Shown piece by piece: positions 1 to 64,000 of a stretch of DNA of 64,000 nt. Below the pieces are notes generated by a model. It did not search any database, was not told the DNA's origin, and saw only the letters and a list, made by a program, of their open reading frames with translations. The DNA lies in assembly GCA_037349105.1 (NCBI GenBank), contig JAYJMM010000114.1, positions 3,959,501 through 4,023,500 of the forward strand, read 5' to 3'. This stretch comes from Limnomonas spitsbergensis. Its lineage: Eukaryota > Chlorophyta > Chlorophyceae > Chlamydomonadales. The number at the start of each line of letters is the position of its first letter. The stretch's first letter is position 1. The position numbers and the translations under genes were made by a program.

Positions 1-30
1 AAAGCTTTTCCCAGGGCTTGGGACAGAAAT

Positions 31-345
31 ACGGGGCATGCCCTGTATTGAAACACAGGGCATGCCCTAAATGGCTATATTGGAAAACAGGGCATGCCCT
101 ACATTGAAATACGGGGCATGCCCTATATTGAAACACAAGGCATGCCCTAAATGGCTATATTGGAAAACAGGGCATGCCCTACATTGAAATACGGGGCATG
201 CCCTATATTGAAACACAAGGCATGCCCTAAATTGCTATATTGGAAAACAGGGCATGCCCTACATTGAAGTACGGGGCATGCCCTATTTTGAAACACAAGG
301 CATGCCCTAAATGGCTACATTGGAAAACAGGGCATGCCCTTAAGT
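31..345. repeat. 80-bp tandem repeat with GGCATGCC palindromes
   Basis: Four copies with an exact 80-bp period start at about 31, 111, 191 and 271. Each holds three copies of the palindrome GGCATGCC about 26 bp apart, separated by AT-rich spacers such as TATATTGAAACACA. It probably lies inside an upstream intron of the CFAP20DC-like gene, because the first exon seen starts with a splice acceptor. Confidence 0.85.
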
Positions 346-672
346 GTTTCTCTCCCTGTTTCTCCCTCGGACGCTGAAATGCATGGCGCCTGGTACCACC
401 GTATTTATGTACCGCAAACCTTGGACCCTGCCTTGAATACTGAAACCCCTTGCGGTGAATCTTTGACCATCAATCTTGAACACTCAATCTTGAACATGTT
501 ACCGATACCCCGAAATCTAGGTTCGGAGCTCTGGACACGACATCCCGAACCCTAAATCATTGACCCTAAATAGCCCAAAATACTTAACCCCAAATCCTGA
601 ACCCTTGATCCAGAACCCTAAATCCTACAACCTGAACCCTAAAGCTCGTGCTGCGCACCCTGAACCTTGCAG
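346..672 (+). other. Intron end with degenerate CCCTAAA motifs
   Basis: No coding signal is seen. From about 540 to 650 there are many degenerate telomere-type motifs (CCCTAAA, CCCTGAA, CCTAAAT). It ends with the acceptor TTGCAG at 672. Confidence 0.6.
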
Positions 673-3600
673 GTGAACTCGTCTCTGGATTTCACGGCGT
701 CAGCTGGCGGGCCCGTCCGGATTGGGGACATCATGGCAGGGCCCGCGCCTGGCGGCGTCAGCGGCATCCGGGGCCCCCGGGGCCAGCAGCAGGCGCCCTC
801 AGTAGCGTCGCCCGCGGCCACGCTACTGACCAACATGTTCAGCCTGATGCAGAGCGTCATCCTCCCGGCGGGCACCAGAGACAGGTGCACCTCGTTTCGT
901 GTCTAGTGTTTATTTGGCACGAGAGACAGGTGCGTCTTGTTTAGGGTTGGGGTGGCACAAGAGACTGGTGCGTCTGGTTTAGGGTTTAGATGGCACGAGA
1001 GATTGGTGCGCCTCGTTAAGGGTTTAGGTGGCACGAGAGACAGGTGCGCCTCGTCACCAGTCCCCAGTCAATCGGGCCTGTCGGTTACCTCAAGCTAGTT
1101 TTCAGCGACTCCAGATGCACATCAGATTGCAACAGGAGTGCAACAGGGATGATCTGCAAGATCCACGTCATTTTAGATTTAGGCTGTGCAAAATCCAGGC
1201 TGTACAAGATCAACGTTGTGCAGGATCCAGGCTGTCAAAGCTGGACATATTCAGCCAGGCATCCTTTCTCTCCTACAGTTGCTGACCTTGCCCTAGCTGC
1301 CCCCCCCCAGCTTCTTGTCAGCTGCCCCCTCAGTACGAAGCCCTGCTCTCGCCGTCATCTCTTTCCAGGCAAATGATCCCCAAATTCTGAACACTGTCGA
1401 AATGGTAGGATGTCAGTGCTGTTCAGATCCTGCTGATCTCCGAGTCCAACTTCTTTCGACGCCCTCTGCCTCTTTCAAACGTCAGGTACTCCAACGAAAA
1501 GTCCGACAAGGCGGGCGGGAACATATCCTCCTCGTCCTCCGCCTCGACGACCCCGCAGCGCCAGGCGCCTCCGACCAACCAGCGCCCGACGGCCCCGCTC
1601 GCGTCCTCGCGGCCGCGGATGGGGTCGGACGGGCCGTCGTCCAGCGCAGCGGGGGCGTCCCCGTCCCGCAACACGGGATCGAACGCGGCGGCGCCAGCTG
1701 CAGGTAGGAGGGCGTCCCTCTGTTGAAGCCCGAATCGCATCTTCTGCCCCACGACCGACTGTCCTGTCCTCACTTAGGACCGAATTCTTACCTTTGACAT
1801 GAGTACTCAATGCGGCGTTACCGTACCGCGATGCATTTTACCAGAGGGCCGTGGTCCCCAGGGTCTGCAGGGTTTAAACCCTTAACCCTGCAACCACACA
1901 AAAAAGATTCTGGAAGATTCTGGAAACCTCTCACTTCAGGACGTAGGCCTTGCAATACCTAGGCCCTGCAACACCTAGGACTTGCAACACCTAGACTTTG
2001 CAACCTCTAGGCCTTGCAACACCTATGCTTTGCAACACCTAGGCCCTGCAGCACCTAGGCCTTGCAACACCTAGGCCTTGCAACACCTAGGCCTTGCAGC
2101 ACCTAGGCCTTGCAACACCTAGGCCTTGCAACACCTAGGCCTTGCAACACCTAGGCCTTGCAACACTAAGGCCTTGCAACACCTAGGCCTTGCCCCTGAG
2201 CTGAGTCGTCACGCGTTAACACGTGCAATTGTTATGCGTCCACGCTCGCTGCTCCTGCATGCTTGACGCTGTCTGTGCAGACGGAAGGGAAGACCTCCTG
2301 ATTAATCCTAATTAACCTTAACCCTGCCAGTAACTCCTAAGGGAGTGCGGAAACCTTTTTAGCTTTAGGACAGCGGTTAGTGTGTGCCCCCCTCCTCCGT
2401 CCCCCCCTCCCCCCTTAGCATTCACACCTCTTGCTTGACCGGACAACTGGCAGTGCCTGACATCTGCGCACGCACATGTTCCCCTGGCCTGTGGCAGGTG
2501 GGGCAAACGCCCCGATGAGGTGGCAGCCGGCATCGCCCTCGGCTGCTTCAAAAGGCATCGGGATGAGTCCCTCAAAGCCCGGGGCGCGCAAACTGCCGCC
2601 GCCAGAGCCCGGCAGGCCCGCCGCCGCCGCCGCCGGCTCCGCCGTCCACCTGCCGAGGGTCACATCGGCGACTGCGGCGGCGGCGGCAGCGACCTTGTGG
2701 GGTGGCCCAAGCACAAGACCACCAGCGCACCCGCCGGCAGCGTTGGCGGGAAGCAACACCGCAGGCGCTCCTGCTGGCAAGGCGGGCGGGCCGTCGCCCT
2801 CGGCCCCCAAGGCACCGGTGAGAGGCAGTGTTTAATTTTTCATGACTCAGCTACACGTCGCTGAACACTTTGGCCACTGGCCGGGCGTGCCCTTTGTGGC
2901 CAGCCTTGCTGCCTTGGCCACCAATCATAGGCCGTTTCAGGTTTGGTCCTAATCGGGCCTTTGGCGGCCGCGGGGCACCCAGCCGGCGTTGGTCTTGTGG
3001 CAACAACAAAAATGGACCATTGAGATGCTGCACGTGTTTTGTGTATCTAAGGCTGCAGGCTACTGCTGTACGGCAGCACAGCTGTGCCGCGGTCTCCGTG
3101 CTACTTTGTGTGTGTGTGTGTTGGAGCTATGCAGGAAAACTAGGCTTATCCTTGGGGAGAGGAATCCCCTTTTTTTCAATATAGATATGACTGTATAACA
3201 AGACCGTATGTGCTCACACCCCTGTGCTCACACCCCTGTTCTGCTCCCGCTGTACAGGCCCGCGGGGTTTCTCCCGTCAAGGCCCCCGGCCGCACGTCTC
3301 CAAACCTGCAGCGCCGGCAGCAGGCGTCTCCCACCAAGCCTGCAGCAGCAGCTCAGGCCACCGCCGCTGCTGCGGCCGCGAACGGGCCCGCCGCACCTAC
3401 AGGGGGCACCATGACCAAGGAGCAGCACCTGCGGAAACTGGCGCAGCGCCTGAGCGAGCCCCGGAAAGTAAGTATTCCCCCCTCCCCCCCCCTTGCACAC
3501 ACCCAACCGGGTTGAGTACCGTAGTTGGGCATGTATCCATGGTGAGGTCCTGTGGCTTTTAGGGGCTGACATTTCGATGGCTTTATGGCAAGGATCGTAC

Positions 3601-6600
3601 ACCGCGTGTGGCCTTCCTTGTCTGTTGGGCTGCGCACCAGACGACCCCTGGGGAACCCCTGCTGGGCGGCCACCGCCCAGCCTGTGGAGCCCAGCGGTGG
3701 CCGCCCTGCCTGTGGGGCCCAGCGGTGGCCGCCCAGCCTGTGGGGATGAAACCTGTATCGCTTCAGGGGGCCGCTGGATTGCCACCGCTGGGCTGATGTG
3801 GATCAAAGCATCAAACCTAGAACGGCCGGAGAAGCAGCAGGCACCTTGCTGCACCTGATCCCCCTGGCTGTAGGCGGTGATGTGGCTGAATCGTAGCCGA
3901 GGCTCTTCCTGAATGGAGCAGCTATGTGGCCTGGATGTGATCCTGTTTCATGCAATGCACCTGAGAGCAGCTGGGCTATAGGAGGTTTACAGGCCTGAGA
4001 GGAGCATGCTTAGAAACAAACAGAATCTTGATGGGGGAAATAGGAACAAAGAGGGAGAAAGAGTGAAAATAAAAAGAATCCAAAAGAAATACCGGTTAAG
4101 AAAATAATTAGAAAATTGAGACAGACACCCCTCGCGCTTCCCTCCTACGAGCCTTCTGCTGCTTCCCACACACTTGTACATAACGGTACTGCTCTTGTAC
4201 CGCAACAGAGCACTGCAGGCGGTACGACCGCGTCCGAGGTGGAGGAGGACACGTCGCTGAACACGTGGAACGGTTTCGGGATTGACGATGACGACGAGGT
4301 GCTGGCTTCGAGGCACTTCAGGCAGCAGGACGCCTTGCAGCAGCAGCCGGTGCGCTGCGTCAGCCCGGCGCCGCCTATGGGACAGTATGGGCTGAAATCG
4401 ATACGGACGACGAGGGTGAGTTTGAGCCGTGGGGTGGGGGGGGATTTTGAGGGTATTTCTGCTATAATTTAGCTACATCTTGGCCTATGGCTTAGGGGGG
4501 CTTGGTCTGCTTCAGGAGCCGGTACGCTGCGTCAGCCCGGCGCCGCCTCTGTGGAAGTATGGGCAGAAATCGATACGGACGACGAGGGTGAGTTTGACCG
4601 TGGGAGGGCAGTGAATGTTGTACACGTAGTCCCGGACCGTTAAATAACTTGCAGCTCGAGTTTGGACATTATTGTATGCCACGCCAGCAGTCAGCGCACC
4701 CCTCTCAATGAATATTTTACATGGATTAAAATGTGCAGTTGCACGGTACCGTTATGCGGTTATGTTGTCAACATGTTCGATGTTCCCCAACCTTGTTGCT
4801 TTTTGCCTCCCGTCAGGCGAGCAATGCGCTGCTGTTGGACGGGCTGGGCTCCCCGGTCCCCTCCGCAGTGGCAAGCCCGCCAATCCGGCGAGTCGGCGCC
4901 TCGTCCACGAACCACTCCTCGAACGGAGGCGCACACCAGCAGCAGCAGCCAGCAGCAGCCTCGAGGTTCGGGTGCAACGGCGCCGCAGCCCGCGGAGCGG
5001 CGGCTGCCAGCAACGGGTTCCACAATGGGTTCCATGCGGGCGGCGGCATGTACGGCGATGGTGGAGGCCGTGGCGGTGGTGGTGGGTATGGAGGTTATGG
5101 CCACGACGCGGATGAGGAGCTGCTGCTGGCGCCGCCCCGACGAGGCTACTCTCCGCCGGACTGCGACCAGGTGCGTTGGCGGAGGTGTTGGCGGTCCCGT
5201 GGGCTGATACCTGTCCGGTAAAGTACCGGTTTCTGAAACTGCCTGTTGGAAAGCAGCTGAGTTTGCCTTGGAATTATGGTGGCTCAAAATCGGCTACGCA
5301 AAACGGCCACCATAATCGAGGACCATGCTCGGCTCAGTCTTACTGTTCTGTGGTTCCATGGGCTAAAATACCTGACTGGTCGGTTTGCTTTTAGTTGGAC
5401 AAGGCTATCGGGCGGAATGCGTATGGCGTATGCGCGTTCCGTGTGCGCATTTACCCGATAGCCTTGGCTGAAAGGGCTAGGCAGTGGGAGAATGGTTGGG
5501 ACAGGGGAATCGAGAGTGCTGCAAACCTTGGGAAAGTTGAAACGTGGAAGCATGGGTCGACGCGTTATGCTTCCGGCTCTGAAGACAGGGCCATGCATCG
5601 TCTCCGCTTCCCATGGGCTGAAATCATCTAAATGTTTAGAAGTACAGTCAACCGTGCATGGCATAACACCGGACTGTCGATGGAGGAAGATGGCAGTACA
5701 TGAATCCGTGCATGGCAGGACATGGCAGGACATGAATCCGTGCATGGCAGGACATGGCAGGACATGAATCCGTGCATGGCAGGACATGGCAGGACATGAA
5801 TCCGTGCATGGCAGGACATGGCAGTACATGAATCCGTGCATGGCAGAACATGGCAGGACATGAATCCGTGCATGACAGGACATGGCTGTACATGAATCCG
5901 TGCATGGCAGGACATGGCAGGATATGAATCCGTGCATGGTAGGACATGGCAGGACATGAATCCGTGCATGGCAGGATATGAATCCGTGCATGGTAGGACA
6001 TGGCAGGACATGAATCCGTGCATGGCAGGACATGGCAGGACATGAATCCGTGCATGGTAGGACATGGCAGGACATGAATCCGTGCATGGCAGAACATGGC
6101 AGGACATGAATCCGTGCATGGCAGGACATGGCAGGATATGAATCCTTGCATGGCAGAACATGGCAGGACATGAATCCGTGCATGGCAGGACATGGCAGGA
6201 CATGAATCCGTGCCTGGCAGGACATGGCAGGACATGAATCCGTGCATGGCAGGACATGGCAGGACATGAATCCGTGCATGGCAGGACATGGCAGGACATG
6301 AATCCGTGCATGGCAGAACATGGCAGTACATGAATCCGTGCATGGCAGGACATGGCAGGACATGAATCCGTGCCTGGCAGGACATGGCAGGACATGAATC
6401 TGTGCATGGCAGGACATGGCAGTACATGAATCCGTGCATGGCAGGACATGGCAGTACATGAATCCGTGCATGGCAGGACATGGCAGGACATGAATCCGTG
6501 CATGGCAGGACATGGCAGGACATGAATCCGTGCATGGCAGGACATGGCAGGACATGAATCCGTGCATGGCAGGACATGGCAGGACATGAATCCGTGCCTG

Positions 6601-8572
6601 GCAGGACATGGCAGGACATGAATCCGTGCATGGCAGGACATGGCAGGACATGAATCCGTGCATGGCAGAACAGGGCACGCCGTAATGGCATGCGGCAGTA
6701 CATGGCATAATATGGCTGTACATGAAACTAACCATGGAAGTACTTGAGTCTGTACATGGCAGAACATAGTGGTACATCCATTTTACACGGCAGAATATGG
6801 CACAGACCTTTCAGGGTGCTTAGCTGAACAGTGTGGCCGGGTTCCCCACGGAGGTTCTGTAGACCTGATCGCTGCCGGTGTATTGGCCAGGCCTTTCAGG
6901 ATCTTCCACGACGTTCGACGCCACGTTTGATTGCATGGGATGTTTGTTTAAAAGGCGTGCGCCCGAGGGGGAGGGCAAGTGACTCTTCAACCCGATGAGG
7001 GAGCCAATAAGGAGCCTAGAAATCCCCAACGGATTTCTAGAGTGACACGGGGCATGCACAGAATTTGCTGGATGGTGTCTACAGGGGAGCCTGGCTGCCG
7101 GAAAGCAGTTACCAACGTGCTCACTCTTGTCAATCCCTCTTTCAGTCTGTTCCGCCTGATTGGTCCAGCATTGTGGAGCACACGCTTGTGAACAAATTGT
7201 TTGATCCCCGGCCCTTGACATTTCCGCCCTGTTTGCGATGTCTACACAAACACGATGCTTGGTCCAGCATTGCCTGCATGATGCCCCGGATAAGCCCTAA
7301 ACCCAAACCCTTGACCCTCATCAGGATGCTTGGTCCAGCATTGACCGCATGATGCCTCCCATGGACGTGTGGCACCACGATCAGCGCGCCTTCACACCGC
7401 CAGTGGTGCCGCCGTCAAAGGTCATGCAGCAGCAGCGGCTGGCGGCGGCTGCAGCGGCCGGGCCGCAACGCAACCCGCAGGTGTGTGTGCGTGTTGATGT
7501 TGTGTGTGCGGGCTTGTGTGTATGCATCATGCTGCCGGTGGTGCGGTGTCAATGGTGACGCAGCACCAGCGGCTGCTGGCGGCAGCTGGGCCGCTACGCA
7601 GCCTGCAGGTAGGTGTTGCTTCCGAGCCAGGCGGTGTTTGTGTCTGTGGGGGGATCACACCCAATTGCAGACAGGGTCTGTTTGGAGCCATGGGGGAGGA
7701 AGAGGTATAGGGGCCCGCCGCTATTTGAAGCTGGCTGTGTTGGGCCAACCAACGTTTGAATCATGCTGGTCGGCCTACCAACATTTTTGAATCAAGATGG
7801 TGGGCCCGCCACAGTTTGAATCAACATGGTGGGCCCACCAGGCCACCACCATCTGAATCGCAATTGTGGGCCCACCACAGTTTGAATCAAGATGGTGGGC
7901 CCCAAACTCCAGAGACGCTCCCTTTGGAGTTGGAGCGAAGAGCAGAAACTCGAGTCCTTCGTCTGCGGCAGAGAGCACACTGGCCCCGTGCCGAGGTCTG
8001 TGGGATCTTTCCGGATGTCAATTGTTGCCCTCCCCTTCCGGTGGCAGGTTTTTGAATTCAGGCGAGGCCTACATGGGTGGTGATGAGAGATCGATGCTCG
8101 ACCCCCTAGCTGCTGCTGCCGCTGCTGAACCCTCCCTCCTCCCTCGTCACAGATCGTGACCGCTCTTTTTTAATTTCTCTTTCCCCCACAGGTTGCTCTT
8201 CAAGTCTTCTCCCAATCTCTCTTTCCCCCACAGATTTTGACCTCTCTCTCCCCCCCCCCCCCTCTCCCCCCCGCAGTTTTCGACTGCTCTTTCCCTCCCC
8301 TCCCCCCTTAATTCCTACTGCTCTCCCCATTCTCCTCTCTCCCCATCCCCCTCTGATGTCGAGATGGGGGACCTTATTAATGACCGCTTTCGCGCTCCCC
8401 CCCCCTCCCCTCCTCTCTCACTCTCACCCCTTCCCCACCCTCTCTCTCACAGGTTTTGACCCTCGGAAAGGCCGGCCAGGGCGGTGAGGAGATGGTGGAC
8501 CTAGTTTACGACCCGGTGCTCAACTGCTACTACGACGTCAAGACCAACAAGTACTACGAGCTTAAGCACTGA
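673..8572 (+). CDS. CFAP20DC: CFAP20DC-like (C3orf67-type) ciliary protein, 3' portion of gene
   Basis: Eight core exons join in consistent phase: 673-884, 1486-1703, 2498-2817, 3258-3467, 4209-4415, 4817-5170, 7325-7480 and 8453-8572, giving 598 codons plus TGA. The C-terminus reads VLTLGKAGQGGEEMVDL and then YDPVLNCYYDVKTNKYYEL. This matches the conserved C-terminal motif of CFAP20DC (C3orf67), whose N-terminal CFAP20/DUF667 domain would be encoded upstream of the window. The exon before it holds a PPVVPP motif, as that family has shortly before its end. The middle is low-complexity (Ala, Pro, Ser, Gly, Gln) with a charged patch (MTKEQHLRKLAQRLSEPRK) near 3411-3467 and an acidic patch (IDDDDEV) near 4280. 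CFAP20-domain proteins are linked to cilia and centrioles; the precise role here is inferred. Introns are full of minisatellites and exon-edge copies. Family assignment rests mainly on the C-terminal motif. Confidence 0.65.
871..1055 (+). repeat. Tandem copies of exon 3' end plus splice donor (38-bp unit)
   Basis: The exon end at 871-884 (GGCACCAGAGACAG, then GTGCAC) is followed by four copies starting near 916, 954, 992 and 1030 (for example GGCACGAGAGACAG then GTGCGC). Spacing is 45, 38, 38 and 38 bp. The intronic part of the units carries TTTAGGGTTTAG. This is a small version of the 78-bp array at 36.9-61 kb. Confidence 0.8.
1945..2192 (+). repeat. 16-bp intronic tandem repeat
   Basis: About 15 copies of a 16-bp unit, CCTAGGCCTTGCAACA, with point variants. 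It lies in the intron between the exons at 1486-1703 and 2498-2817. Confidence 0.85.
3836..3905 (+). repeat. Dispersed intronic repeat, copy 1
   Basis: Contains the series TTGCTGCACC..., CTGTAGG..., TGTGGCTGAAT. Related copies lie in introns at 20.8, 23.2 and 63.1 kb. Upstream (3660-3750) sit copies of GTGGCCGCCCAGCCTGTGG, also echoed before the 63-kb copy (GGGCGGCCACCGC). Confidence 0.5.
4516..4587 (+). other. Tandemly duplicated 72-nt candidate mini-exon
   Basis: This is a copy of the last 24 codons of the exon at 4209-4415, with its own acceptor (TTCAG) and donor (GGTGAG). It is 72 nt, phase 0 at both ends, and has no stop. It would encode EPVRCVSPAPPLWKYGQ and then KSIRTTR, against QPVRCVSPAPPMGQYGL in the original. 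It could be an extra in-frame exon or be skipped without frame change. Confidence 0.55.
5693..6668 (+). repeat. 32-bp minisatellite in a CFAP20DC-like intron
   Basis: About 30 copies of a 32-bp unit made of AATCCGTG plus CATGGCAGGA twice plus CATG. Because 32 is not a multiple of three and the unit has no stop on the minus strand, long Cys/His-rich minus-strand frames appear; they are not genes. It lies between the exons ending at 5170 and starting at 7325. Confidence 0.9.
7254..7280 (+). repeat. Upstream copy of the 5' edge of the exon at 7325
   Basis: GATGCTTGGTCCAGCATTG occurs here and again at 7325 as the first 19 nt of the exon. This is another exon-edge duplication, 71 bp apart. Confidence 0.7.
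7564..7608 (+). other. Candidate 45-nt duplicated mini-exon
   Basis: This is a diverged copy of the 3' end of the exon at 7325-7480. It follows GACGCAG and ends CTGCAG before GTAGGT. It encodes HQRLLAAAGPLRSLQ in phase 0, against QQRLAAAAAAGPQRNPQ in the original. Homology extends upstream to about 7533. It may be a real optional exon or only a relic. Confidence 0.4.
7741..7908 (+). repeat. ~29-bp imperfect tandem repeat
   Basis: Six or so copies of TTTGAATCAAGATGGTGGGC followed by CCACCACAG, in the last intron of the CFAP20DC-like gene. Confidence 0.7.
8196..8452 (+). other. Long polypyrimidine intron end
   Basis: C/T-rich tract (CTCTCTCCCCC runs) ending in the acceptor CACAG at 8452, just before the terminal exon of the CFAP20DC-like gene. 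Runs of CCCCACAG near 8190 and 8230 look like extra copies of the acceptor region. Confidence 0.6.
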
Positions 8573-8725
8573 GCCCACGCTGAGCTCAGATGCACTGAAC
8601 GTCAAAACCAATACCAGTACCAGCTCAAGCTCTGAGCCCACACCAGGCACACATGCACTGAAGGCCATGACCAAGGAGGAATATATACGTGCTCAAGCTG
8701 AGCAGAGGCTGAGCACACACGCACT
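8534..8725 (+). repeat. Tandem copies of the stop-codon region (~64 bp)
   Basis: The segment from 8534 (GACGTCAAGACCAACAAGTA, running through the stop at 8570-8572) is repeated at 8598 and, more diverged, at 8661. Each copy keeps GAGCCCAC or GAGCACAC and GCACTGAA. The later copies lie in the 3' UTR. Confidence 0.7.
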
Positions 8726-10139
8726 GAGCGCACACATACGCTCTGAGCACGCATGCTATCAGCACACTCTGAGCAAGCAAGCGCCAAGTGTGCACCGAGA
8801 ATGCCGAATGTGCATCCGAAGGACACCGATCTTGCCGCAGTGCCGTGCTTGAACCTCGAGGACTCTTCTCCGCGTGTATCTTCCCCGCGTGTACCTTCTC
8901 CGCGTGTTGAGAGCCGCTGACGAGCGAGCCCCGCCGGAAGCGTCAGCGTCGCATGGCGCATGGAGCTACAGCCTGCATGCTGCACTGCATGGGCATGGCA
9001 GGGGAGCGAGGGACTTCATCCCTGTTGGGCTGTGATGGGGGGACCTCCTCGCCCCCTGTCCCATTCTCCGCACGCTCACTTTTCTTAAGTAGAAGGCATA
9101 ATGCTTGTGTTCACACTTTGGTGGTGCATCCACGTGTGTAGTTGCATGGCATCCTTTTTTATTAGTTTCGAGCGCAGCCTGCTCTGCCTGTTTTATCATA
9201 AAAGGGACAAATTGACAGGCGTGTCGTGACACCTGATCATAAGCATTGCTTCCTGTCATTACCTTGGATTGTTTGATCCTTTGTTGGGTAGGTGACCAAG
9301 CTTTTCGTTTTCCTAGCGTTGAGGAAGGTTGCAAGGCTTCCTGCAGTGCTCCCTTTGCTGGGGAAGATTGCAAATTTGCAATTCCTCCATCAGAGGTTCC
9401 AGTTTCGGGGAAGATTGCAATGCCTGCGTCCGAGTTTCCAGCTTTGGGGAAGGCTAGTTGTGGGCAATGCGGTGCTAGAAGCAAGTATGTTATCCTTGCA
9501 ATTGCTGTTTAAGTAGCCAGGGGGTCCGTGTTGATTCGGTGTCGACGATCAATGGCGTCACACTTTTAGTGAATCCCTTGGCCAAGGCGGGGCTTGTGGA
9601 ATTATCAGGTGTTTGGATGAATTGGTGATTGGCTTCACCGCAATTGCTGGTGAAATTGCCTGTGGGGCCATGCAGTGTTTTATTTGCGGAAATCTGGGCG
9701 GAAGAGATGAGGAAAAATGTTATCAACAGCTGATTTGATGGTGTGATCTTGGCGGGTGCTTTTGAAACATAGACCAGCTGCCGTAGTTAATGTTTTTCTC
9801 TTGAAAATAGAGGCATTTGGAATGAACCAACTCGCTGATTCTTCATTTTAGGCATACCGTACTGACGTTATGGATGGAATGATTAAATTCCGTTGTCCCT
9901 TGCTCACGACATACATTATATTTCTAGGGTTGGCTGAACGCACTCCTGTACGGTATATGTGTCCCTGTATTTTTAACATGCACGATGATTTGCTGGTCCT
10001 CCCTCCATGATGCTTTCCGAATCGTGCGCCGGGAGCTGAGTTAATTTCATGCACACTTGACCACGTCTGGCTGGCCACCACTGGTCCGATGGAAATCAAA
10101 TTGACCGACCGATGGTTGGTGGCCCAAACGGCAGGGCAA

Positions 10140-10761
10140 GGGCCCAGAGGTGTAACGTCATTGCCCCTTGGCTCTCAGGGCAGTGCATGACCCACCTAAG
10201 CTCCGCCCCGTGTGACCCGCTCCTCTACACACGCACACGCGCAGCACACAAACACGTGTTCTGACAGGATGACAGACACGCATACTAAAATGTGTCCACA
10301 CTCCACACCGTACTGACAGAATATTTCCTCGGGATAAACAGGGGACATGCCACGATGCGTGGCGTAATTTCACGTTCAGCCATTTCAGAATTAATGTGAT
10401 GGAGGACGCCAGTTCTTAATGTTTAGTGCTAGAGTTCAGGATGCTTCAGCTACAGTTTAGGATGCTTCAGCTACAGCCCAGAATGCTTCATCTACAGTTA
10501 AGGATGCTTAAGCTTCAGCACAGGATGCTTAAGCTACAGCACAGGATGCTTCAGAAGTAAGGTGACGGAGGACGCCTGCCATTCTTGTTGAGTGTTTTTC
10601 AAATCACCTTAAATTTACTTGCTGCTAGGTAGCAACCACTAGGCCGGCCGGCCGCTGGTCGGGTTGTACCGGCAGTAGTGAGATTTAGAGAGGCTGAAGC
10701 ACTCTAAAATTGACAGTGACACTTAAGTACGTTAAGTCAATGACGTTACACCTCTGGGCCC
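10140..10761. repeat. Segment bounded by inverted copies of a dispersed motif
   Basis: CCCAGAGGTGTAACGTCATT at 10143 and its reverse complement near 10739 form a perfect 24-bp inverted pair (10140-10163 and 10738-10761). It could be a 622-bp MITE. No target duplication is visible, and the motif also occurs singly at 27.9-29.3 kb. Confidence 0.45.
10430..10556 (+). repeat. ~20-bp tandem repeat
   Basis: Five to six copies of AGGATGCTTCAGCTACAG with variants. Confidence 0.7.
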
Positions 10762-11600
10762 TGCTCAAATAAGGCTCGACCGCGTGGGCGACTAACTAAA
10801 GAGTTGGGAGGAAAGGGTGGAAAGAAACACAGAAAGTGGCAGGACAAGGGGGAGAAAGTGGGAGGGACAAACAAGTGAAGGGACAAAACGAAAGGCTTGA
10901 AAATACAACATACAACGGAAGTTCCAACCTCTGAAAATGTCTACGCCTTAACGACATAGGCGTTACTTACTTGAGTACGTTAAGTCATAGCCCCTACGCA
11001 ACTGAGGCTACTGAGGCACAAACACGATATAACAACCCAGGTGGCAGGTGCCCTTGATAAGGCCCTCGTCGAAAGCTGAGAAAAGGAGGGTACACAATAG
11101 AAATGGAAAAGCAAATGATAAGCGCTTATCACGCCACCGCAACATGTGCACCGCACAAGCTAACCCGGTAAATGCACTGGCCACTGGGCAGTGGGCACAC
11201 ATTCCGAAACAAGCAAATACATCAATCTGACACCACACGTGTCAATGAGAGGGAGTAGAAAGAAGGAAAGAAAACTACGCCCCCCTAGGGGCGTGCGGCT
11301 TAAGGGAACAGCGCAGCTCGGGGCCGAAGCCACATCCGTGCCGTTACCATCAAACAGGAGTGAGGCTAGCTAGTAGCTAGTTAGGCTATTGCGGGTTACG
11401 TTTCCTGTTTGTAGTTATGTAGGCGTTGCTGCCTTCAGCACTGAAGTGTTCAATCTTCCTTTTAGCCTGTACTATGCTGTGCATGTATTTGACGGCCTGT
11501 ATGTGCATTTTGCGTCCGCATTTCTTTGCTTGGTACGGTGTGAGACCTAGTGTTTGCATTTGTGCCAGGGTGAGTTCCTTGTAGACTGTACCAGATGTGC

Positions 11601-12424
11601 CTATGAGAATGGGGATGAGCTTGATGTTGCCCTCTGAGAATCCGTTTTTATGAGTTCATGTATGAGTTCAGAGTGCTGGTCCATGCATGCGGCCAGTTGT
11701 GCGTCTGGTTGTGTGTCCCGGCAGAACTTTAACTCTATGATGAGGATGACCGTGTCGGTTTTATCGGCGTTTGCTGGACCAGCATGATGTCCGGTTGGAA
11801 TTTTTTCCCCAGTGGTTTGCCTGGACATGCTTGTGACTTTCAGAAGTTCAGGAGGGACTCTGTTTGCTCGTATTGCTGGGGCGCCGGCTTTTTCACAGTT
11901 TTCTGCTGTGCCTAGGTCAGCCATGACCAGGTCCCCGCCCATGTCACCTTTAGATATGGCTTTTAGGAGGATCCTGCCGGTGTGGTGGTGCCGTGCTATG
12001 TACATTTTCTGCATCTCTTGGTTCTTGCATGAGCCTGTCATATGCCCCGCGCTGTCTTGTTCGTTGCAGAGCGGGCATCTGTCGTGGGTGCTCTTACCGC
12101 TTCTGTATGCGAGCTTGTTGTTCCACAGGCATCCGTGACGCCACTTGAGTGTTGTTCTCTCTTCTCTCAGCATGGGTGATAGCGGGATTGATCATGAAGG
12201 AGTTGCTGATTTCGCCATCGGCCCTGTCTCTGATACCCTTCCAGCCCTGGTAATAGACACTGGCTGTGTTGGATCGACCGAGTCTCAGCCTTTCGTGCAT
12301 GTGGTTGTGTAAGGCATCGTTGAGATTTTCGATTCCCCACGCCCTGTCGGCTCGGGTATTGCCGGGGTTAAGTGGAGCAGCTGCGAACGGCCAGTACGAC
12401 GCGTGCTGGCCTGCTTCAGGAGGT
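11601..12424 (-). pseudogene. Non-LTR retrotransposon (LINE) C-terminal part with CCHC knuckle, broken
   Basis: On the minus strand the frame from 12424 includes EAGQHASYWPFAAAPLNPGN and runs through MHERLRLGRSNTASVYYQGW near 12300. It then continues after a frameshift near 12100-12170 into a frame holding CPLCNEQDSAGHMTGSC (C-x2-C-x7-H-x4-C). This layout, a zinc knuckle after an RNase H domain, is that of LINE-type reverse transcriptase polyproteins. The RNase H part of the same element lies at 17.6-18.0 kb, beyond the 12431-17574 insertion. The frameshift makes it a dead copy. The 3' end is probably between 11360 and 11600. Confidence 0.65.
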
Positions 12425-12430
12425 ATCGAT

Positions 12431-13230
12431 CTCCCTTAAATACGTACTTTTACTCTCCAACGTTTCAGTCAAATGACATGGCATTATTTGCCAACGTTGG
12501 CAAGTGAGTGACGTCATTTTTTCCTAAGTCCGTCATCTTTGAAGAGGAGCGCATGCCATTAAATACTTGCATTACTTGTTATTTATCGACCTCGATTCCG
12601 ATCGTACCAAGTGCCCAGAGGGCCTCCATGGAAGCGGGGGTATTGCAGGCGAGGGTGGACTAATCGCTGCTGCAGCCCATCGTGATGAGGAGCGATTATC
12701 TAAAGCTGCCGGTACTACTTTTACTGGTACGAAGCGTGCCTGAACCTTCGCCTACTACAAGAGCATTCACTGCATTTTGGTGTGCAGTTTAGCCCACATG
12801 CACAGCATTGAGCCAGCGAACACAGCATCCCACCCTTTTTGGGCAACATCTTACATGCATGCGCAGCTTCCACCAGTACTGGCAGCCCCCGATTGCATGC
12901 CCAGCCCCCGCATGCATGCACGTTACCCTCCCGCTTGCATGCACTACCGGACTACCCCCCGGCCGCATGCGCACAGCTTGCATGCACAGCTCCCACCCAC
13001 ATGCACACTGCCTACATGCACATACCCCTGCCCACATGCACAGCATCCCGCCTGCTTGCAGAGCGCCCCACACGCATGCGCGTTCCTTGCATGCACAGGT
13101 CCTCGCTTGCATTCACATCACGTAGCCGCGCTCGCGACCCTCCACCTGCATTCTTAGCTCCTTCCCACATGCAAACACCCCGCCCGCATACGCACTACCC
13201 CCCGTCTGCCAACATTGCAGCATCTCTCGT
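12431..13230 (+). repeat. Left long terminal inverted repeat
   Basis: Reads inward from CTCCCTTAAATACG and includes CCAACGTTGGCAAGTGAGTG. The inner half (12780-13200) is packed with TGCATGC/GCATGC motifs. Matched in reverse complement by 16755-17574, with an internal difference near 12945-12980 (the right copy has unrelated sequence at 17036-17070). Confidence 0.8.
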
Positions 13231-13353
13231 GACTGTATGCTAGAGAACCCAGCCAAGGATCCACGAGTCATGAACATTCTCACTGGCTGCAGTTCACGGG
13301 GGGATCTGGTCCGCATCTGCGAGAATACCGGCGATGATTTCTCTGCGTGATCC

Positions 13354-14563
13354 ATGACAGAGGAGGGGCTAACGACTCACAGCTGCTCTGCAAAGAGGTG
13401 TGGCCAGACATGCGGCCACATCTCGTGGGGGGACCAGAAGCTGCCTGACATGACATGTGGCGTCTTCAGGTTGGGTGGACTGCTGAAGGTCAAGTTGCAT
13501 ACCCGTATGCACCGTGCTTTAATCCCGCCTGGGCGTTTCGAGGCAGATGGATCAGAGTTCGCCTTGCTGAGGTAAATTGGCCCTGGGCTAGACTGTAAAT
13601 TTGCTAACCCGAAGCTTTTCTATAAACAGGGGCAAATGTACATCACGAGTGGATTTAAACAGAGCATGCCATGGATCAAGCCTTTGTAATGTATCACTTT
13701 CTCTTTCCCATACCCCGCTTAGGTACAGCCCCATGTGCTTCTTCTCGTATGAGGTCATGTGTGACTGGTCAGCGCAATGTATCGGCTTGTGGAACTTCTA
13801 CCGCTACTTGCTGCTCAGGTCAGTCAGATATCCTGAACTGCGACTTGCAAACAAAAAGGTGCAACCCAGGGTATGCTACACGTGTTTTTTTTAGGGAGCC
13901 TCTACTGTGATTCAGCTAAGGCCCGGGGATCCACGTGCATCAAGCCCTGTTTTGCCCGGGCCACCGGCCGTAGGATGGTCAAGGTTTGGCACATTGCACC
14001 TGCTCCATTTGCTCAGTTCTACCATTCATGCCCTTCGAAGGTATCACATAGTGCCTATGACAGGCTCCATAGAGGTCACTGCGGCCGTTGTTGCAACAGC
14101 AAAGCAGCGCTTGCTCAGCAACGAGTCGCCGCTTTTTTGGCGTGCCACGCTTGACGTCATCATGCAGCAGTATGATGGTATCACAATTGGCTTTCACCAT
14201 GACCGGTGTTGCATCGCGGCCCCTTGTTTGGCAGATCTTGAGGCGCCGCTTGTTTTGGGGTCAAGCTTCAAGAACAGATGCTTTGTCCAGGACCATAGCC
14301 ACCGTATATCACGGCTAGCACTAATGCAAGACAGCAGCTACTCTGCTGGTATCTCTGAGGAGAAGCTTGATGACTTGAGGGCTGCTTTCGCTAGGATGCG
14401 CAGCGACCGCTCCGGGCATTCACCAAAACTAATCAGGAGTTTGGAGAGCAACTGCGGATACATGTCTCATATTGTTTTCCTTCTGTGCGTGCGGTACTGT
14501 GTGCACCACATGAACACAGTTCAGAGGGAGAAGGAGTCAGGGGAGCGCTTCTTTGCGAAGTGA
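13354..14563 (+). CDS. Unrecognised multi-exon protein inside the TIR element
   Basis: Conserved-looking coding blocks appear in different frames and are separated by short introns or frameshifts. One block at about 13400-13571 encodes TCGVFRLGGLLKVKLHTRM and EADGSEFALLR. One at about 13622-13678 encodes MYITSGFKQSMPWIK. One at 13722-13860 encodes CFFSYEVMCDWSAQCIGLW. The last, about 14042-14563, is open for some 170 codons and ends FFAK and TGA. It holds SNESPLFWRATLDVIMQQYD and an HDRCC motif. Cysteine- and aromatic-rich blocks would suit a transposase or cargo protein of the element, but no DDE triad or known domain could be assigned. Exon borders are approximate. Confidence 0.35.
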
Positions 14564-14754
14564 CAAAAAACTTCAGCCTGTCTTCAGTTGTCTATGCTTG
14601 GCTCGTATTTCCGCCAATATTGAGGTTTCCGTCATGTAATATACAGTGGTTTTGAACTTGACTCAACAGCCTTACCCAGTGAAAGTGGCTTAGCAACAGT
14701 ATCCCTCAATGGCATAACAGTATCACAAGGATCCACACTCAAGATTTCAACCTT

Positions 14755-15475
14755 CAACCCAGCTTGGGTCTTCTAGAGTGACATGCTGGGGGTGCATCAG
14801 AGAATTTATGATTCCAGTCTACAGCCCAGCTTAGGTCTCCTAGAGTGGCAAGCCTAGGGGCATCGACACAAATTAGATTTCAGTTTAACCCCGTGCTTGG
14901 GATTCCTCGAGTGGCATGCTTGTGGCTCATCAACATAATACAGATTTCAGTCTACAGCATTGCTCACGTCTCCTAGAGTGGCATGTCTAGGGCGCATCAG
15001 CATAATTAAGATTCCAGTCTAAGACCCTGCTTGGGTCTCCTAGAGTAGCATGTCTAAGGCGCATCAGCATAATTAAGGTTCAGTATGGAACCATGCTTGG
15101 GTCTCCTAGAGTGGCATGTCTAGGGCGCATCCGCATAATTAAGATTTCAGTCTAAAGCCTTGCTCACGTCTCCTATGGTGCATACCTGGGCACATCAGCA
15201 TAATTAAGATTTCAGTCTAGAGACCTCCTCGGGTCTTCTAGAGTGGCATGTCTAGGGTGCATCAGCATAATTAAAATTTCAGTATTCAGCCTTGCTTGGG
15301 TCTCCTATGGTGCATACCTGGGGCAAATCAGCATAATTGTGATAAAATATCTGAAGCCGTAATACCGTCACATGAATCCTGAACTAAACAATTTTCGAGG
15401 GGAAAACAGGAAACCAAGATTTCAGTCAGAAGCCCCGCTCAAAGCCTACTTGAGAGGCATGTCTCTTGCGTATCA
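14755..15475 (+). repeat. ~67-bp tandem repeat inside the TIR element
   Basis: About ten copies, each with GGGTCTCCTAGAGTGGCATG, then GGGCGCATCAGCATAATTAA, then TTTCAGTCTA. Starts are near 14763, 14833, 14900, 14967, 15035, 15101, 15168, 15234 and 15301, with a last diverged copy after 15415. Confidence 0.8.
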
Positions 15476-15655
15476 AGCAAAATGAAGGTGCCTCAAACAT
15501 CATGAAACAAAGGGTATGGCTAGGCAGTATAGTCTGCATAGTGAATCCGCTTAAAAATACAAAATAAAAGGTGGGAATGAGACCCGACTGAGCAGGTTGG
15601 TTGCGCATCATGACGCGCGCAATGACACCCACTGCGAACTTGGTCGACTCCTCTC

Positions 15656-16060
15656 CTAGGGGGTAGTCTGGTAGATGGCCCATGCCAAATTCCTTCCATC
15701 TAGGCCCAAAGGCTGCACAAAAGCTATCAAGATTTCTGGGCTAGTGCCAATGTTAAGAGCTGCCTCCTGGACTGATGCGGACATGCTCTCTTCAGATGAA
15801 CCTGGGGGAGGAAGGCTGCTGGGGCTGCAGGGGCTACATGGGCTGTAGGGGCAGCAGGGGTGGCCATGATAGCAGCTGGTTCTCTGAATGGCATGGTTCT
15901 CTGAATGAACTCCGCTAGCCGCTCGCATATCCGTAACACATTCAAATGCAAGCTCCCAATGGAGCTTGCACCCGTTTCGGCTAATGAATAAATGTACAAC
16001 ATGGCTTGCTGTTTCTCAAGGGTCTGCCTCACAACCTTCTGCCTCGCTAACAGCTTCGAG
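15656..16060 (-). CDS. Possible minus-strand exon inside the TIR element
   Basis: The minus strand from about 16050 encodes a helix-like stretch (QTLEKQQAMLYIYSLAETG, then LHLNVLRICERLAEFIQR), followed by an Ala/Pro-rich part. A shift to another frame gives QEAALNIGTSPEILIAFVQP before a stop near 15656. No family is recognised. It runs convergent to the plus-strand blocks. It may be a second element gene or a chance frame. Confidence 0.2.
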
Positions 16061-16754
16061 CAGGGGCATGAGCATGCCGGCATGCGCTGCACGTGAGGAC
16101 GGGTTGCTTTGATGCACATTCCCGCCCGTATGCACATTCCCCGCCCAAATGCAGTGACCCATGCATGTGCATGCAGGCTAGGGTCTGTGCATGCTGGCCA
16201 TGGTCTATATGCATACGGGCTGTGCGCATACGGACGGGGGCTGTACATCCGGACAGGCTGTACAAACGGGCGGGAATGTGCACGTGGACGAGAGTCTGCA
16301 TATGTTGGCGGGGGCGCATAGCTTACGGGTTGGGAATGCGGGTGGGGGGCTGTGCGTGCAAGCGTGGGGCTGCGCAAACGGGCGGAGAGCCGCCCATTTG
16401 GGCGGGACTTGCGCACACAGATAAGGGCCTGTGCATACGGGCAGTGCCTACGGGTGGATAACAGTGTATGCAGATGGGGGATGGGGGACCGTGCGGGCGG
16501 ATGGGGGTAACATTGCATACAGGTGGGGGTCTGCAGAATGCGGAATGTGAATGGGGATGGGGGGCAGTACCAGCGGATGGGAGTAACAGTACATACAAGT
16601 GGGGGCCTGTGCATACGGGCTGTGTCTATGGGTGGATAACAGTGAAAGCCGATAGGGGACTGGGGGGCCGATCGGGCGTGTGGGAAATGTGCATGGGGGT
16701 GTGGACTGTGTACACGGGTAGAGGATGGCTCATGTGGTTGAAAGACCGTTTATG

Positions 16755-17574
16755 AGGGCGAGGTGCAGAGCATATTGGCAGGCGACAGGCGGCTGTGCGT
16801 GCAAGCGGGGGTAGTGCGCATGCGGGCGGGGTGTTTGCATGTGGGAAGGAGCTGAGAATGCAGGTGGAGGGTCGCGAGCGCGGCTACGTACGATGAATGC
16901 AGGCATGGACATGTGCATGCAAGGAATGCGTAGGCGTGTGGGGCGCTTTGCAAGCAGGCGGGATGCTGTGCATGTAGGCATGGGTGTGTGCATGTAGGCA
17001 GAGTGTATGTGGGTGGGAGCTGTGCATGCAAGCGGTGAATTTTGTGAAGTTTTTACAGTCCATCAGAGCAAGCGGGCGGGGTAACGTGCATGCATGCGGG
17101 GGGCTGGGCATGCATTCGGGGGCTGTCAGTACTGGTGGAAGCTGCGCATGCATGCAAGATATTGCCCAAAAGGGTGGGATGCTGTGTTAGCTGGCTCAAT
17201 GCTGTGCATGTGGGCCTAAACTACACATCAAAATGCAGTGAATGCTCTTGTAGCAGGCAGAGGTTCAGGCACGCTTCATACCAGTTAAAGTAGGACCTGC
17301 AGCTTTAGATAATCGCGCCTCAGGATGGGCTGCAGCAGCGATTAGTCCACCCTCGCCTGCAACACTCTCGCTTCCATGGAGGCCCTCTGGGCACTTGGTA
17401 CGATCGGAATCGAGGTCGATAAATAACAAGTAATGCAAGTATTTAATGGCATGCGCTCCTCTTCAAAGATGACGGACTTAGGAAAAAATGACGTCACTCA
17501 CTTGCCAACGTTGGCAAATAATGCCATGTCATTTGACTGAAACGTTGGAGAGTAATAGTACGTTTTTAAGGGAG
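16755..17574 (-). repeat. Right long terminal inverted repeat
   Basis: Reverse-complement partner of 12431-13230. Adjacent inner sequence (16090-16740) is also rich in GCATACGGGC-type motifs, so repeat-like DNA extends beyond the paired part. Confidence 0.8.
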
Positions 17575-17995
17575 ATCGATATCTGGCTTCAGGGTTGATG
17601 GGGATTGTCAGGTCACACTTATCAGGGGCGTGGGCTGCTCTCTTAGCCACTGCGTCAACTAATTCGTTCCCGATGTCCCTGTTGTGTGCTTTTACTTTCA
17701 CGAGCTCGATTGGTCGGCCAGTTTCGATCGTCAGTTGGCGTGTCAGGGTGGAGATCGCTGTCAGCATTTCTCTATGCTTGTCGTAAGCGAGGCACATGGG
17801 GGATGCTAGATGCCTGCAATCTCGGCCCTGTTGATCGTGTTTGTAGGGCCGGCCCCTGCTGGATTGATAGTGAGATGTTGCTGGCCAGCAGCGGCGTACG
17901 GAAAGTGGGCCCCTGCCCCAACTAGCTTGGTCTTGGTTTTTCTCCTGGAGTGCTGATGTCAATGCAACTACCGTCCGTGTAGACGATTTGCCTCC
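17575..17995 (-). pseudogene. LINE RNase H domain remnant
   Basis: Minus-strand reading shows the ordered RNase H motifs in three different frames: VYTDGS near 17975 (first Asp), INPAGAGPTNTINRAEIAGI near 17870-17810 (Glu), and VKAHNRDIGNELVDAVAK near 17700-17650 (conserved His/Asp region). Frame changes and a TAG stop between them show decay. The coding continues to about 17580 and then resumes at 12424 after the inserted TIR element. No reverse transcriptase domain was seen further up, so the copy is 5'-truncated or rearranged. Confidence 0.7.
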
Positions 17996-18729
17996 AATCG
18001 TGCCGGAGCATGTACCTTAAACAAGTACTAATAAACTCTTACAGAGGTTATAGTAGGAGCTTCTCGATCCACTGCTGTAACTCAGTGAACTCAGCTCGAT
18101 AACAGGTGATAGCTCTTGCTACTTCACCTGGACTTCTTCGATACTCTTGACAGGATCTCGTAAAGCCTCGACTCTTGAGGTACTAATAGACTTCCTGGGA
18201 CGATCTTGGGCGAATGTGGCCGTTGATCTGCTGTGATGAGTCGCTTGCTTGGCGACTTCTGGTGACTGAAGATATCTCTGATAAATCAGATGGTCGACTT
18301 GGAGCCAAAGGAAACGCTGTAGGTTGGAGATGTGATGGTTGGTTGGTGGTAATATCCAGCTGTAGGGCTGGAGATATGCCTTGTTAAGAGGCAGGAATAA
18401 CTCTAATTGCTGCAGATAGTCGACTGTTGGCCTAGGTGCTATGCCAGCTTCGTATCAGGAGACTTGTTGATGCTTATAGGGTCGCTGTTGGCCTAGGTGC
18501 TCTGCCAGTTTCCCCTTAGTAAGACTTGGATTGACGATTAACTTGCTGATCGATATTCAAGAACAGTAGCTGGAAACGTTAAGAGTCTATTGAAGGCCGT
18601 GAAATCAAGTAAGATAGAAAAAGTAAAGGACCCAGTTCGGGATCCTCTAAGACGGCAAACACACTTGTTCAGGTTCACACATAACTTCCAACCGAAAAAG
18701 CAGTTGGCGCAGTCAAAGGCACGGTGCAG
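17996..18729. other. No gene recognised; short direct repeat
   Basis: AT-richer sequence without a coding signal. CTGTTGGCCTAGGTGCT followed by TGCCAG occurs twice, near 18422 and 18485. May be transposon-derived. Confidence 0.4.
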
Positions 18730-19521
18730 TCATACGTCGTGACACATGCTGTTGTGGGCTTGTTTGTGGCCTTGATATGTGTCCAGCAGTGCCAAAGTGG
18801 GCGTCTCATTTGCGTTCGTGAGAGGTGTGTGTGTGCCCTGGTGTAGTTCTGTGTCCCTGGGGGCTTTAAGGAATGCGTTTGAGCCTTCGAGTGTACTAAT
18901 GGGTTCCCTGGCCATTGCTGTGCTGTCGCGGGGGATCCATGCTTTGCGGGTGAACGGGAACATGAGTGGGGGGCGGGGATGGGTGCACTCTTGGCCTGTG
19001 GATTGAATGAGAGCGGTTGTCAGATCTTGAGTAATTTCATGACTTTTTGCAGCTGCCCATGAGGCTTGCAGTTGGTGTTTTGTGTGCATGGGCTGTTGGG
19101 GTGCATGGGGGGTGTCTGCCATGTCCATGCGGGCTGCCTCGTTCCATACGACCCAGATCTCCATGCGGCACTTAGGGGGTGGAGTGGTGTGTGCCCCTTG
19201 TGTCCAGTGCTCCTCTTGTGTCAGGGGGAAGGATGCGCTCTGTGAGCTTGCTATGTGTGTGCATAAGTGGGGATATCTGTCTGTCCACTGTCTGAAACCT
19301 GGGTTCCCTACGTTCCGCATGCCTGAAGGTAGGAAGAGCACTGTAGCTGTGGGCCGGCGTGTCATGTGTGCTGACCATATGGCCCATCCGACATATGGCC
19401 CATCGGACAGGAGAGGGAGTAATTGGTCGATTGCTCTTTTGAGCCGGCTTGTGACCTCCCGATTTTTCTCATTTTTATCGGATGCAGTGATTACTACGTC
19501 GGGGCAAAAGGAAGCTACCAT
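18730..19521 (-). CDS. Hypothetical 263-aa ORF, possibly transposon-derived
   Basis: Long uninterrupted minus-strand frame upstream of the LINE remnant and on the same strand. The N-terminal part (PDVVITASDKNEKNREV, then SRLKRAIDQLLPLL) looks protein-like; the C-terminal part is rich in Thr, His and Pro. No family recognised. Its position suggests an ORF of the LINE or another element, but no motif confirms this. Confidence 0.35.
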   Translation of the reverse strand: MVASFCPDVVITASDKNEKNREVTSRLKRAIDQLLPLLSDGPYVGWAIWSAHMTRRPTATVLFLPSGMRNVGNPGFRQWTDRYPHLCTHIASSQSASFPLTQEEHWTQGAHTTPPPKCRMEIWVVWNEAARMDMADTPHAPQQPMHTKHQLQASWAAAKSHEITQDLTTALIQSTGQECTHPRPPLMFPFTRKAWIPRDSTAMAREPISTLEGSNAFLKAPRDTELHQGTHTPLTNANETPTLALLDTYQGHKQAHNSMCHDV

Positions 19522-19619
19522 CCACCCTAATTACGCATTCCTGACTGTTCGATCAATCTTGTTCACACCATCTACCGCCTAACGCTTTCGTTTTTTGCAT
19601 GTCATCATACTCGCTCTTC

Positions 19620-19947
19620 TTATTTTCCCACCTGAACATCTAAATCACACCGTGCCCACCTTTCGTATTCCAGATCGCACAATTTTGAACACGCTAATCT
19701 AATCACGCATTGCACACACAAATACAGGATAGTCGGGTAGACCGGTACGCGATTACGCGAGATATTTCGGCACCGGGACACTGGAGATATTTGGGCACCG
19801 GGACGGCGGGACCACACGTTGACACTTCTTTACACATCTCTTTGTGTGTGGGAGAAACGTGTTTGTAAGGCCTTGGTCGTGAGAAGGATCAATTTCTAGG
19901 TTGAAACGCTGCATACACACTGTGACAACTTCCTTCTACGCGATTTG
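19620..19947 (+). promoter_or_regulatory. Upstream region of the sulfite oxidase gene with a direct repeat
   Basis: A near-perfect 21-bp direct repeat, GAGATATTT then CGGCACCGGGAC or GGGCACCGGGAC, lies at 19759-19779 and 19784-19804, about 165 bp before the chosen ATG. A regulatory role is only a guess. No TATA box was identified. Confidence 0.2.
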
Positions 19948-22900
19948 ATGATGTCGGAAAGGTTGCGTAATCTCGCATCACAGCTGGCGCTCCAGCCGTG
20001 CGCAGGCTCGGCACAACAGGTGCGGGTTGCTGTAAAATTTGATACGGTATATAACTGGTTCCTGTATCTGCGCAACATGACTAAACGTTATGGTTTGAGC
20101 TGCATGCCGCATTTTGGCAGGGTGCATAACAGACAGGCCCACTGCGGGAACCGCCCGTGATTTTCAACCGCATGCCGTACTAAGTACTGTGTGACAGGAC
20201 GTGCGCGCATTTCATGATGCGATCTCTGACCCACCAACCCGCGTCTGCCCCCCCCCGTCTTACTAAATCATGTTTCATTACTCTCGCAGGATCGAACAGA
20301 AATAGCGGCCAAGGGTGAGGCTGAGCTGGCAGCCCAGCACCGCCAAGAGGTGGTGGCATACGTCGGCAAACAGGTGAGACGAAACGTGTGAACGCGAGCA
20401 TTCCGCTACATTTTTGCTGCCAGTCCTCCTGTACGGTACAGTCATAATTGCATTGGAACAACGGGGTTAACAGTGGATAGGGTGAGGCTGAGCACTGCAG
20501 CACAATCTAAACCCGTGCCGTATTGCGCTACTTTTGAATCCTTCCTCCTCGAGGCTGAAGGAATAGGTGGTCCATCAGATCATGCCAAGGTAAGCGACTA
20601 AGCGGCGTACTGCATCCCAATTTCCCAGCAGGCAGGCAGCAACCAGCTGCCCACTTTATATGGCTTATTTTAGTGGGTGCCAGGCCTCTTGGGACCTGCC
20701 AGGTCTGGTCTTCACCCTGAACCCTAAACCAGGCCACCACTATGTTGATGGGGGCCAACTTGACCTGCCAACGACCAAATATGTGTCATCCTACTACTGG
20801 TGGCCCAAACAATAGGGCTTGCTGCACCAGGCCCTGCTGACCGTAGGCCAGGTTGTAGCTGAATTAATTACCAGTAGCTGATGAAGCAGCCTTTGATTAA
20901 TAAAAAAATGCACTGCTTGTCTATGGACCACCAGCAAACCCACCCCAACTGACATGCAGGCGTGGACGGCCAAGCAGAACCGGCAGGAGAACCCTGAAGA
21001 CTGGACACACACGACGGGCCGAGACGACTTCACGGCGGCAGAGGTTGCGGTGGCCAAGCGCTGCCACGGCGCACACCTTGAGGTCAGCGTCTATGCAGTG
21101 TGTGCACCAGACGTGTTTTTTGTAAACAATAGGTCCGATGGGAGCATGAAAAGAAAGTGTTGAAGTGCTTTTCACTGAGATTTTCTTCTCTAGGGACAAA
21201 GAATCAGAACAATAACGAAATGTGTGATTGATGAAGCAACGTGCAAGTCTGAAAAACATTGAAATACGTTTGAGACTACAGGTAGTGTGTGCGCCAGACC
21301 ACCTCCGGGCTAGCTGGAAAACTTACAAATTATACTTAAGAACTCTCTGAGCCGATCAAAATATCACCAATCAAATGATCTTACTGTATACTAAACAGTG
21401 TTAGAGGTCAGTACAGTAGTACACCAGCTAGCTTGGGTTTCACAGTCCTGGCTTGTGTCATGTGAAGTTTTTTTTCTGTCCAGCGAGGCAATACATTTAA
21501 TGCATGGGGCAGGTGCCCCAAAACCAGGTCGGGCATGCCCGAGTTATGCCCCACACCTCACACCGGACACACCTTCCAGGTCACCCCCCATGATCCACCA
21601 GGTTTTGAGCAGTGGTGTGATGCCCGAGGGCTCACGTCTTCTTCTCATCCATTTCGATGTGCCCAACTGTCCGTCGCCGCCCACTGACCCCTATCCCGCC
21701 ACTCACGATCCATTAGGTCTTCAGCAGAATGTGATGCCCGAGCGCCCACACCTCCTGATCCATTTGGACGTCCCTAACCTGTCCACTGCCAACCAATCCA
21801 CATGTTCCCACCCCGCTCATGATCCAGCAGGTCTGAAGCAGAGATGTGACCCCGGTGGATTCACACTTCCTGCTCATCCATTTCGACTGCCACACCATCC
21901 GCTGCCAACCAATTTTTTGGTCCATTCCCCCCGTCTTCCAGGTCTTAAGCAGAAACGAGACCCTGGTGGGCTCAAACTTCCTGCTCATACACTTCGACAC
22001 AGGGTCCTAGGGGCCTTTTCAGAAAGGTCGGCTGACGCCGACAACCCTCTTTTTCCAGGCCTTATTTCCCGGTCGGCTGTTTCTTTGTTTTTTCGTTAAG
22101 TGCGAAAAAGTGTGAGACGTGAAAAAGTGTGAAACCGGATTTCATTTTTTTCAAGTCAAGAACGTTACACGGGGGGCCTAACTGTCTAGGAGACTTCTAC
22201 TTCGTCATCGATAACTATAGGACCCTCTTGGATCTCGGAGTTCGACATAACGATTTAGCCGACGAGCGTGTAAAAACGTGTCGGCTGACGCCGACGCGTG
22301 GCCTACATATAGCAATCTGGCATCGGCGCCCCGCCGCCGATGCCAGGGTTCTGGAGTGGTCGGTTTTTTTCAAGTTTTTTTTCTGGCGTCTGTGGCCGAC
22401 CGGCCCCCAGGACCCTGCTTCGACATACCCCACCGTCCGCGACTAACCAATTAATCCCATGCCCTTCCCCCCCTTGGTTCAAAAGGTCTTGAGCAGAGAC
22501 GTGACCCCGGTGGGCTCACACTTCCTGCTCATCCATTTCGATGTGCCCAACCTCTCAGCCGCCACCCACCGGCTCCACTTGCATGGCCTGGTTGACAAGC
22601 CCATGACCTTGTCAGTGGACGACCTGAGACACAGGCAAGTGTCCTTTAACCCTGAACCTAAATTTCGACAGCAAAGATAATTTGTCTCATAAGTCTGGCA
22701 TATCTGAACCTTGAATTCTAGACTAGGGTAGCCATACATGCTGATTTGATGTGGTGCTGATCCCTGAAAATAATAAGGATAACTACGCTTCTGCGGGTTT
22801 AAGGTTTAGGGTTCGATTACTGAAATGCACAATGGTAACTACGCTCCTGCGGGGCACTAGGGTTTAGCAAACAATGCGACATGGTGGCCGAGGCTGCGCC

Positions 22901-25900
22901 CATGTGATTACTGAATGAAGGGAAAACTGCCACTGCGCAGGCCGGCTGTGACGGAGCCTATCGTCATGGAGTGTGCTGGCAACGGACGCATGGGCCTGAA
23001 GGACAGATACTGGACACATATGCCGTGGGGCCAAGACGCTATTGGCTGTGGCAGGTGGACTGGTAAGAGGATTGGTTAGACTGTGCCGTATTGTGCTGTG
23101 TTGAGCTGCCTTGGCTTTAAGGGGTTGCTGGGTGATCAACATCAGGCTGATACGGTTCAAACTTCAAGCAGCAGGGCTTGTAGCACCAGGCCCCCTTGAC
23201 AGTAGGCCATTACGTGGCTGAGGTGCAGCTGGAGCATGCACACTGAAAGAAGCTGTGCCTCGTGTTTTTCCCGCCAAATTAAGGTTGCCGGTTGTCGGAC
23301 CTGCTCCGTGAGGCGGGCGTCCACAACAGCGCAAAGCAAATCATCTTCACCGGCGCAGACAAGGGCCTCCAGGTGCGTGGGAAGTGAAGGCGTGCTTGCG
23401 TGGGAGACGGCTCATAATGCCATAAATGGCCATAAATGTAAGGCCAGGACTAAACAATGGATCCCCCCCTTCCATAATTTCCGTAACTTGAGTACAGCGC
23501 AGACAACGGCCTTCAGGTAAGTGGGAAGTGTTGGGGGGCTTGTGTGGGAGCTTGGCTCTCTTGTACACCAGTATTGAAGTGTGGGGGAGCTTGGCTCTCT
23601 TGTACACCAGTATTGAAGTGTGGGGGAGCTTGGCTCTCTTGTACACCAGTATTGAAGTGTGGGGGGGCTTGGCTCTCTTGTACACCAGTATTGAAGTGTG
23701 GGGGAGCTTGGCTGTCTTGTACACCAGTATTGAAGTGTGGGGGAGCTTGGCTCTCTTGTACACCAGTATTGAAGTGTGGGGGAGCTTGGATCTCTTGTAC
23801 ACCAGTATTGAAGTGTGGGGGAGCTTGGCTGTCTTGTACACCAGTATTGAAGTGTGGGGGAGCTTGGCTCTCTTGTACACCAGTATTGAAGTGTGGGGGA
23901 GCTTGGATCTCTTGTACACCAGTATTGAAGTGTGGGGGAGCTTGGCTGTCTTGTACACCAGTATTGAAGTGTGGGGGAGCTTGGCTCTCTTGTACACCAG
24001 TATTGAAGTGTGGGGGAGCTTGGCTCTCTTGTACACCAGTATTGAAGTGTGGGGGAGCTTGGCTCTCTTGTACACCAGTATTGAAGTGTGGGGAGCTTGG
24101 CTCTCTTGTACACCAGTATTGAAGTGTGGGGGAGCTTGGCTGTCTTGTACACCAGTATTGAAGTGTGGGGGAGCTTGGCTCTCTTGTACACCAGTATTGA
24201 AGTGTGGGGAGCTTGGCTCTCTTGTACACCAGTATTGAAGTGTGGGGGAGCTTGGCTCTCTTGTACACCAGTATGGAGGGCCAGAAGTCTAAAAATTGGA
24301 TCTTCTCTCCCTTTTAATGAACACATTATCTTCGTGGGTGCAGACAAGGGTCGTTGGGCGAGTGGGAAGTGGGGGGGCCTGGGTGATGAGAGAATTTTGT
24401 TTACCCCTAAATTGTCCAGGCCAGGACTGTAAATTTGGCCCTCCCCTTCCCTTTCGATTTCTGTACATGTATTTTATGACTTCGCCATTCTCAACACCTC
24501 TTCCTCCCCCCGGAATTATTTTGCTGCACAGGGTGGGCTTGTGCAGTATTTCCAGAGGTCTGTCACCATCGAGCAGGCCATGATGGACGGGGTGATGCTT
24601 TGCTATGACATGAACGGCCACGAGCTGGCACCCTGTCACGGCTACCCTCTCAGACTGATCGTTCCGGGCTGGTGAGTAAAAATTCCGAACTTGACAAAAC
24701 CCACACAAATCGGAACATTCATCACCAAAATAAAACCAGGACTGAAACAACTGGGAGGCTGCTGTAGAGTTCAGCCTACACCCCAGATCTTGACCCTGAA
24801 CACACTCCTTAAAGCTGCTCCCCTAAAATTTGTAACCCTCAAAACATGGTGGCGAACCCTTTAAGCACTGTGAACCAGGCATTGGACATTTTGGAACCCT
24901 CCGGGCTGCTCCTGGGAAATTCTGCACGACGCTTTGCGGAGATTCAAGCCATCCATTACTTATTTATTTATGTGTGCCAGACTTACTGACGGGGGCTTCC
25001 AGGCGGTCACGATTGACTTAACCTGTAGCAGCTACTCAGCTCCTGGTGGCCCTCCGACCGTAGTCCGTGATGCAGCAGAATTGTTTGGCTGGGACGTGCT
25101 AGGTAAACTGTACTGCCATTTGTTCCGAAGGTACGGCATGGCTTCTGTCAAGTGGCTCACATCGATTGAGGTCGGCGGTGGAGGCTGGAGCGGGCACCAG
25201 ATGAAGGTGTACAGCTTTGCCAGGAGCGATGACGATACCAGCGCTATCCCAATGCGTCACATGATGCCGCGGGCGCTGATGGCTCCTCCCGGCTTCCCCG
25301 ACTTTTTCACGCGCACCCGTGTCTGTGCGCCCGGGACCGTGCGTATCGTCGGCAAGGCGTGGTCGGGTGGTGACGGCATCGCACGCGTCGAGTTTTCCGG
25401 CGACGGCGGAAAGTCCTGGGCGGATGCCGTACTGGGCCGCAAGAACGGGCCGTTCGGCTGGGCCACCTGGTACTACGACTGGCAGGCCAAGGCGGGAACT
25501 ACGGCCGTGTTGGTCTCTCGGGTCACGAACGCGCATGGGATGACGCAAGACGAAGCCAGTGATGAGCAGTTCAACGCCTTTTCCATGGTGGGTTTAAGGT
25601 TGATGGGTTCTGGTGGATGTGGGTTAAGGGTTTCCAGATAGGGTTTAGGGTTTCCTTAGTGGGCTTAAGGTTCATGGCCCTGGGTTTCAAAGGTGTGTTC
25701 ACGCAGTGCTCCTTGGACAACTTTCAAGCCTTACATGCCCGCATCGTGTTATTCACTAGCTGAATTGTAGCTGATGCAAGCAACAGTTAATTCATGCGAC
25801 TAAAACCCTTATCTGTATTAACAACTTCTGTACCGACCTAATTCCGGAAGGTTCGATAAGTAACCCACGCCCTGCATGTCATGGGCATGGACAATTGGGC

Positions 25901-26116
25901 ATGTCCTTGACTTTTTCTGTTTGCATGTAACCCGCTGTGCAGGGTTGCACCCAGCCCCAGCTTGTGTACGTGAGAGTGGAGCCGTCTGTTGAGCCTGGAG
26001 CCTACGTTGAGCTCGAGGTGGAGACCAAGGGTTGCAAGGGGCTCGTTGCGCACGGGCACACCAAGGTCATGTCTGCCGTGGACGCGGACGCGCTGTACCG
26101 AGGTGTCTCGCAGTGA
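19948..26116 (+). CDS. SUOX: Sulfite oxidase-type molybdenum cofactor enzyme
   Basis: Nine exons join in phase: 19948-20019, 20290-20373, 20960-21082, 22486-22634, 22941-23062, 23284-23372, 24532-24671, 25131-25587 and 25943-26116, for 469 aa, near the usual family length. The Moco domain starts around residue 95 (PVGSHFLLIHFDVPN, THRLHLHGL). It includes ECAGNGR with the molybdenum-ligand Cys at about 154, then RWTGCRLSDLLREAGV and HGYPLRLIVPGWYG. The Moco dimerisation domain follows (SVKWLTSIEV, VEFSGDGGKSWADA). The closest style is the bacterial and actinobacterial-type sulfite oxidase family (MECAGNGR, RWTG). It probably oxidises sulfite to sulfate. No heme b5 domain is seen. The first three exons have no family match. 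The ATG at 19948 was chosen because it opens the first phase-compatible exon. The C-terminal 57 residues form an unusual tail. The intron after 22634 uses a GC donor. Confidence 0.85.
20815..20885 (+). repeat. Dispersed intronic repeat, copy 2
   Basis: GGGCTTGCTGCACCAGGCCC, then CTGACCGTAGGCC, then TGTAGCTGAATTAATT, in the intron before exon 3 of the sulfite oxidase gene. Related to copies at 3.8, 23.2 and 63.1 kb. Confidence 0.55.
21601..22485 (+). repeat. Four degenerate upstream copies of a sulfite oxidase exon's 5' part
   Basis: Copies starting near 21601, 21716, 21830 and 21941 resemble the acceptor plus first ~75 nt of the real exon at 22486 (GTCTTGAGCAGAGACGTGAC, then CTCATCCATTTCGATGTGCC). 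Period is about 115 bp. The fourth copy is split by the 418-bp hAT-like element. With that element and one target duplication removed, its distance to the real exon is 119 bp, in step with the others. Confidence 0.8.
22000..22417. mobile_element. Non-autonomous hAT-like element (MITE), 418 bp
   Basis: The ends are CAGGGTCCTAGGGGCC and GGCCCCCAGGACCCTG, 16-bp inverted repeats with one mismatch. Both sides are flanked by the 8-bp direct repeat CTTCGACA (21992-21999 and 22418-22425). CAGGG ends with 8-bp duplications are typical of hAT transposons. Inside, the hairpin GTCGGCTGACGCCGAC occurs near 22027 and 22279. No coding capacity. It sits in an intron of the sulfite oxidase gene. Confidence 0.8.
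23160..23240 (+). repeat. Dispersed intronic repeat, copy 3
   Basis: GCAGGGCTTGTAGCACCAGG, then CCCTTGACAGTAGGCC, then GTGGCTGAGGTGCAGCTGG, in the intron before the exon at 23284. Related to copies at 3.8, 20.8 and 63.1 kb. Confidence 0.55.
23497..24380 (+). repeat. 39-bp tandem array framed by copies of an exon-donor junction
   Basis: About 19 copies of a 39-bp unit (AGCTTGGCTCTCTTGTACAC, then CAGTATTGAAGTGTGGGGG) span roughly 23540-24278; two copies are 38 bp. The array is preceded at 23497 and followed at 24338 by copies of the end of the exon at 23284-23372 (GCGCAGACAAGGGCCTCCAG, then donor and GTGGGAAGTG). The array lies in the intron between exons 6 and 7 of the sulfite oxidase gene. 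Because 39 is a multiple of three it leaves long open frames on both strands that are not genes. Confidence 0.85.
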
Positions 26117-26701
26117 TCTTGCTTCTTGAGGGAGTGAAGTGTCAGAAAGTGCCAGAGTGGATGTTTAGAACCGGAGCGACGCTCGTGACGGGGAGTAAAA
26201 AAGGCTGCCGGTTCCAAATAGCAGATCATGATACGGTATAACATATCTAGCATATGAGAGTCAAGGTATGTGTGCCTAGAACGTACAGTAAGCACACTCA
26301 GAATTGTGAGGGCGAGGGCTGTGAAATGTCCATCAACAAGGTCATCACTGATGATCTTTGGTCAGCAGGAATGAACAGTCACCTTCCATGTTACGTGTTG
26401 AGAGAAGTGATATAGGTTCCAGCATGCTGCTAGCTGGAGAAATGTTTTTTATTATTCTTTCATGTTTACGCCTTTGGGATGTGTACCGTTAATCTTTCAG
26501 GAATGTCGATGATGTCTCACCTTGCGCTGCGTGCGAGGGTTCTAATAAGGAATGATTGATCATGGACAAGTGCTCCAAGTCCTGACCTGAATGGTGAATG
26601 ATGACTCAGGTGCCCAGGCAGGTGGACAAAAAAGCACCATCGGGGCCAATGATGTGCGTGCCGCGGTGTGATTCTTCATCATCTCAGTCGCAAATGGACA
26701 C
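26117..26701 (+). other. 3' flank of the sulfite oxidase gene
   Basis: Begins with the 3' UTR after TGA at 26114-26116. No gene seen. Confidence 0.5.
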
Positions 26702-26945
26702 AAATAAACGTGGGGACCTTTGCCACCTAACCCGGGTTTCTTTTGGTGTCTCTTCTTTTCTTGAACCCTTCGCTCTTTTTCAGGGTTGTTTTCTTTCGGG
26801 TGCGAACAACCATCGGCGTGTCAGTGCGATAACGCACGGTATGCAACATCTCTTTCTGCCACCGGCAGTTATCGAACTCGCGACCTCTGCTTGATCAGTA
26901 TCGTCGGTGCTAGGCTGTAAGCGACTGACACCAGTACGGCATTAT
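26702..26945 (-). mobile_element. tRNA-derived SINE, minus-strand copy
   Basis: About 240 bp, in reverse complement nearly identical to 27127-27385. Its tRNA-like head is at the 26945 end, and its T-rich tail region is near 26702. See the plus-strand copy for promoter boxes. Confidence 0.6.
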
Positions 26946-27126
26946 CCAGGGGTGGGTTGCGACGTAGTGTTCTGCCGCAAGCGCGGCCTCGATCAAAAGA
27001 AGCGCATTAGCAATGCGATTCTATTGCACCCAACGTCGGCTGTAGGTGACATGAATTCGAAAAGCTTTTGGGCCGCGCGGCGATGACACCTCTCGCCCGC
27101 CACCCACCCAAAGTAATCGTCCGTGA

Positions 27127-27385
27127 CTAATGCCGTACTGGTGTCAGTCGCTTACAGCCTAGCACCGACAATACTGATCAAGCGGAGGTCGCGAGTTCGA
27201 TACCTGCCGGTGGCAGAAAAGTTGTTGCAGACCGTGCGTTATCGCACTGACACGCCGATGGTTGTTCGCACCCGAAAGAAAACAACCCTGAAAAGAGCGA
27301 AGGGTTCAAGAAAAGAAAATACACCAAAAGAAACCCGGGTAAGGTGGCAAAGATCCCCACGATTTTTTTATTTTTTTTAGTCACT
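27127..27385 (+). mobile_element. tRNA-derived SINE, plus-strand copy
   Basis: The head resembles a tRNA: an A-box-like TGGTGTCAGTCG near 27139 and a B-box region GGTCGCGAGTTCGATACC near 27187, followed by CTGCCGGTGGCA. It does not fold as an intact tRNA. The body ends CCCCACG and then a T-rich tail (ATTTTTTTATTTTTTTT). Together with 26702-26945 it forms a head-to-head pair about 180 bp apart. Confidence 0.6.
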
Positions 27386-30300
27386 TTTTTTTTCTAGGCA
27401 CACTTTTTTTACAGTCTTCCATGAAGGAGATCCCTAAAAACAAAATCATTTGACAAAGAGATAATCTTATGAAGAAGAAAAAAATCACTGCATAAGAGGC
27501 ATGCGGCCTTCTACACACAACACACATGCACCAATGTTACTTTATTCCCACCTGCGACAATCCCTTCTTCTAGGACTATCGGCCGCAAGGCGCAGGCCTC
27601 TTGACGTTGCCCCAAATTCGCCCTGTGGTGGCCGTTAAGCGGCCTGCCAATTGTGATGCAATTATAACAAAAAGAAACGCTGACATGAAGGAATGAGAGG
27701 CCCTGGCTTTAAGTGGATGGAACCTGCAGTCGAAACCGTCTTCCGGGCCCCTACTAGTAAAGAGAATAACCCTTTTTGAGGGTTAGTCTCTTTAGGGGCA
27801 GGGAATACGGTTTGCCTGACCTTGTTGTTCTTGCTGTTTGGTAGGTGAACTTGCTTCCCTTTCTTCCCTCTTGTGCATTCCCCTTGGCTCTCCTTGCTCA
27901 CTTCATGTTTGCCGACGTGACCGAGCTTAACTTAGGCAGGGCCCAGAAGTGTAACGCCATCACTAACTGGGGCATGCATTCATGCAGCATGCCAGCATCT
28001 GGGCCCTGGCCTTCATCCCCAGCTCATTCAGCCCAGGTATGTGCACTCACAAATAATACGTTTCAGAATGCTTTGTCACGTACTCACCTTCGAGACAGTT
28101 GGGCGCCTACGCGGCCGAGCCTTTTTGAGCAGGGTCCAGATGTGTAATGGCATTGGCCTACTCACCTTCTGATGATAGCAAGAGCCTTCTTGTGCATGAC
28201 CCAGAGGTGTAACGCGACCGAGCCCTCTTGTGCATGACCCAGAGGTGTGATGTCATTGACCTACCCACCTTCTCATAGCAAGATCCCTCTTGTGCATGGC
28301 CCAGAGGTGTTACGTGACCTAGCCTTCTTGTGCATGGCCCAAAGGAGCAACGTGACCTAGCTTTCTTGTGCCTGGCCCAGAGGTGTTACGTGACCTATCC
28401 TTCTTGTGCATGACCCAGAGGAGTAAGTAGTAACGTGACATATCCTTCTTGTGCATGGCCCAGAGGTGTTACGTGACCTATCCTTCTTGTGCATGACCCA
28501 GAGGAGGAACGTGACATATCCCTCTTGACTTCTTGTGCATGGCCCAGAGGTGTTACGTGACCTGGCCTTCTTGTGCATGGCCCAGAAGTGTAACTTCATG
28601 ACATAGCAAGAGAACCTGGCCCGGCTTCCAATGAGCTGTGACGTCAAAGGGGATCACTTGGGACTACCTTTATTTCCTCATATGCCTTCTCCCCTGACTG
28701 TCCTAGCTGTCATTTTGTTTGCCGATGTGGCCGAGCTTCATCTCAGCATGGCCCAGAGGTGTCATGTCATTGACTTGGGACTACCAGGTTGAGGGATAGA
28801 ACCCGCCGCACGATCTTCTCTCTCCCCCTGTCTAGATCGCGAGGTTCCATGCTCCTGCCCCCCTCACATGGGAGGGGGGCATGGCTCCACCGTGGTCATG
28901 GCTGTGCATGGTAGCTGGAATTGAACTTGGCCATTCCCTACCAGCCCCCGCGTCTGAGCGTTTAGCAGGGCCCAGCGGGTATGAATAGTTCTAAACGCGG
29001 GACTACCAGGGGCTTGGTCGGATCTTTCATGGTTCACTTCTGCCCTGTCGGATCTTTCATGGTTCAATTATGCCTTGTCGGAGGTTTCATGGATCTCTTC
29101 CTCCGCTGTACGCTTTGTTGAGGCCTAGATTTATTGTTCTTCTTTGCCTTCTTGGGGAATAGGCTTGAGAGGGGCAAAGATCCTTCGGGCTGCCTTTTGG
29201 GGGGGGGGGGTATTTCTTTCTCCTCATGTGTTATTCTCCTTCTTTCCCTCTTACGTTCAGTTTCTTTTCTTCCAACGGGACAGTTGGGCGCCCACGCGGC
29301 CGAGCCTTTTTGAGCAGGGCCCAGAGGTGTAATGTCATTGACTTCCTCCGGTGATCCATGCTGTACACAGGCATGCCTGTCGCCCTTGGACTATGAGGGT
29401 CCAGTTAGAGCGCTCTCTTCGGGGGTCCAGCCACCCGGGGTCCAGCCACACCGCAGTGACGAGTCTTGCGCTATGGCAGGACTTAACTCATCACTATACA
29501 TGGAGTGGGGGTTGTCCAGCCATTGTGATCTGTCCTGCCATGGCTAGCAGCCAGGGTCCAGCCATGATGTTTCCTTAGGCAATGTAAGGGGGGCACTTGA
29601 TTGGGCCCACTCTAACTTGGTAAGGTAAGGTATACCTGCCTTCTCCGACCCATAGTCTCTCATAAGCAGGACAAGGCTACCCTTAAGTTCCCATCCATAA
29701 CCGGATCCAATGCTTTGGGTTCCGCTGACGCTGCAGTAATCTGTCCTAATGATTCAGACTGTTCTCCTGCTTTGGTTCCAGAAACCGAACACAAATAAGG
29801 TGTTCGCCCCCCTATGTACACAGGATTTTGAATTGGACATTGTAAACCGGGAGCAGGCCACCATACCGGTAGCCTCGCGATCGTCATACACGTTGCAACT
29901 GTCGCAGCAGCTTCGGCAGCAGCTTCCTACCAATTGCTCTTTCACAACACACATTTCGGTCTACCACTCCGACCGCCAACATGCGTCCACGGATCGATAT
30001 ATGCCGACCCAGTGACATGGTGATGAGATATGCACTATGCGCATGAGTGGGCACTTCGCTACTAGCCCGTGTTTCGGACGATCGGCTCATATCACCCGCC
30101 TACCACCGCACCAACAGCCGTGCTGCTGTGCCAAACCCTACCAAATTCAAAATGTTTGCAGACGTGGCGCAGGGCTGCCGACAAACTGCCGGCAAACTGC
30201 AGTAGCCAGAGGAGAAACTACGCCCAGGCATCACACCGCTTTCACCGCATGCATCACACGAAAACGGCCGTTCCAAATTCAAACTAGTATTCAGCAGTCC

Positions 30301-30450
30301 CCGGTCATAGCAGGTCGCAGCAAGCAGAGACACAATTTGTACACGTGCTTGCACGCCGATGCCCGGGCACAACTTCCATTCCAGCTCGCCACAGATTTTC
30401 CCAATTCGTGCGTCGCGTCAGTTTACTTGTCAGGCGCGGGCGAGATAAAT
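27386..30450. other. Intergenic region without a recognised gene
   Basis: No protein family seen. It contains a 38-bp array (listed). GACAGTTGGGCGCC-CACGCGG and the following ~65 bp occur twice (near 28095 and 29280). GTCGGATCTTTCATGGTTCA is repeated near 29018-29095, and GGTCCAGCCA several times near 29426-29562. Confidence 0.5.
28185..28605 (+). repeat. 38-bp tandem repeat
   Basis: About ten copies of CTTGTGCATGGCCCAGAGGT followed by GTTACGTGACCTAGCCTT, with some longer spacers. The CCCAGAGGTGT core also appears as a dispersed motif elsewhere in the window. Confidence 0.8.
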
Positions 30451-33400
30451 ATGGCCATGTTTGTGGCGCTGCTGCTGATTCTGCTATCGCGGCCATGTCT
30501 CTTCCCAGATGCAAGCTGCCGACCCAGCGGCACCTCTCCAGTGGTATTTTCAAATCACGGCAGTGCAGCCTTACATCCACGTCCAGGCTTGGAGAAACTT
30601 TCCACACCACATACAATGCCGTCATCGGTGACAGCTGCAATACCTCCGGACTTGGCGCATGCCAATGCCAGCTGCCACAGCATGGCACATCGGAGTGGCA
30701 GTGTGACGCGCTCTCGCCAAGGGGACTATCACGGTAATGATACGCCGATTTGTTAGTTTCCAAAACACAATTCAAACTAATTGGGCATGGCCACCGTTGC
30801 ATGGCCCCCCTCTGCATGGCCCCTCCTAGCATGACCCCTCTTCCCACGTCACTCCCTTGCATGGCCCCTCTTTCCATGTCACTCCCTTGCATAGACCTCC
30901 ATTGCATGATCACATCTTTTAGCTCCGACAAGGAGACATGCACCTACTTGCCTCATCTTGAGCACAAGATACACGTGTCAGAGAATGGGTATTGGTACGA
31001 GCTATTGCTGTTGCTACTGCTGATCCGGCTGTTGCTGCTGATGCGTCCCTTGGAATTTTAATATCAGGTCGCCAACATGGTTGGTGGAATGCAGCTGCAA
31101 AGCAGCCACCGGGTTCCGAAGATGGCCACGACGATGGCAGTGCTCCTTCTCACCCGCAGTGCAAAGACGCCAGGATGTCATCCCATGTGTGGTCTTACGA
31201 CGGCCCGGATCGAAACAAGGATGGCAAGGATGGTGTCCGGCAGCTGCTTCGTCGGCGGGGGCCATGTGGCCATGCACTTCGCAGACAGCCATCATCGTCC
31301 CAACCAGGTGGCTGCTCTGATGGCCTGCATGGCAGCTGCCCTGATGGGCTGCATGGCGGTCGCTCTGGTGGCCTGCATGGCGGTCGCTCTGATGGCCTGC
31401 ATGGCAGTTGCTCTGATGGCCTGCATGGCGGCCGCTCTGATAAGCTGCATGGCAGCCGGTCTGATAATCTGCATGGCGGCCATTCCGATCGGCCGCGTGG
31501 CGACGGCCGAGCGAATTGGTGGCTTCACGAGGCCGGGGCGATACGCCTGCTAGGGAGTCTGGCCTTGATGGTATCCAATGAGGGGCGCAGGGCGGGGCCG
31601 GATGGCGATTCCGCCGACTCGGCAGGCGAGCCGGGGGGGAACGACGCTGCTGACTCAGCCGGAGGGCCGGGGGAAGACAACGCTGACTCAGCAGGCAGGA
31701 CGGATCCACTCCCCGCCTCCGTTGTCGCTGGGCATAAAAGCGCTGTGGGTTGGGATGGGACCCCTGATGACCCGCTACGGCGTTTACCCGATCGGTTGAC
31801 GCCGAATGTGGTCCTGCCGCTGTCCATGGCCGAAGCAGCAACCAAAGGGGCGCGCTTCCAACGTGACGGGTTTGTCATGCTGGGATGGGCTCGGCTTGCC
31901 GAGGGTGGCGGCGGCAGCGGTGGCGGTGGCGGCGAGGCGGGCAGAGGCAGCGACACTTTCCCATCCCTGGAGTGGCAACCTGATGGCGGTGTTGCAGATC
32001 TAGAACCAGTGGATTATTCAGATTCAGATCCAGATCTGTCCAGGCAGGAGTTGCAGGGAGGGGCATCAGAGGTCGGACAGGGTAATTCGCAGCATCAGGC
32101 TGTGAGTAAGCAAAGGCAGCGGGGACACAAAGTGCTATGGACCCCTATCTTAATAGACAAAGGCAACGCCGACAGCAGCAGCAGCAGCAGCAGCAGAGGC
32201 ATCAAGCTTGAAACGGGCGAGCAGCCGTCACCTCTCCCTCCCATTCAGCCCTCCCCCTCAACACCGTCTTCAAGTCCTATCTTGCCTTCACAGCTCCTCT
32301 CACCACTGTCAACACCTCCATCCCCTCCACCACTCCCACCACCTTCACTGCCTCCCTCACCACTGCCACCACCACCGCCACCACATCCATTACCACCTCC
32401 ACCCCCACCACCTCCACCACCTCAGTCATTCCCACCACATCCAATACCCCCACCCCCACCCCCACCCCCACCCCCACCCCCACCCCTATCACCGCCACCA
32501 CCCAAACCACCTTCACTACCTCCCTCACCACTGCCACCACTGCCATCCCCATTACCACTGCCACCTTCATCACCCCCACCCCCACCACCTCCATCACCTC
32601 CACCACCACCACCTCCATCACCCCCACCCCCACCCCCACCTCAACCACCGACACCGCCACCACCATCGTCCCCACCACCTCTATCTCCACCACCGCATCC
32701 CTCACCGTCACCCACACCACCACCACCACCACCTCAGCAACAAGTGGTTGTCCTGCAGCTCAAGGCCGCACCCTCCTCAGGGGGCATTGGCCCCTCTGGG
32801 GAGCAGCGCCTGGCATTCGGACCTGAAGGCTGCGCCCGGCTAGCCGCCATGGCCAACCAAGAGGCTTCGGGAAACGGCCCTGACGGCAGCCCAACTCAAA
32901 GCCCGGACTCCCCCTCCTTCCCCTCCTCCTCCTACTCATCCTCCTCTCCTGCGCCTGAAATGGGAGCACCTGCACCGATAGCCGATTCGCCCACTTCCTC
33001 CTCCTCCTCCTCCTCCTCCTTGGCTTTCCAGTGTGCTTTTTCTGACGGCTCTTTGATGCTGGTCCTCGGGCTGTTCATCGACGAAGCAGCTGCCGACCAG
33101 GCGCTGGCAGCCCTCAGGCTACCGTCAACATCAGCAGCCGTTTTCGAGGGTGAGGGACGAGCCTGGCCGGGGGCAGGGGGTATGAGGCGGGTGCTTCTTA
33201 CGGGCAGGAGGTATGAGGCGGGTGCTTCTTACGGGCAGGGGGTATGAGGCGGGTGCTTCTTACGGGCAGGGGGTATGAGGCGGGTGCTTCTTACGGGCAG
33301 GGGGTATGAGGCGTGGGCATGGATCATATCCTATTTATTGTATGTTCACCCTATCACACACCATCGATGGGTCTTATAATTATCTATTACCTGCCTTCCA

Positions 33401-36400
33401 AGGTAGCGTTTGGGGATAGGGCTTAAGGGTTTGCACCACTGCCAGCTGCTGTTCAATCCGCCCGACCCTCTCCCCCTCAACCTTGTCATCAAAATTTTAA
33501 TGCAACACCCTCCAAAGGGCCAGCCAGTGCGCATCAGTAGGAAAGCCAGAAAGAGCCTAAACCCTAAACCCTTAACCCTAAACTAGGCAAAACCTCAAAA
33601 GGGCCAGCCAGTGCACACCGGTAGAAAAGCCAGAAGGCGAGAAGCTGCGAAGGCTCAGTGCAGGCTCTTGCATGCAGCGAGAGAACGACATTGGGGCGGT
33701 ATAACCAGGGCGGTATAACCAGGGCGGTATAACCAGGGCGGTATAACCAGGGCGGTATCACCAGGGCGGTATAACCAGGGCGGTATGACCAGGGCGGTAT
33801 CACCAGGGCGGTATGACCAGGGCGGTATCACCAGGGCGGTATGACCAGGGCGGTATGACCAGGGCGGTATGACCAGGGCGGTATGACCAGGGCGGTATGA
33901 CCAGGGCGGTATGACCAGGGCGGTATGACCAGGGCGGTATGACCAGGGCGGTATAACCAGGGCGGTATAACCAGGGCGGTATAACCAGGGCGGTATAACC
34001 AGGGCGGTATAACCAGGGCGTGAGCCTATGAGATAAGATTTTTTCCCAAATGGAGCTGGCTGCAGTACTCCGCCTGCGTTAAAATAGATTACAGACAACG
34101 GACCAAAACCCTGCTGATGCTGGCAGTAGCGCCAGCGTTAAAGCACTGAAGTACCGGTATAGACGACCGATCTGCCCTGCTGATGCTGCCTCCCCTGCCC
34201 CTGTGTGCTGCGCAGCTTTCTCCGGCGGCTGCTCTTTGAGCTTATACACGGCCCTCATCAGGAGCGGGAAGGGAGGAGGCACCGGAGCAGGCGCCGATGG
34301 CATCGGGGCGGATGTGCAGGCATGCCCGCCTCCAGTCCCTTCCCCTCCGCCGGTACCCCCACCCGAGCCGCCGGTGCCTCCACCCCCCGTGCCCTCACCG
34401 CCGGAGCCTCCCGCCCCGCCCGCCCCGCCCCTCCCGCCTGCGTTTGTCGTTTCTGCGTACCGTATGTCCAGCGACGGGGCGTTGTACTCAAGCAGTACGG
34501 ACATCTCCCAGACGGAGGTGGACGGGCTGATGCCCATTGCACCGTTTAAGCCATCGGTGCTTCTCCCTGTGAACCTCATGAAAGGGGGCAGGCGCTTAGC
34601 TGCGGAACATGGCAGCAGCAGCGGCGGCGGCGGCGGCGGCAGTGGCAATAGGAGGACCAGCAGCAGCAGCAGGACCACCAACAGCAACATGAGGACCAGC
34701 AGCGGCAGCAGTGGTAGGAGCAGCAACAGCAGCACCAGCACCAGCACCAGCACCAGCACCAGGGGTAGCAGCAGCAGCAGAAAGAGTAGTGGGAGCATTA
34801 GCAGCGGTAGCAGCAGCAGCAGTGGCAGCAGCAATGGCAGCAGTACCAGGAGCACCAGCAGCACCAGCGGCAGAAATGGGATGATCAGCAGCACTCAACA
34901 CCACAGACCAGGCACCTTCTTGGGCCTCGACGACGGTGGCGGCATCAGCAGCCAGCAGGCTTTGAGTAGAGGCCTGACGAGGAAAAGAAGCGGCAGCAGC
35001 AGTAGCGGCAGCCGGCCCAGTAGTGGCGGAGAGGCGGCGGGCGCCACGGGCCCGATGCGGCGTCGGCGTGATCTGCGGGCGGTGTTTGCTCCAGATGACC
35101 GCCAGAAGTGCCCCACCTTGGCCTACCCCTTCTCGGCCATCGGCCAGCTGACAGCCGTGGTCAATGGCTCGCGGTCAGAGGTGCGTGTGGGTGTGTTCCT
35201 GTGTGGTCTCTTGCCACGAATCCCTAAACCCTAAACCCTAAACCCTTAACCTTAAACCCTAAACCCAAGGGAGATGCAAATTGGTATCAGCAGTGGTGAA
35301 GGGATCGTGGCCAGTGGTGTGTGCACTGGTGTGTCTGCGCTTGCCACGGATGAAGAGTGAGACAGTAGTGAGACTACACACCTCATATCTCCACAGATTT
35401 AAAGTTTTTTGTATTGACTTCTGGCCTGGTCTGTGGCCTGGGATCAAGAGTGCTCTGTCATGTTGTGCTGGGAGTTAGGGCCCGCATGCTCCTCTTGATT
35501 TGGGACCCATGAGCGCTGTTGCGCCCCAAATGCTGAAGGTTATACAGGGGAGCATCATGTTTGAATGACTTATTGTCTGGGACAGATGGGCGTGTGTTTT
35601 CCCCCTCTCTCAGCTGTTTTGTGGTGTTTTTGAATAATTCGCCAAGGGTCTAAACAGCTTTGCTGTTCTGACAGATTGCCCGCAGACTTTTTTGAGTTAT
35701 GATCGCGCTAGGGCAGCCAGAGAATAAGCAAGGACCCCTGAACGACCAGAACAGCCTGAACCCTGAACAGCCAGAGGATAAAGAGCGACCCCAGTGATGG
35801 GTGAATAGCCAAAACACAACCACATAACAGTGGAGTGGGAATGGACCCCAATATTCAGAAGACAAGCAACACATGCAGAAAAGCTGGATAAATCGAGAAT
35901 CGACCAAGCTGCGAATTTTGTCCCTGCCGCCTGAATTTTGAATCCTTAAGGACTCCTGATCCAGATCTTTCCCTAGATCCCTGATCTACTTGTGGTTTGA
36001 ATTATGCTCCCTGAATTCTGGATTTGGTTTTGGCCTGTGACCTGCATTGTGAGTCCGGATCTCTTGATCCAGATCCAGATCCCTGTGGCCTGAATGGCAC
36101 ATGCTGATCTCTTGATGTCCGGATCCAGATCCAGGTACCTGTTGCCTGAATTGTGCATCCTGAATTCTGGATCTGGCCCACCAGGAATACAAAAGAACCG
36201 TGTCCCGAGGTACTGGTACCCAATCTGAAAATACTTGTGGGGTCAAGAACCCCATAAAACCTCCAGATGAAAACTCCAGATAAAAACTCCATAAAACTCC
36301 AGAACTCCATAAAACTCCAGATGAAAACTCCAGATAAAAACTCCATAAAACTCCAGAACCCCATAAAAACTCCAGACTCTGGACCCTTGTTGAGGTGTGA

Positions 36401-39400
36401 TAAGGAGACCTTCAGCCAGACATAACCGCGTTGATTTTAGGTCAGCCTGCAGACCAGGGCTCCGGGTGCAGCACGCCCTGCTGCTCAGGCCGCCGGCCGT
36501 AGAGCGTAGGCCCGTCAAGTGTTTGTCCCAATCGGCCCAGCAGTGGTTCGCTGATCGGGTGCGTGGTCAGGTGGGCACTGGAAAAATACTAAGGCCTTGA
36601 CCCTCCAGCTTTCCTCTACTTTTTTTGTGCAAGGTACAGGTACCGGTACTCTGATTCTCAAAAAAAATCAATCAAGGTGAAGAAGACCGTCGAGAAGGGG
36701 TCCTACAAGTCCCGAAATCAAGTGGCAAAGCAAGAACAGGCATATTGAGATTCACGGCATATCTGTCCGAAGCTGGCTTCGCCGGTTTTGCCCCCTCCCC
36801 CTCGGCCCTTTCCTGCAGGTGGGATGCTCTGGCGTGCTGATCGGCCGGGACACCGTCCTCACTGCAGCACACTGCGTGTTCAGCCTCAGCGAAGAGGCCT
36901 GGTACACCAACATCACCTTTGCGCCGGGCAGGTGCGCTGGCACCTACTGAAGGGTTTAGAGTTGAGGATTTAAGGCCTGGTACGCCAACATCACCTTTGC
37001 GCCGGGCAGGTGCGCTGGCACCTACTGAAGGGTTTAGAGTTGAGGATTTAAGGCCTGGTACACCAACATCACCTTTGCGCCGGGCAGGTGCGCTGGCACC
37101 TACTGAAGGGTTTAGAGTTGAGGATTTAAGGCCTGGTACGCCAACATCACCTTTGCGCCGGGCAGGTGCGCTGGCACCTACTGAAGGGTTTAGAGTTGAG
37201 GATTTGAGGCCTGGTACACCAACATCACCTTTGCGCCGGGCAGGTGCGCTGGCACCTACTGAAGGGTTTAGAGTTGAGGATTTAAGGCCTGGTACACCAA
37301 CATCACCTTTGCGCCGGGCAGGTGCGCTGGCATCTACTGAAGGGTTTAGAGTTGAGGATTTAAGGCCTGGTACACCAACATCACCTTTGCGCCGGGCAGG
37401 TGCGCTGGCACCTACTGAAGGGTTTAGAGTTGAGGATTTAAGGCCTGGTACACCAACATCACCTTTGCGCCGGGCAGGTGCGCTGGCACCTACTGAAGGG
37501 TTTAGAGTTGAGGATTTAAGGCCTGGTACGCCAACATCACCTTTGCGCCGGGCAGGTGCGCTGGCACCTACTGAAGGGTTTAGAGTTGAGGATTTAAGGC
37601 CTGGTACGCCAACATCACCTTTGCGCCGGGCAGGTGCGCTGGCACCTACTGAAGGGTTTAGAGTTGAGGATTTGAGGCCTGGTACACCAACATCACCTTT
37701 GCGCCGGGCAGGTGCGCTGGCACCTACTGAAGGGTTTAGAGTTGAGGATTTAAGGCCTGGTACGCCAACATCACCTTTGCGCCGGGCAGGTGCGCTGGCA
37801 CCTACTGAAGGGTTTAGAGTTGAGGATTTAAGGCCTGGTACGCCAACATCACCTTTGCGCCGGGCAGGTGCGCTGGCACCTACTGAAGGGTTTAGAGTTG
37901 AGGATTTAAGGCCTGGTACGCCAACATCACCTTTGCGCCGGGCAGGTGCGCTGGCACCTACTGAAGGGTTTAGAGTTGAGGATTTAAGGCCTGGTACGCC
38001 AACATCACCTTTGCGCCGGGCAGGTGCGCTGGCACCTACTGAAGGGTTTAGAGTTGAGGATTTGAGGCCTGGTACACCAACATCACCTTTGCGCCGGGCA
38101 GGTGCGCTGGCACCTACTGAAGGGTTTAGAGTTGAGGATTTAAGGCCTGGTACGCCAACATCACCTTTGCGCCGGGCAGGTGCGCTGGCACCTACTGAAG
38201 GGTTTAGAGTTGAGGATTTAAGGCCTGGTACGCCAACATCACCTTTGCGCCGGGCAGGTGCGCTGGCACCTACTGAAGGGTTTAGAGTTGAGGATTTGAG
38301 GCCTGGTACACCAACATCACCTTTGCGCCGGGCAGGTGCGCTGGCGCCTACTGAAGGGTTTAGAGTTGAGGATTTAAGGCCTGGTACGCCAACATCACCT
38401 TTGCGCCGGGCAGGTGCGCTGGCACCTACTGAAGGGTTTAGAGTTGAGGATTTAAGGCCTGGTACACCAACATCACCTTTGCGCCGGGCAGGTGCGCTGG
38501 CACCTACTGAAGGGTTTAGAGTTGAGGATTTAAGGCCTGGTACGCCAACATCACCTTTGCGCCGGGCAGGTGCGCTGGCACCTACTGAAGGGTTTAGAGT
38601 TGAGGATTTAAGGCCTGGTACGCCAACATCACCTTTGCGCCGGGCAGGTGCGCTGGCACCTACTGAAGGGTTTAGAGTTGAGGATTTAAGGCCTGGTACG
38701 CCAACATCACCTTTGCGCCGGGCAGGTGCGCTGGCACCTACTGAAGGGTTTAGAGTTGAGGATTTGAGGCCTGGTACACCAACATCACCTTTGCGCCGGG
38801 CAGGTGCGCTGGCACCTACTGAAGGGTTTAGAGTTGAGGATTTAAGGCCTGGTACACCAACATCACCTTTGCGCCGGGCAGGTGCGCTGGCACCTACTGA
38901 AGGGTTTAGAGTTGAGGATTTAAGGCCTGGTACACCAACATCACCTTTGCGCCGGGCAGGTGCGCTGGCACCTACTGAAGGGTTTAGAGTTGAGGATTTA
39001 AGGCCTGGTACACCAACATCACCTTTGCGCCGGGCAGGTGCGCTGGCACCTACTGAAGGGTTTAGAGTTGAGGATTTAAGGCCTGGTACACCAACATCAC
39101 CTTTGCGCCGGGCAGGTGCGCTGGCACCTACTGAAGGGTTTAGAGTTGAGGATTTAAGGCCTGGTACGCCAACATCACCTTTGCGCCGGGCAGGTGCGCT
39201 GGCACCTACTGAAGGGTTTAGAGTTGAGGATTTGAGGCCTGGTACACCAACATCACCTTTGCGCCGGGCAGGTGCGCTGGCACCTACTGAAGGGTTTAGA
39301 GTTGAGGATTTAAGGCCTGGTACGCCAACATCACCTTTGCGCCGGGCAGGTGCGCTGGCACCTACTGAAGGGTTTAGAGTTGAGGATTTAAGGCCTGGTA

Positions 39401-42400
39401 CGCCAACATCACCTTTGCGCCGGGCAGGTGCGCTGGCACCTACTGAAGGGTTTAGAGTTGAGGATTTGAGGCCTGGTACACCAACATCACCTTTGCGCCG
39501 GGCAGGTGCGCTGGCGCCTACTGAAGGGTTTAGAGTTGAGGATTTAAGGCCTGGTACGCCAACATCACCTTTGCGCCGGGCAGGTGCGCTGGCACCTACT
39601 GAAGGGTTTAGAGTTGAGGATTTAAGGCCTGGTACACCAACATCACCTTTGCGCCGGGCAGGTGCGCTGGCACCTACTGAAGGGTTTAGAGTTGAGGATT
39701 TAAGGCCTGGTACGCCAACATCACCTTTGCGCCGGGCAGGTGCGCTGGCACCTACTGAAGGGTTTAGAGTTGAGGATTTAAGGCCTGGTACGCCAACATC
39801 ACCTTTGCGCCGGGCAGGTGCGCTGGCACCTACTGAAGGGTTTAGAGTTGAGGATTTAAGGCCTGGTACGCCAACATCACCTTTGCGCCGGGCAGGTGCG
39901 CTGGCACCTACTGAAGGGTTTAGAGTTGAGGATTTAAGGCCTGGTACACCAACATCACCTTTGCGCCGGGCAGGTGCGCTGGCACCTACTGAAGGATTTA
40001 GAGTTGAGGATTTGAGGCCTGGTACACCAACATCACCTTTGCGCCGGGCAGGTGCGCTGGCACCTACTGAAGGGTTTAGAGTTGAGGATTTAAGGCCTGG
40101 TACGCCAACATCACCTTTGCGCCGGGCAGGTGCGCTGGCACCTACTGAAGGGTTTAGAGTTGAGGATTTAAGGCCTGGTACGCCAACATCACCTTTGCGC
40201 CGGGCAGGTGCGCTGGCACCTACTGAAGGGTTTAGAGTTGAGGATTTGAGGCCTGGTACACCAACATCACCTTTGCGCCGGGCAGGTGCGCTGGCACCTA
40301 CTGAAGGGTTTAGAGTTGAGGATTTAAGGCCTGGTACACCAACATCACCTTTGCGCCGGGCAGGTGCGCTGGCACCTACTGAAGGGTTTAGAGTTGAGGA
40401 TTTAAGGCCTGGTACACCAACATCACCTTTGCGCCGGGCAGGTGCGCTGGCGCCTACTGAAGGGTTTAGAGTTGAGGATTTAAGGCCTGGTACGCCAACA
40501 TCACCTTTGCGCCGGGCAGGTGCGCTGGCACCTACTGAAGGGTTTAGAGTTGAGGATTTAAGGCCTGGTACACCAACATCACCTTTGCGCCGGGCAGGTG
40601 CGCTGGCACCTACTGAAGGGTTTAGAGTTGAGGATTTAAGGCCTGGTACGCCAACATCACCTTTGCGCCGGGCAGGTGCGCTGGCACCTACTGAAGGGTT
40701 TAGAGTTGAGGATTTAAGGCCTGGTACGCCAACATCACCTTTGCGCCGGGCAGGTGCGCTGGCACCTACTGAAGGGTTTAGAGTTGAGGATTTAAGGCCT
40801 GGTACGCCAACATCACCTTTGCGCCGGGCAGGTGCGCTGGCACCTACTGAAGGGTTTAGAGTTGAGGATTTGAGGCCTGGTACACCAACATCACCTTTGC
40901 GCCGGGCAGGTGCGCTGGCACCTACTGAAGGGTTTAGAGTTGAGGATTTAAGGCCTGGTACACCAACATCACCTTTGCGCCGGGCAGGTGCGCTGGCACC
41001 TACTGAAGGGTTTAGAGTTGAGGATTTAAGGCCTGGTACACCAACATCACCTTTGCGCCGGGCAGGTGCGCTGGCACCTACTGAAGGGTTTAGAGTTGAG
41101 GATTTAAGGCCTGGTACGCCAACATCACCTTTGCGCCGGGCAGGTGCGCTGGCACCTACTGAAGGGTTTAGAGTTGAGGATTTAAGGCCTGGTACGCCAA
41201 CATCACCTTTGCGCCGGGCAGGTGCGCTGGCACCTACTGAAGGGTTTAGAGTTGAGGATTTAAGGCCTGGTACACCAACATCACCTTTGCGCCGGGCAGG
41301 TGCGCTGGCACCTACTGAAGGGTTTAGAGTTGAGGATTTAAGGCCTGGTACGCCAACATCACCTTTGCGCCGGGCAGGTGCGCTGGCACCTACTGAAGGG
41401 TTTAGAGTTGAGGATTTAAGGCCTGGTACGCCAACATCACCTTTGCGCCGGGCAGGTGCGCTGGCGCCTACTGAAGGGTTTAGAGATGAGGATTTAAGGC
41501 CTGGTACGCCAACATCACCTTTGCGCCGGGCAGGTGCGCTGGCACCTACTGAAGGGTTTAGAGTTGAGGATTTAAGGCCTGGTACGCCAACATCACCTTT
41601 GCGCCGGGCAGGTGCGCTGGCACCTACTGAAGGGTTTAGAGTTGAGGATTTGAGGCCTGGTACACCAACATCACCTTTGCGCCGGGCAGGTGCGCTGGCG
41701 CCTACTGAAGGGTTTAGAGTTGAGGATTTAAGGCCTGGTACGCCAACATCACCTTTGCGCCGGGCAGGTGCGCTGGCACCTACTGAAGGGTTTAGAGTTG
41801 AGGATTTAAGGCCTGGTACACCAACATCACCTTTGCGCCGGGCAGGTGCGCTGGCACCTACTGAAGGGTTTAGAGTTGAGGATTTAAGGCCTGGTACGCC
41901 AACATCACCTTTGCGCCGGGCAGGTGCGCTGGCACCTACTGAAGGGTTTAGAGTTGAGGATTTAAGGCCTGGTACGCCAACATCACCTTTGCGCCGGGCA
42001 GGTGCGCTGGCACCTACTGAAGGGTTTAGAGTTGAGGATTTAAGGCCTGGTACGCCAACATCACCTTTGCGCCGGGCAGGTGCGCTGGCACCTACTGAAG
42101 GGTTTAGAGTTGAGGATTTAAGGCCTGGTACACCAACATCACCTTTGCGCCGGGCAGGTGCGCTGGCACCTACTGAAGGGTTTAGAGTTGAGGATTTGAG
42201 GCCTGGTACACCAACATCACCTTTGCGCCGGGCAGGTGCGCTGGCACCTACTGAAGGGTTTAGAGTTGAGGATTTAAGGCCTGGTACGCCAACATCACCT
42301 TTGCGCCGGGCAGGTGCGCTGGCACCTACTGAAGGGTTTAGAGTTGAGGATTTAAGGCCTGGTACGCCAACATCACCTTTGCGCCGGGCAGGTGCGCTGG

Positions 42401-45400
42401 CACCTACTGAAGGGTTTAGAGTTGAGGATTTGAGGCCTGGTACACCAACATCACCTTTGCGCCGGGCAGGTGCGCTGGCACCTACTGAAGGGTTTAGAGT
42501 TGAGGATTTAAGGCCTGGTACACCAACATCACCTTTGCGCCGGGCAGGTGCGCTGGCACCTACTGAAGGGTTTAGAGTTGAGGATTTAAGGCCTGGTACA
42601 CCAACATCACCTTTGCGCCGGGCAGGTGCGCTGGCACCTACTGAAGGGTTTAGAGTTGAGGATTTAAGGCCTGGTACGCCAACATCACCTTTGCGCCGGG
42701 CAGGTGCGCTGGCACCTACTGAAGGGTTTAGAGTTGAGGATTTAAGGCCTGGTACGCCAACATCACCTTTGCGCCGGGCAGGTGCGCTGGCACCTACTGA
42801 AGGGTTTAGAGTTGAGGATTTAAGGCCTGGTACAGCCAACATCACCTTTGCGCCGGGCAGGTGCGCTGGCACCTACTGAAGGGTTTAGAGTTGAGGATTT
42901 AAGGCCTGGTACGCCAACATCACCTTTGCGCCGGGCAGGTGCGCTGGCACCTACTGAAGGGTTTAGAGTTGAGGATTTAAGGCCTGGTACGCCAACATCA
43001 CCTTTGCGCCGGGCAGGTGCGCTGGCACCTACTGAAGGGTTTAGAGTTGAGGATTTAAGGCCTGGTACACCAACATCACCTTTGCGCCGGGCAGGTGCGC
43101 TGGCACCTACTGAAGGGTTTAGAGTTGAGGATTTAAGGCCTGGTACACCAACATCACCTTTGCGCCGGGCAGGTGCGCTGGCACCTACTGAAGGGTTTAG
43201 AGTTGAGGATTTAAGGCCTGGTACGCCAACATCACCTTTGCGCCGGGCAGGTGCGCTGGCACCTACTGAAGGGTTTAGAGTTGAGGATTTAAGGCCTGGT
43301 ACACCAACATCACCTTTGCGCCGGGCAGGTGCGCTGGCACCTACTGAAGGGTTTAGAGTTGAGGATTTAAGGCCTGGTACACCAACATCACCTTTGCGCC
43401 GGGCAGGTGCGCTGGCACCTACTGAAGGGTTTAGAGTTGAGGATTTAAGGCCTGGTACGCCAACATCACCTTTGCGCCGGGCAGGTGCGCTGGCACCTAC
43501 TGAAGGGTTTAGAGTTGAGGATTTAAGGCCTGGTACACCAACATCACCTTTGCGCCGGGCAGGTGCGCTGGCACCTACTGAAGGGTTTAGAGTTGAGGAT
43601 TTAAGGCCTGGTACGCCAACATCACCTTTGCGCCGGGCAGGTGCGCTGGCACCTACTGAAGGGTTTAGAGTTGAGGATTTAAGGCCTGGTACGCCAACAT
43701 CACCTTTGCGCCGGGCAGGTGCGCTGGCACCTACTGAAGGGTTTAGAGTTGAGGATTTGAGGCCTGGTACACCAACATCACCTTTGCGCCGGGCAGGTGC
43801 GCTGGCACCTACTGAAGGGTTTAGAGTTGAGGATTTAAGGCCTGGTACGCCAACATCACCTTTGCGCCGGGCAGGTGCGCTGGCACCTACTGAAGGGTTT
43901 AGAGTTGAGGATTTAAGGCCTGGTACACCAACATCACCTTTGCGCCGGGCAGGTGCGCTGGCACCTACTGAAGGGTTTAGAGTTGAGGATTTAAGGCCTG
44001 GTACACCAACATCACCTTTGCGCCGGGCAGGTGCGCTGGCACCTACTGAAGGGTTTAGAGTTGAGGATTTAAGGCCTGGTACGCCAACATCACCTTTGCG
44101 CCGGGCAGGTGCGCTGGCACCTACTGAAGGGTTTAGAGTTGAGGATTTAAGGCCTGGTACGCCAACATCACCTTTGCGCCGGGCAGGTGCGCTGGCACCT
44201 ACTGAAGGGTTTAGAGTTGAGGATTTAAGGCCTGGTACACCAACATCACCTTTGCGCCGGGCAGGTGCGCTGGCACCTACTGAAGGGTTTAGAGTTGAGG
44301 ATTTGAAGGCCTGGTACACCAACATCACCTTTGCGCCGGGCAGGTGCGCTGGCACCTACTGAAGGGTTTAGAGTTGAGGATTTAAGGCCTGGTACGCCAA
44401 CATCACCTTTGCGCCGGGCAGGTGCGCTGGCACCTACTGAAGGGTTTAGAGTTGAGGATTTAAGGCCTGGTACGCCAACATCACCTTTGCGCCGGGCAGG
44501 TGCGCTGGCACCTACTGAAGGGTTTAGAGTTGAGGATTTGAGGCCTGGTACACCAACATCACCTTTGCGCCGGGCAGGTGCGCTGGCACCTACTGAAGGG
44601 TTTAGAGTTGAGGATTTAAGGCCTGGTACACCAACATCACCTTTGCGCCGGGCAGGTGCGCTGGCACCTACTGAAGGGTTTAGAGTTGAGGATTTAAGGC
44701 CTGGTACACCAACATCACCTTTGCGCCGGGCAGGTGCGCTGGCACCTACTGAAGGGTTTAGAGTTGAGGATTTAAGGCCTGGTACGCCAACATCACCTTT
44801 GCGCCGGGCAGGTGCGCTGGCACCTACTGAAGGGTTTAGAGTTGAGGATTTAAGGCCTGGTACGCCAACATCACCTTTGCGCCGGGCAGGTGCGCTGGCA
44901 CCTACTGAAGGGTTTAGAGTTGAGGATTTAAGGCCTGGTACACCAACATCACCTTTGCGCCGGGCAGGTGCGCTGGCACCTACTGAAGGGTTTAGAGTTG
45001 AGGATTTAAGGCCTGGTACACCAACATCACCTTTGCGCCGGGCAGGTGCGCTGGCACCTACTGAAGGGTTTAGAGTTGAGGATTTAAGGCCTGGTACACC
45101 AACATCACCTTTGCGCCGGGCAGGTGCGCTGGCACCTACTGAAGGGTTTAGAGTTGAGGATTTAAGGCCTGGTACACCAACATCACCTTTGCGCCGGGCA
45201 GGTGCGCTGGCACCTACTGAAGGGTTTAGAGTTGAGGATTTAAGGCCTGGTACGCCAACATCACCTTTGCGCCGGGCAGGTGCGCTGGCACCTACTGAAG
45301 GGTTTAGAGTTGAGGATTTAAGGCCTGGTACGCCAACATCACCTTTGCGCCGGGCAGGTGCGCTGGCACCTACTGAAGGGTTTAGAGTTGAGGATTTGAG

Positions 45401-48400
45401 GCCTGGTACACCAACATCACCTTTGCGCCGGGCAGGTGCGCTGGCACCTACTGAAGGGTTTAGAGTTGAGGATTTAAGGCCTGGTACACCAACATCACCT
45501 TTGCGCCGGGCAGGTGCGCTGGCACCTACTGAAGGGTTTAGAGTTGAGGATTTAAGGCCTGGTACACCAACATCACCTTTGCGCCGGGCAGGTGCGCTGG
45601 CACCTACTGAAGGGTTTAGAGTTGAGGATTTGAGGCCTGGTACACCAACATCACCTTTGCGCCGGGCAGGTGCGCTGGCACCTACTGAAGGGTTTAGAGT
45701 TGAGGATTTAAGGCCTGGTACGCCAACATCACCTTTGCGCCGGGCAGGTGCGCTGGCACCTACTGAAGGGTTTAGAGTTGAGGATTTAAGGCCTGGTACA
45801 CCAACATCACCTTTGCGCCGGGCAGGTGCGCTGGCACCTACTGAAGGGTTTAGAGTTGAGGATTTAAGGCCTGGTACGCCAACATCACCTTTGCGCCGGG
45901 CAGGTGCGCTGGCACCTACTGAAGGGTTTAGAGTTGAGGATTTAAGGCCTGGTACGCCAACATCACCTTTGCGCCGGGCAGGTGCGCTGGCACCTACTGA
46001 AGGGTTTAGAGTTGAGGATTTGAGGCCTGGTACACCAACATCACCTTTGCGCCGGGCAGGTGCGCTGGCACCTACTGAAGGGTTTAGAGTTGAGGATTTA
46101 AGGCCTGGTACACCAACATCACCTTTGCGCCGGGCAGGTGCGCTGGCACCTACTGAAGGGTTTAGAGTTGAGGATTTAAGGCCTGGTACACCAACATCAC
46201 CTTTGCGCCGGGCAGGTGCGCTGGCACCTACTGAAGGGTTTAGAGTTGAGGATTTAAGGCCTGGTACAGCCAACATCACCTTTGCGCCGGGCAGGTGCGC
46301 TGGCACCTACTGAAGGGTTTAGAGTTGAGGATTTAAGGCCTGGTACGCCAACATCACCTTTGCGCCGGGCAGGTGCGCTGGCACCTACTGAAGGGTTTAG
46401 AGTTGAGGATTTAAGGCCTGGTACGCCAACATCACCTTTGCGCCGGGCAGGTGCGCTGGCACCTACTGAAGGGTTTAGAGTTGAGGATTTGAGGCCTGGT
46501 ACACCAACATCACCTTTGCGCCGGGCAGGTGCGCTGGCACCTACTGAAGGGTTTAGAGTTGAGGATTTAAGGCCTGGTACACCAACATCACCTTTGCGCC
46601 GGGCAGGTGCGCTGGCACCTACTGAAGGGTTTAGAGTTGAGGATTTAAGGCCTGGTACACCAACATCACCTTTGCGCCGGGCAGGTGCGCTGGCACCTAC
46701 TGAAGGGTTTAGAGTTGAGGATTTAAGGCCTGGTACACCAACATCACCTTTGCGCCGGGCAGGTGCGCTGGCACCTACTGAAGGGTTTAGAGTTGAGGAT
46801 TTAAGGCCTGGTACACCAACATCACCTTTGCGCCGGGCAGGTGCGCTGGCACCTACTGAAGGGTTTAGAGTTGAGGATTTAAGGCCTGGTACGCCAACAT
46901 CACCTTTGCGCCGGGCAGGTGCGCTGGCACCTACTGAAGGGTTTAGAGTTGAGGATTTGAGGCCTGGTACACCAACATCACCTTTGCGCCGGGCAGGTGC
47001 GCTGGCACCTACTGAAGGGTTTAGAGTTGAGGATTTAAGGCCTGGTACGCCAACATCACCTTTGCGCCGGGCAGGTGCGCTGGCACCTACTGAAGGGTTT
47101 AGAGTTGAGGATTTAAGGCCTGGTACGCCAACATCACCTTTGCGCCGGGCAGGTGCGCTGGCACCTACTGAAGGGTTTAGAGTTGAGGATTTGAGGCCTG
47201 GTACACCAACATCACCTTTGCGCCGGGCAGGTGCGCTGGCACCTACTGAAGGGTTTAGAGTTGAGGATTTAAGGCCTGGTACGCCAACATCACCTTTGCG
47301 CCGGGCAGGTGCGCTGGCACCTACTGAAGGGTTTAGAGTTGAGGATTTAAGGCCTGGTACACCAACATCACCTTTTGCGCCGGGCAGGTGCGCTGGCACC
47401 TACTGAAGGGTTTAGAGTTGAGGATTTAAGGCCTGGTACGCCAACATCACCTTTGCGCCGGGCAGGTGCGCTGGCACCTACTGAAGGGTTTAGAGTTGAG
47501 GATTTAAGGCCTGGTACGCCAACATCACCTTTGCGCCGGGCAGGTGCGCTGGCACCTACTGAAGGGTTTAGAGTTGAGGATTTAAGGCCTGGTACGCCAA
47601 CATCACCTTTGCGCCGGGCAGGTGCGCTGGCACCTACTGAAGGGTTTAGAGTTGAGGATTTGAGGCCTGGTACACCAACATCACCTTTGCGCCGGGCAGG
47701 TGCGCTGGCAGCCTACTGAAGGGTTTAGAGTTGAGGATTTAAGGCCTGGTACGCCAACATCACCTTTGCGCCGGGCAGGTGCGCTGGCACCTACTGAAGG
47801 GTTTAGAGTTGAGGATTTAAGGCCTGGTACACCAACATCACCTTTGCGCCGGGCAGGTGCGCTGGCACCTACTGAAGGGTTTAGAGTTGAGGATTTAAGG
47901 CCTGTTACGCCAACATCACCTTTGCGCCGGGCAGGTGCGCTGGCACCTACTGAAGGGTTTAGAGTTGAGGATTTAAGGCCTGGTACGCCAACATCACCTT
48001 TGCGCCGGGCAGGTGCGCTGGCACCTACTGAAGGGTTTAGAGTTGAGGATTTAAGGCCTGGTACGCCAACATCACCTTTGCGCCGGGCAGGTGCGCTGGC
48101 ACCTACTGAAGGGTTTAGAGTTGAGGATTTGAGGCCTGGTACACCAACATCACCTTTGCGCCGGGCAGGTGCGCTGGCACCTACTGAAGGGTTTAGAGTT
48201 GAGGATTTAAGGCCTGGTACACCAACATCACCTTTGCGCCGGGCAAGGTGCGCTGGCACCTACTGAAGGGTTTAGAGTTGAGGATTTAAGGCCTGGTACA
48301 CCAACATCACCTTTGCGCCGGGCAGGTGCGCTGGCACCTACTGAAGGGTTTAGAGTTGAGGATTTAAGGCCTGGTACACCAACATCACCTTTGCGCCGGG

Positions 48401-51400
48401 CAGGTGCGCTGGCACCTACTGAAGGGTTTAGAGTTGAGGATTTAAGGCCTGGTACACCAACATCACCTTTGCGCCGGGCAGGTGCGCTGGCACCTACTGA
48501 AGGGTTTAGAGTTGAGGATTTAAGGCCTGGTACGCCAACATCACCTTTGCGCCGGGCAGGTGCGCTGGCACCTACTGAAGGGTTTAGAGTTGAGGATTTG
48601 AGGCCTGGTACACCAACATCACCTTTGCGCCGGGCAGGTGCGCTGGCGCCTACTGAAGGGTTTAGAGATGAGGATTTAAGGCCTGGTACGCCAACATCAC
48701 CTTTGCGCCGGGCAGGTGCGCTGGCACCTACTGAAGGGTTTAGAGTTGAGGATTTAAGGCCTGGTACGCCAACATCACCTTTGCGCCGGGCAGGTGCGCT
48801 GGCACCTACTGAAGGGTTTAGAGTTGAGGATTTGAGGCCTGGTACACCAACATCACCTTTGCGCCGGGCAGGTGCGCTGGCGCCTACTGAAGGGTTTAGA
48901 GTTGAGGATTTAAGGCCTGGTACACCAACATCACCTTTGCGCCGGGCAGGTGCGCTGGCACCTACTGAAGGGTTTAGAGTTGAGGATTTAAGGCCTGGTA
49001 CGCCAACATCACCTTTGCGCCGGGCAGGTGCGCTGGCACCTACTGAAGGGTTTATAGTTGAGGATTTAAGGCCTGGTACGCCAACATCACCTTTGCGCCG
49101 GGCAGGTGCGCTGGCGCCTACTGAAGGGTTTAGAGTTGAGGATTTGAGGCCTGGTACACCAACATCACCTTTGCGCCGGGCAGGTGCGCTGGCACCTACT
49201 GAAGGGTTTAGAGTTGAGGATTTAAGGCCTGGTACGCCAACATCACCTTTGCGCCGGGCAGGTGCGCTGGCACCTACTGAAGGGTTTAGAGTTGAGGATT
49301 TAAGGCCTGGTACGCCAACATCACCTTTGCGCCGGGCAGGTGCGCTGGCACCTACTGAAGGGTTTAGAGTTGAGGATTTAAGGCCTGGTACACCAACATC
49401 ACCTTTGCGCCGGGCAGGTGCGCTGGCACCTACTGAAGGGTTTAGAGTTGAGGATTTAAGGCCTGGTACGCCAACATCACCTTTGCGCCGGGCAGGTGCG
49501 CTGGCACCTACTGAAGGGTTTAGAGTTGAGGATTTAAGGCCTGGTACGCCAACATCACCTTTGCGCCGGGCAGGTGCGCTGGCACCTACTGAAGGGTTTA
49601 GAGTTGAGTATTTAAGGCCTGGTACGCCAACATCACCTTTGCGCCGGGCAGGTGCGCTGGCACCTACTGAAGGGTTTAGAGTTGAGGATTTAAGGCCTGG
49701 TACGCCAACATCATCTTTGCGCCGGGCAGGTGTGCTGGCGCCTACTGAAGGGTTTAGAGTTGAGGATTTAAGGCCTGGTACGCCAACATCACCTTTGCGC
49801 CGGGCAGGTGCGCTGGCGCCTGCTGAAGGGTTTAGAGTTGAGGATTTAAGGCTTGGTACGCCAACATCACCTTTGCGCCGGGCAGGTGCGCTGGCACCTA
49901 CTGAAGGGTTTAGAGTTGAGGATTTAAGGCCTGGTACGCCAACATCACCTTTGCGCCGGGCAGGTGCGCTGGCGCCTACTGAAGGGTTTAGAGTTGAGGA
50001 TTTGAGGCCTGGTACGCCAACATCACCTTTGCGCCGGGCAGGTGCGCTGGCACCTACTGAAGGGTTTAGAGTTGAGGATTTAAGGCCTGGTACGCCAACA
50101 TCACCTTTGCGCCGGGCAGGTGCGCTGGCACCTACTGAAGGGTTTAGAGTTGAGGATTTAAGGCCTGGTACGCCAACATCACCTTTGCGCCGGGCAGGTG
50201 TGCTGGCGCCTACTGAAGGGTTTAGAGTTGAGGATTTAAGGCCTGGTACGCCAACATCACCTTTGCGCCGGGCAGGTGCGCTGGCGCCTGCTGAAGGGTT
50301 TAGAGTTGAGGATTTGAGGCCTGGTACGCCAACATCACCTTTGCGCCGGGCAGGTGCGCTGGCACCTACTGAAGGGTTTAGAGTTGAGGATTTAAGGCCT
50401 GGTACACCAACATCACCTTTGCGCCGGGCAGGTGCGCTGGCACCTACTGAAGGGTTTAGAGTTGAGGATTTGAGGCCTGGTACACCAACATCACCTTTGC
50501 GCCGGGCAGGTGCGCTGGCGCCTGCTGAAGGGTTTAGAGTTGAGGATTTAAGGCCTGGTACACCAACATCACCCTTGCGCCGGACAGGTGCGCTGGCACC
50601 TACTGAAGGGTTTAGAGTTGAGGATTTAAGGCCTGGTACACCAACATCACCTTTGCGCCGGGCAGGTGCGCTGGCACCTACTGAAGGGTTTAGAGTTGAG
50701 GATTTAAGGCCTGGTACGCCAACATCACCTTTGCGCCGGGCAGGTGCGCTGGCACCTACTGAAGGGTTTAGAGTTGAGGATTTAAGGCCTGGTACGCCAA
50801 CATCACCTTTGCGCCGGGCAGGTGTGCTGGCGCCTACTGAAGGGTTTAGAGTTGAGGATTTAAGGCCTGGTACGCCAACATCACCTTTGCGCCGGGCAGG
50901 TGCGCTGGCGCCTGCTGAAGGGTTTAGAGTTGAGGATTTGAGGCCTGGTACGCCAACATCACCTTTGCGCCGGGCAGGTGCGCTGGCACCTACTGAAGGG
51001 TTTAGAGTTGAGGATTTAAGGCCTGGTACACCAACATCACCTTTGCGCCGGGCAGGTGCGCTGGCACCTACTGAAGGGTTTAGAGTTGAGGATTTGAGGC
51101 CTGGTACACCAACATCACCTTTGCGCCGGGCAGGTGCGCTGGCGCCTGCTGAAGGGTTTAGAGTTGAGGATTTAAGGCCTGGTACACCAACATCACCCTT
51201 TGCGCCGGGCAGGTGCGCTGGCACCTACTGAAGGGTTTAGAGTTGAGGATTTAAGGCCTGGTACACCAACATCACCTTTGCGCCGGGCAGGTGCGCTGGC
51301 ACCTACTGAAGGGTTTAGAGTTGAGGATTTAAGGCCTGGTACGCCAACATCACCTTTGCGCCGGGCAGGTGCGCTGGCACCTACTGAAGGGTTTAGAGTT

Positions 51401-54400
51401 GAGGATTTAAGGCCTGGTACACCAACATCACCTTTGCGCCGGGCAGGTGCGCTGGCACCTACTGAAGGGTTTAGAGTTGAGGATTTAAGGCCTGGTACGC
51501 CAACATCACCTTTGCGCCGGGCAGGTGCGCTGGCACCTACTGAAGGGTTTAGAGTTGAGGATTTGAGGCCTGGTACACCAACATCACCTTTGCGCCGGGC
51601 AGGTGCGCTGGCACCTACTGAAGGGTTTAGAGTTGAGGATTTGAGGCCTGGTACGCCAACATCACCTTTGCGCCGGGCAGGTGCGCTGGCACCTACTGAA
51701 GGGTTTATAGTTGAGGATTTGAGGCCTGGTACACCAACATCACCTTTGCGCCGGGCAGGTGTGCTGGCGCCTACTGAAGGGTTTAGAGTTGAGGATTTAA
51801 GGCCTGGTACGCCAACATCACCTTTGCGCCGGGCAGGTGTGCTGGCACCTACTGAAGGGTTTAGAGTTGAGGATTTAAGGCCTGGTACGCCAACATCACC
51901 TTTGCGCCGGGCAGGTGCGCTGGCACCTACTGAAGGGTTTAGAGTTGAGGATTTAAGGCCTGGTACGCCAACATCACCTTTGCGCCGGGCAGGTGCGCTG
52001 GCACCTACTGAAGGGTTTACAGTTGAGGATTTGAGGCCTGGTACGCCAACATCACCTTTGCGCCGGGCAGGTGCGCTGGCACCTACTGAAGGGTTTAGAG
52101 TTGAGGATTTGAGGCCTGGTACACCAACATCACCTTTGCGCCGGGCAGGTGCGCTGGCACCTACTGAAGGGTTTAGAGTTGAGGATTTAAGGCCTGGTAC
52201 GCCAACATCACCTTTGCGCCGGGCAGGTGCGCTGGCACCTACTGAAGGGTTTAGAGTTGAGGATTTGAGGCCTGGTACATCAACATCACCTTTGCCCCGG
52301 GCAGGTGCGCTGGCACCTACTGAAGGGTTTAGAGTTGAGGATTTAAGGCCTGGTACACCAACATCACCTTTGCGCCGGGCAGGTGCGCTGGCACCTACTG
52401 AAGGGTTTAGAGTTGAGGATTTAAGGCCTGGTACACCAACATCACCTTTGCGCCGGGCAGGTGCGCTGGCACCTACTGAAGGGTTTAGAGTTGAGGATTT
52501 AAGGCCTGGTACGCCAACATCACCTTTGCGCCGGGCAGGTGCGCTGGCGCCTACTGAAGGGTTTAGAGTTGAGGATTTGAGGCCTGGTACACCAACATCA
52601 CCTTTGCGCCGGGCAGGTGCGCTGGCACCTACTGAAGGGTTTAGAGTTGAGGATTTAAGGCCTGGTACGCCAACATCACCTTTGCGCCGGGCAGGTGCGC
52701 TGGCACCTACTGAAGGGTTTAGAGTTGAGGATTTAAGGCCTGGTACACCAACATCACCTTTGCGCCGGGCAGGTGCGCTGGCACCTACTGAAGGGTTTAG
52801 AGTTGAGGATTTAAGGCCTGGTACGCCAACATCACCTTTGCGCCGGGCAGGTGCGCTGGCACCTACTGAAGGGTTTAGAGTTGAGGATTTAAGGCCTGGT
52901 ACGCCAACATCACCTTTGCGCCGGGCAGGTGCGCTGGCACCTACTGAAGGGTTTAGAGTTGAGGATTTAAGGCCTGGTACACCAACATCACCTTTGCGCC
53001 GGGCAGGTGCGCTGGCACCTACTGAAGGGTTTAGAGTTGAGGATTTAAGGCCTGGTACGCCAACATCACCTTTGCGCCGGGCAGGTGCGCTGGCACCTAC
53101 TGAAGGGTTTAGAGTTGAGGATTTAAGGCCTGGTACACCAACATCACCTTTGCGCCGGGCAGGTGCGCTGGCACCTACTGAAGGGTTTATAGTTGAGGAT
53201 TTAAGGCCTGGTACACCAACATCACCTTTGCGCCGGGCAGGTGCGCTGGCGCCTACTGAAGGGTTTAGAGTTGAGGATTTAAGGCCTGGTACGCCAACAT
53301 CACCTTTGCGCCGGGCAGGTGTGCTGGCACCTACTGAAGGGTTTAGAGTTGAGGATTTAAGGCCTGTTACGCCAACATCACCTTTGCGCCGGGCAGGTGC
53401 GCTGGCACCTACTGAAGGGTTTAGAGTTGAGGATTTAAGGCCTGGTACGCCAACATCACCTTTGCGCCGGGCAGGTGCGCTGGCACCTACTGAAGGGTTT
53501 AGAGTTGAGGATTTGAGGCCTGGTACGCCAACATCACCTTTGCGCCGGGCAGGTGCGCTGGCACCTACTGAAGGGTTTAGAGTTGAGGATTTGAGGCCTG
53601 GTACACCAACATCACCTTTGCGCCGGGCAGGTGCGCTGGCACCTACTGAAGGGTTTAGAGTTGAGGATTTGAGGCCTGGTACACCAACATCACCTTTGCC
53701 CCGGGCAGGTGCGCTGGCACCTACTGAAGGGTTTAGAGTTGAGGATTTAAGGCCTGGTACACCAACATCACCTTTGCGCCGGGCAGGTGCGCTGGCGCCT
53801 ACTGAAGGGTTTAGAGTTGAGGATTTAAGGCCTGGTACGCCAACATCACCTTTGCGCCGGGCAGGTGCGCTGGCACCTACTGAAGGGTTTAGAGTTGAGG
53901 ATTTGAGGCCTGGTACACCAACATCACCTTTGCCCCGGGCAGGTGTGCTGGCACCTACTGAAGGGTTTAGAGTTGAGGATTTAAGGCCTGGTACACCAAC
54001 ATCACCTTTGCGCCGGGCAGGTGCGCTGGCACCTACTGAAGGGTTTAGAGTTGAGGATTTGAGGCCTGGTACACCAACATCACCTTTGCGCCGGGCAGGT
54101 GCGCTGGCACCTACTGAAGGGTTTAGAGTTGAGGATTTGAGGCCTGGTACACCAACATCACCTTTGCGCCGGGCAGGTGCGCTGGCACCTACTGAAGGGT
54201 TTAGAGTTGAGGATTTGAGGCCTGGCACACCAACATCACCTTTGCGCCGGGCAGGTGCGCTGGCACCTACTGAAGGGTTTAGAGTTGAGGATTTAAGGCC
54301 TGGTACGCCAACATCACCTTTGCGCCGGGCAGGTGCGCTGGCACCTACTGAAGGGTTTAGAGTTGAGGATTTAAGGCCTGGTACGCCAACATCACCTTTG

Positions 54401-57400
54401 CGCCGGGCAGGTGCGCTGGCACCTACTGAAGGGTTTAGAGTTGAGGATTTAAGGCCTGGTACGCCAACATCACCTTTGCGCCGGGCAGGTGCGCTGGCGC
54501 CTACTGAAGGGTTTAGAGTTGAGGATTTAAGGCCTGGTACGCCAACATCACCTTTGCGCCGGGCAGGTGCGCTGGCACCTACTGAAGGGTTTAGAGTTGA
54601 GGATTTGAGGCCTGGTACACCAACATCACCTTTGCGCCGGGCAGGTGCGCTGGCACCTACTGAAGGGTTTAGAGTTGAGGATTTAAGGCCTGGTACACCA
54701 ACATCACCTTTGCGCCGGGCAGGTGCGCTGGCACCTACTGAAGGGTTTAGAGTTGAGGATTTAAGGCCTGGTACGCCAACATCACCTTTGCGCCGGGCAG
54801 GTGCGCTGGCACCTACTGAAGGGTTTAGAGTTGAGGATTTAAGGCCTGGTACACCAACATCACCTTTGCGCCGGGCAGGTGCGCTGGCACCTACTGAAGG
54901 GTTTATAGTTGAGGATTTAAGGCCTGGTACACCAACATCACCTTTGCGCCGGGCAGGTGCGCTGGCGCCTACTGAAGGGTTTAGAGTTGAGGATTTAAGG
55001 CCTGGTACGCCAACATCACCTTTGCGCCGGGCAGGTGTGCTGGCACCTACTGAAGGGTTTAGAGTTGAGGATTTAAGGCCTGTTACGCCAACATCACCTT
55101 TGCGCCGGGCAGGTGCGCTGGCACCTACTGAAGGGTTTAGAGTTGAGGATTTAAGGCCTGGTACGCCAACATCACCTTTGCGCCGGGCAGGTGCGCTGGC
55201 ACCTACTGAAGGGTTTAGAGTTGAGGATTTGAGGCCTGGTACGCCAACATCACCTTTGCGCCGGGCAGGTGCGCTGGCACCTACTGAAGGGTTTAGAGTT
55301 GAGGATTTGAGGCCTGGTACACCAACATCACCTTTGCGCCGGGCAGGTGCGCTGGCACCTACTGAAGGGTTTAGAGTTGAGGATTTGAGGCCTGGTACAC
55401 CAACATCACCTTTGCCCCGGGCAGGTGCGCTGGCACCTACTGAAGGGTTTAGAGTTGAGGATTTAAGGCCTGGTACACCAACATCACCTTTGCGCCGGGC
55501 AGGTGCGCTGGCGCCTACTGAAGGGTTTAGAGTTGAGGATTTAAGGCCTGGTACGCCAACATCACCTTTGCGCCGGGCAGGTGCGCTGGCACCTACTGAA
55601 GGGTTTAGAGTTGAGGATTTGAGGCCTGGTACACCAACATCACCTTTGCCCCGGGCAGGTGTGCTGGCACCTACTGAAGGGTTTAGAGTTGAGGATTTAA
55701 GGCCTGGTACACCAACATCACCTTTGCGCCGGGCAGGTGCGCTGGCACCTACTGAAGGGTTTAGAGTTGAGGATTTGAGGCCTGGTACACCAACATCACC
55801 TTTGCGCCGGGCAGGTGCGCTGGCACCTACTGAAGGGTTTAGAGTTGAGGATTTGAGGCCTGGTACACCAACATCACCTTTGCGCCGGGCAGGTGCGCTG
55901 GCACCTACTGAAGGGTTTAGAGTTGAGGATTTGAGGCCTGGTACACCAACATCACCTTTGCGCCGGGCAGGTGCGCTGGCACCTACTGAAGGGTTTAGAG
56001 TTGAGGATTTAAGGCCTGGTACGCCAACATCACCTTTGCGCCGGGCAGGTGCGCTGGCACCTACTGAAGGGTTTAGAGTTGAGGATTTAAGGCCTGGTAC
56101 GCCAACATCACCTTTGCGCCGGGCAGGTGCGCTGGCACCTACTGAAGGGTTTAGAGTTGAGGATTTAAGGCCTGGTACGCCAACATCACCTTTGCGCCGG
56201 GCAGGTGCGCTGGCGCCTACTGAAGGGTTTAGAGTTGAGGATTTAAGGCCTGGTACGCCAACATCACCTTTGCGCCGGGCAGGTGCGCTGGCACCTACTG
56301 AAGGGTTTAGAGTTGAGGATTTGAGGCCTGGTACACCAACATCACCTTTGCGCCGGGCAGGTGCGCTGGCACCTACTGAAGGGTTTAGAGTTGAGGATTT
56401 GAGGCCTGGTACACCAACATCACCTTTGCGCCGGGCAGGTGCGCTGGCACCTACTGAAGGGTTTAGAGTTGAGGATTTAAGGCCTGGTACGCCAACATCA
56501 CCTTTGCGCCGGGCAGGTGCGCTGGCACCTACTGAAGGGTTTAGAGTTGAGGATTTAAGGCCTGGTACGCCAACATCACCTTTGCGCCGGGCAGGTGCGC
56601 TGGCACCTACTGAAGGGTTTAGAGTTGAGGATTTAAGGCCTGGTACACCAACATCACCTTTGCGCCGGGCAGGTGCGCTGGCACCTACTGAAGGGTTTAG
56701 AGTTGAGGATTTGAGGCCTGGTACACCAACATCACCTTTGCGCCGGGCAGGTGCGCTGGCGCCTGCTGAAGGGTTTAGAGTTGAGGATTTAAGGCCTGGT
56801 ACGCCAACATCACCTTTGCGCCGGGCAGGTGCGCTGGCACCTACTGAAGGGTTTAGAGTTGAGGATTTAAGGCCTGGTACGCCAACATCACCTTTGCGCC
56901 GGGCAGGTGCGCTGGCGCCTACTGAAGGGTTTAGAGTTGAGGATTTAAGGCCTGGTACGCCAACATCACCTTTGCGCCGGGCAGGTGCGCTGGCACCTAC
57001 TGAAGGGTTTAGAGTTGAGGATTTGAGGCCTGGTACACCAACATCACCTTTGCGCCGGGCAGGTGCGCTGGCACCTACTGAAGGGTTTAGAGTTGAGGAT
57101 TTGAGGCCTGGTACACCAACATCACCTTTGCGCCGGGCAAGTGCGCTGGCACCTACTGAAGGGTTTAGAGTTGAGGATTTAAGGCCTGGTACGCCAACAT
57201 CACCTTTGCGCCGGGCAGGTGCGCTGGCACCTACTGAAGGGTTTAGAGTTGAGGATTTGAGGCCTGGTACATCAACATCACCTTTGCCCCGGGCAGGTGC
57301 GCTGGCACCTACTGAAGGGTTTAGAGTTGAGGATTTAAGGCCTGGTACACCAACATCACCTTTGCGCCGGGCAGGTGCGCTGGCACCTACTGAAGGGTTT

Positions 57401-60400
57401 AGAGTTGAGGATTTAAGGCCTGGTACACCAACATCACCTTTGCGCCGGGCAGGTGCGCTGGCACCTACTGAAGGGTTTAGAGTTGAGGATTTAAGGCCTG
57501 GTACGCCAACATCACCTTTGCGCCGGGCAGGTGCGCTGGCGCCTACTGAAGGGTTTAGAGTTGAGGATTTGAGGCCTGGTACACCAACATCACCTTTGCG
57601 CCGGGCAGGTGCGCTGGCACCTACTGAAGGGTTTAGAGTTGAGGATTTAAGGCCTGGTACGCCAACATCACCTTTGCGCCGGGCAGGTGCGCTGGCACCT
57701 ACTGAAGGGTTTAGAGTTGAGGATTTAAGGCCTGGTACACCAACATCACCTTTGCGCCGGGCAGGTGCGCTGGCACCTACTGAAGGGTTTAGAGTTGAGG
57801 ATTTAAGGCCTGGTACGCCAACATCACCTTTGCGCCGGGCAGGTGCGCTGGCACCTACTGAAGGGTTTAGAGTTGAGGATTTAAGGCCTGGTACGCCAAC
57901 ATCACCTTTGCGCCGGGCAGGTGCGCTGGCACCTACTGAAGGGTTTAGAGTTGAGGATTTGAGGCCTGGTACGCCAACATCACCTTTGCGCCGGGCAGGT
58001 GCGCTGGCGCCTGCTGAAGGGTTTAGAGTTGAGGATTTAAGGCCTGGTACACCAACATCACCTTTGCGCCGGGCAGGTGCGCTGGCACCTACTGAAGGGT
58101 TTAGAGTTGAGGATTTAAGGCCTGGTACACCAACATCACCTTTGCGCCGGGCAGGTGCGCTGGCACCTACTGAAGGGTTTAGAGTTGAGGATTTAAGGCC
58201 TGGTACGCCAACATCACCTTTGCGCCGGGCAGGTGCGCTGGCACCTACTGAAGGGTTTAGAGTTGAGGATTTAAGGCCTGGTACACCAACATCACCTTTG
58301 CGCCGGGCAGGTGCGCTGGCACCTACTGAAGGGTTTATAGTTGAGGATTTAAGGCCTGGTACACCAACATCACCTTTGCGCCGGGCAGGTGCGCTGGCGC
58401 CTACTGAAGGGTTTAGAGTTGAGGATTTAAGGCCTGGTACGCCAACATCACCTTTGCGCCGGGCAGGTGTGCTGGCACCTACTGAAGGGTTTAGAGTTGA
58501 GGATTTAAGGCCTGTTACGCCAACATCACCTTTGCGCCGGGCAGGTGCGCTGGCACCTACTGAAGGGTTTAGAGTTGAGGATTTAAGGCCTGGTACGCCA
58601 ACATCACCTTTGCGCCGGGCAGGTGCGCTGGCACCTACTGAAGGGTTTAGAGTTGAGGATTTGAGGCCTGGTACGCCAACATCACCTTTGCGCCGGGCAG
58701 GTGCGCTGGCACCTACTGAAGGGTTTAGAGTTGAGGATTTGAGGCCTGGTACACCAACATCACCTTTGCGCCGGGCAGGTGCGCTGGCACCTACTGAAGG
58801 GTTTAGAGTTGAGGATTTGAGGCCTGGTACACCAACATCACCTTTGCCCCGGGCAGGTGCGCTGGCACCTACTGAAGGGTTTAGAGTTGAGGATTTGAGG
58901 CCTGGTACACCAACATCACCTTTGCCCCGGGCAGGTGCGCTGGCACCTACTGAAGGGTTTAGAGTTGAGGATTTAAGGCCTGGTACGCCAACATCACCTT
59001 TGCGCCGGGCAGGTGCGCTGGCACCTACTGAAGGGTTTAGAGTTGAGGATTTGAGGCCTGGTACACCAACATCACCTTTGCCCCGGGCAGGTGTGCTGGC
59101 ACCTACTGAAGGGTTTAGAGTTGAGGATTTAAGGCCTGGTACACCAACATCACCTTTGCGCCGGGCAGGTGCGCTGGCACCTACTGAAGGGTTTAGAGTT
59201 GAGGATTTGAGGCCTGGTACACCAACATCACCTTTGCGCCGGGCAGGTGCGCTGGCACCTACTGAAGGGTTTAGAGTTGAGGATTTGAGGCCTGGTACAC
59301 CAACATCACCTTTGCGCCGGGCAGGTGCGCTGGCACCTACTGAAGGGTTTAGAGTTGAGGATTTGAGGCCTGGTACACCAACATCACCTTTGCGCCGGGC
59401 AGGTGCGCTGGCACCTACTGAAGGGTTTAGAGTTGAGGATTTAAGGCCTGGTACGCCAACATCACCTTTGCGCCGGGCAGGTGCGCTGGCACCTACTGAA
59501 GGGTTTAGAGTTGAGGATTTAAGGCCTGGTACGCCAACATCACCTTTGCGCCGGGCAGGTGCGCTGGCACCTACTGAAGGGTTTAGAGTTGAGGATTTAA
59601 GGCCTGGTACACCAACATCACCTTTGCGCCGGGCAGGTGCGCTGGCACCTACTGAAGGGTTTAGAGTTGAGGATTTGAGGCCTGGTACACCAACATCACC
59701 TTTGCGCCGGGCAGGTGCGCTGGCGCCTGCTGAAGGGTTTAGAGTTGAGGATTTAAGGCCTGGTACGCCAACATCACCTTTGCGCCGGGCAGGTGCGCTG
59801 GCACCTACTGAAGGGTTTAGAGTTGAGGATTTAAGGCCTGGTACGCCAACATCACCTTTGCGCCGGGCAGGTGCGCTGGCACCTACTGAAGGGTTTAGAG
59901 TTGAGGATTTGAGGCCTGGTACACCAACATCACCTTTGCGCCGGGCAGGTGCGCTGGCACCTACTGAAGGGTTTAGAGTTGAGGATTTAAGGCCTGGTAC
60001 GCCAACATCACCTTTGCGCCGGGCAGGTGCGCTGGCACCTACTGAAGGGTTTAGAGTTGAGGATTTGAGGCCTGGTACGCCAACATCACCTTTGCGCCGG
60101 GCAGGTGCGCTGGCACCTACTGAAGGGTTTAGAGTTGAGGATTTAAGGCCTGGTACGCCAACATCACCTTTGCGCCGGGCAGGTGCGCTGGCACCTACTG
60201 AAGGGTTTAGAGTTGAGGATTTAAGGCCTGGTACGCCAACATCACCTTTGCGCCGGGCAGGTGCGCTGGCACCTACTGAAGGGTTTAGAGTTGAGGATTT
60301 AAGGCCTGGTACGCCAACATCACCTTTGCGCCGGGCAGGTGCGCTGGCACCTACTGAAGGGTTTAGAGTTGAGGATTTAAGGCCTGGTACGCCAACATCA

Positions 60401-63400
60401 CCTTTGCGCCGGGCAGGTGCGCTGGCACCTACTGAAGGGTTTAGAGTTGAGGATTTAAGGCCTGGTACGCCAACATCACCTTTGCGCCGGGCAGGTGTGC
60501 TGGCACCTACTGAAGGGTTTAGAGTTGAGGATTTAAGGCCTGGTACACCAACATCACCTTTGCGCCGGGCAGGTGCGCTGGCACCTACTGAAGGGTTTAG
60601 AGTTGAGGATTTAAGGCCTGGTACGCCAACATCACCTTTGCGCCGGGCAGGTGCGCTGGCACCTACTGAAGGGTTTAGAGTTGAGGATTTAAGGCCTGGT
60701 ACACCAACATCACCTTTGCGCCGGGCAGGTGCGCTGGCACCTACTGAAGGGTTTATAGTTGAGGATTTAAGGCCAGGTACGCCAACATCACCTTTGCGCC
60801 GGGCAGGTGCGCTGGCACCTACTGAAGGGTTTAGAGTTGAGGATTTAAGGCCTGGTACGCCAACATTACCTTTGCGCCGGGCAGGTGCGCTGGCACCTAC
60901 TGAAGGGTTTAGAGTTGAGGATTTAAGGCCTGGTACGCCAACATTACCTTTGCGCCGGGCAGGTGTGCTGGCACCTACTGAAGGGTTTAGAGTTGAGGAT
61001 TTAAGGCCTGGTACGCCAACATTACCTTTGCGCCGGGCAGGTGTGCTGGCACCTGCGGTCATGGTTCAGGGTTAGAGTTAAGGATTTAGGGTGCAAGGCA
61101 TGGAGCTTTAACTTCGCCTTTGCGCCGGGCAGGTGCGCTTACACCTGGTTAAGGATTTAGGGTTCAAGGCATGGAGCTCCAACTTCGCCTTTGCGCCGGG
61201 CAGGTGCGCTTACACCTGGTTAAGGAACTCGGGTTTTAAGTATGGATCCCCAAGCCACTCCTTTGCGCCGGGCAGGTGCGCCACACCTACTTAAGGGTGG
61301 AGAGTTTAGGATTTAAGGCACGGAGCTCCAACCACCTCCTTGCACCCAGCAAGTGCGCCCACTCCTAGTCAAGGGTTGAGGGTTTTAAGATTTAGGGTTC
61401 AAGGTAGCTGCCGAGTTGCGTATGCTCAAATGGGCTCATAACTTGCTTTCACACTTTTTCAATGCAGGCTCCGCATATTGGACAATTACGTGTCCTTCGG
61501 AGCAGACCCCTTTGGGAACGTCCCTTGGCGATCCGCCACTATATTTGCAGCCTACCCGGAATCCTCCACCTCGGCGCAGCTGGACTACGACCTGGCCATT
61601 GTGCGCCTGGCGTCGCCGGTGGGGCTGCTGACCGGTTGGATGGGCGCTTCAGCAGAGTGTCAGGTCGGTTTGGGTTCAGGGTCTGGCAGTTAGGGTTCAG
61701 GGGCTGGCAGTCAGGGTTTAGGGTTTAGGTGGGGATCGATGTTGAGCGTTAAGGGTTCAGGGGGGATGCTCACCGGCTGGATGGATCTTAGGCACAGTGT
61801 CAGGTGGGGATGGGGGCTAGGGTTTGAGGTTCAGGTGGAGATCATGACCTGGCCATTGTGCTCCAAGCGTCACCGGTAGGTCTCCTGACTGGCTGGGGGG
61901 GGGTGTCATCAGAATGTCAGATGGATGAAGGGTTAAGAGTAAGGGTCAAGTGTTAAAAAAAAAATCCAGGGGGATGTTAAGGTTTGTCAGCATAAGGTGG
62001 GGATGGGGTCTAGGGTTTGAGGCGGGCCTGGTGTCACCGGTGGGGCTGCTGACTGGCTGGATGGTTGCGTCAGCAGCATGTCAATTAAGGGTTTGAAGTA
62101 AGGATTGTCGCATGTTTAAGAGCATGATCAGCTCAAGTCCTGTTAGGATGCATCCTAGCCTCTGCTTAGGGTTGAGCCCCCTCTTGTGGTTTAGACCCTC
62201 TTGGGGTTAGGCCCCTGTTGTGGTTTAGCCCCGCTAAAACCCCTCATGTGGTTTAGCCCTGCATGAGGTTACGTTCCACTTAGGGCGGGATCTGGTTGGG
62301 GTTTCGCCCCTCTTGGGATTAAGGCATTTAGGGTTCAGGCCCGACTTGTATGTGATCACCTGCAGCCCTGACAGTGCCCCCCCCCCATCCTCCTTGCCTA
62401 CAGCCCTGACAGTGCCCCCCCCCCCCCCCTTCATCGCTGCCTGCAGCCTGTCAGCAGCGTCAACCTGACCACTGCGTTGTATCCCTTGCACTTTGGTTTT
62501 TACACCGCTGGGTCAATGTGATCACCTGCAGCCCCGTGAGTGCACCCCCCCTCTCCTCCCTGCGCTGCCTGTAGCCCTGACGTTGCCCCCCCATTCCCTC
62601 CATGCGCTATCTGCAGGCCTGACAGTGCCTCACCCCCCCCTCCCCTCCCTGCGCTACCTGCAGCCCTGACAGTGCCCCCTCTCCGCTCCTCCTTGCCTGC
62701 AGCCTGGCAGCAGCGTCAACCTAACCAGCGCGGGGTATCCCTTGTACTTCGGAGAGGAAGTCAATGTATGCGTCAACACTTCCTGTGCTGTCAAGTATGC
62801 TCCAGAGGTGAGTCTCGTACAGGTATGCGTCCGTACAGGCGTACATCATTGATATCTGGTGTGTGACCTGGACTTCAAATCGTGACCCCTAAACCTAGAC
62901 CCATAAACCGTTAACCTAATTATGCCCTTACGTGAAAATCGGCGTTGTTTATTTTAATGCGCACCATGTCACTTTTGGCAGTTTGCTGGGCGGCCACCGC
63001 TGGGTCAATTGGGACCAAACCAGGACTGGTCTAGGACCAGCGGCTCAGGCAGCAGGGCTGGCTGCACCCGTCCCCCCACCAGCGGCCCAGGCAGCAGGGC
63101 TTGCTGCACCCATCCCCCCCCCTCAGCCTTAGACTTTGATGCAGCTGAATTGTGACTGGAGCGCCCCAGAAATTGAATCAGTGTCATGCGTCCATGATTC
63201 ATAAATGTGCCCTTGTGGGCTGGAAATATAATCCTGTTGCGAGGGTGTTGCATGGGCTGCAAAACGGAATCCTGTTGCACGGGTGTTGCACGAGCTGGAA
63301 ACATAATCCTGTTGAACAGGTGTTGTGCAAAGTACTTTGATCTCATGCGCGGATGTGAAACCTGACGTGCTGTTGCATCCTCGCTGTGCGGCGTCAGGGT

Positions 63401-63520
63401 GAAGTCCCTGACAGCGGCTCTGCCAGCAACAGTTGCAACAAGCGGATGTTGTCACACTATTGCCAAGCCATCCAGGGCCAATCCGGATCCCCGATGTACG
63501 ACGACTCGAAATTCGTACAG
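30451..63520 (+). CDS. Secreted proline-rich trypsin-like serine protease (3' end beyond window)
   Basis: Seven exons join in phase: 30451-30733, 31068-33149, 34216-35180, 36819-36931, 61468-61663, 62703-62807 and 63398-63520, for 1289 codons so far. The start ATG opens a signal peptide (MAMFVALLLILLSRPCLF). Then come 8-residue SDGLHGG-type repeats (~178-235), a hydroxyproline-type SPPPP-rich stalk (~480-650), Ser-rich linkers, a second Pro-rich segment (~824-864) and a Ser/Gly tract (~920-1013). An S1-type protease domain starts near 1085 (CPTLAYPFSAIGQL). Triad: His ~1128 in GVLIGRDTVLTAAHC, Asp ~1189 in LDYDLAIVRL, Ser ~1277 in QGQSGSPMYD. The protein is probably a wall- or matrix-bound endopeptidase; its substrate is unknown. 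The His and Asp exons are separated by a 24.5-kb intron filled by a 78-bp array. The next exon probably starts near 63757, 63847 or 63937. Confidence 0.8.
31316..31495 (+). repeat. 24-bp coding minisatellite
   Basis: Seven to eight copies of GATGGCCTGCATGGCGGTCG plus CTCT inside exon 2 of the protease gene, encoding SDGLHGG/S repeats in the chosen frame. Confidence 0.8.
33165..33312 (+). repeat. 31-bp tandem repeat just inside an intron
   Basis: Four to five copies of GTATGAGGCGGGTGCTTCTT followed by ACGGGCAGGGG, beginning about 25 bp after the donor at 33150. Confidence 0.85.
33693..34022 (+). repeat. 14-bp tandem repeat
   Basis: About 23 copies of AACCAGGGCGGTAT (or GACCAGGGCGGTAT) in the intron between protease exons 2 and 3. 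The array is not related to the flanking exons by eye. Confidence 0.9.
35219..35272 (+). repeat. Interstitial telomere-type CCCTAAA repeat
   Basis: Runs of CCCTAAA (with CCCTTAA and CCTTAAA variants) starting about 40 bp after the donor at 35181 in the protease gene. Confidence 0.85.
36240..36382 (+). repeat. Short A-rich tandem repeat
   Basis: Copies of AACTCCAGATAAAAACTCC and CATAAAACTCCAGA in the intron before the catalytic His exon. Just upstream (36050-36150) ATCCAGATCC-type repeats occur. Confidence 0.75.
36895..61052 (+). repeat. 24-kb array of ~310 units of 78 bp carrying an exon end and splice donor
   Basis: The first unit begins inside the catalytic His exon (36895). Each unit holds a copy of the last 37 exon nt (AGGCCTGGTACACCAACATC ... 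GCGCCGGGCAG), the donor GTGCGC, and 41 intronic nt including CCTACTGAAGGGTTTAGAGT and GAGGATTTAAGG. From 36895 to the truncated last unit at 61004, the spacing is exactly 309 x 78 plus 7. The surplus comes from seven single-base insertions near 42833, 44306, 46268, 47373, 47711, 48246 and 51197. Common variants are TACACC/TACGCC and GATTTAAGG/GATTTGAGG. Rarer ones (GTGTGCTGG, GCCTGCTGAA, TTTATAGTT, TTTGCCCCGG, CCTGTTACG) lie mainly after 49 kb. Read in the true exon frame, every unit stops at TAC TGA shortly after the donor. The array fills almost the whole intron. Confidence 0.97.
61053..61405 (+). repeat. Diverged edge copies of the 78-bp unit
   Basis: Four decayed units follow the array. 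Three keep CTTTGCGCCGGGCAGGTGCG (near 61113, 61190 and 61260), and the last has CCTTGCACCCAGCAAGTGCG. They include AAGGATTTAGGGTTCAAGG, closer to a TTTAGGG repeat than the array consensus. Confidence 0.85.
61740..62085 (+). repeat. Three degenerate copies of the catalytic Asp exon's 3' end
   Basis: After the exon ends at 61663, related segments occur near 61767 (ACCGGCTGGATGG, then CAGTGTCAGGTGGG), 61849 (GACCTGGCCATTGTGC, then CACCGGTAGG) and 62022 (GTCACCGGTGGGGCTGCTGA, then TGGCTGGATGG). The first copy keeps a GT after the exon-like end. Confidence 0.75.
62340..62702 (+). repeat. Upstream copies of an acceptor region and the next exon's start
   Basis: CTGCAGCCCTGACAGTGCCC followed by poly-C recurs five to six times. 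At 62446 a diverged copy of the exon at 62703 starts (CCTGTCAGCAGCGTCAACCT, then TATCCCTTGCACTTTGG). Confidence 0.75.
63045..63170 (+). repeat. Dispersed intronic repeat, copy 4
   Basis: CAGGCAGCAGGGCTTGCTGC, then ACCC..., then GATGCAGCTGAATTGTGACT, with an extra tandem copy of the GGCTCAGGCAGCAGGGC part. It lies in the intron after protease exon 6. Confidence 0.55.
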
Positions 63521-63552
63521 GTAAGCAATGCTCAACCCTGACGCCCAATAAC

Positions 63553-63612
63553 ACTGGGCCAGTCTGGGTACCCCGATGTACAACTCCATATTTGTGCAGG
63601 TAAGAAATGTTA
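63553..63612 (+). repeat. Degenerate copy of the catalytic Ser exon end and donor
   Basis: GGGCCAGTCTGGGTACCCCG, then ATGTACAACTCCATATTTGT and GCAG before GTAAGAAATG, mirrors the real exon end at 63472-63520 and its donor GTAAGCAATG. Confidence 0.8.
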
Positions 63613-63741
63613 GAATCAAGCTCAAGGCCATAGGGTTGAGGGTTTAGCCCTAAACCCTAATTTAGAATCACACCCAACGTCATTTACCCTTAACCCTAAC
63701 CCCCAATTTTAGAATCAAGAATCACACCCAGGGCCATCCAG

Positions 63742-64000
63742 CCTGCCATGCTTGCAGGCTGTGCTGATGGGGCAGCTAAGGTGGCCGCCTCTGGTAAATA
63801 TCGGCACGCGGCTCACACTTGAGCTCCCCATCCTGCCTTGCTTGCAGGCTGTACTGACGGGGCAGCTAAGGTGGCCGCCTCTGGTAAATATCAGCACGCG
63901 GCTCACACTTGAGCTCCCCATCCTGCCTTGCTTGCAGGCTGTACTGACGGGGCAGCTAAGGTGGCCGCCTCTAGTGAATATCGGCATGCGGCTCACACTT
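63742..64000 (+). repeat. 90-bp repeat holding copies of the next protease exon's start
   Basis: Three copies with acceptor-like CTTGCTTGCAG ending near 63757, 63847 and 63937. Each could start an exon encoding AVLTGQLRWPPLVNIGTRLT in phase 0, which fits the segment after the catalytic Ser of a trypsin-like protease. Alternatively a donor (CTCTG then GTAAAT) would make a short exon. The last copy reads ATGCGG instead of ACGCGG and runs off the window, so it may be the real exon. Confidence 0.65.

Follow-up and report, generated by a model that had tools for sequence, protein, structure and literature searches.

The window analysed was a 64,000-nt stretch of Limnomonas spitsbergensis DNA, and it carried a gene for a predicted trypsin-like protease (Table 1). 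The reading frame was continuous over six exons, catalytic triad included, and Pfam analysis of the predicted protein revealed Trypsin and Trypsin_2 domains. Exon E2 had the terminal sequence ...CCGGGCAG and ended in phase 2, and the codon was completed by E3. The homologous proteins P0001 and P0002 had the residues N-I-T-F-A-P-G-R at the same place as the end of E2, and both extended past the junction. Intron I2 had the features of a spliceosomal intron, with gtgcgc ... tgcag ends, phase 2, and frame and homologues continuous across it, and read-through from E2 met a stop a few codons beyond the donor. As judged from translation and homology, positions 36932-61467 separate the His and Asp exons of one protease gene. 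The earlier note had placed a repeat array between these two exons and had joined them across it by phase; translation, Pfam and the homologues agreed with the placement, and the predicted phases with the joining. Its proviso that the exons might belong to different genes found no support at the protein level, where P0001 and P0002 continue beyond the junction. No RNA family scored above its gathering score within the window.

Table 1. Features of the protease gene and its repeats (a slash marks an exon-intron junction)
Feature	Position	Strand	Basis or remark
Exon E1 region (5' end not established), ends ...TCAGAG/gtgcgt	34203..35180	+	ORF 34203-35234; frame runs on into E2
Exon E2, 113 nt, catalytic His (TAAHC)	36819..36931	+	Translation, Pfam Trypsin_2/Trypsin, homologues
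78-bp tandem array, 309.7 copies; first unit starts within E2	36895..61054	+	TRF, unit walk
Intron I2, 24,536 nt, GT...AG, phase 2	36932..61467	+	With exon edge, 311 CAGGTG donor-like sites, real one included
Decayed junction units, 3' edge of array	61055..61400	+	TRF 61077-61296, period 71
Exon E3, 196 nt, catalytic Asp (DYDLAIVRL)	61468..61663	+	Translation, homologues
Three decayed copies of E3 end, inside E3's own intron	61762..62083	+	blastn; protein match C114:4021337-4021417
Copy of the acceptor side of E4 (end of intron with start of exon), identity about 81%	62398..62496	+	blastn
Exon E4	62703..62807	+	Translation
Exon E5, catalytic Ser (GQSGSP)	63398..63520	+	Translation
Decayed donor-side copy of E5 end	63556..63609	+	blastn
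90-bp acceptor-side array, 6.0 copies in all, continues past window to last exon	63738..64000	+	TRF, blastn
Last exon, past window	L001:708-815

Almost the whole of I2 was occupied by a tandem array with a period of 78 bp (98% match, TRF score 46087), its length being that given by the long-read assembly. Each unit consisted of 37 nt of the exon end and 41 nt of the intron, and the split was exact. A unit-by-unit walk of 315 steps found CAGGT in 311 of them and gave 305 units no more than 12% off the consensus, with 36 distinct sequences. The hexamer CAGGTG occurred 311 times in 36895-61467 (297 as CAGGTGCG and 14 as CAGGTGTG), with the genuine donor and the sites of the decayed tail counted in. 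The earlier figure of about 310 copies of such a unit was therefore borne out by the TRF and CAGGTG counts. The span proposed for it, 36895..61467, was right at its start; 61467 is the end of the intron, and the regular array stops at 61054, after which decayed units reach roughly 61,300-61,400. A 38-nt junction core (up to 3 mismatches) had 307 matches in the window and none in 100 shuffles, which excludes chance. The genome-wide search (260 Mb) counted 307 forward and 0 reverse matches, with places listed for about the first 100; as the genome total equals the window total, the unit occurs nowhere outside this window.

The first unit, at the exon edge, was identical to 87 of the 314 other units. 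A block of 16 units recurred at a lag of 22 units, while blocks in 100 shuffles reached at most 8 units. The 124 exon-proximal units were the most homogeneous, with 5-6 distinct sequences per 31 units versus 9-14 further on, and the correlation between unit position and mismatch was rho 0.25. Some of units 125-186 were shifted through single-base indels. Variable columns numbered 16 of 37 in the exon-derived half of the unit and 9 of 41 in the intron-derived half. With head-to-tail units (78 bp × 309.7), high identity (98%) and copy turnover seen in the repeated 16-unit block, the array is a minisatellite.

Smaller copies of splice junctions were found elsewhere in the gene. Among the E3 copies, 61762-61814 spanned the junction, while 61846-61920 and 62026-62083 matched the exon end only. 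Junction-spanning copies were present in 3 of the 5 protease introns, namely I2 and two others with smaller copies.

Other genes were sampled for copies of their own splice junctions. The repeat-blind sample comprised 13 conserved genes chosen without regard to repeats, five of them partly for long introns. Its PPP part covered 10 loci, with L038, which was partial, and L041, which lacked a coherent frame, left out and a spurious 2-nt exon of L040 deleted by hand ahead of counting; its Rab part was 4 loci selected for long introns, not a full sample; and CCT6 was one of several genes selected for size and long introns. Of the 11 introns measuring 500 nt or more, 6 held copies spanning their own splice junction; none of the 45 shorter ones did, though these offer little room for such copies. 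The remaining 5 of the 11 long introns had no spanning copy, as was the case for 4 of 10 long introns in the protease and HISN2 genes. HISN2, with junction copies in 3 of 6 introns, was kept apart from the blind sample because its repeat had caught the eye, and the protease was likewise kept apart. Mismatched controls gave 0 of 848 spanning matches with 1 non-spanning match, and 0 of 664 in a second set. A copine-like gene in L018 was inspected by eye only and stands outside the counts.

The search of other genes for arrays beginning inside an exon end, which the earlier note had proposed, found such arrays or junction copies in the phosphatase gene L039, HISN2 and CCT6. Intron 1 of L039 (1942 nt) held a donor array of 46 bp × 23.6. 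In its paralogue L040, the intron at the same position was 297 nt long and had no array, which favours growth of a pre-existing intron in L039; this is the only pair with and without an array, and it is from a gene other than the protease. CCT6 intron 5 had a donor array with AACTCG/gtaagg, in which no AG lies ahead of GT. No described intron with so many copies of its own donor was known to the earlier note; the copy number is extreme, but the same architecture occurs in unrelated genes of this genome. On the predicted gene structures, the 24.5-kb array marks the upper end of a class found repeatedly in unrelated genes, at acceptors as well as donors.

Targeting of junctions by duplication was not supported. 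In the blind sample, 6 of 22 junction windows were duplicated versus 72 of 330 internal windows; the two kinds were duplicated about equally, so that nothing special about the junction is needed. For the protease and HISN2 taken together, 8/20 junction windows and 107/270 internal windows were duplicated, and the junction value was 7/18 without the 24.5-kb intron, which the background omits. Copies were mostly direct; a spanning copy on the reverse strand was present for 1 of 330 (blind) and 8 of 270 internal windows. An earlier, looser scan used fuzzy ORF-derived exon ends from 115 segments, the protease excluded. It found copies at 5/45 donor and 20/108 acceptor candidates (a tandem transposase-like repeat accounting for part of the acceptor hits) versus 13/115 segment middles and 129/460 random positions (also drawn from the 24-kb array). 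Donor-like motifs were not enriched in the minisatellite units of five genome pieces (4 of 67 vs 5.9 expected).

The array, its unit anatomy, its confinement to the locus, one block-wise duplication and the continuous six-exon frame can be read from the DNA and its translation, as can the like architecture in unrelated genes and the L039/L040 pair with and without an array. We consider it likely that a minisatellite, arising by tandem duplication across the edge of E2, enlarged a spliceosomal intron, that the array is tolerated, and that the exon-proximal donor is used. Initially, a stretch overlapping the boundary between E2 and its intron would have been duplicated in tandem, and the array would then have grown through block duplication and homogenisation. 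It is probably tolerated because every new copy falls on the intron side, which leaves the E2 coding sequence and donor unaltered. Protein homology and frame suggest that the 5'-most donor, 36931/36932, is joined to 61468. Direct joining from a later donor would retain the in-frame stop after the first donor, and the first is therefore probably the one used; its choice probably depends on exon definition, the E2 acceptor lying 113 nt upstream. The remaining 310 donor-like sites would compete on nearly equal terms, their use being corrected, degraded or suppressed. More widely, duplication does not seem to be aimed at junctions; long introns of this genome abound in tandem duplication, and the exon boundary is not exempt from it.

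A possible though unlikely alternative, which can coexist with this origin, is that the array consists of successive 78-nt introns separated by exons of length zero, the CAG/GT of nearly every unit being able to act as acceptor and donor. Whichever donor was used first, the leftover units would be spliced out whole, and all paths would lead to the same mRNA. On matrices built from 60 introns of this genome, the AG/GT of the consensus unit lay at the 87th percentile among true donor sites and the 85th among true acceptor sites, the corresponding percentiles for the T variant being the 55th and the 72nd; the acceptor matrix included the scored intron and contained three exon positions with the consensus GTG, which favours AG/GTG. 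By these scores each AG/GT is predicted to be plausible both ways, and with a unit site that scores as a strong acceptor, stepwise removal would be possible. The length of 78 nt is plausible for an intron, predicted introns of about 60-115 nt being present among the sampled genes, and for HISN2 (introns 3 and 6) and L044 (intron 1) the donors reached the 57th percentile as acceptors. In human UBC, tandem sites of dual specificity are in use and yield isoforms that differ by unit steps (PMC10809524). However, the CCT6 array is tolerated with no AG before GT, the sites of L039 (23rd-35th percentiles) and HISN2 intron 4 (15th) are weaker acceptors, and acceptor-side arrays, by reasoning from their sequence, would generally not be removable by units. 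If stepwise removal were true, every donor choice would converge on one mRNA, and the array could grow almost freely. The broader idea that tandem duplication across junctions is a general route of intron lengthening in this algal lineage, and that at AG/GT ends it makes introns self-correcting by unit-wise removal of hundreds of dual-specific sites, is about as unlikely.

The other explanations were less probable. Inflation of a far shorter array in assembly is improbable: CLR reads were assembled with Canu, and the 19-mer genome estimate (233 Mb) was below the assembly size of 260 Mb (PMC11228838), but the read L50 of 32.9 kb exceeded the array at a mean coverage of 63x, the 36 unit types and the duplicated block formed an ordered pattern and not a uniform consensus, and small arrays of like kind exist that need no long reads. 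That the repeats act as RNA, for example by retaining U1 snRNP or by slowing protease expression, would fit 311 CAGGTG sites in one intron and a donor score at the 87th percentile of true sites; it seems slightly more improbable still, as the variable columns (16/37 and 9/41) indicate no obvious constraint in either half, and array sizes differ widely among other conserved genes. A coding minisatellite, or flanking exons from different genes, is very improbable and was rejected. The period is divisible by 3 and long open frames cross the array in other frames, but in the frame of the exon 310 of 315 walk steps contained a stop, read-through from E2 met one at once, and the homologues spanned the junction without any such repeat. 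An introner, that is, a mobile intron-generating element, would account for many near-identical units bearing splice signals; this is the least credible explanation and was also rejected, since the 307 genome-wide matches of the unit core were the 307 of the window, with no dispersal across genes, and arrays in other genes derive from those genes' own exon ends.

The array resembles intronic minisatellites and VNTRs in period, copy number, homogeneity and block duplication, but it starts inside an exon, so each unit copies the splice junction. Introners are repeated sequences with splice signals dispersed across genes. The ratchet points of recursive splicing are few and far apart, and to our knowledge the known ones are not tandem copies of an exon end. 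Ratchet points resemble the array in juxtaposing acceptor and donor within a long intron (PMC8605326), and the present unit differs from introners (named in PMC4974935, PMC3629103) in occupying one locus only. Intron gain by tandem genomic duplication (Rogers; Hellsten et al.; PMC3443670, PMC4974935) is outlined there as turning copies of AGGT into donor and acceptor, a new intron being formed from exonic (in potato, intron-exon) sequence in few copies; two fission yeast introns are given as tandem repeats of 24-nt units with the proto-splice site AGGC (PMC3629103). In the present case, by contrast, an intron would have grown at its edge through some 310 copies of a boundary-straddling segment. 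Human UBC is like the array in its head-to-tail, AG/GT-bounded units with a length that is a multiple of 3, but its units are coding, number 9, and are shown by RT-PCR to be used (PMC10809524). The present units are intronic, number about 310, have a stop in nearly each, and carry candidate splice sites. Among titles and abstract openings in an open library, no description of introns arraying their own splice junction was recognised.

Splice-site choice has mostly been studied with few competing sites of unequal strength. The locus offers a natural test of it, with about 310 nearly identical donors within one intron, and other genes offer graded cases with 1 to about 22 extra copies and one matched paralogous intron without copies. 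The authors of the genome describe RNA-seq and IsoSeq data (PMC11228838), which could tell whether exon-relative position, order of synthesis or stepwise correction decides the donor. The results also bear on intron lengthening: the sampled long introns were often tandem-duplicated (72 of 330 internal blind windows) and often contained copies of their own splice sites.

The six exons of the protease gene gave a continuous protein (with a provisional 5' limit for exon 1), which matched Pfam Trypsin_2 and Trypsin and had 13 relatives at E≤0.001 in the protein search. His (TAAHC), Asp (DYDLAIVRL) and Ser (GQSGSP) were present in the translation and were taken, from their motifs, to be the catalytic triad. 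Since the residues at the end of the His exon (E2) were present in the homologous proteins P0001 and P0002, both of which continued past the junction, the exonic half of the array unit is real coding sequence, and E2 and the Asp exon (E3) most likely belong to one gene. The joining of E2 to E3 across the array, claimed in the earlier note, is thus most likely, from frame continuity and these two proteins. The close relative P0003, a gene model of Chlamydomonas eustigma, lacked about 10 residues across the E2/E3 junction; in that gene, the intron at this position may also be unusual, or may have been mispredicted. C. eustigma has been placed near Limnomonas (PMC11228838).

The claim of about 310 copies of an exon-intron junction was borne out by the repeat count (Table) and by 311 CAGGTG sites counted up to 61467. 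Each unit consisted of the last 37 nt of E2 and the first 41 nt of the following intron, I2, as had been proposed. In a walk along the array, 305 units were at most 12% off the consensus, with 36 distinct sequences. At its 3' end, I2 contained decayed units and then a good acceptor, in the 92nd percentile of true sites (matrices from 60 introns of the same genome). The unit core, allowing up to 3 mismatches, had 307 matches in the 260,226,709 bases (124 contigs) searched, and 307 in the window. The L. spitsbergensis assembly is reported as 260,248,090 bp in 124 contigs, made with Canu from PacBio CLR reads (read L50 32.9 kb, 63x), with a mean intron of 788 bp in the merged annotation (PMC11228838).

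Table. Positions of the array, its intron and other repeats (window positions unless a contig or genomic piece is named)
Feature	Position	Description
Window	contig 114, 3959501-4023500	
78-bp array	36895-61054	78 bp x 309.7, 98% match
Intron I2	36932-61467	24,536 nt, GT-AG, phase 2
Last protease exon and intronic copies	63738-64000; L001:1-815	
Exon-like segment with array	664-1054	38 bp x 4
Exon-like segment with donor-side copy	23292-24274	39 bp x 18.9
Array at acceptor, Rab-type gene	L042:2193-2316	41 bp x 3
Minisatellite	contig 105, 501806-534111 (L020-L023)	43 bp x 751, 32 kb, then 49-bp array
Long tandem unit	contig 114, about 3014598-3025111 (L013-L014)	2,448 bp, five copies, identical where compared

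Later donors of the array, if joined to E3, keep a stop that lies 3' of the first donor in the exon frame; in the unit's own frame, such a stop was present in 310 of 315 walk steps. Because every later donor retains a stop, direct joining to E3 would yield the protease protein from the first donor only, and in our view exon definition or first-come binding would pick this exon-proximal donor. Alternatively, the units could be removed stepwise through dual-specific AG/GT sites, which was considered because the AG/GT of the unit scored well in both directions (87th and 85th percentile); such sites are used in human UBC (PMC10809524). As a general rule, however, stepwise removal is opposed by the donor array of CCT6, which has no AG before GT, and by the sites of L039 and HISN2 intron 4, which were weaker acceptors.

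When each protease exon edge (45 nt either side) was compared with its own intron, copies spanning the junction were found in three of five introns: I2 (313 matches), I3 (one donor, one acceptor) and I5 (one donor, and five acceptor copies forming a 90-bp array ahead of the last exon). No junction copies were found in I1 and I4. With 35-nt edges, I2 had 312, I3 one acceptor, and I5 one donor and five acceptor copies. The last exon reads WQPLVN; since WPPLVN was common to P0001, P0002 and most intronic copies, it is likely the ancestral reading, better kept by the intronic copies than by the exon.

A bifunctional histidine-biosynthesis gene, presumably of HISN2 type by its motifs, was met in arbitrarily chosen genome pieces. 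It had 7 exons and a clean 309-residue frame, and three of its six introns contained copies that span the junction. As this gene had been noticed through its repeat, 13 conserved genes were then chosen without regard to repeats (five partly for long introns). Among their 56 introns, spanning copies were present in 6 of the 11 of at least 500 nt (L039 introns 1 and 2, L044 intron 1, CCT6 introns 2, 3 and 5; absent from L040 intron 2, L042 intron 2, L043 intron 3, CCT6 introns 6 and 7) and in 0 of the 45 shorter ones, a contrast that is partly an effect of length itself, since short introns offer little room for copies. Thus, exon-edge arrays, which the earlier note had suggested seeking in other genes, were found, for example in L039 and CCT6. 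Mismatched controls gave 0/848 spanning copies with one non-spanning match, and 0/664 in a second set; exon-interior windows had copies in 0/13 (blind sample) and 0/6 (protease and HISN2).

The clearest parallel was in L039, a phosphatase presumably of Kelch type: its intron 1 was 1942 nt long and started with a 46-bp x 23.6 array beginning inside the end of the exon (GACTATGTGGACAG/GTGCGG). The paralogous gene L040 had an intron of 297 nt at the identical codon and phase with 0 copies; because of this plain intron, the array would most simply have enlarged a pre-existing intron. The Rab-type array, excluded from the spanning count, stopped at the acceptor AG, outside the exon. In the window, an exon-like segment (ACCAGAGACAG/GTGCAC) was followed by an array copying the segment end and donor, some copies decayed; another had a donor-side copy 144 nt downstream, leading into an array.

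Within the 78-bp array, a 16-unit block was repeated at a 22-unit lag (at most 8 units in 100 shuffles), the exon-edge unit was identical to 87 of 314 others, and the 124 exon-proximal units were more homogeneous than the remainder. Block repeats and homogeneity are usual minisatellite behaviour, via unequal exchange or slippage. Duplication does not seem to be aimed at junctions, since internal windows of the same long blind introns carried copies about as often (72/330 vs 6/22 at junctions); selection would keep those cases with copies on the intron side. In the sampled genes, the long introns (leaving out the 24.5-kb one) were rich in telomere-like heptamers (TTTAGGG/CCCTAAA), with 62 occurrences over 22.7 kb, in 10 of 20 introns. 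Short introns had a single occurrence over 7.8 kb, and exons had 0 over 11.5 kb. These heptamers are a possible seed for duplication.

Taken singly, the components are familiar: minisatellites, tandem duplication at AGGT and dual-specific sites have all been described before. In the open literature searched, no report was found of an intron in which its own donor is repeated about 310 times, or of a genome with own-junction copies in 6 of 11 blind-sampled long introns. The 43-bp minisatellite on contig 105 was longer than the protease array. The 2,448-bp tandem unit on contig 114 carries an ORF that is transposase-like by its motif.
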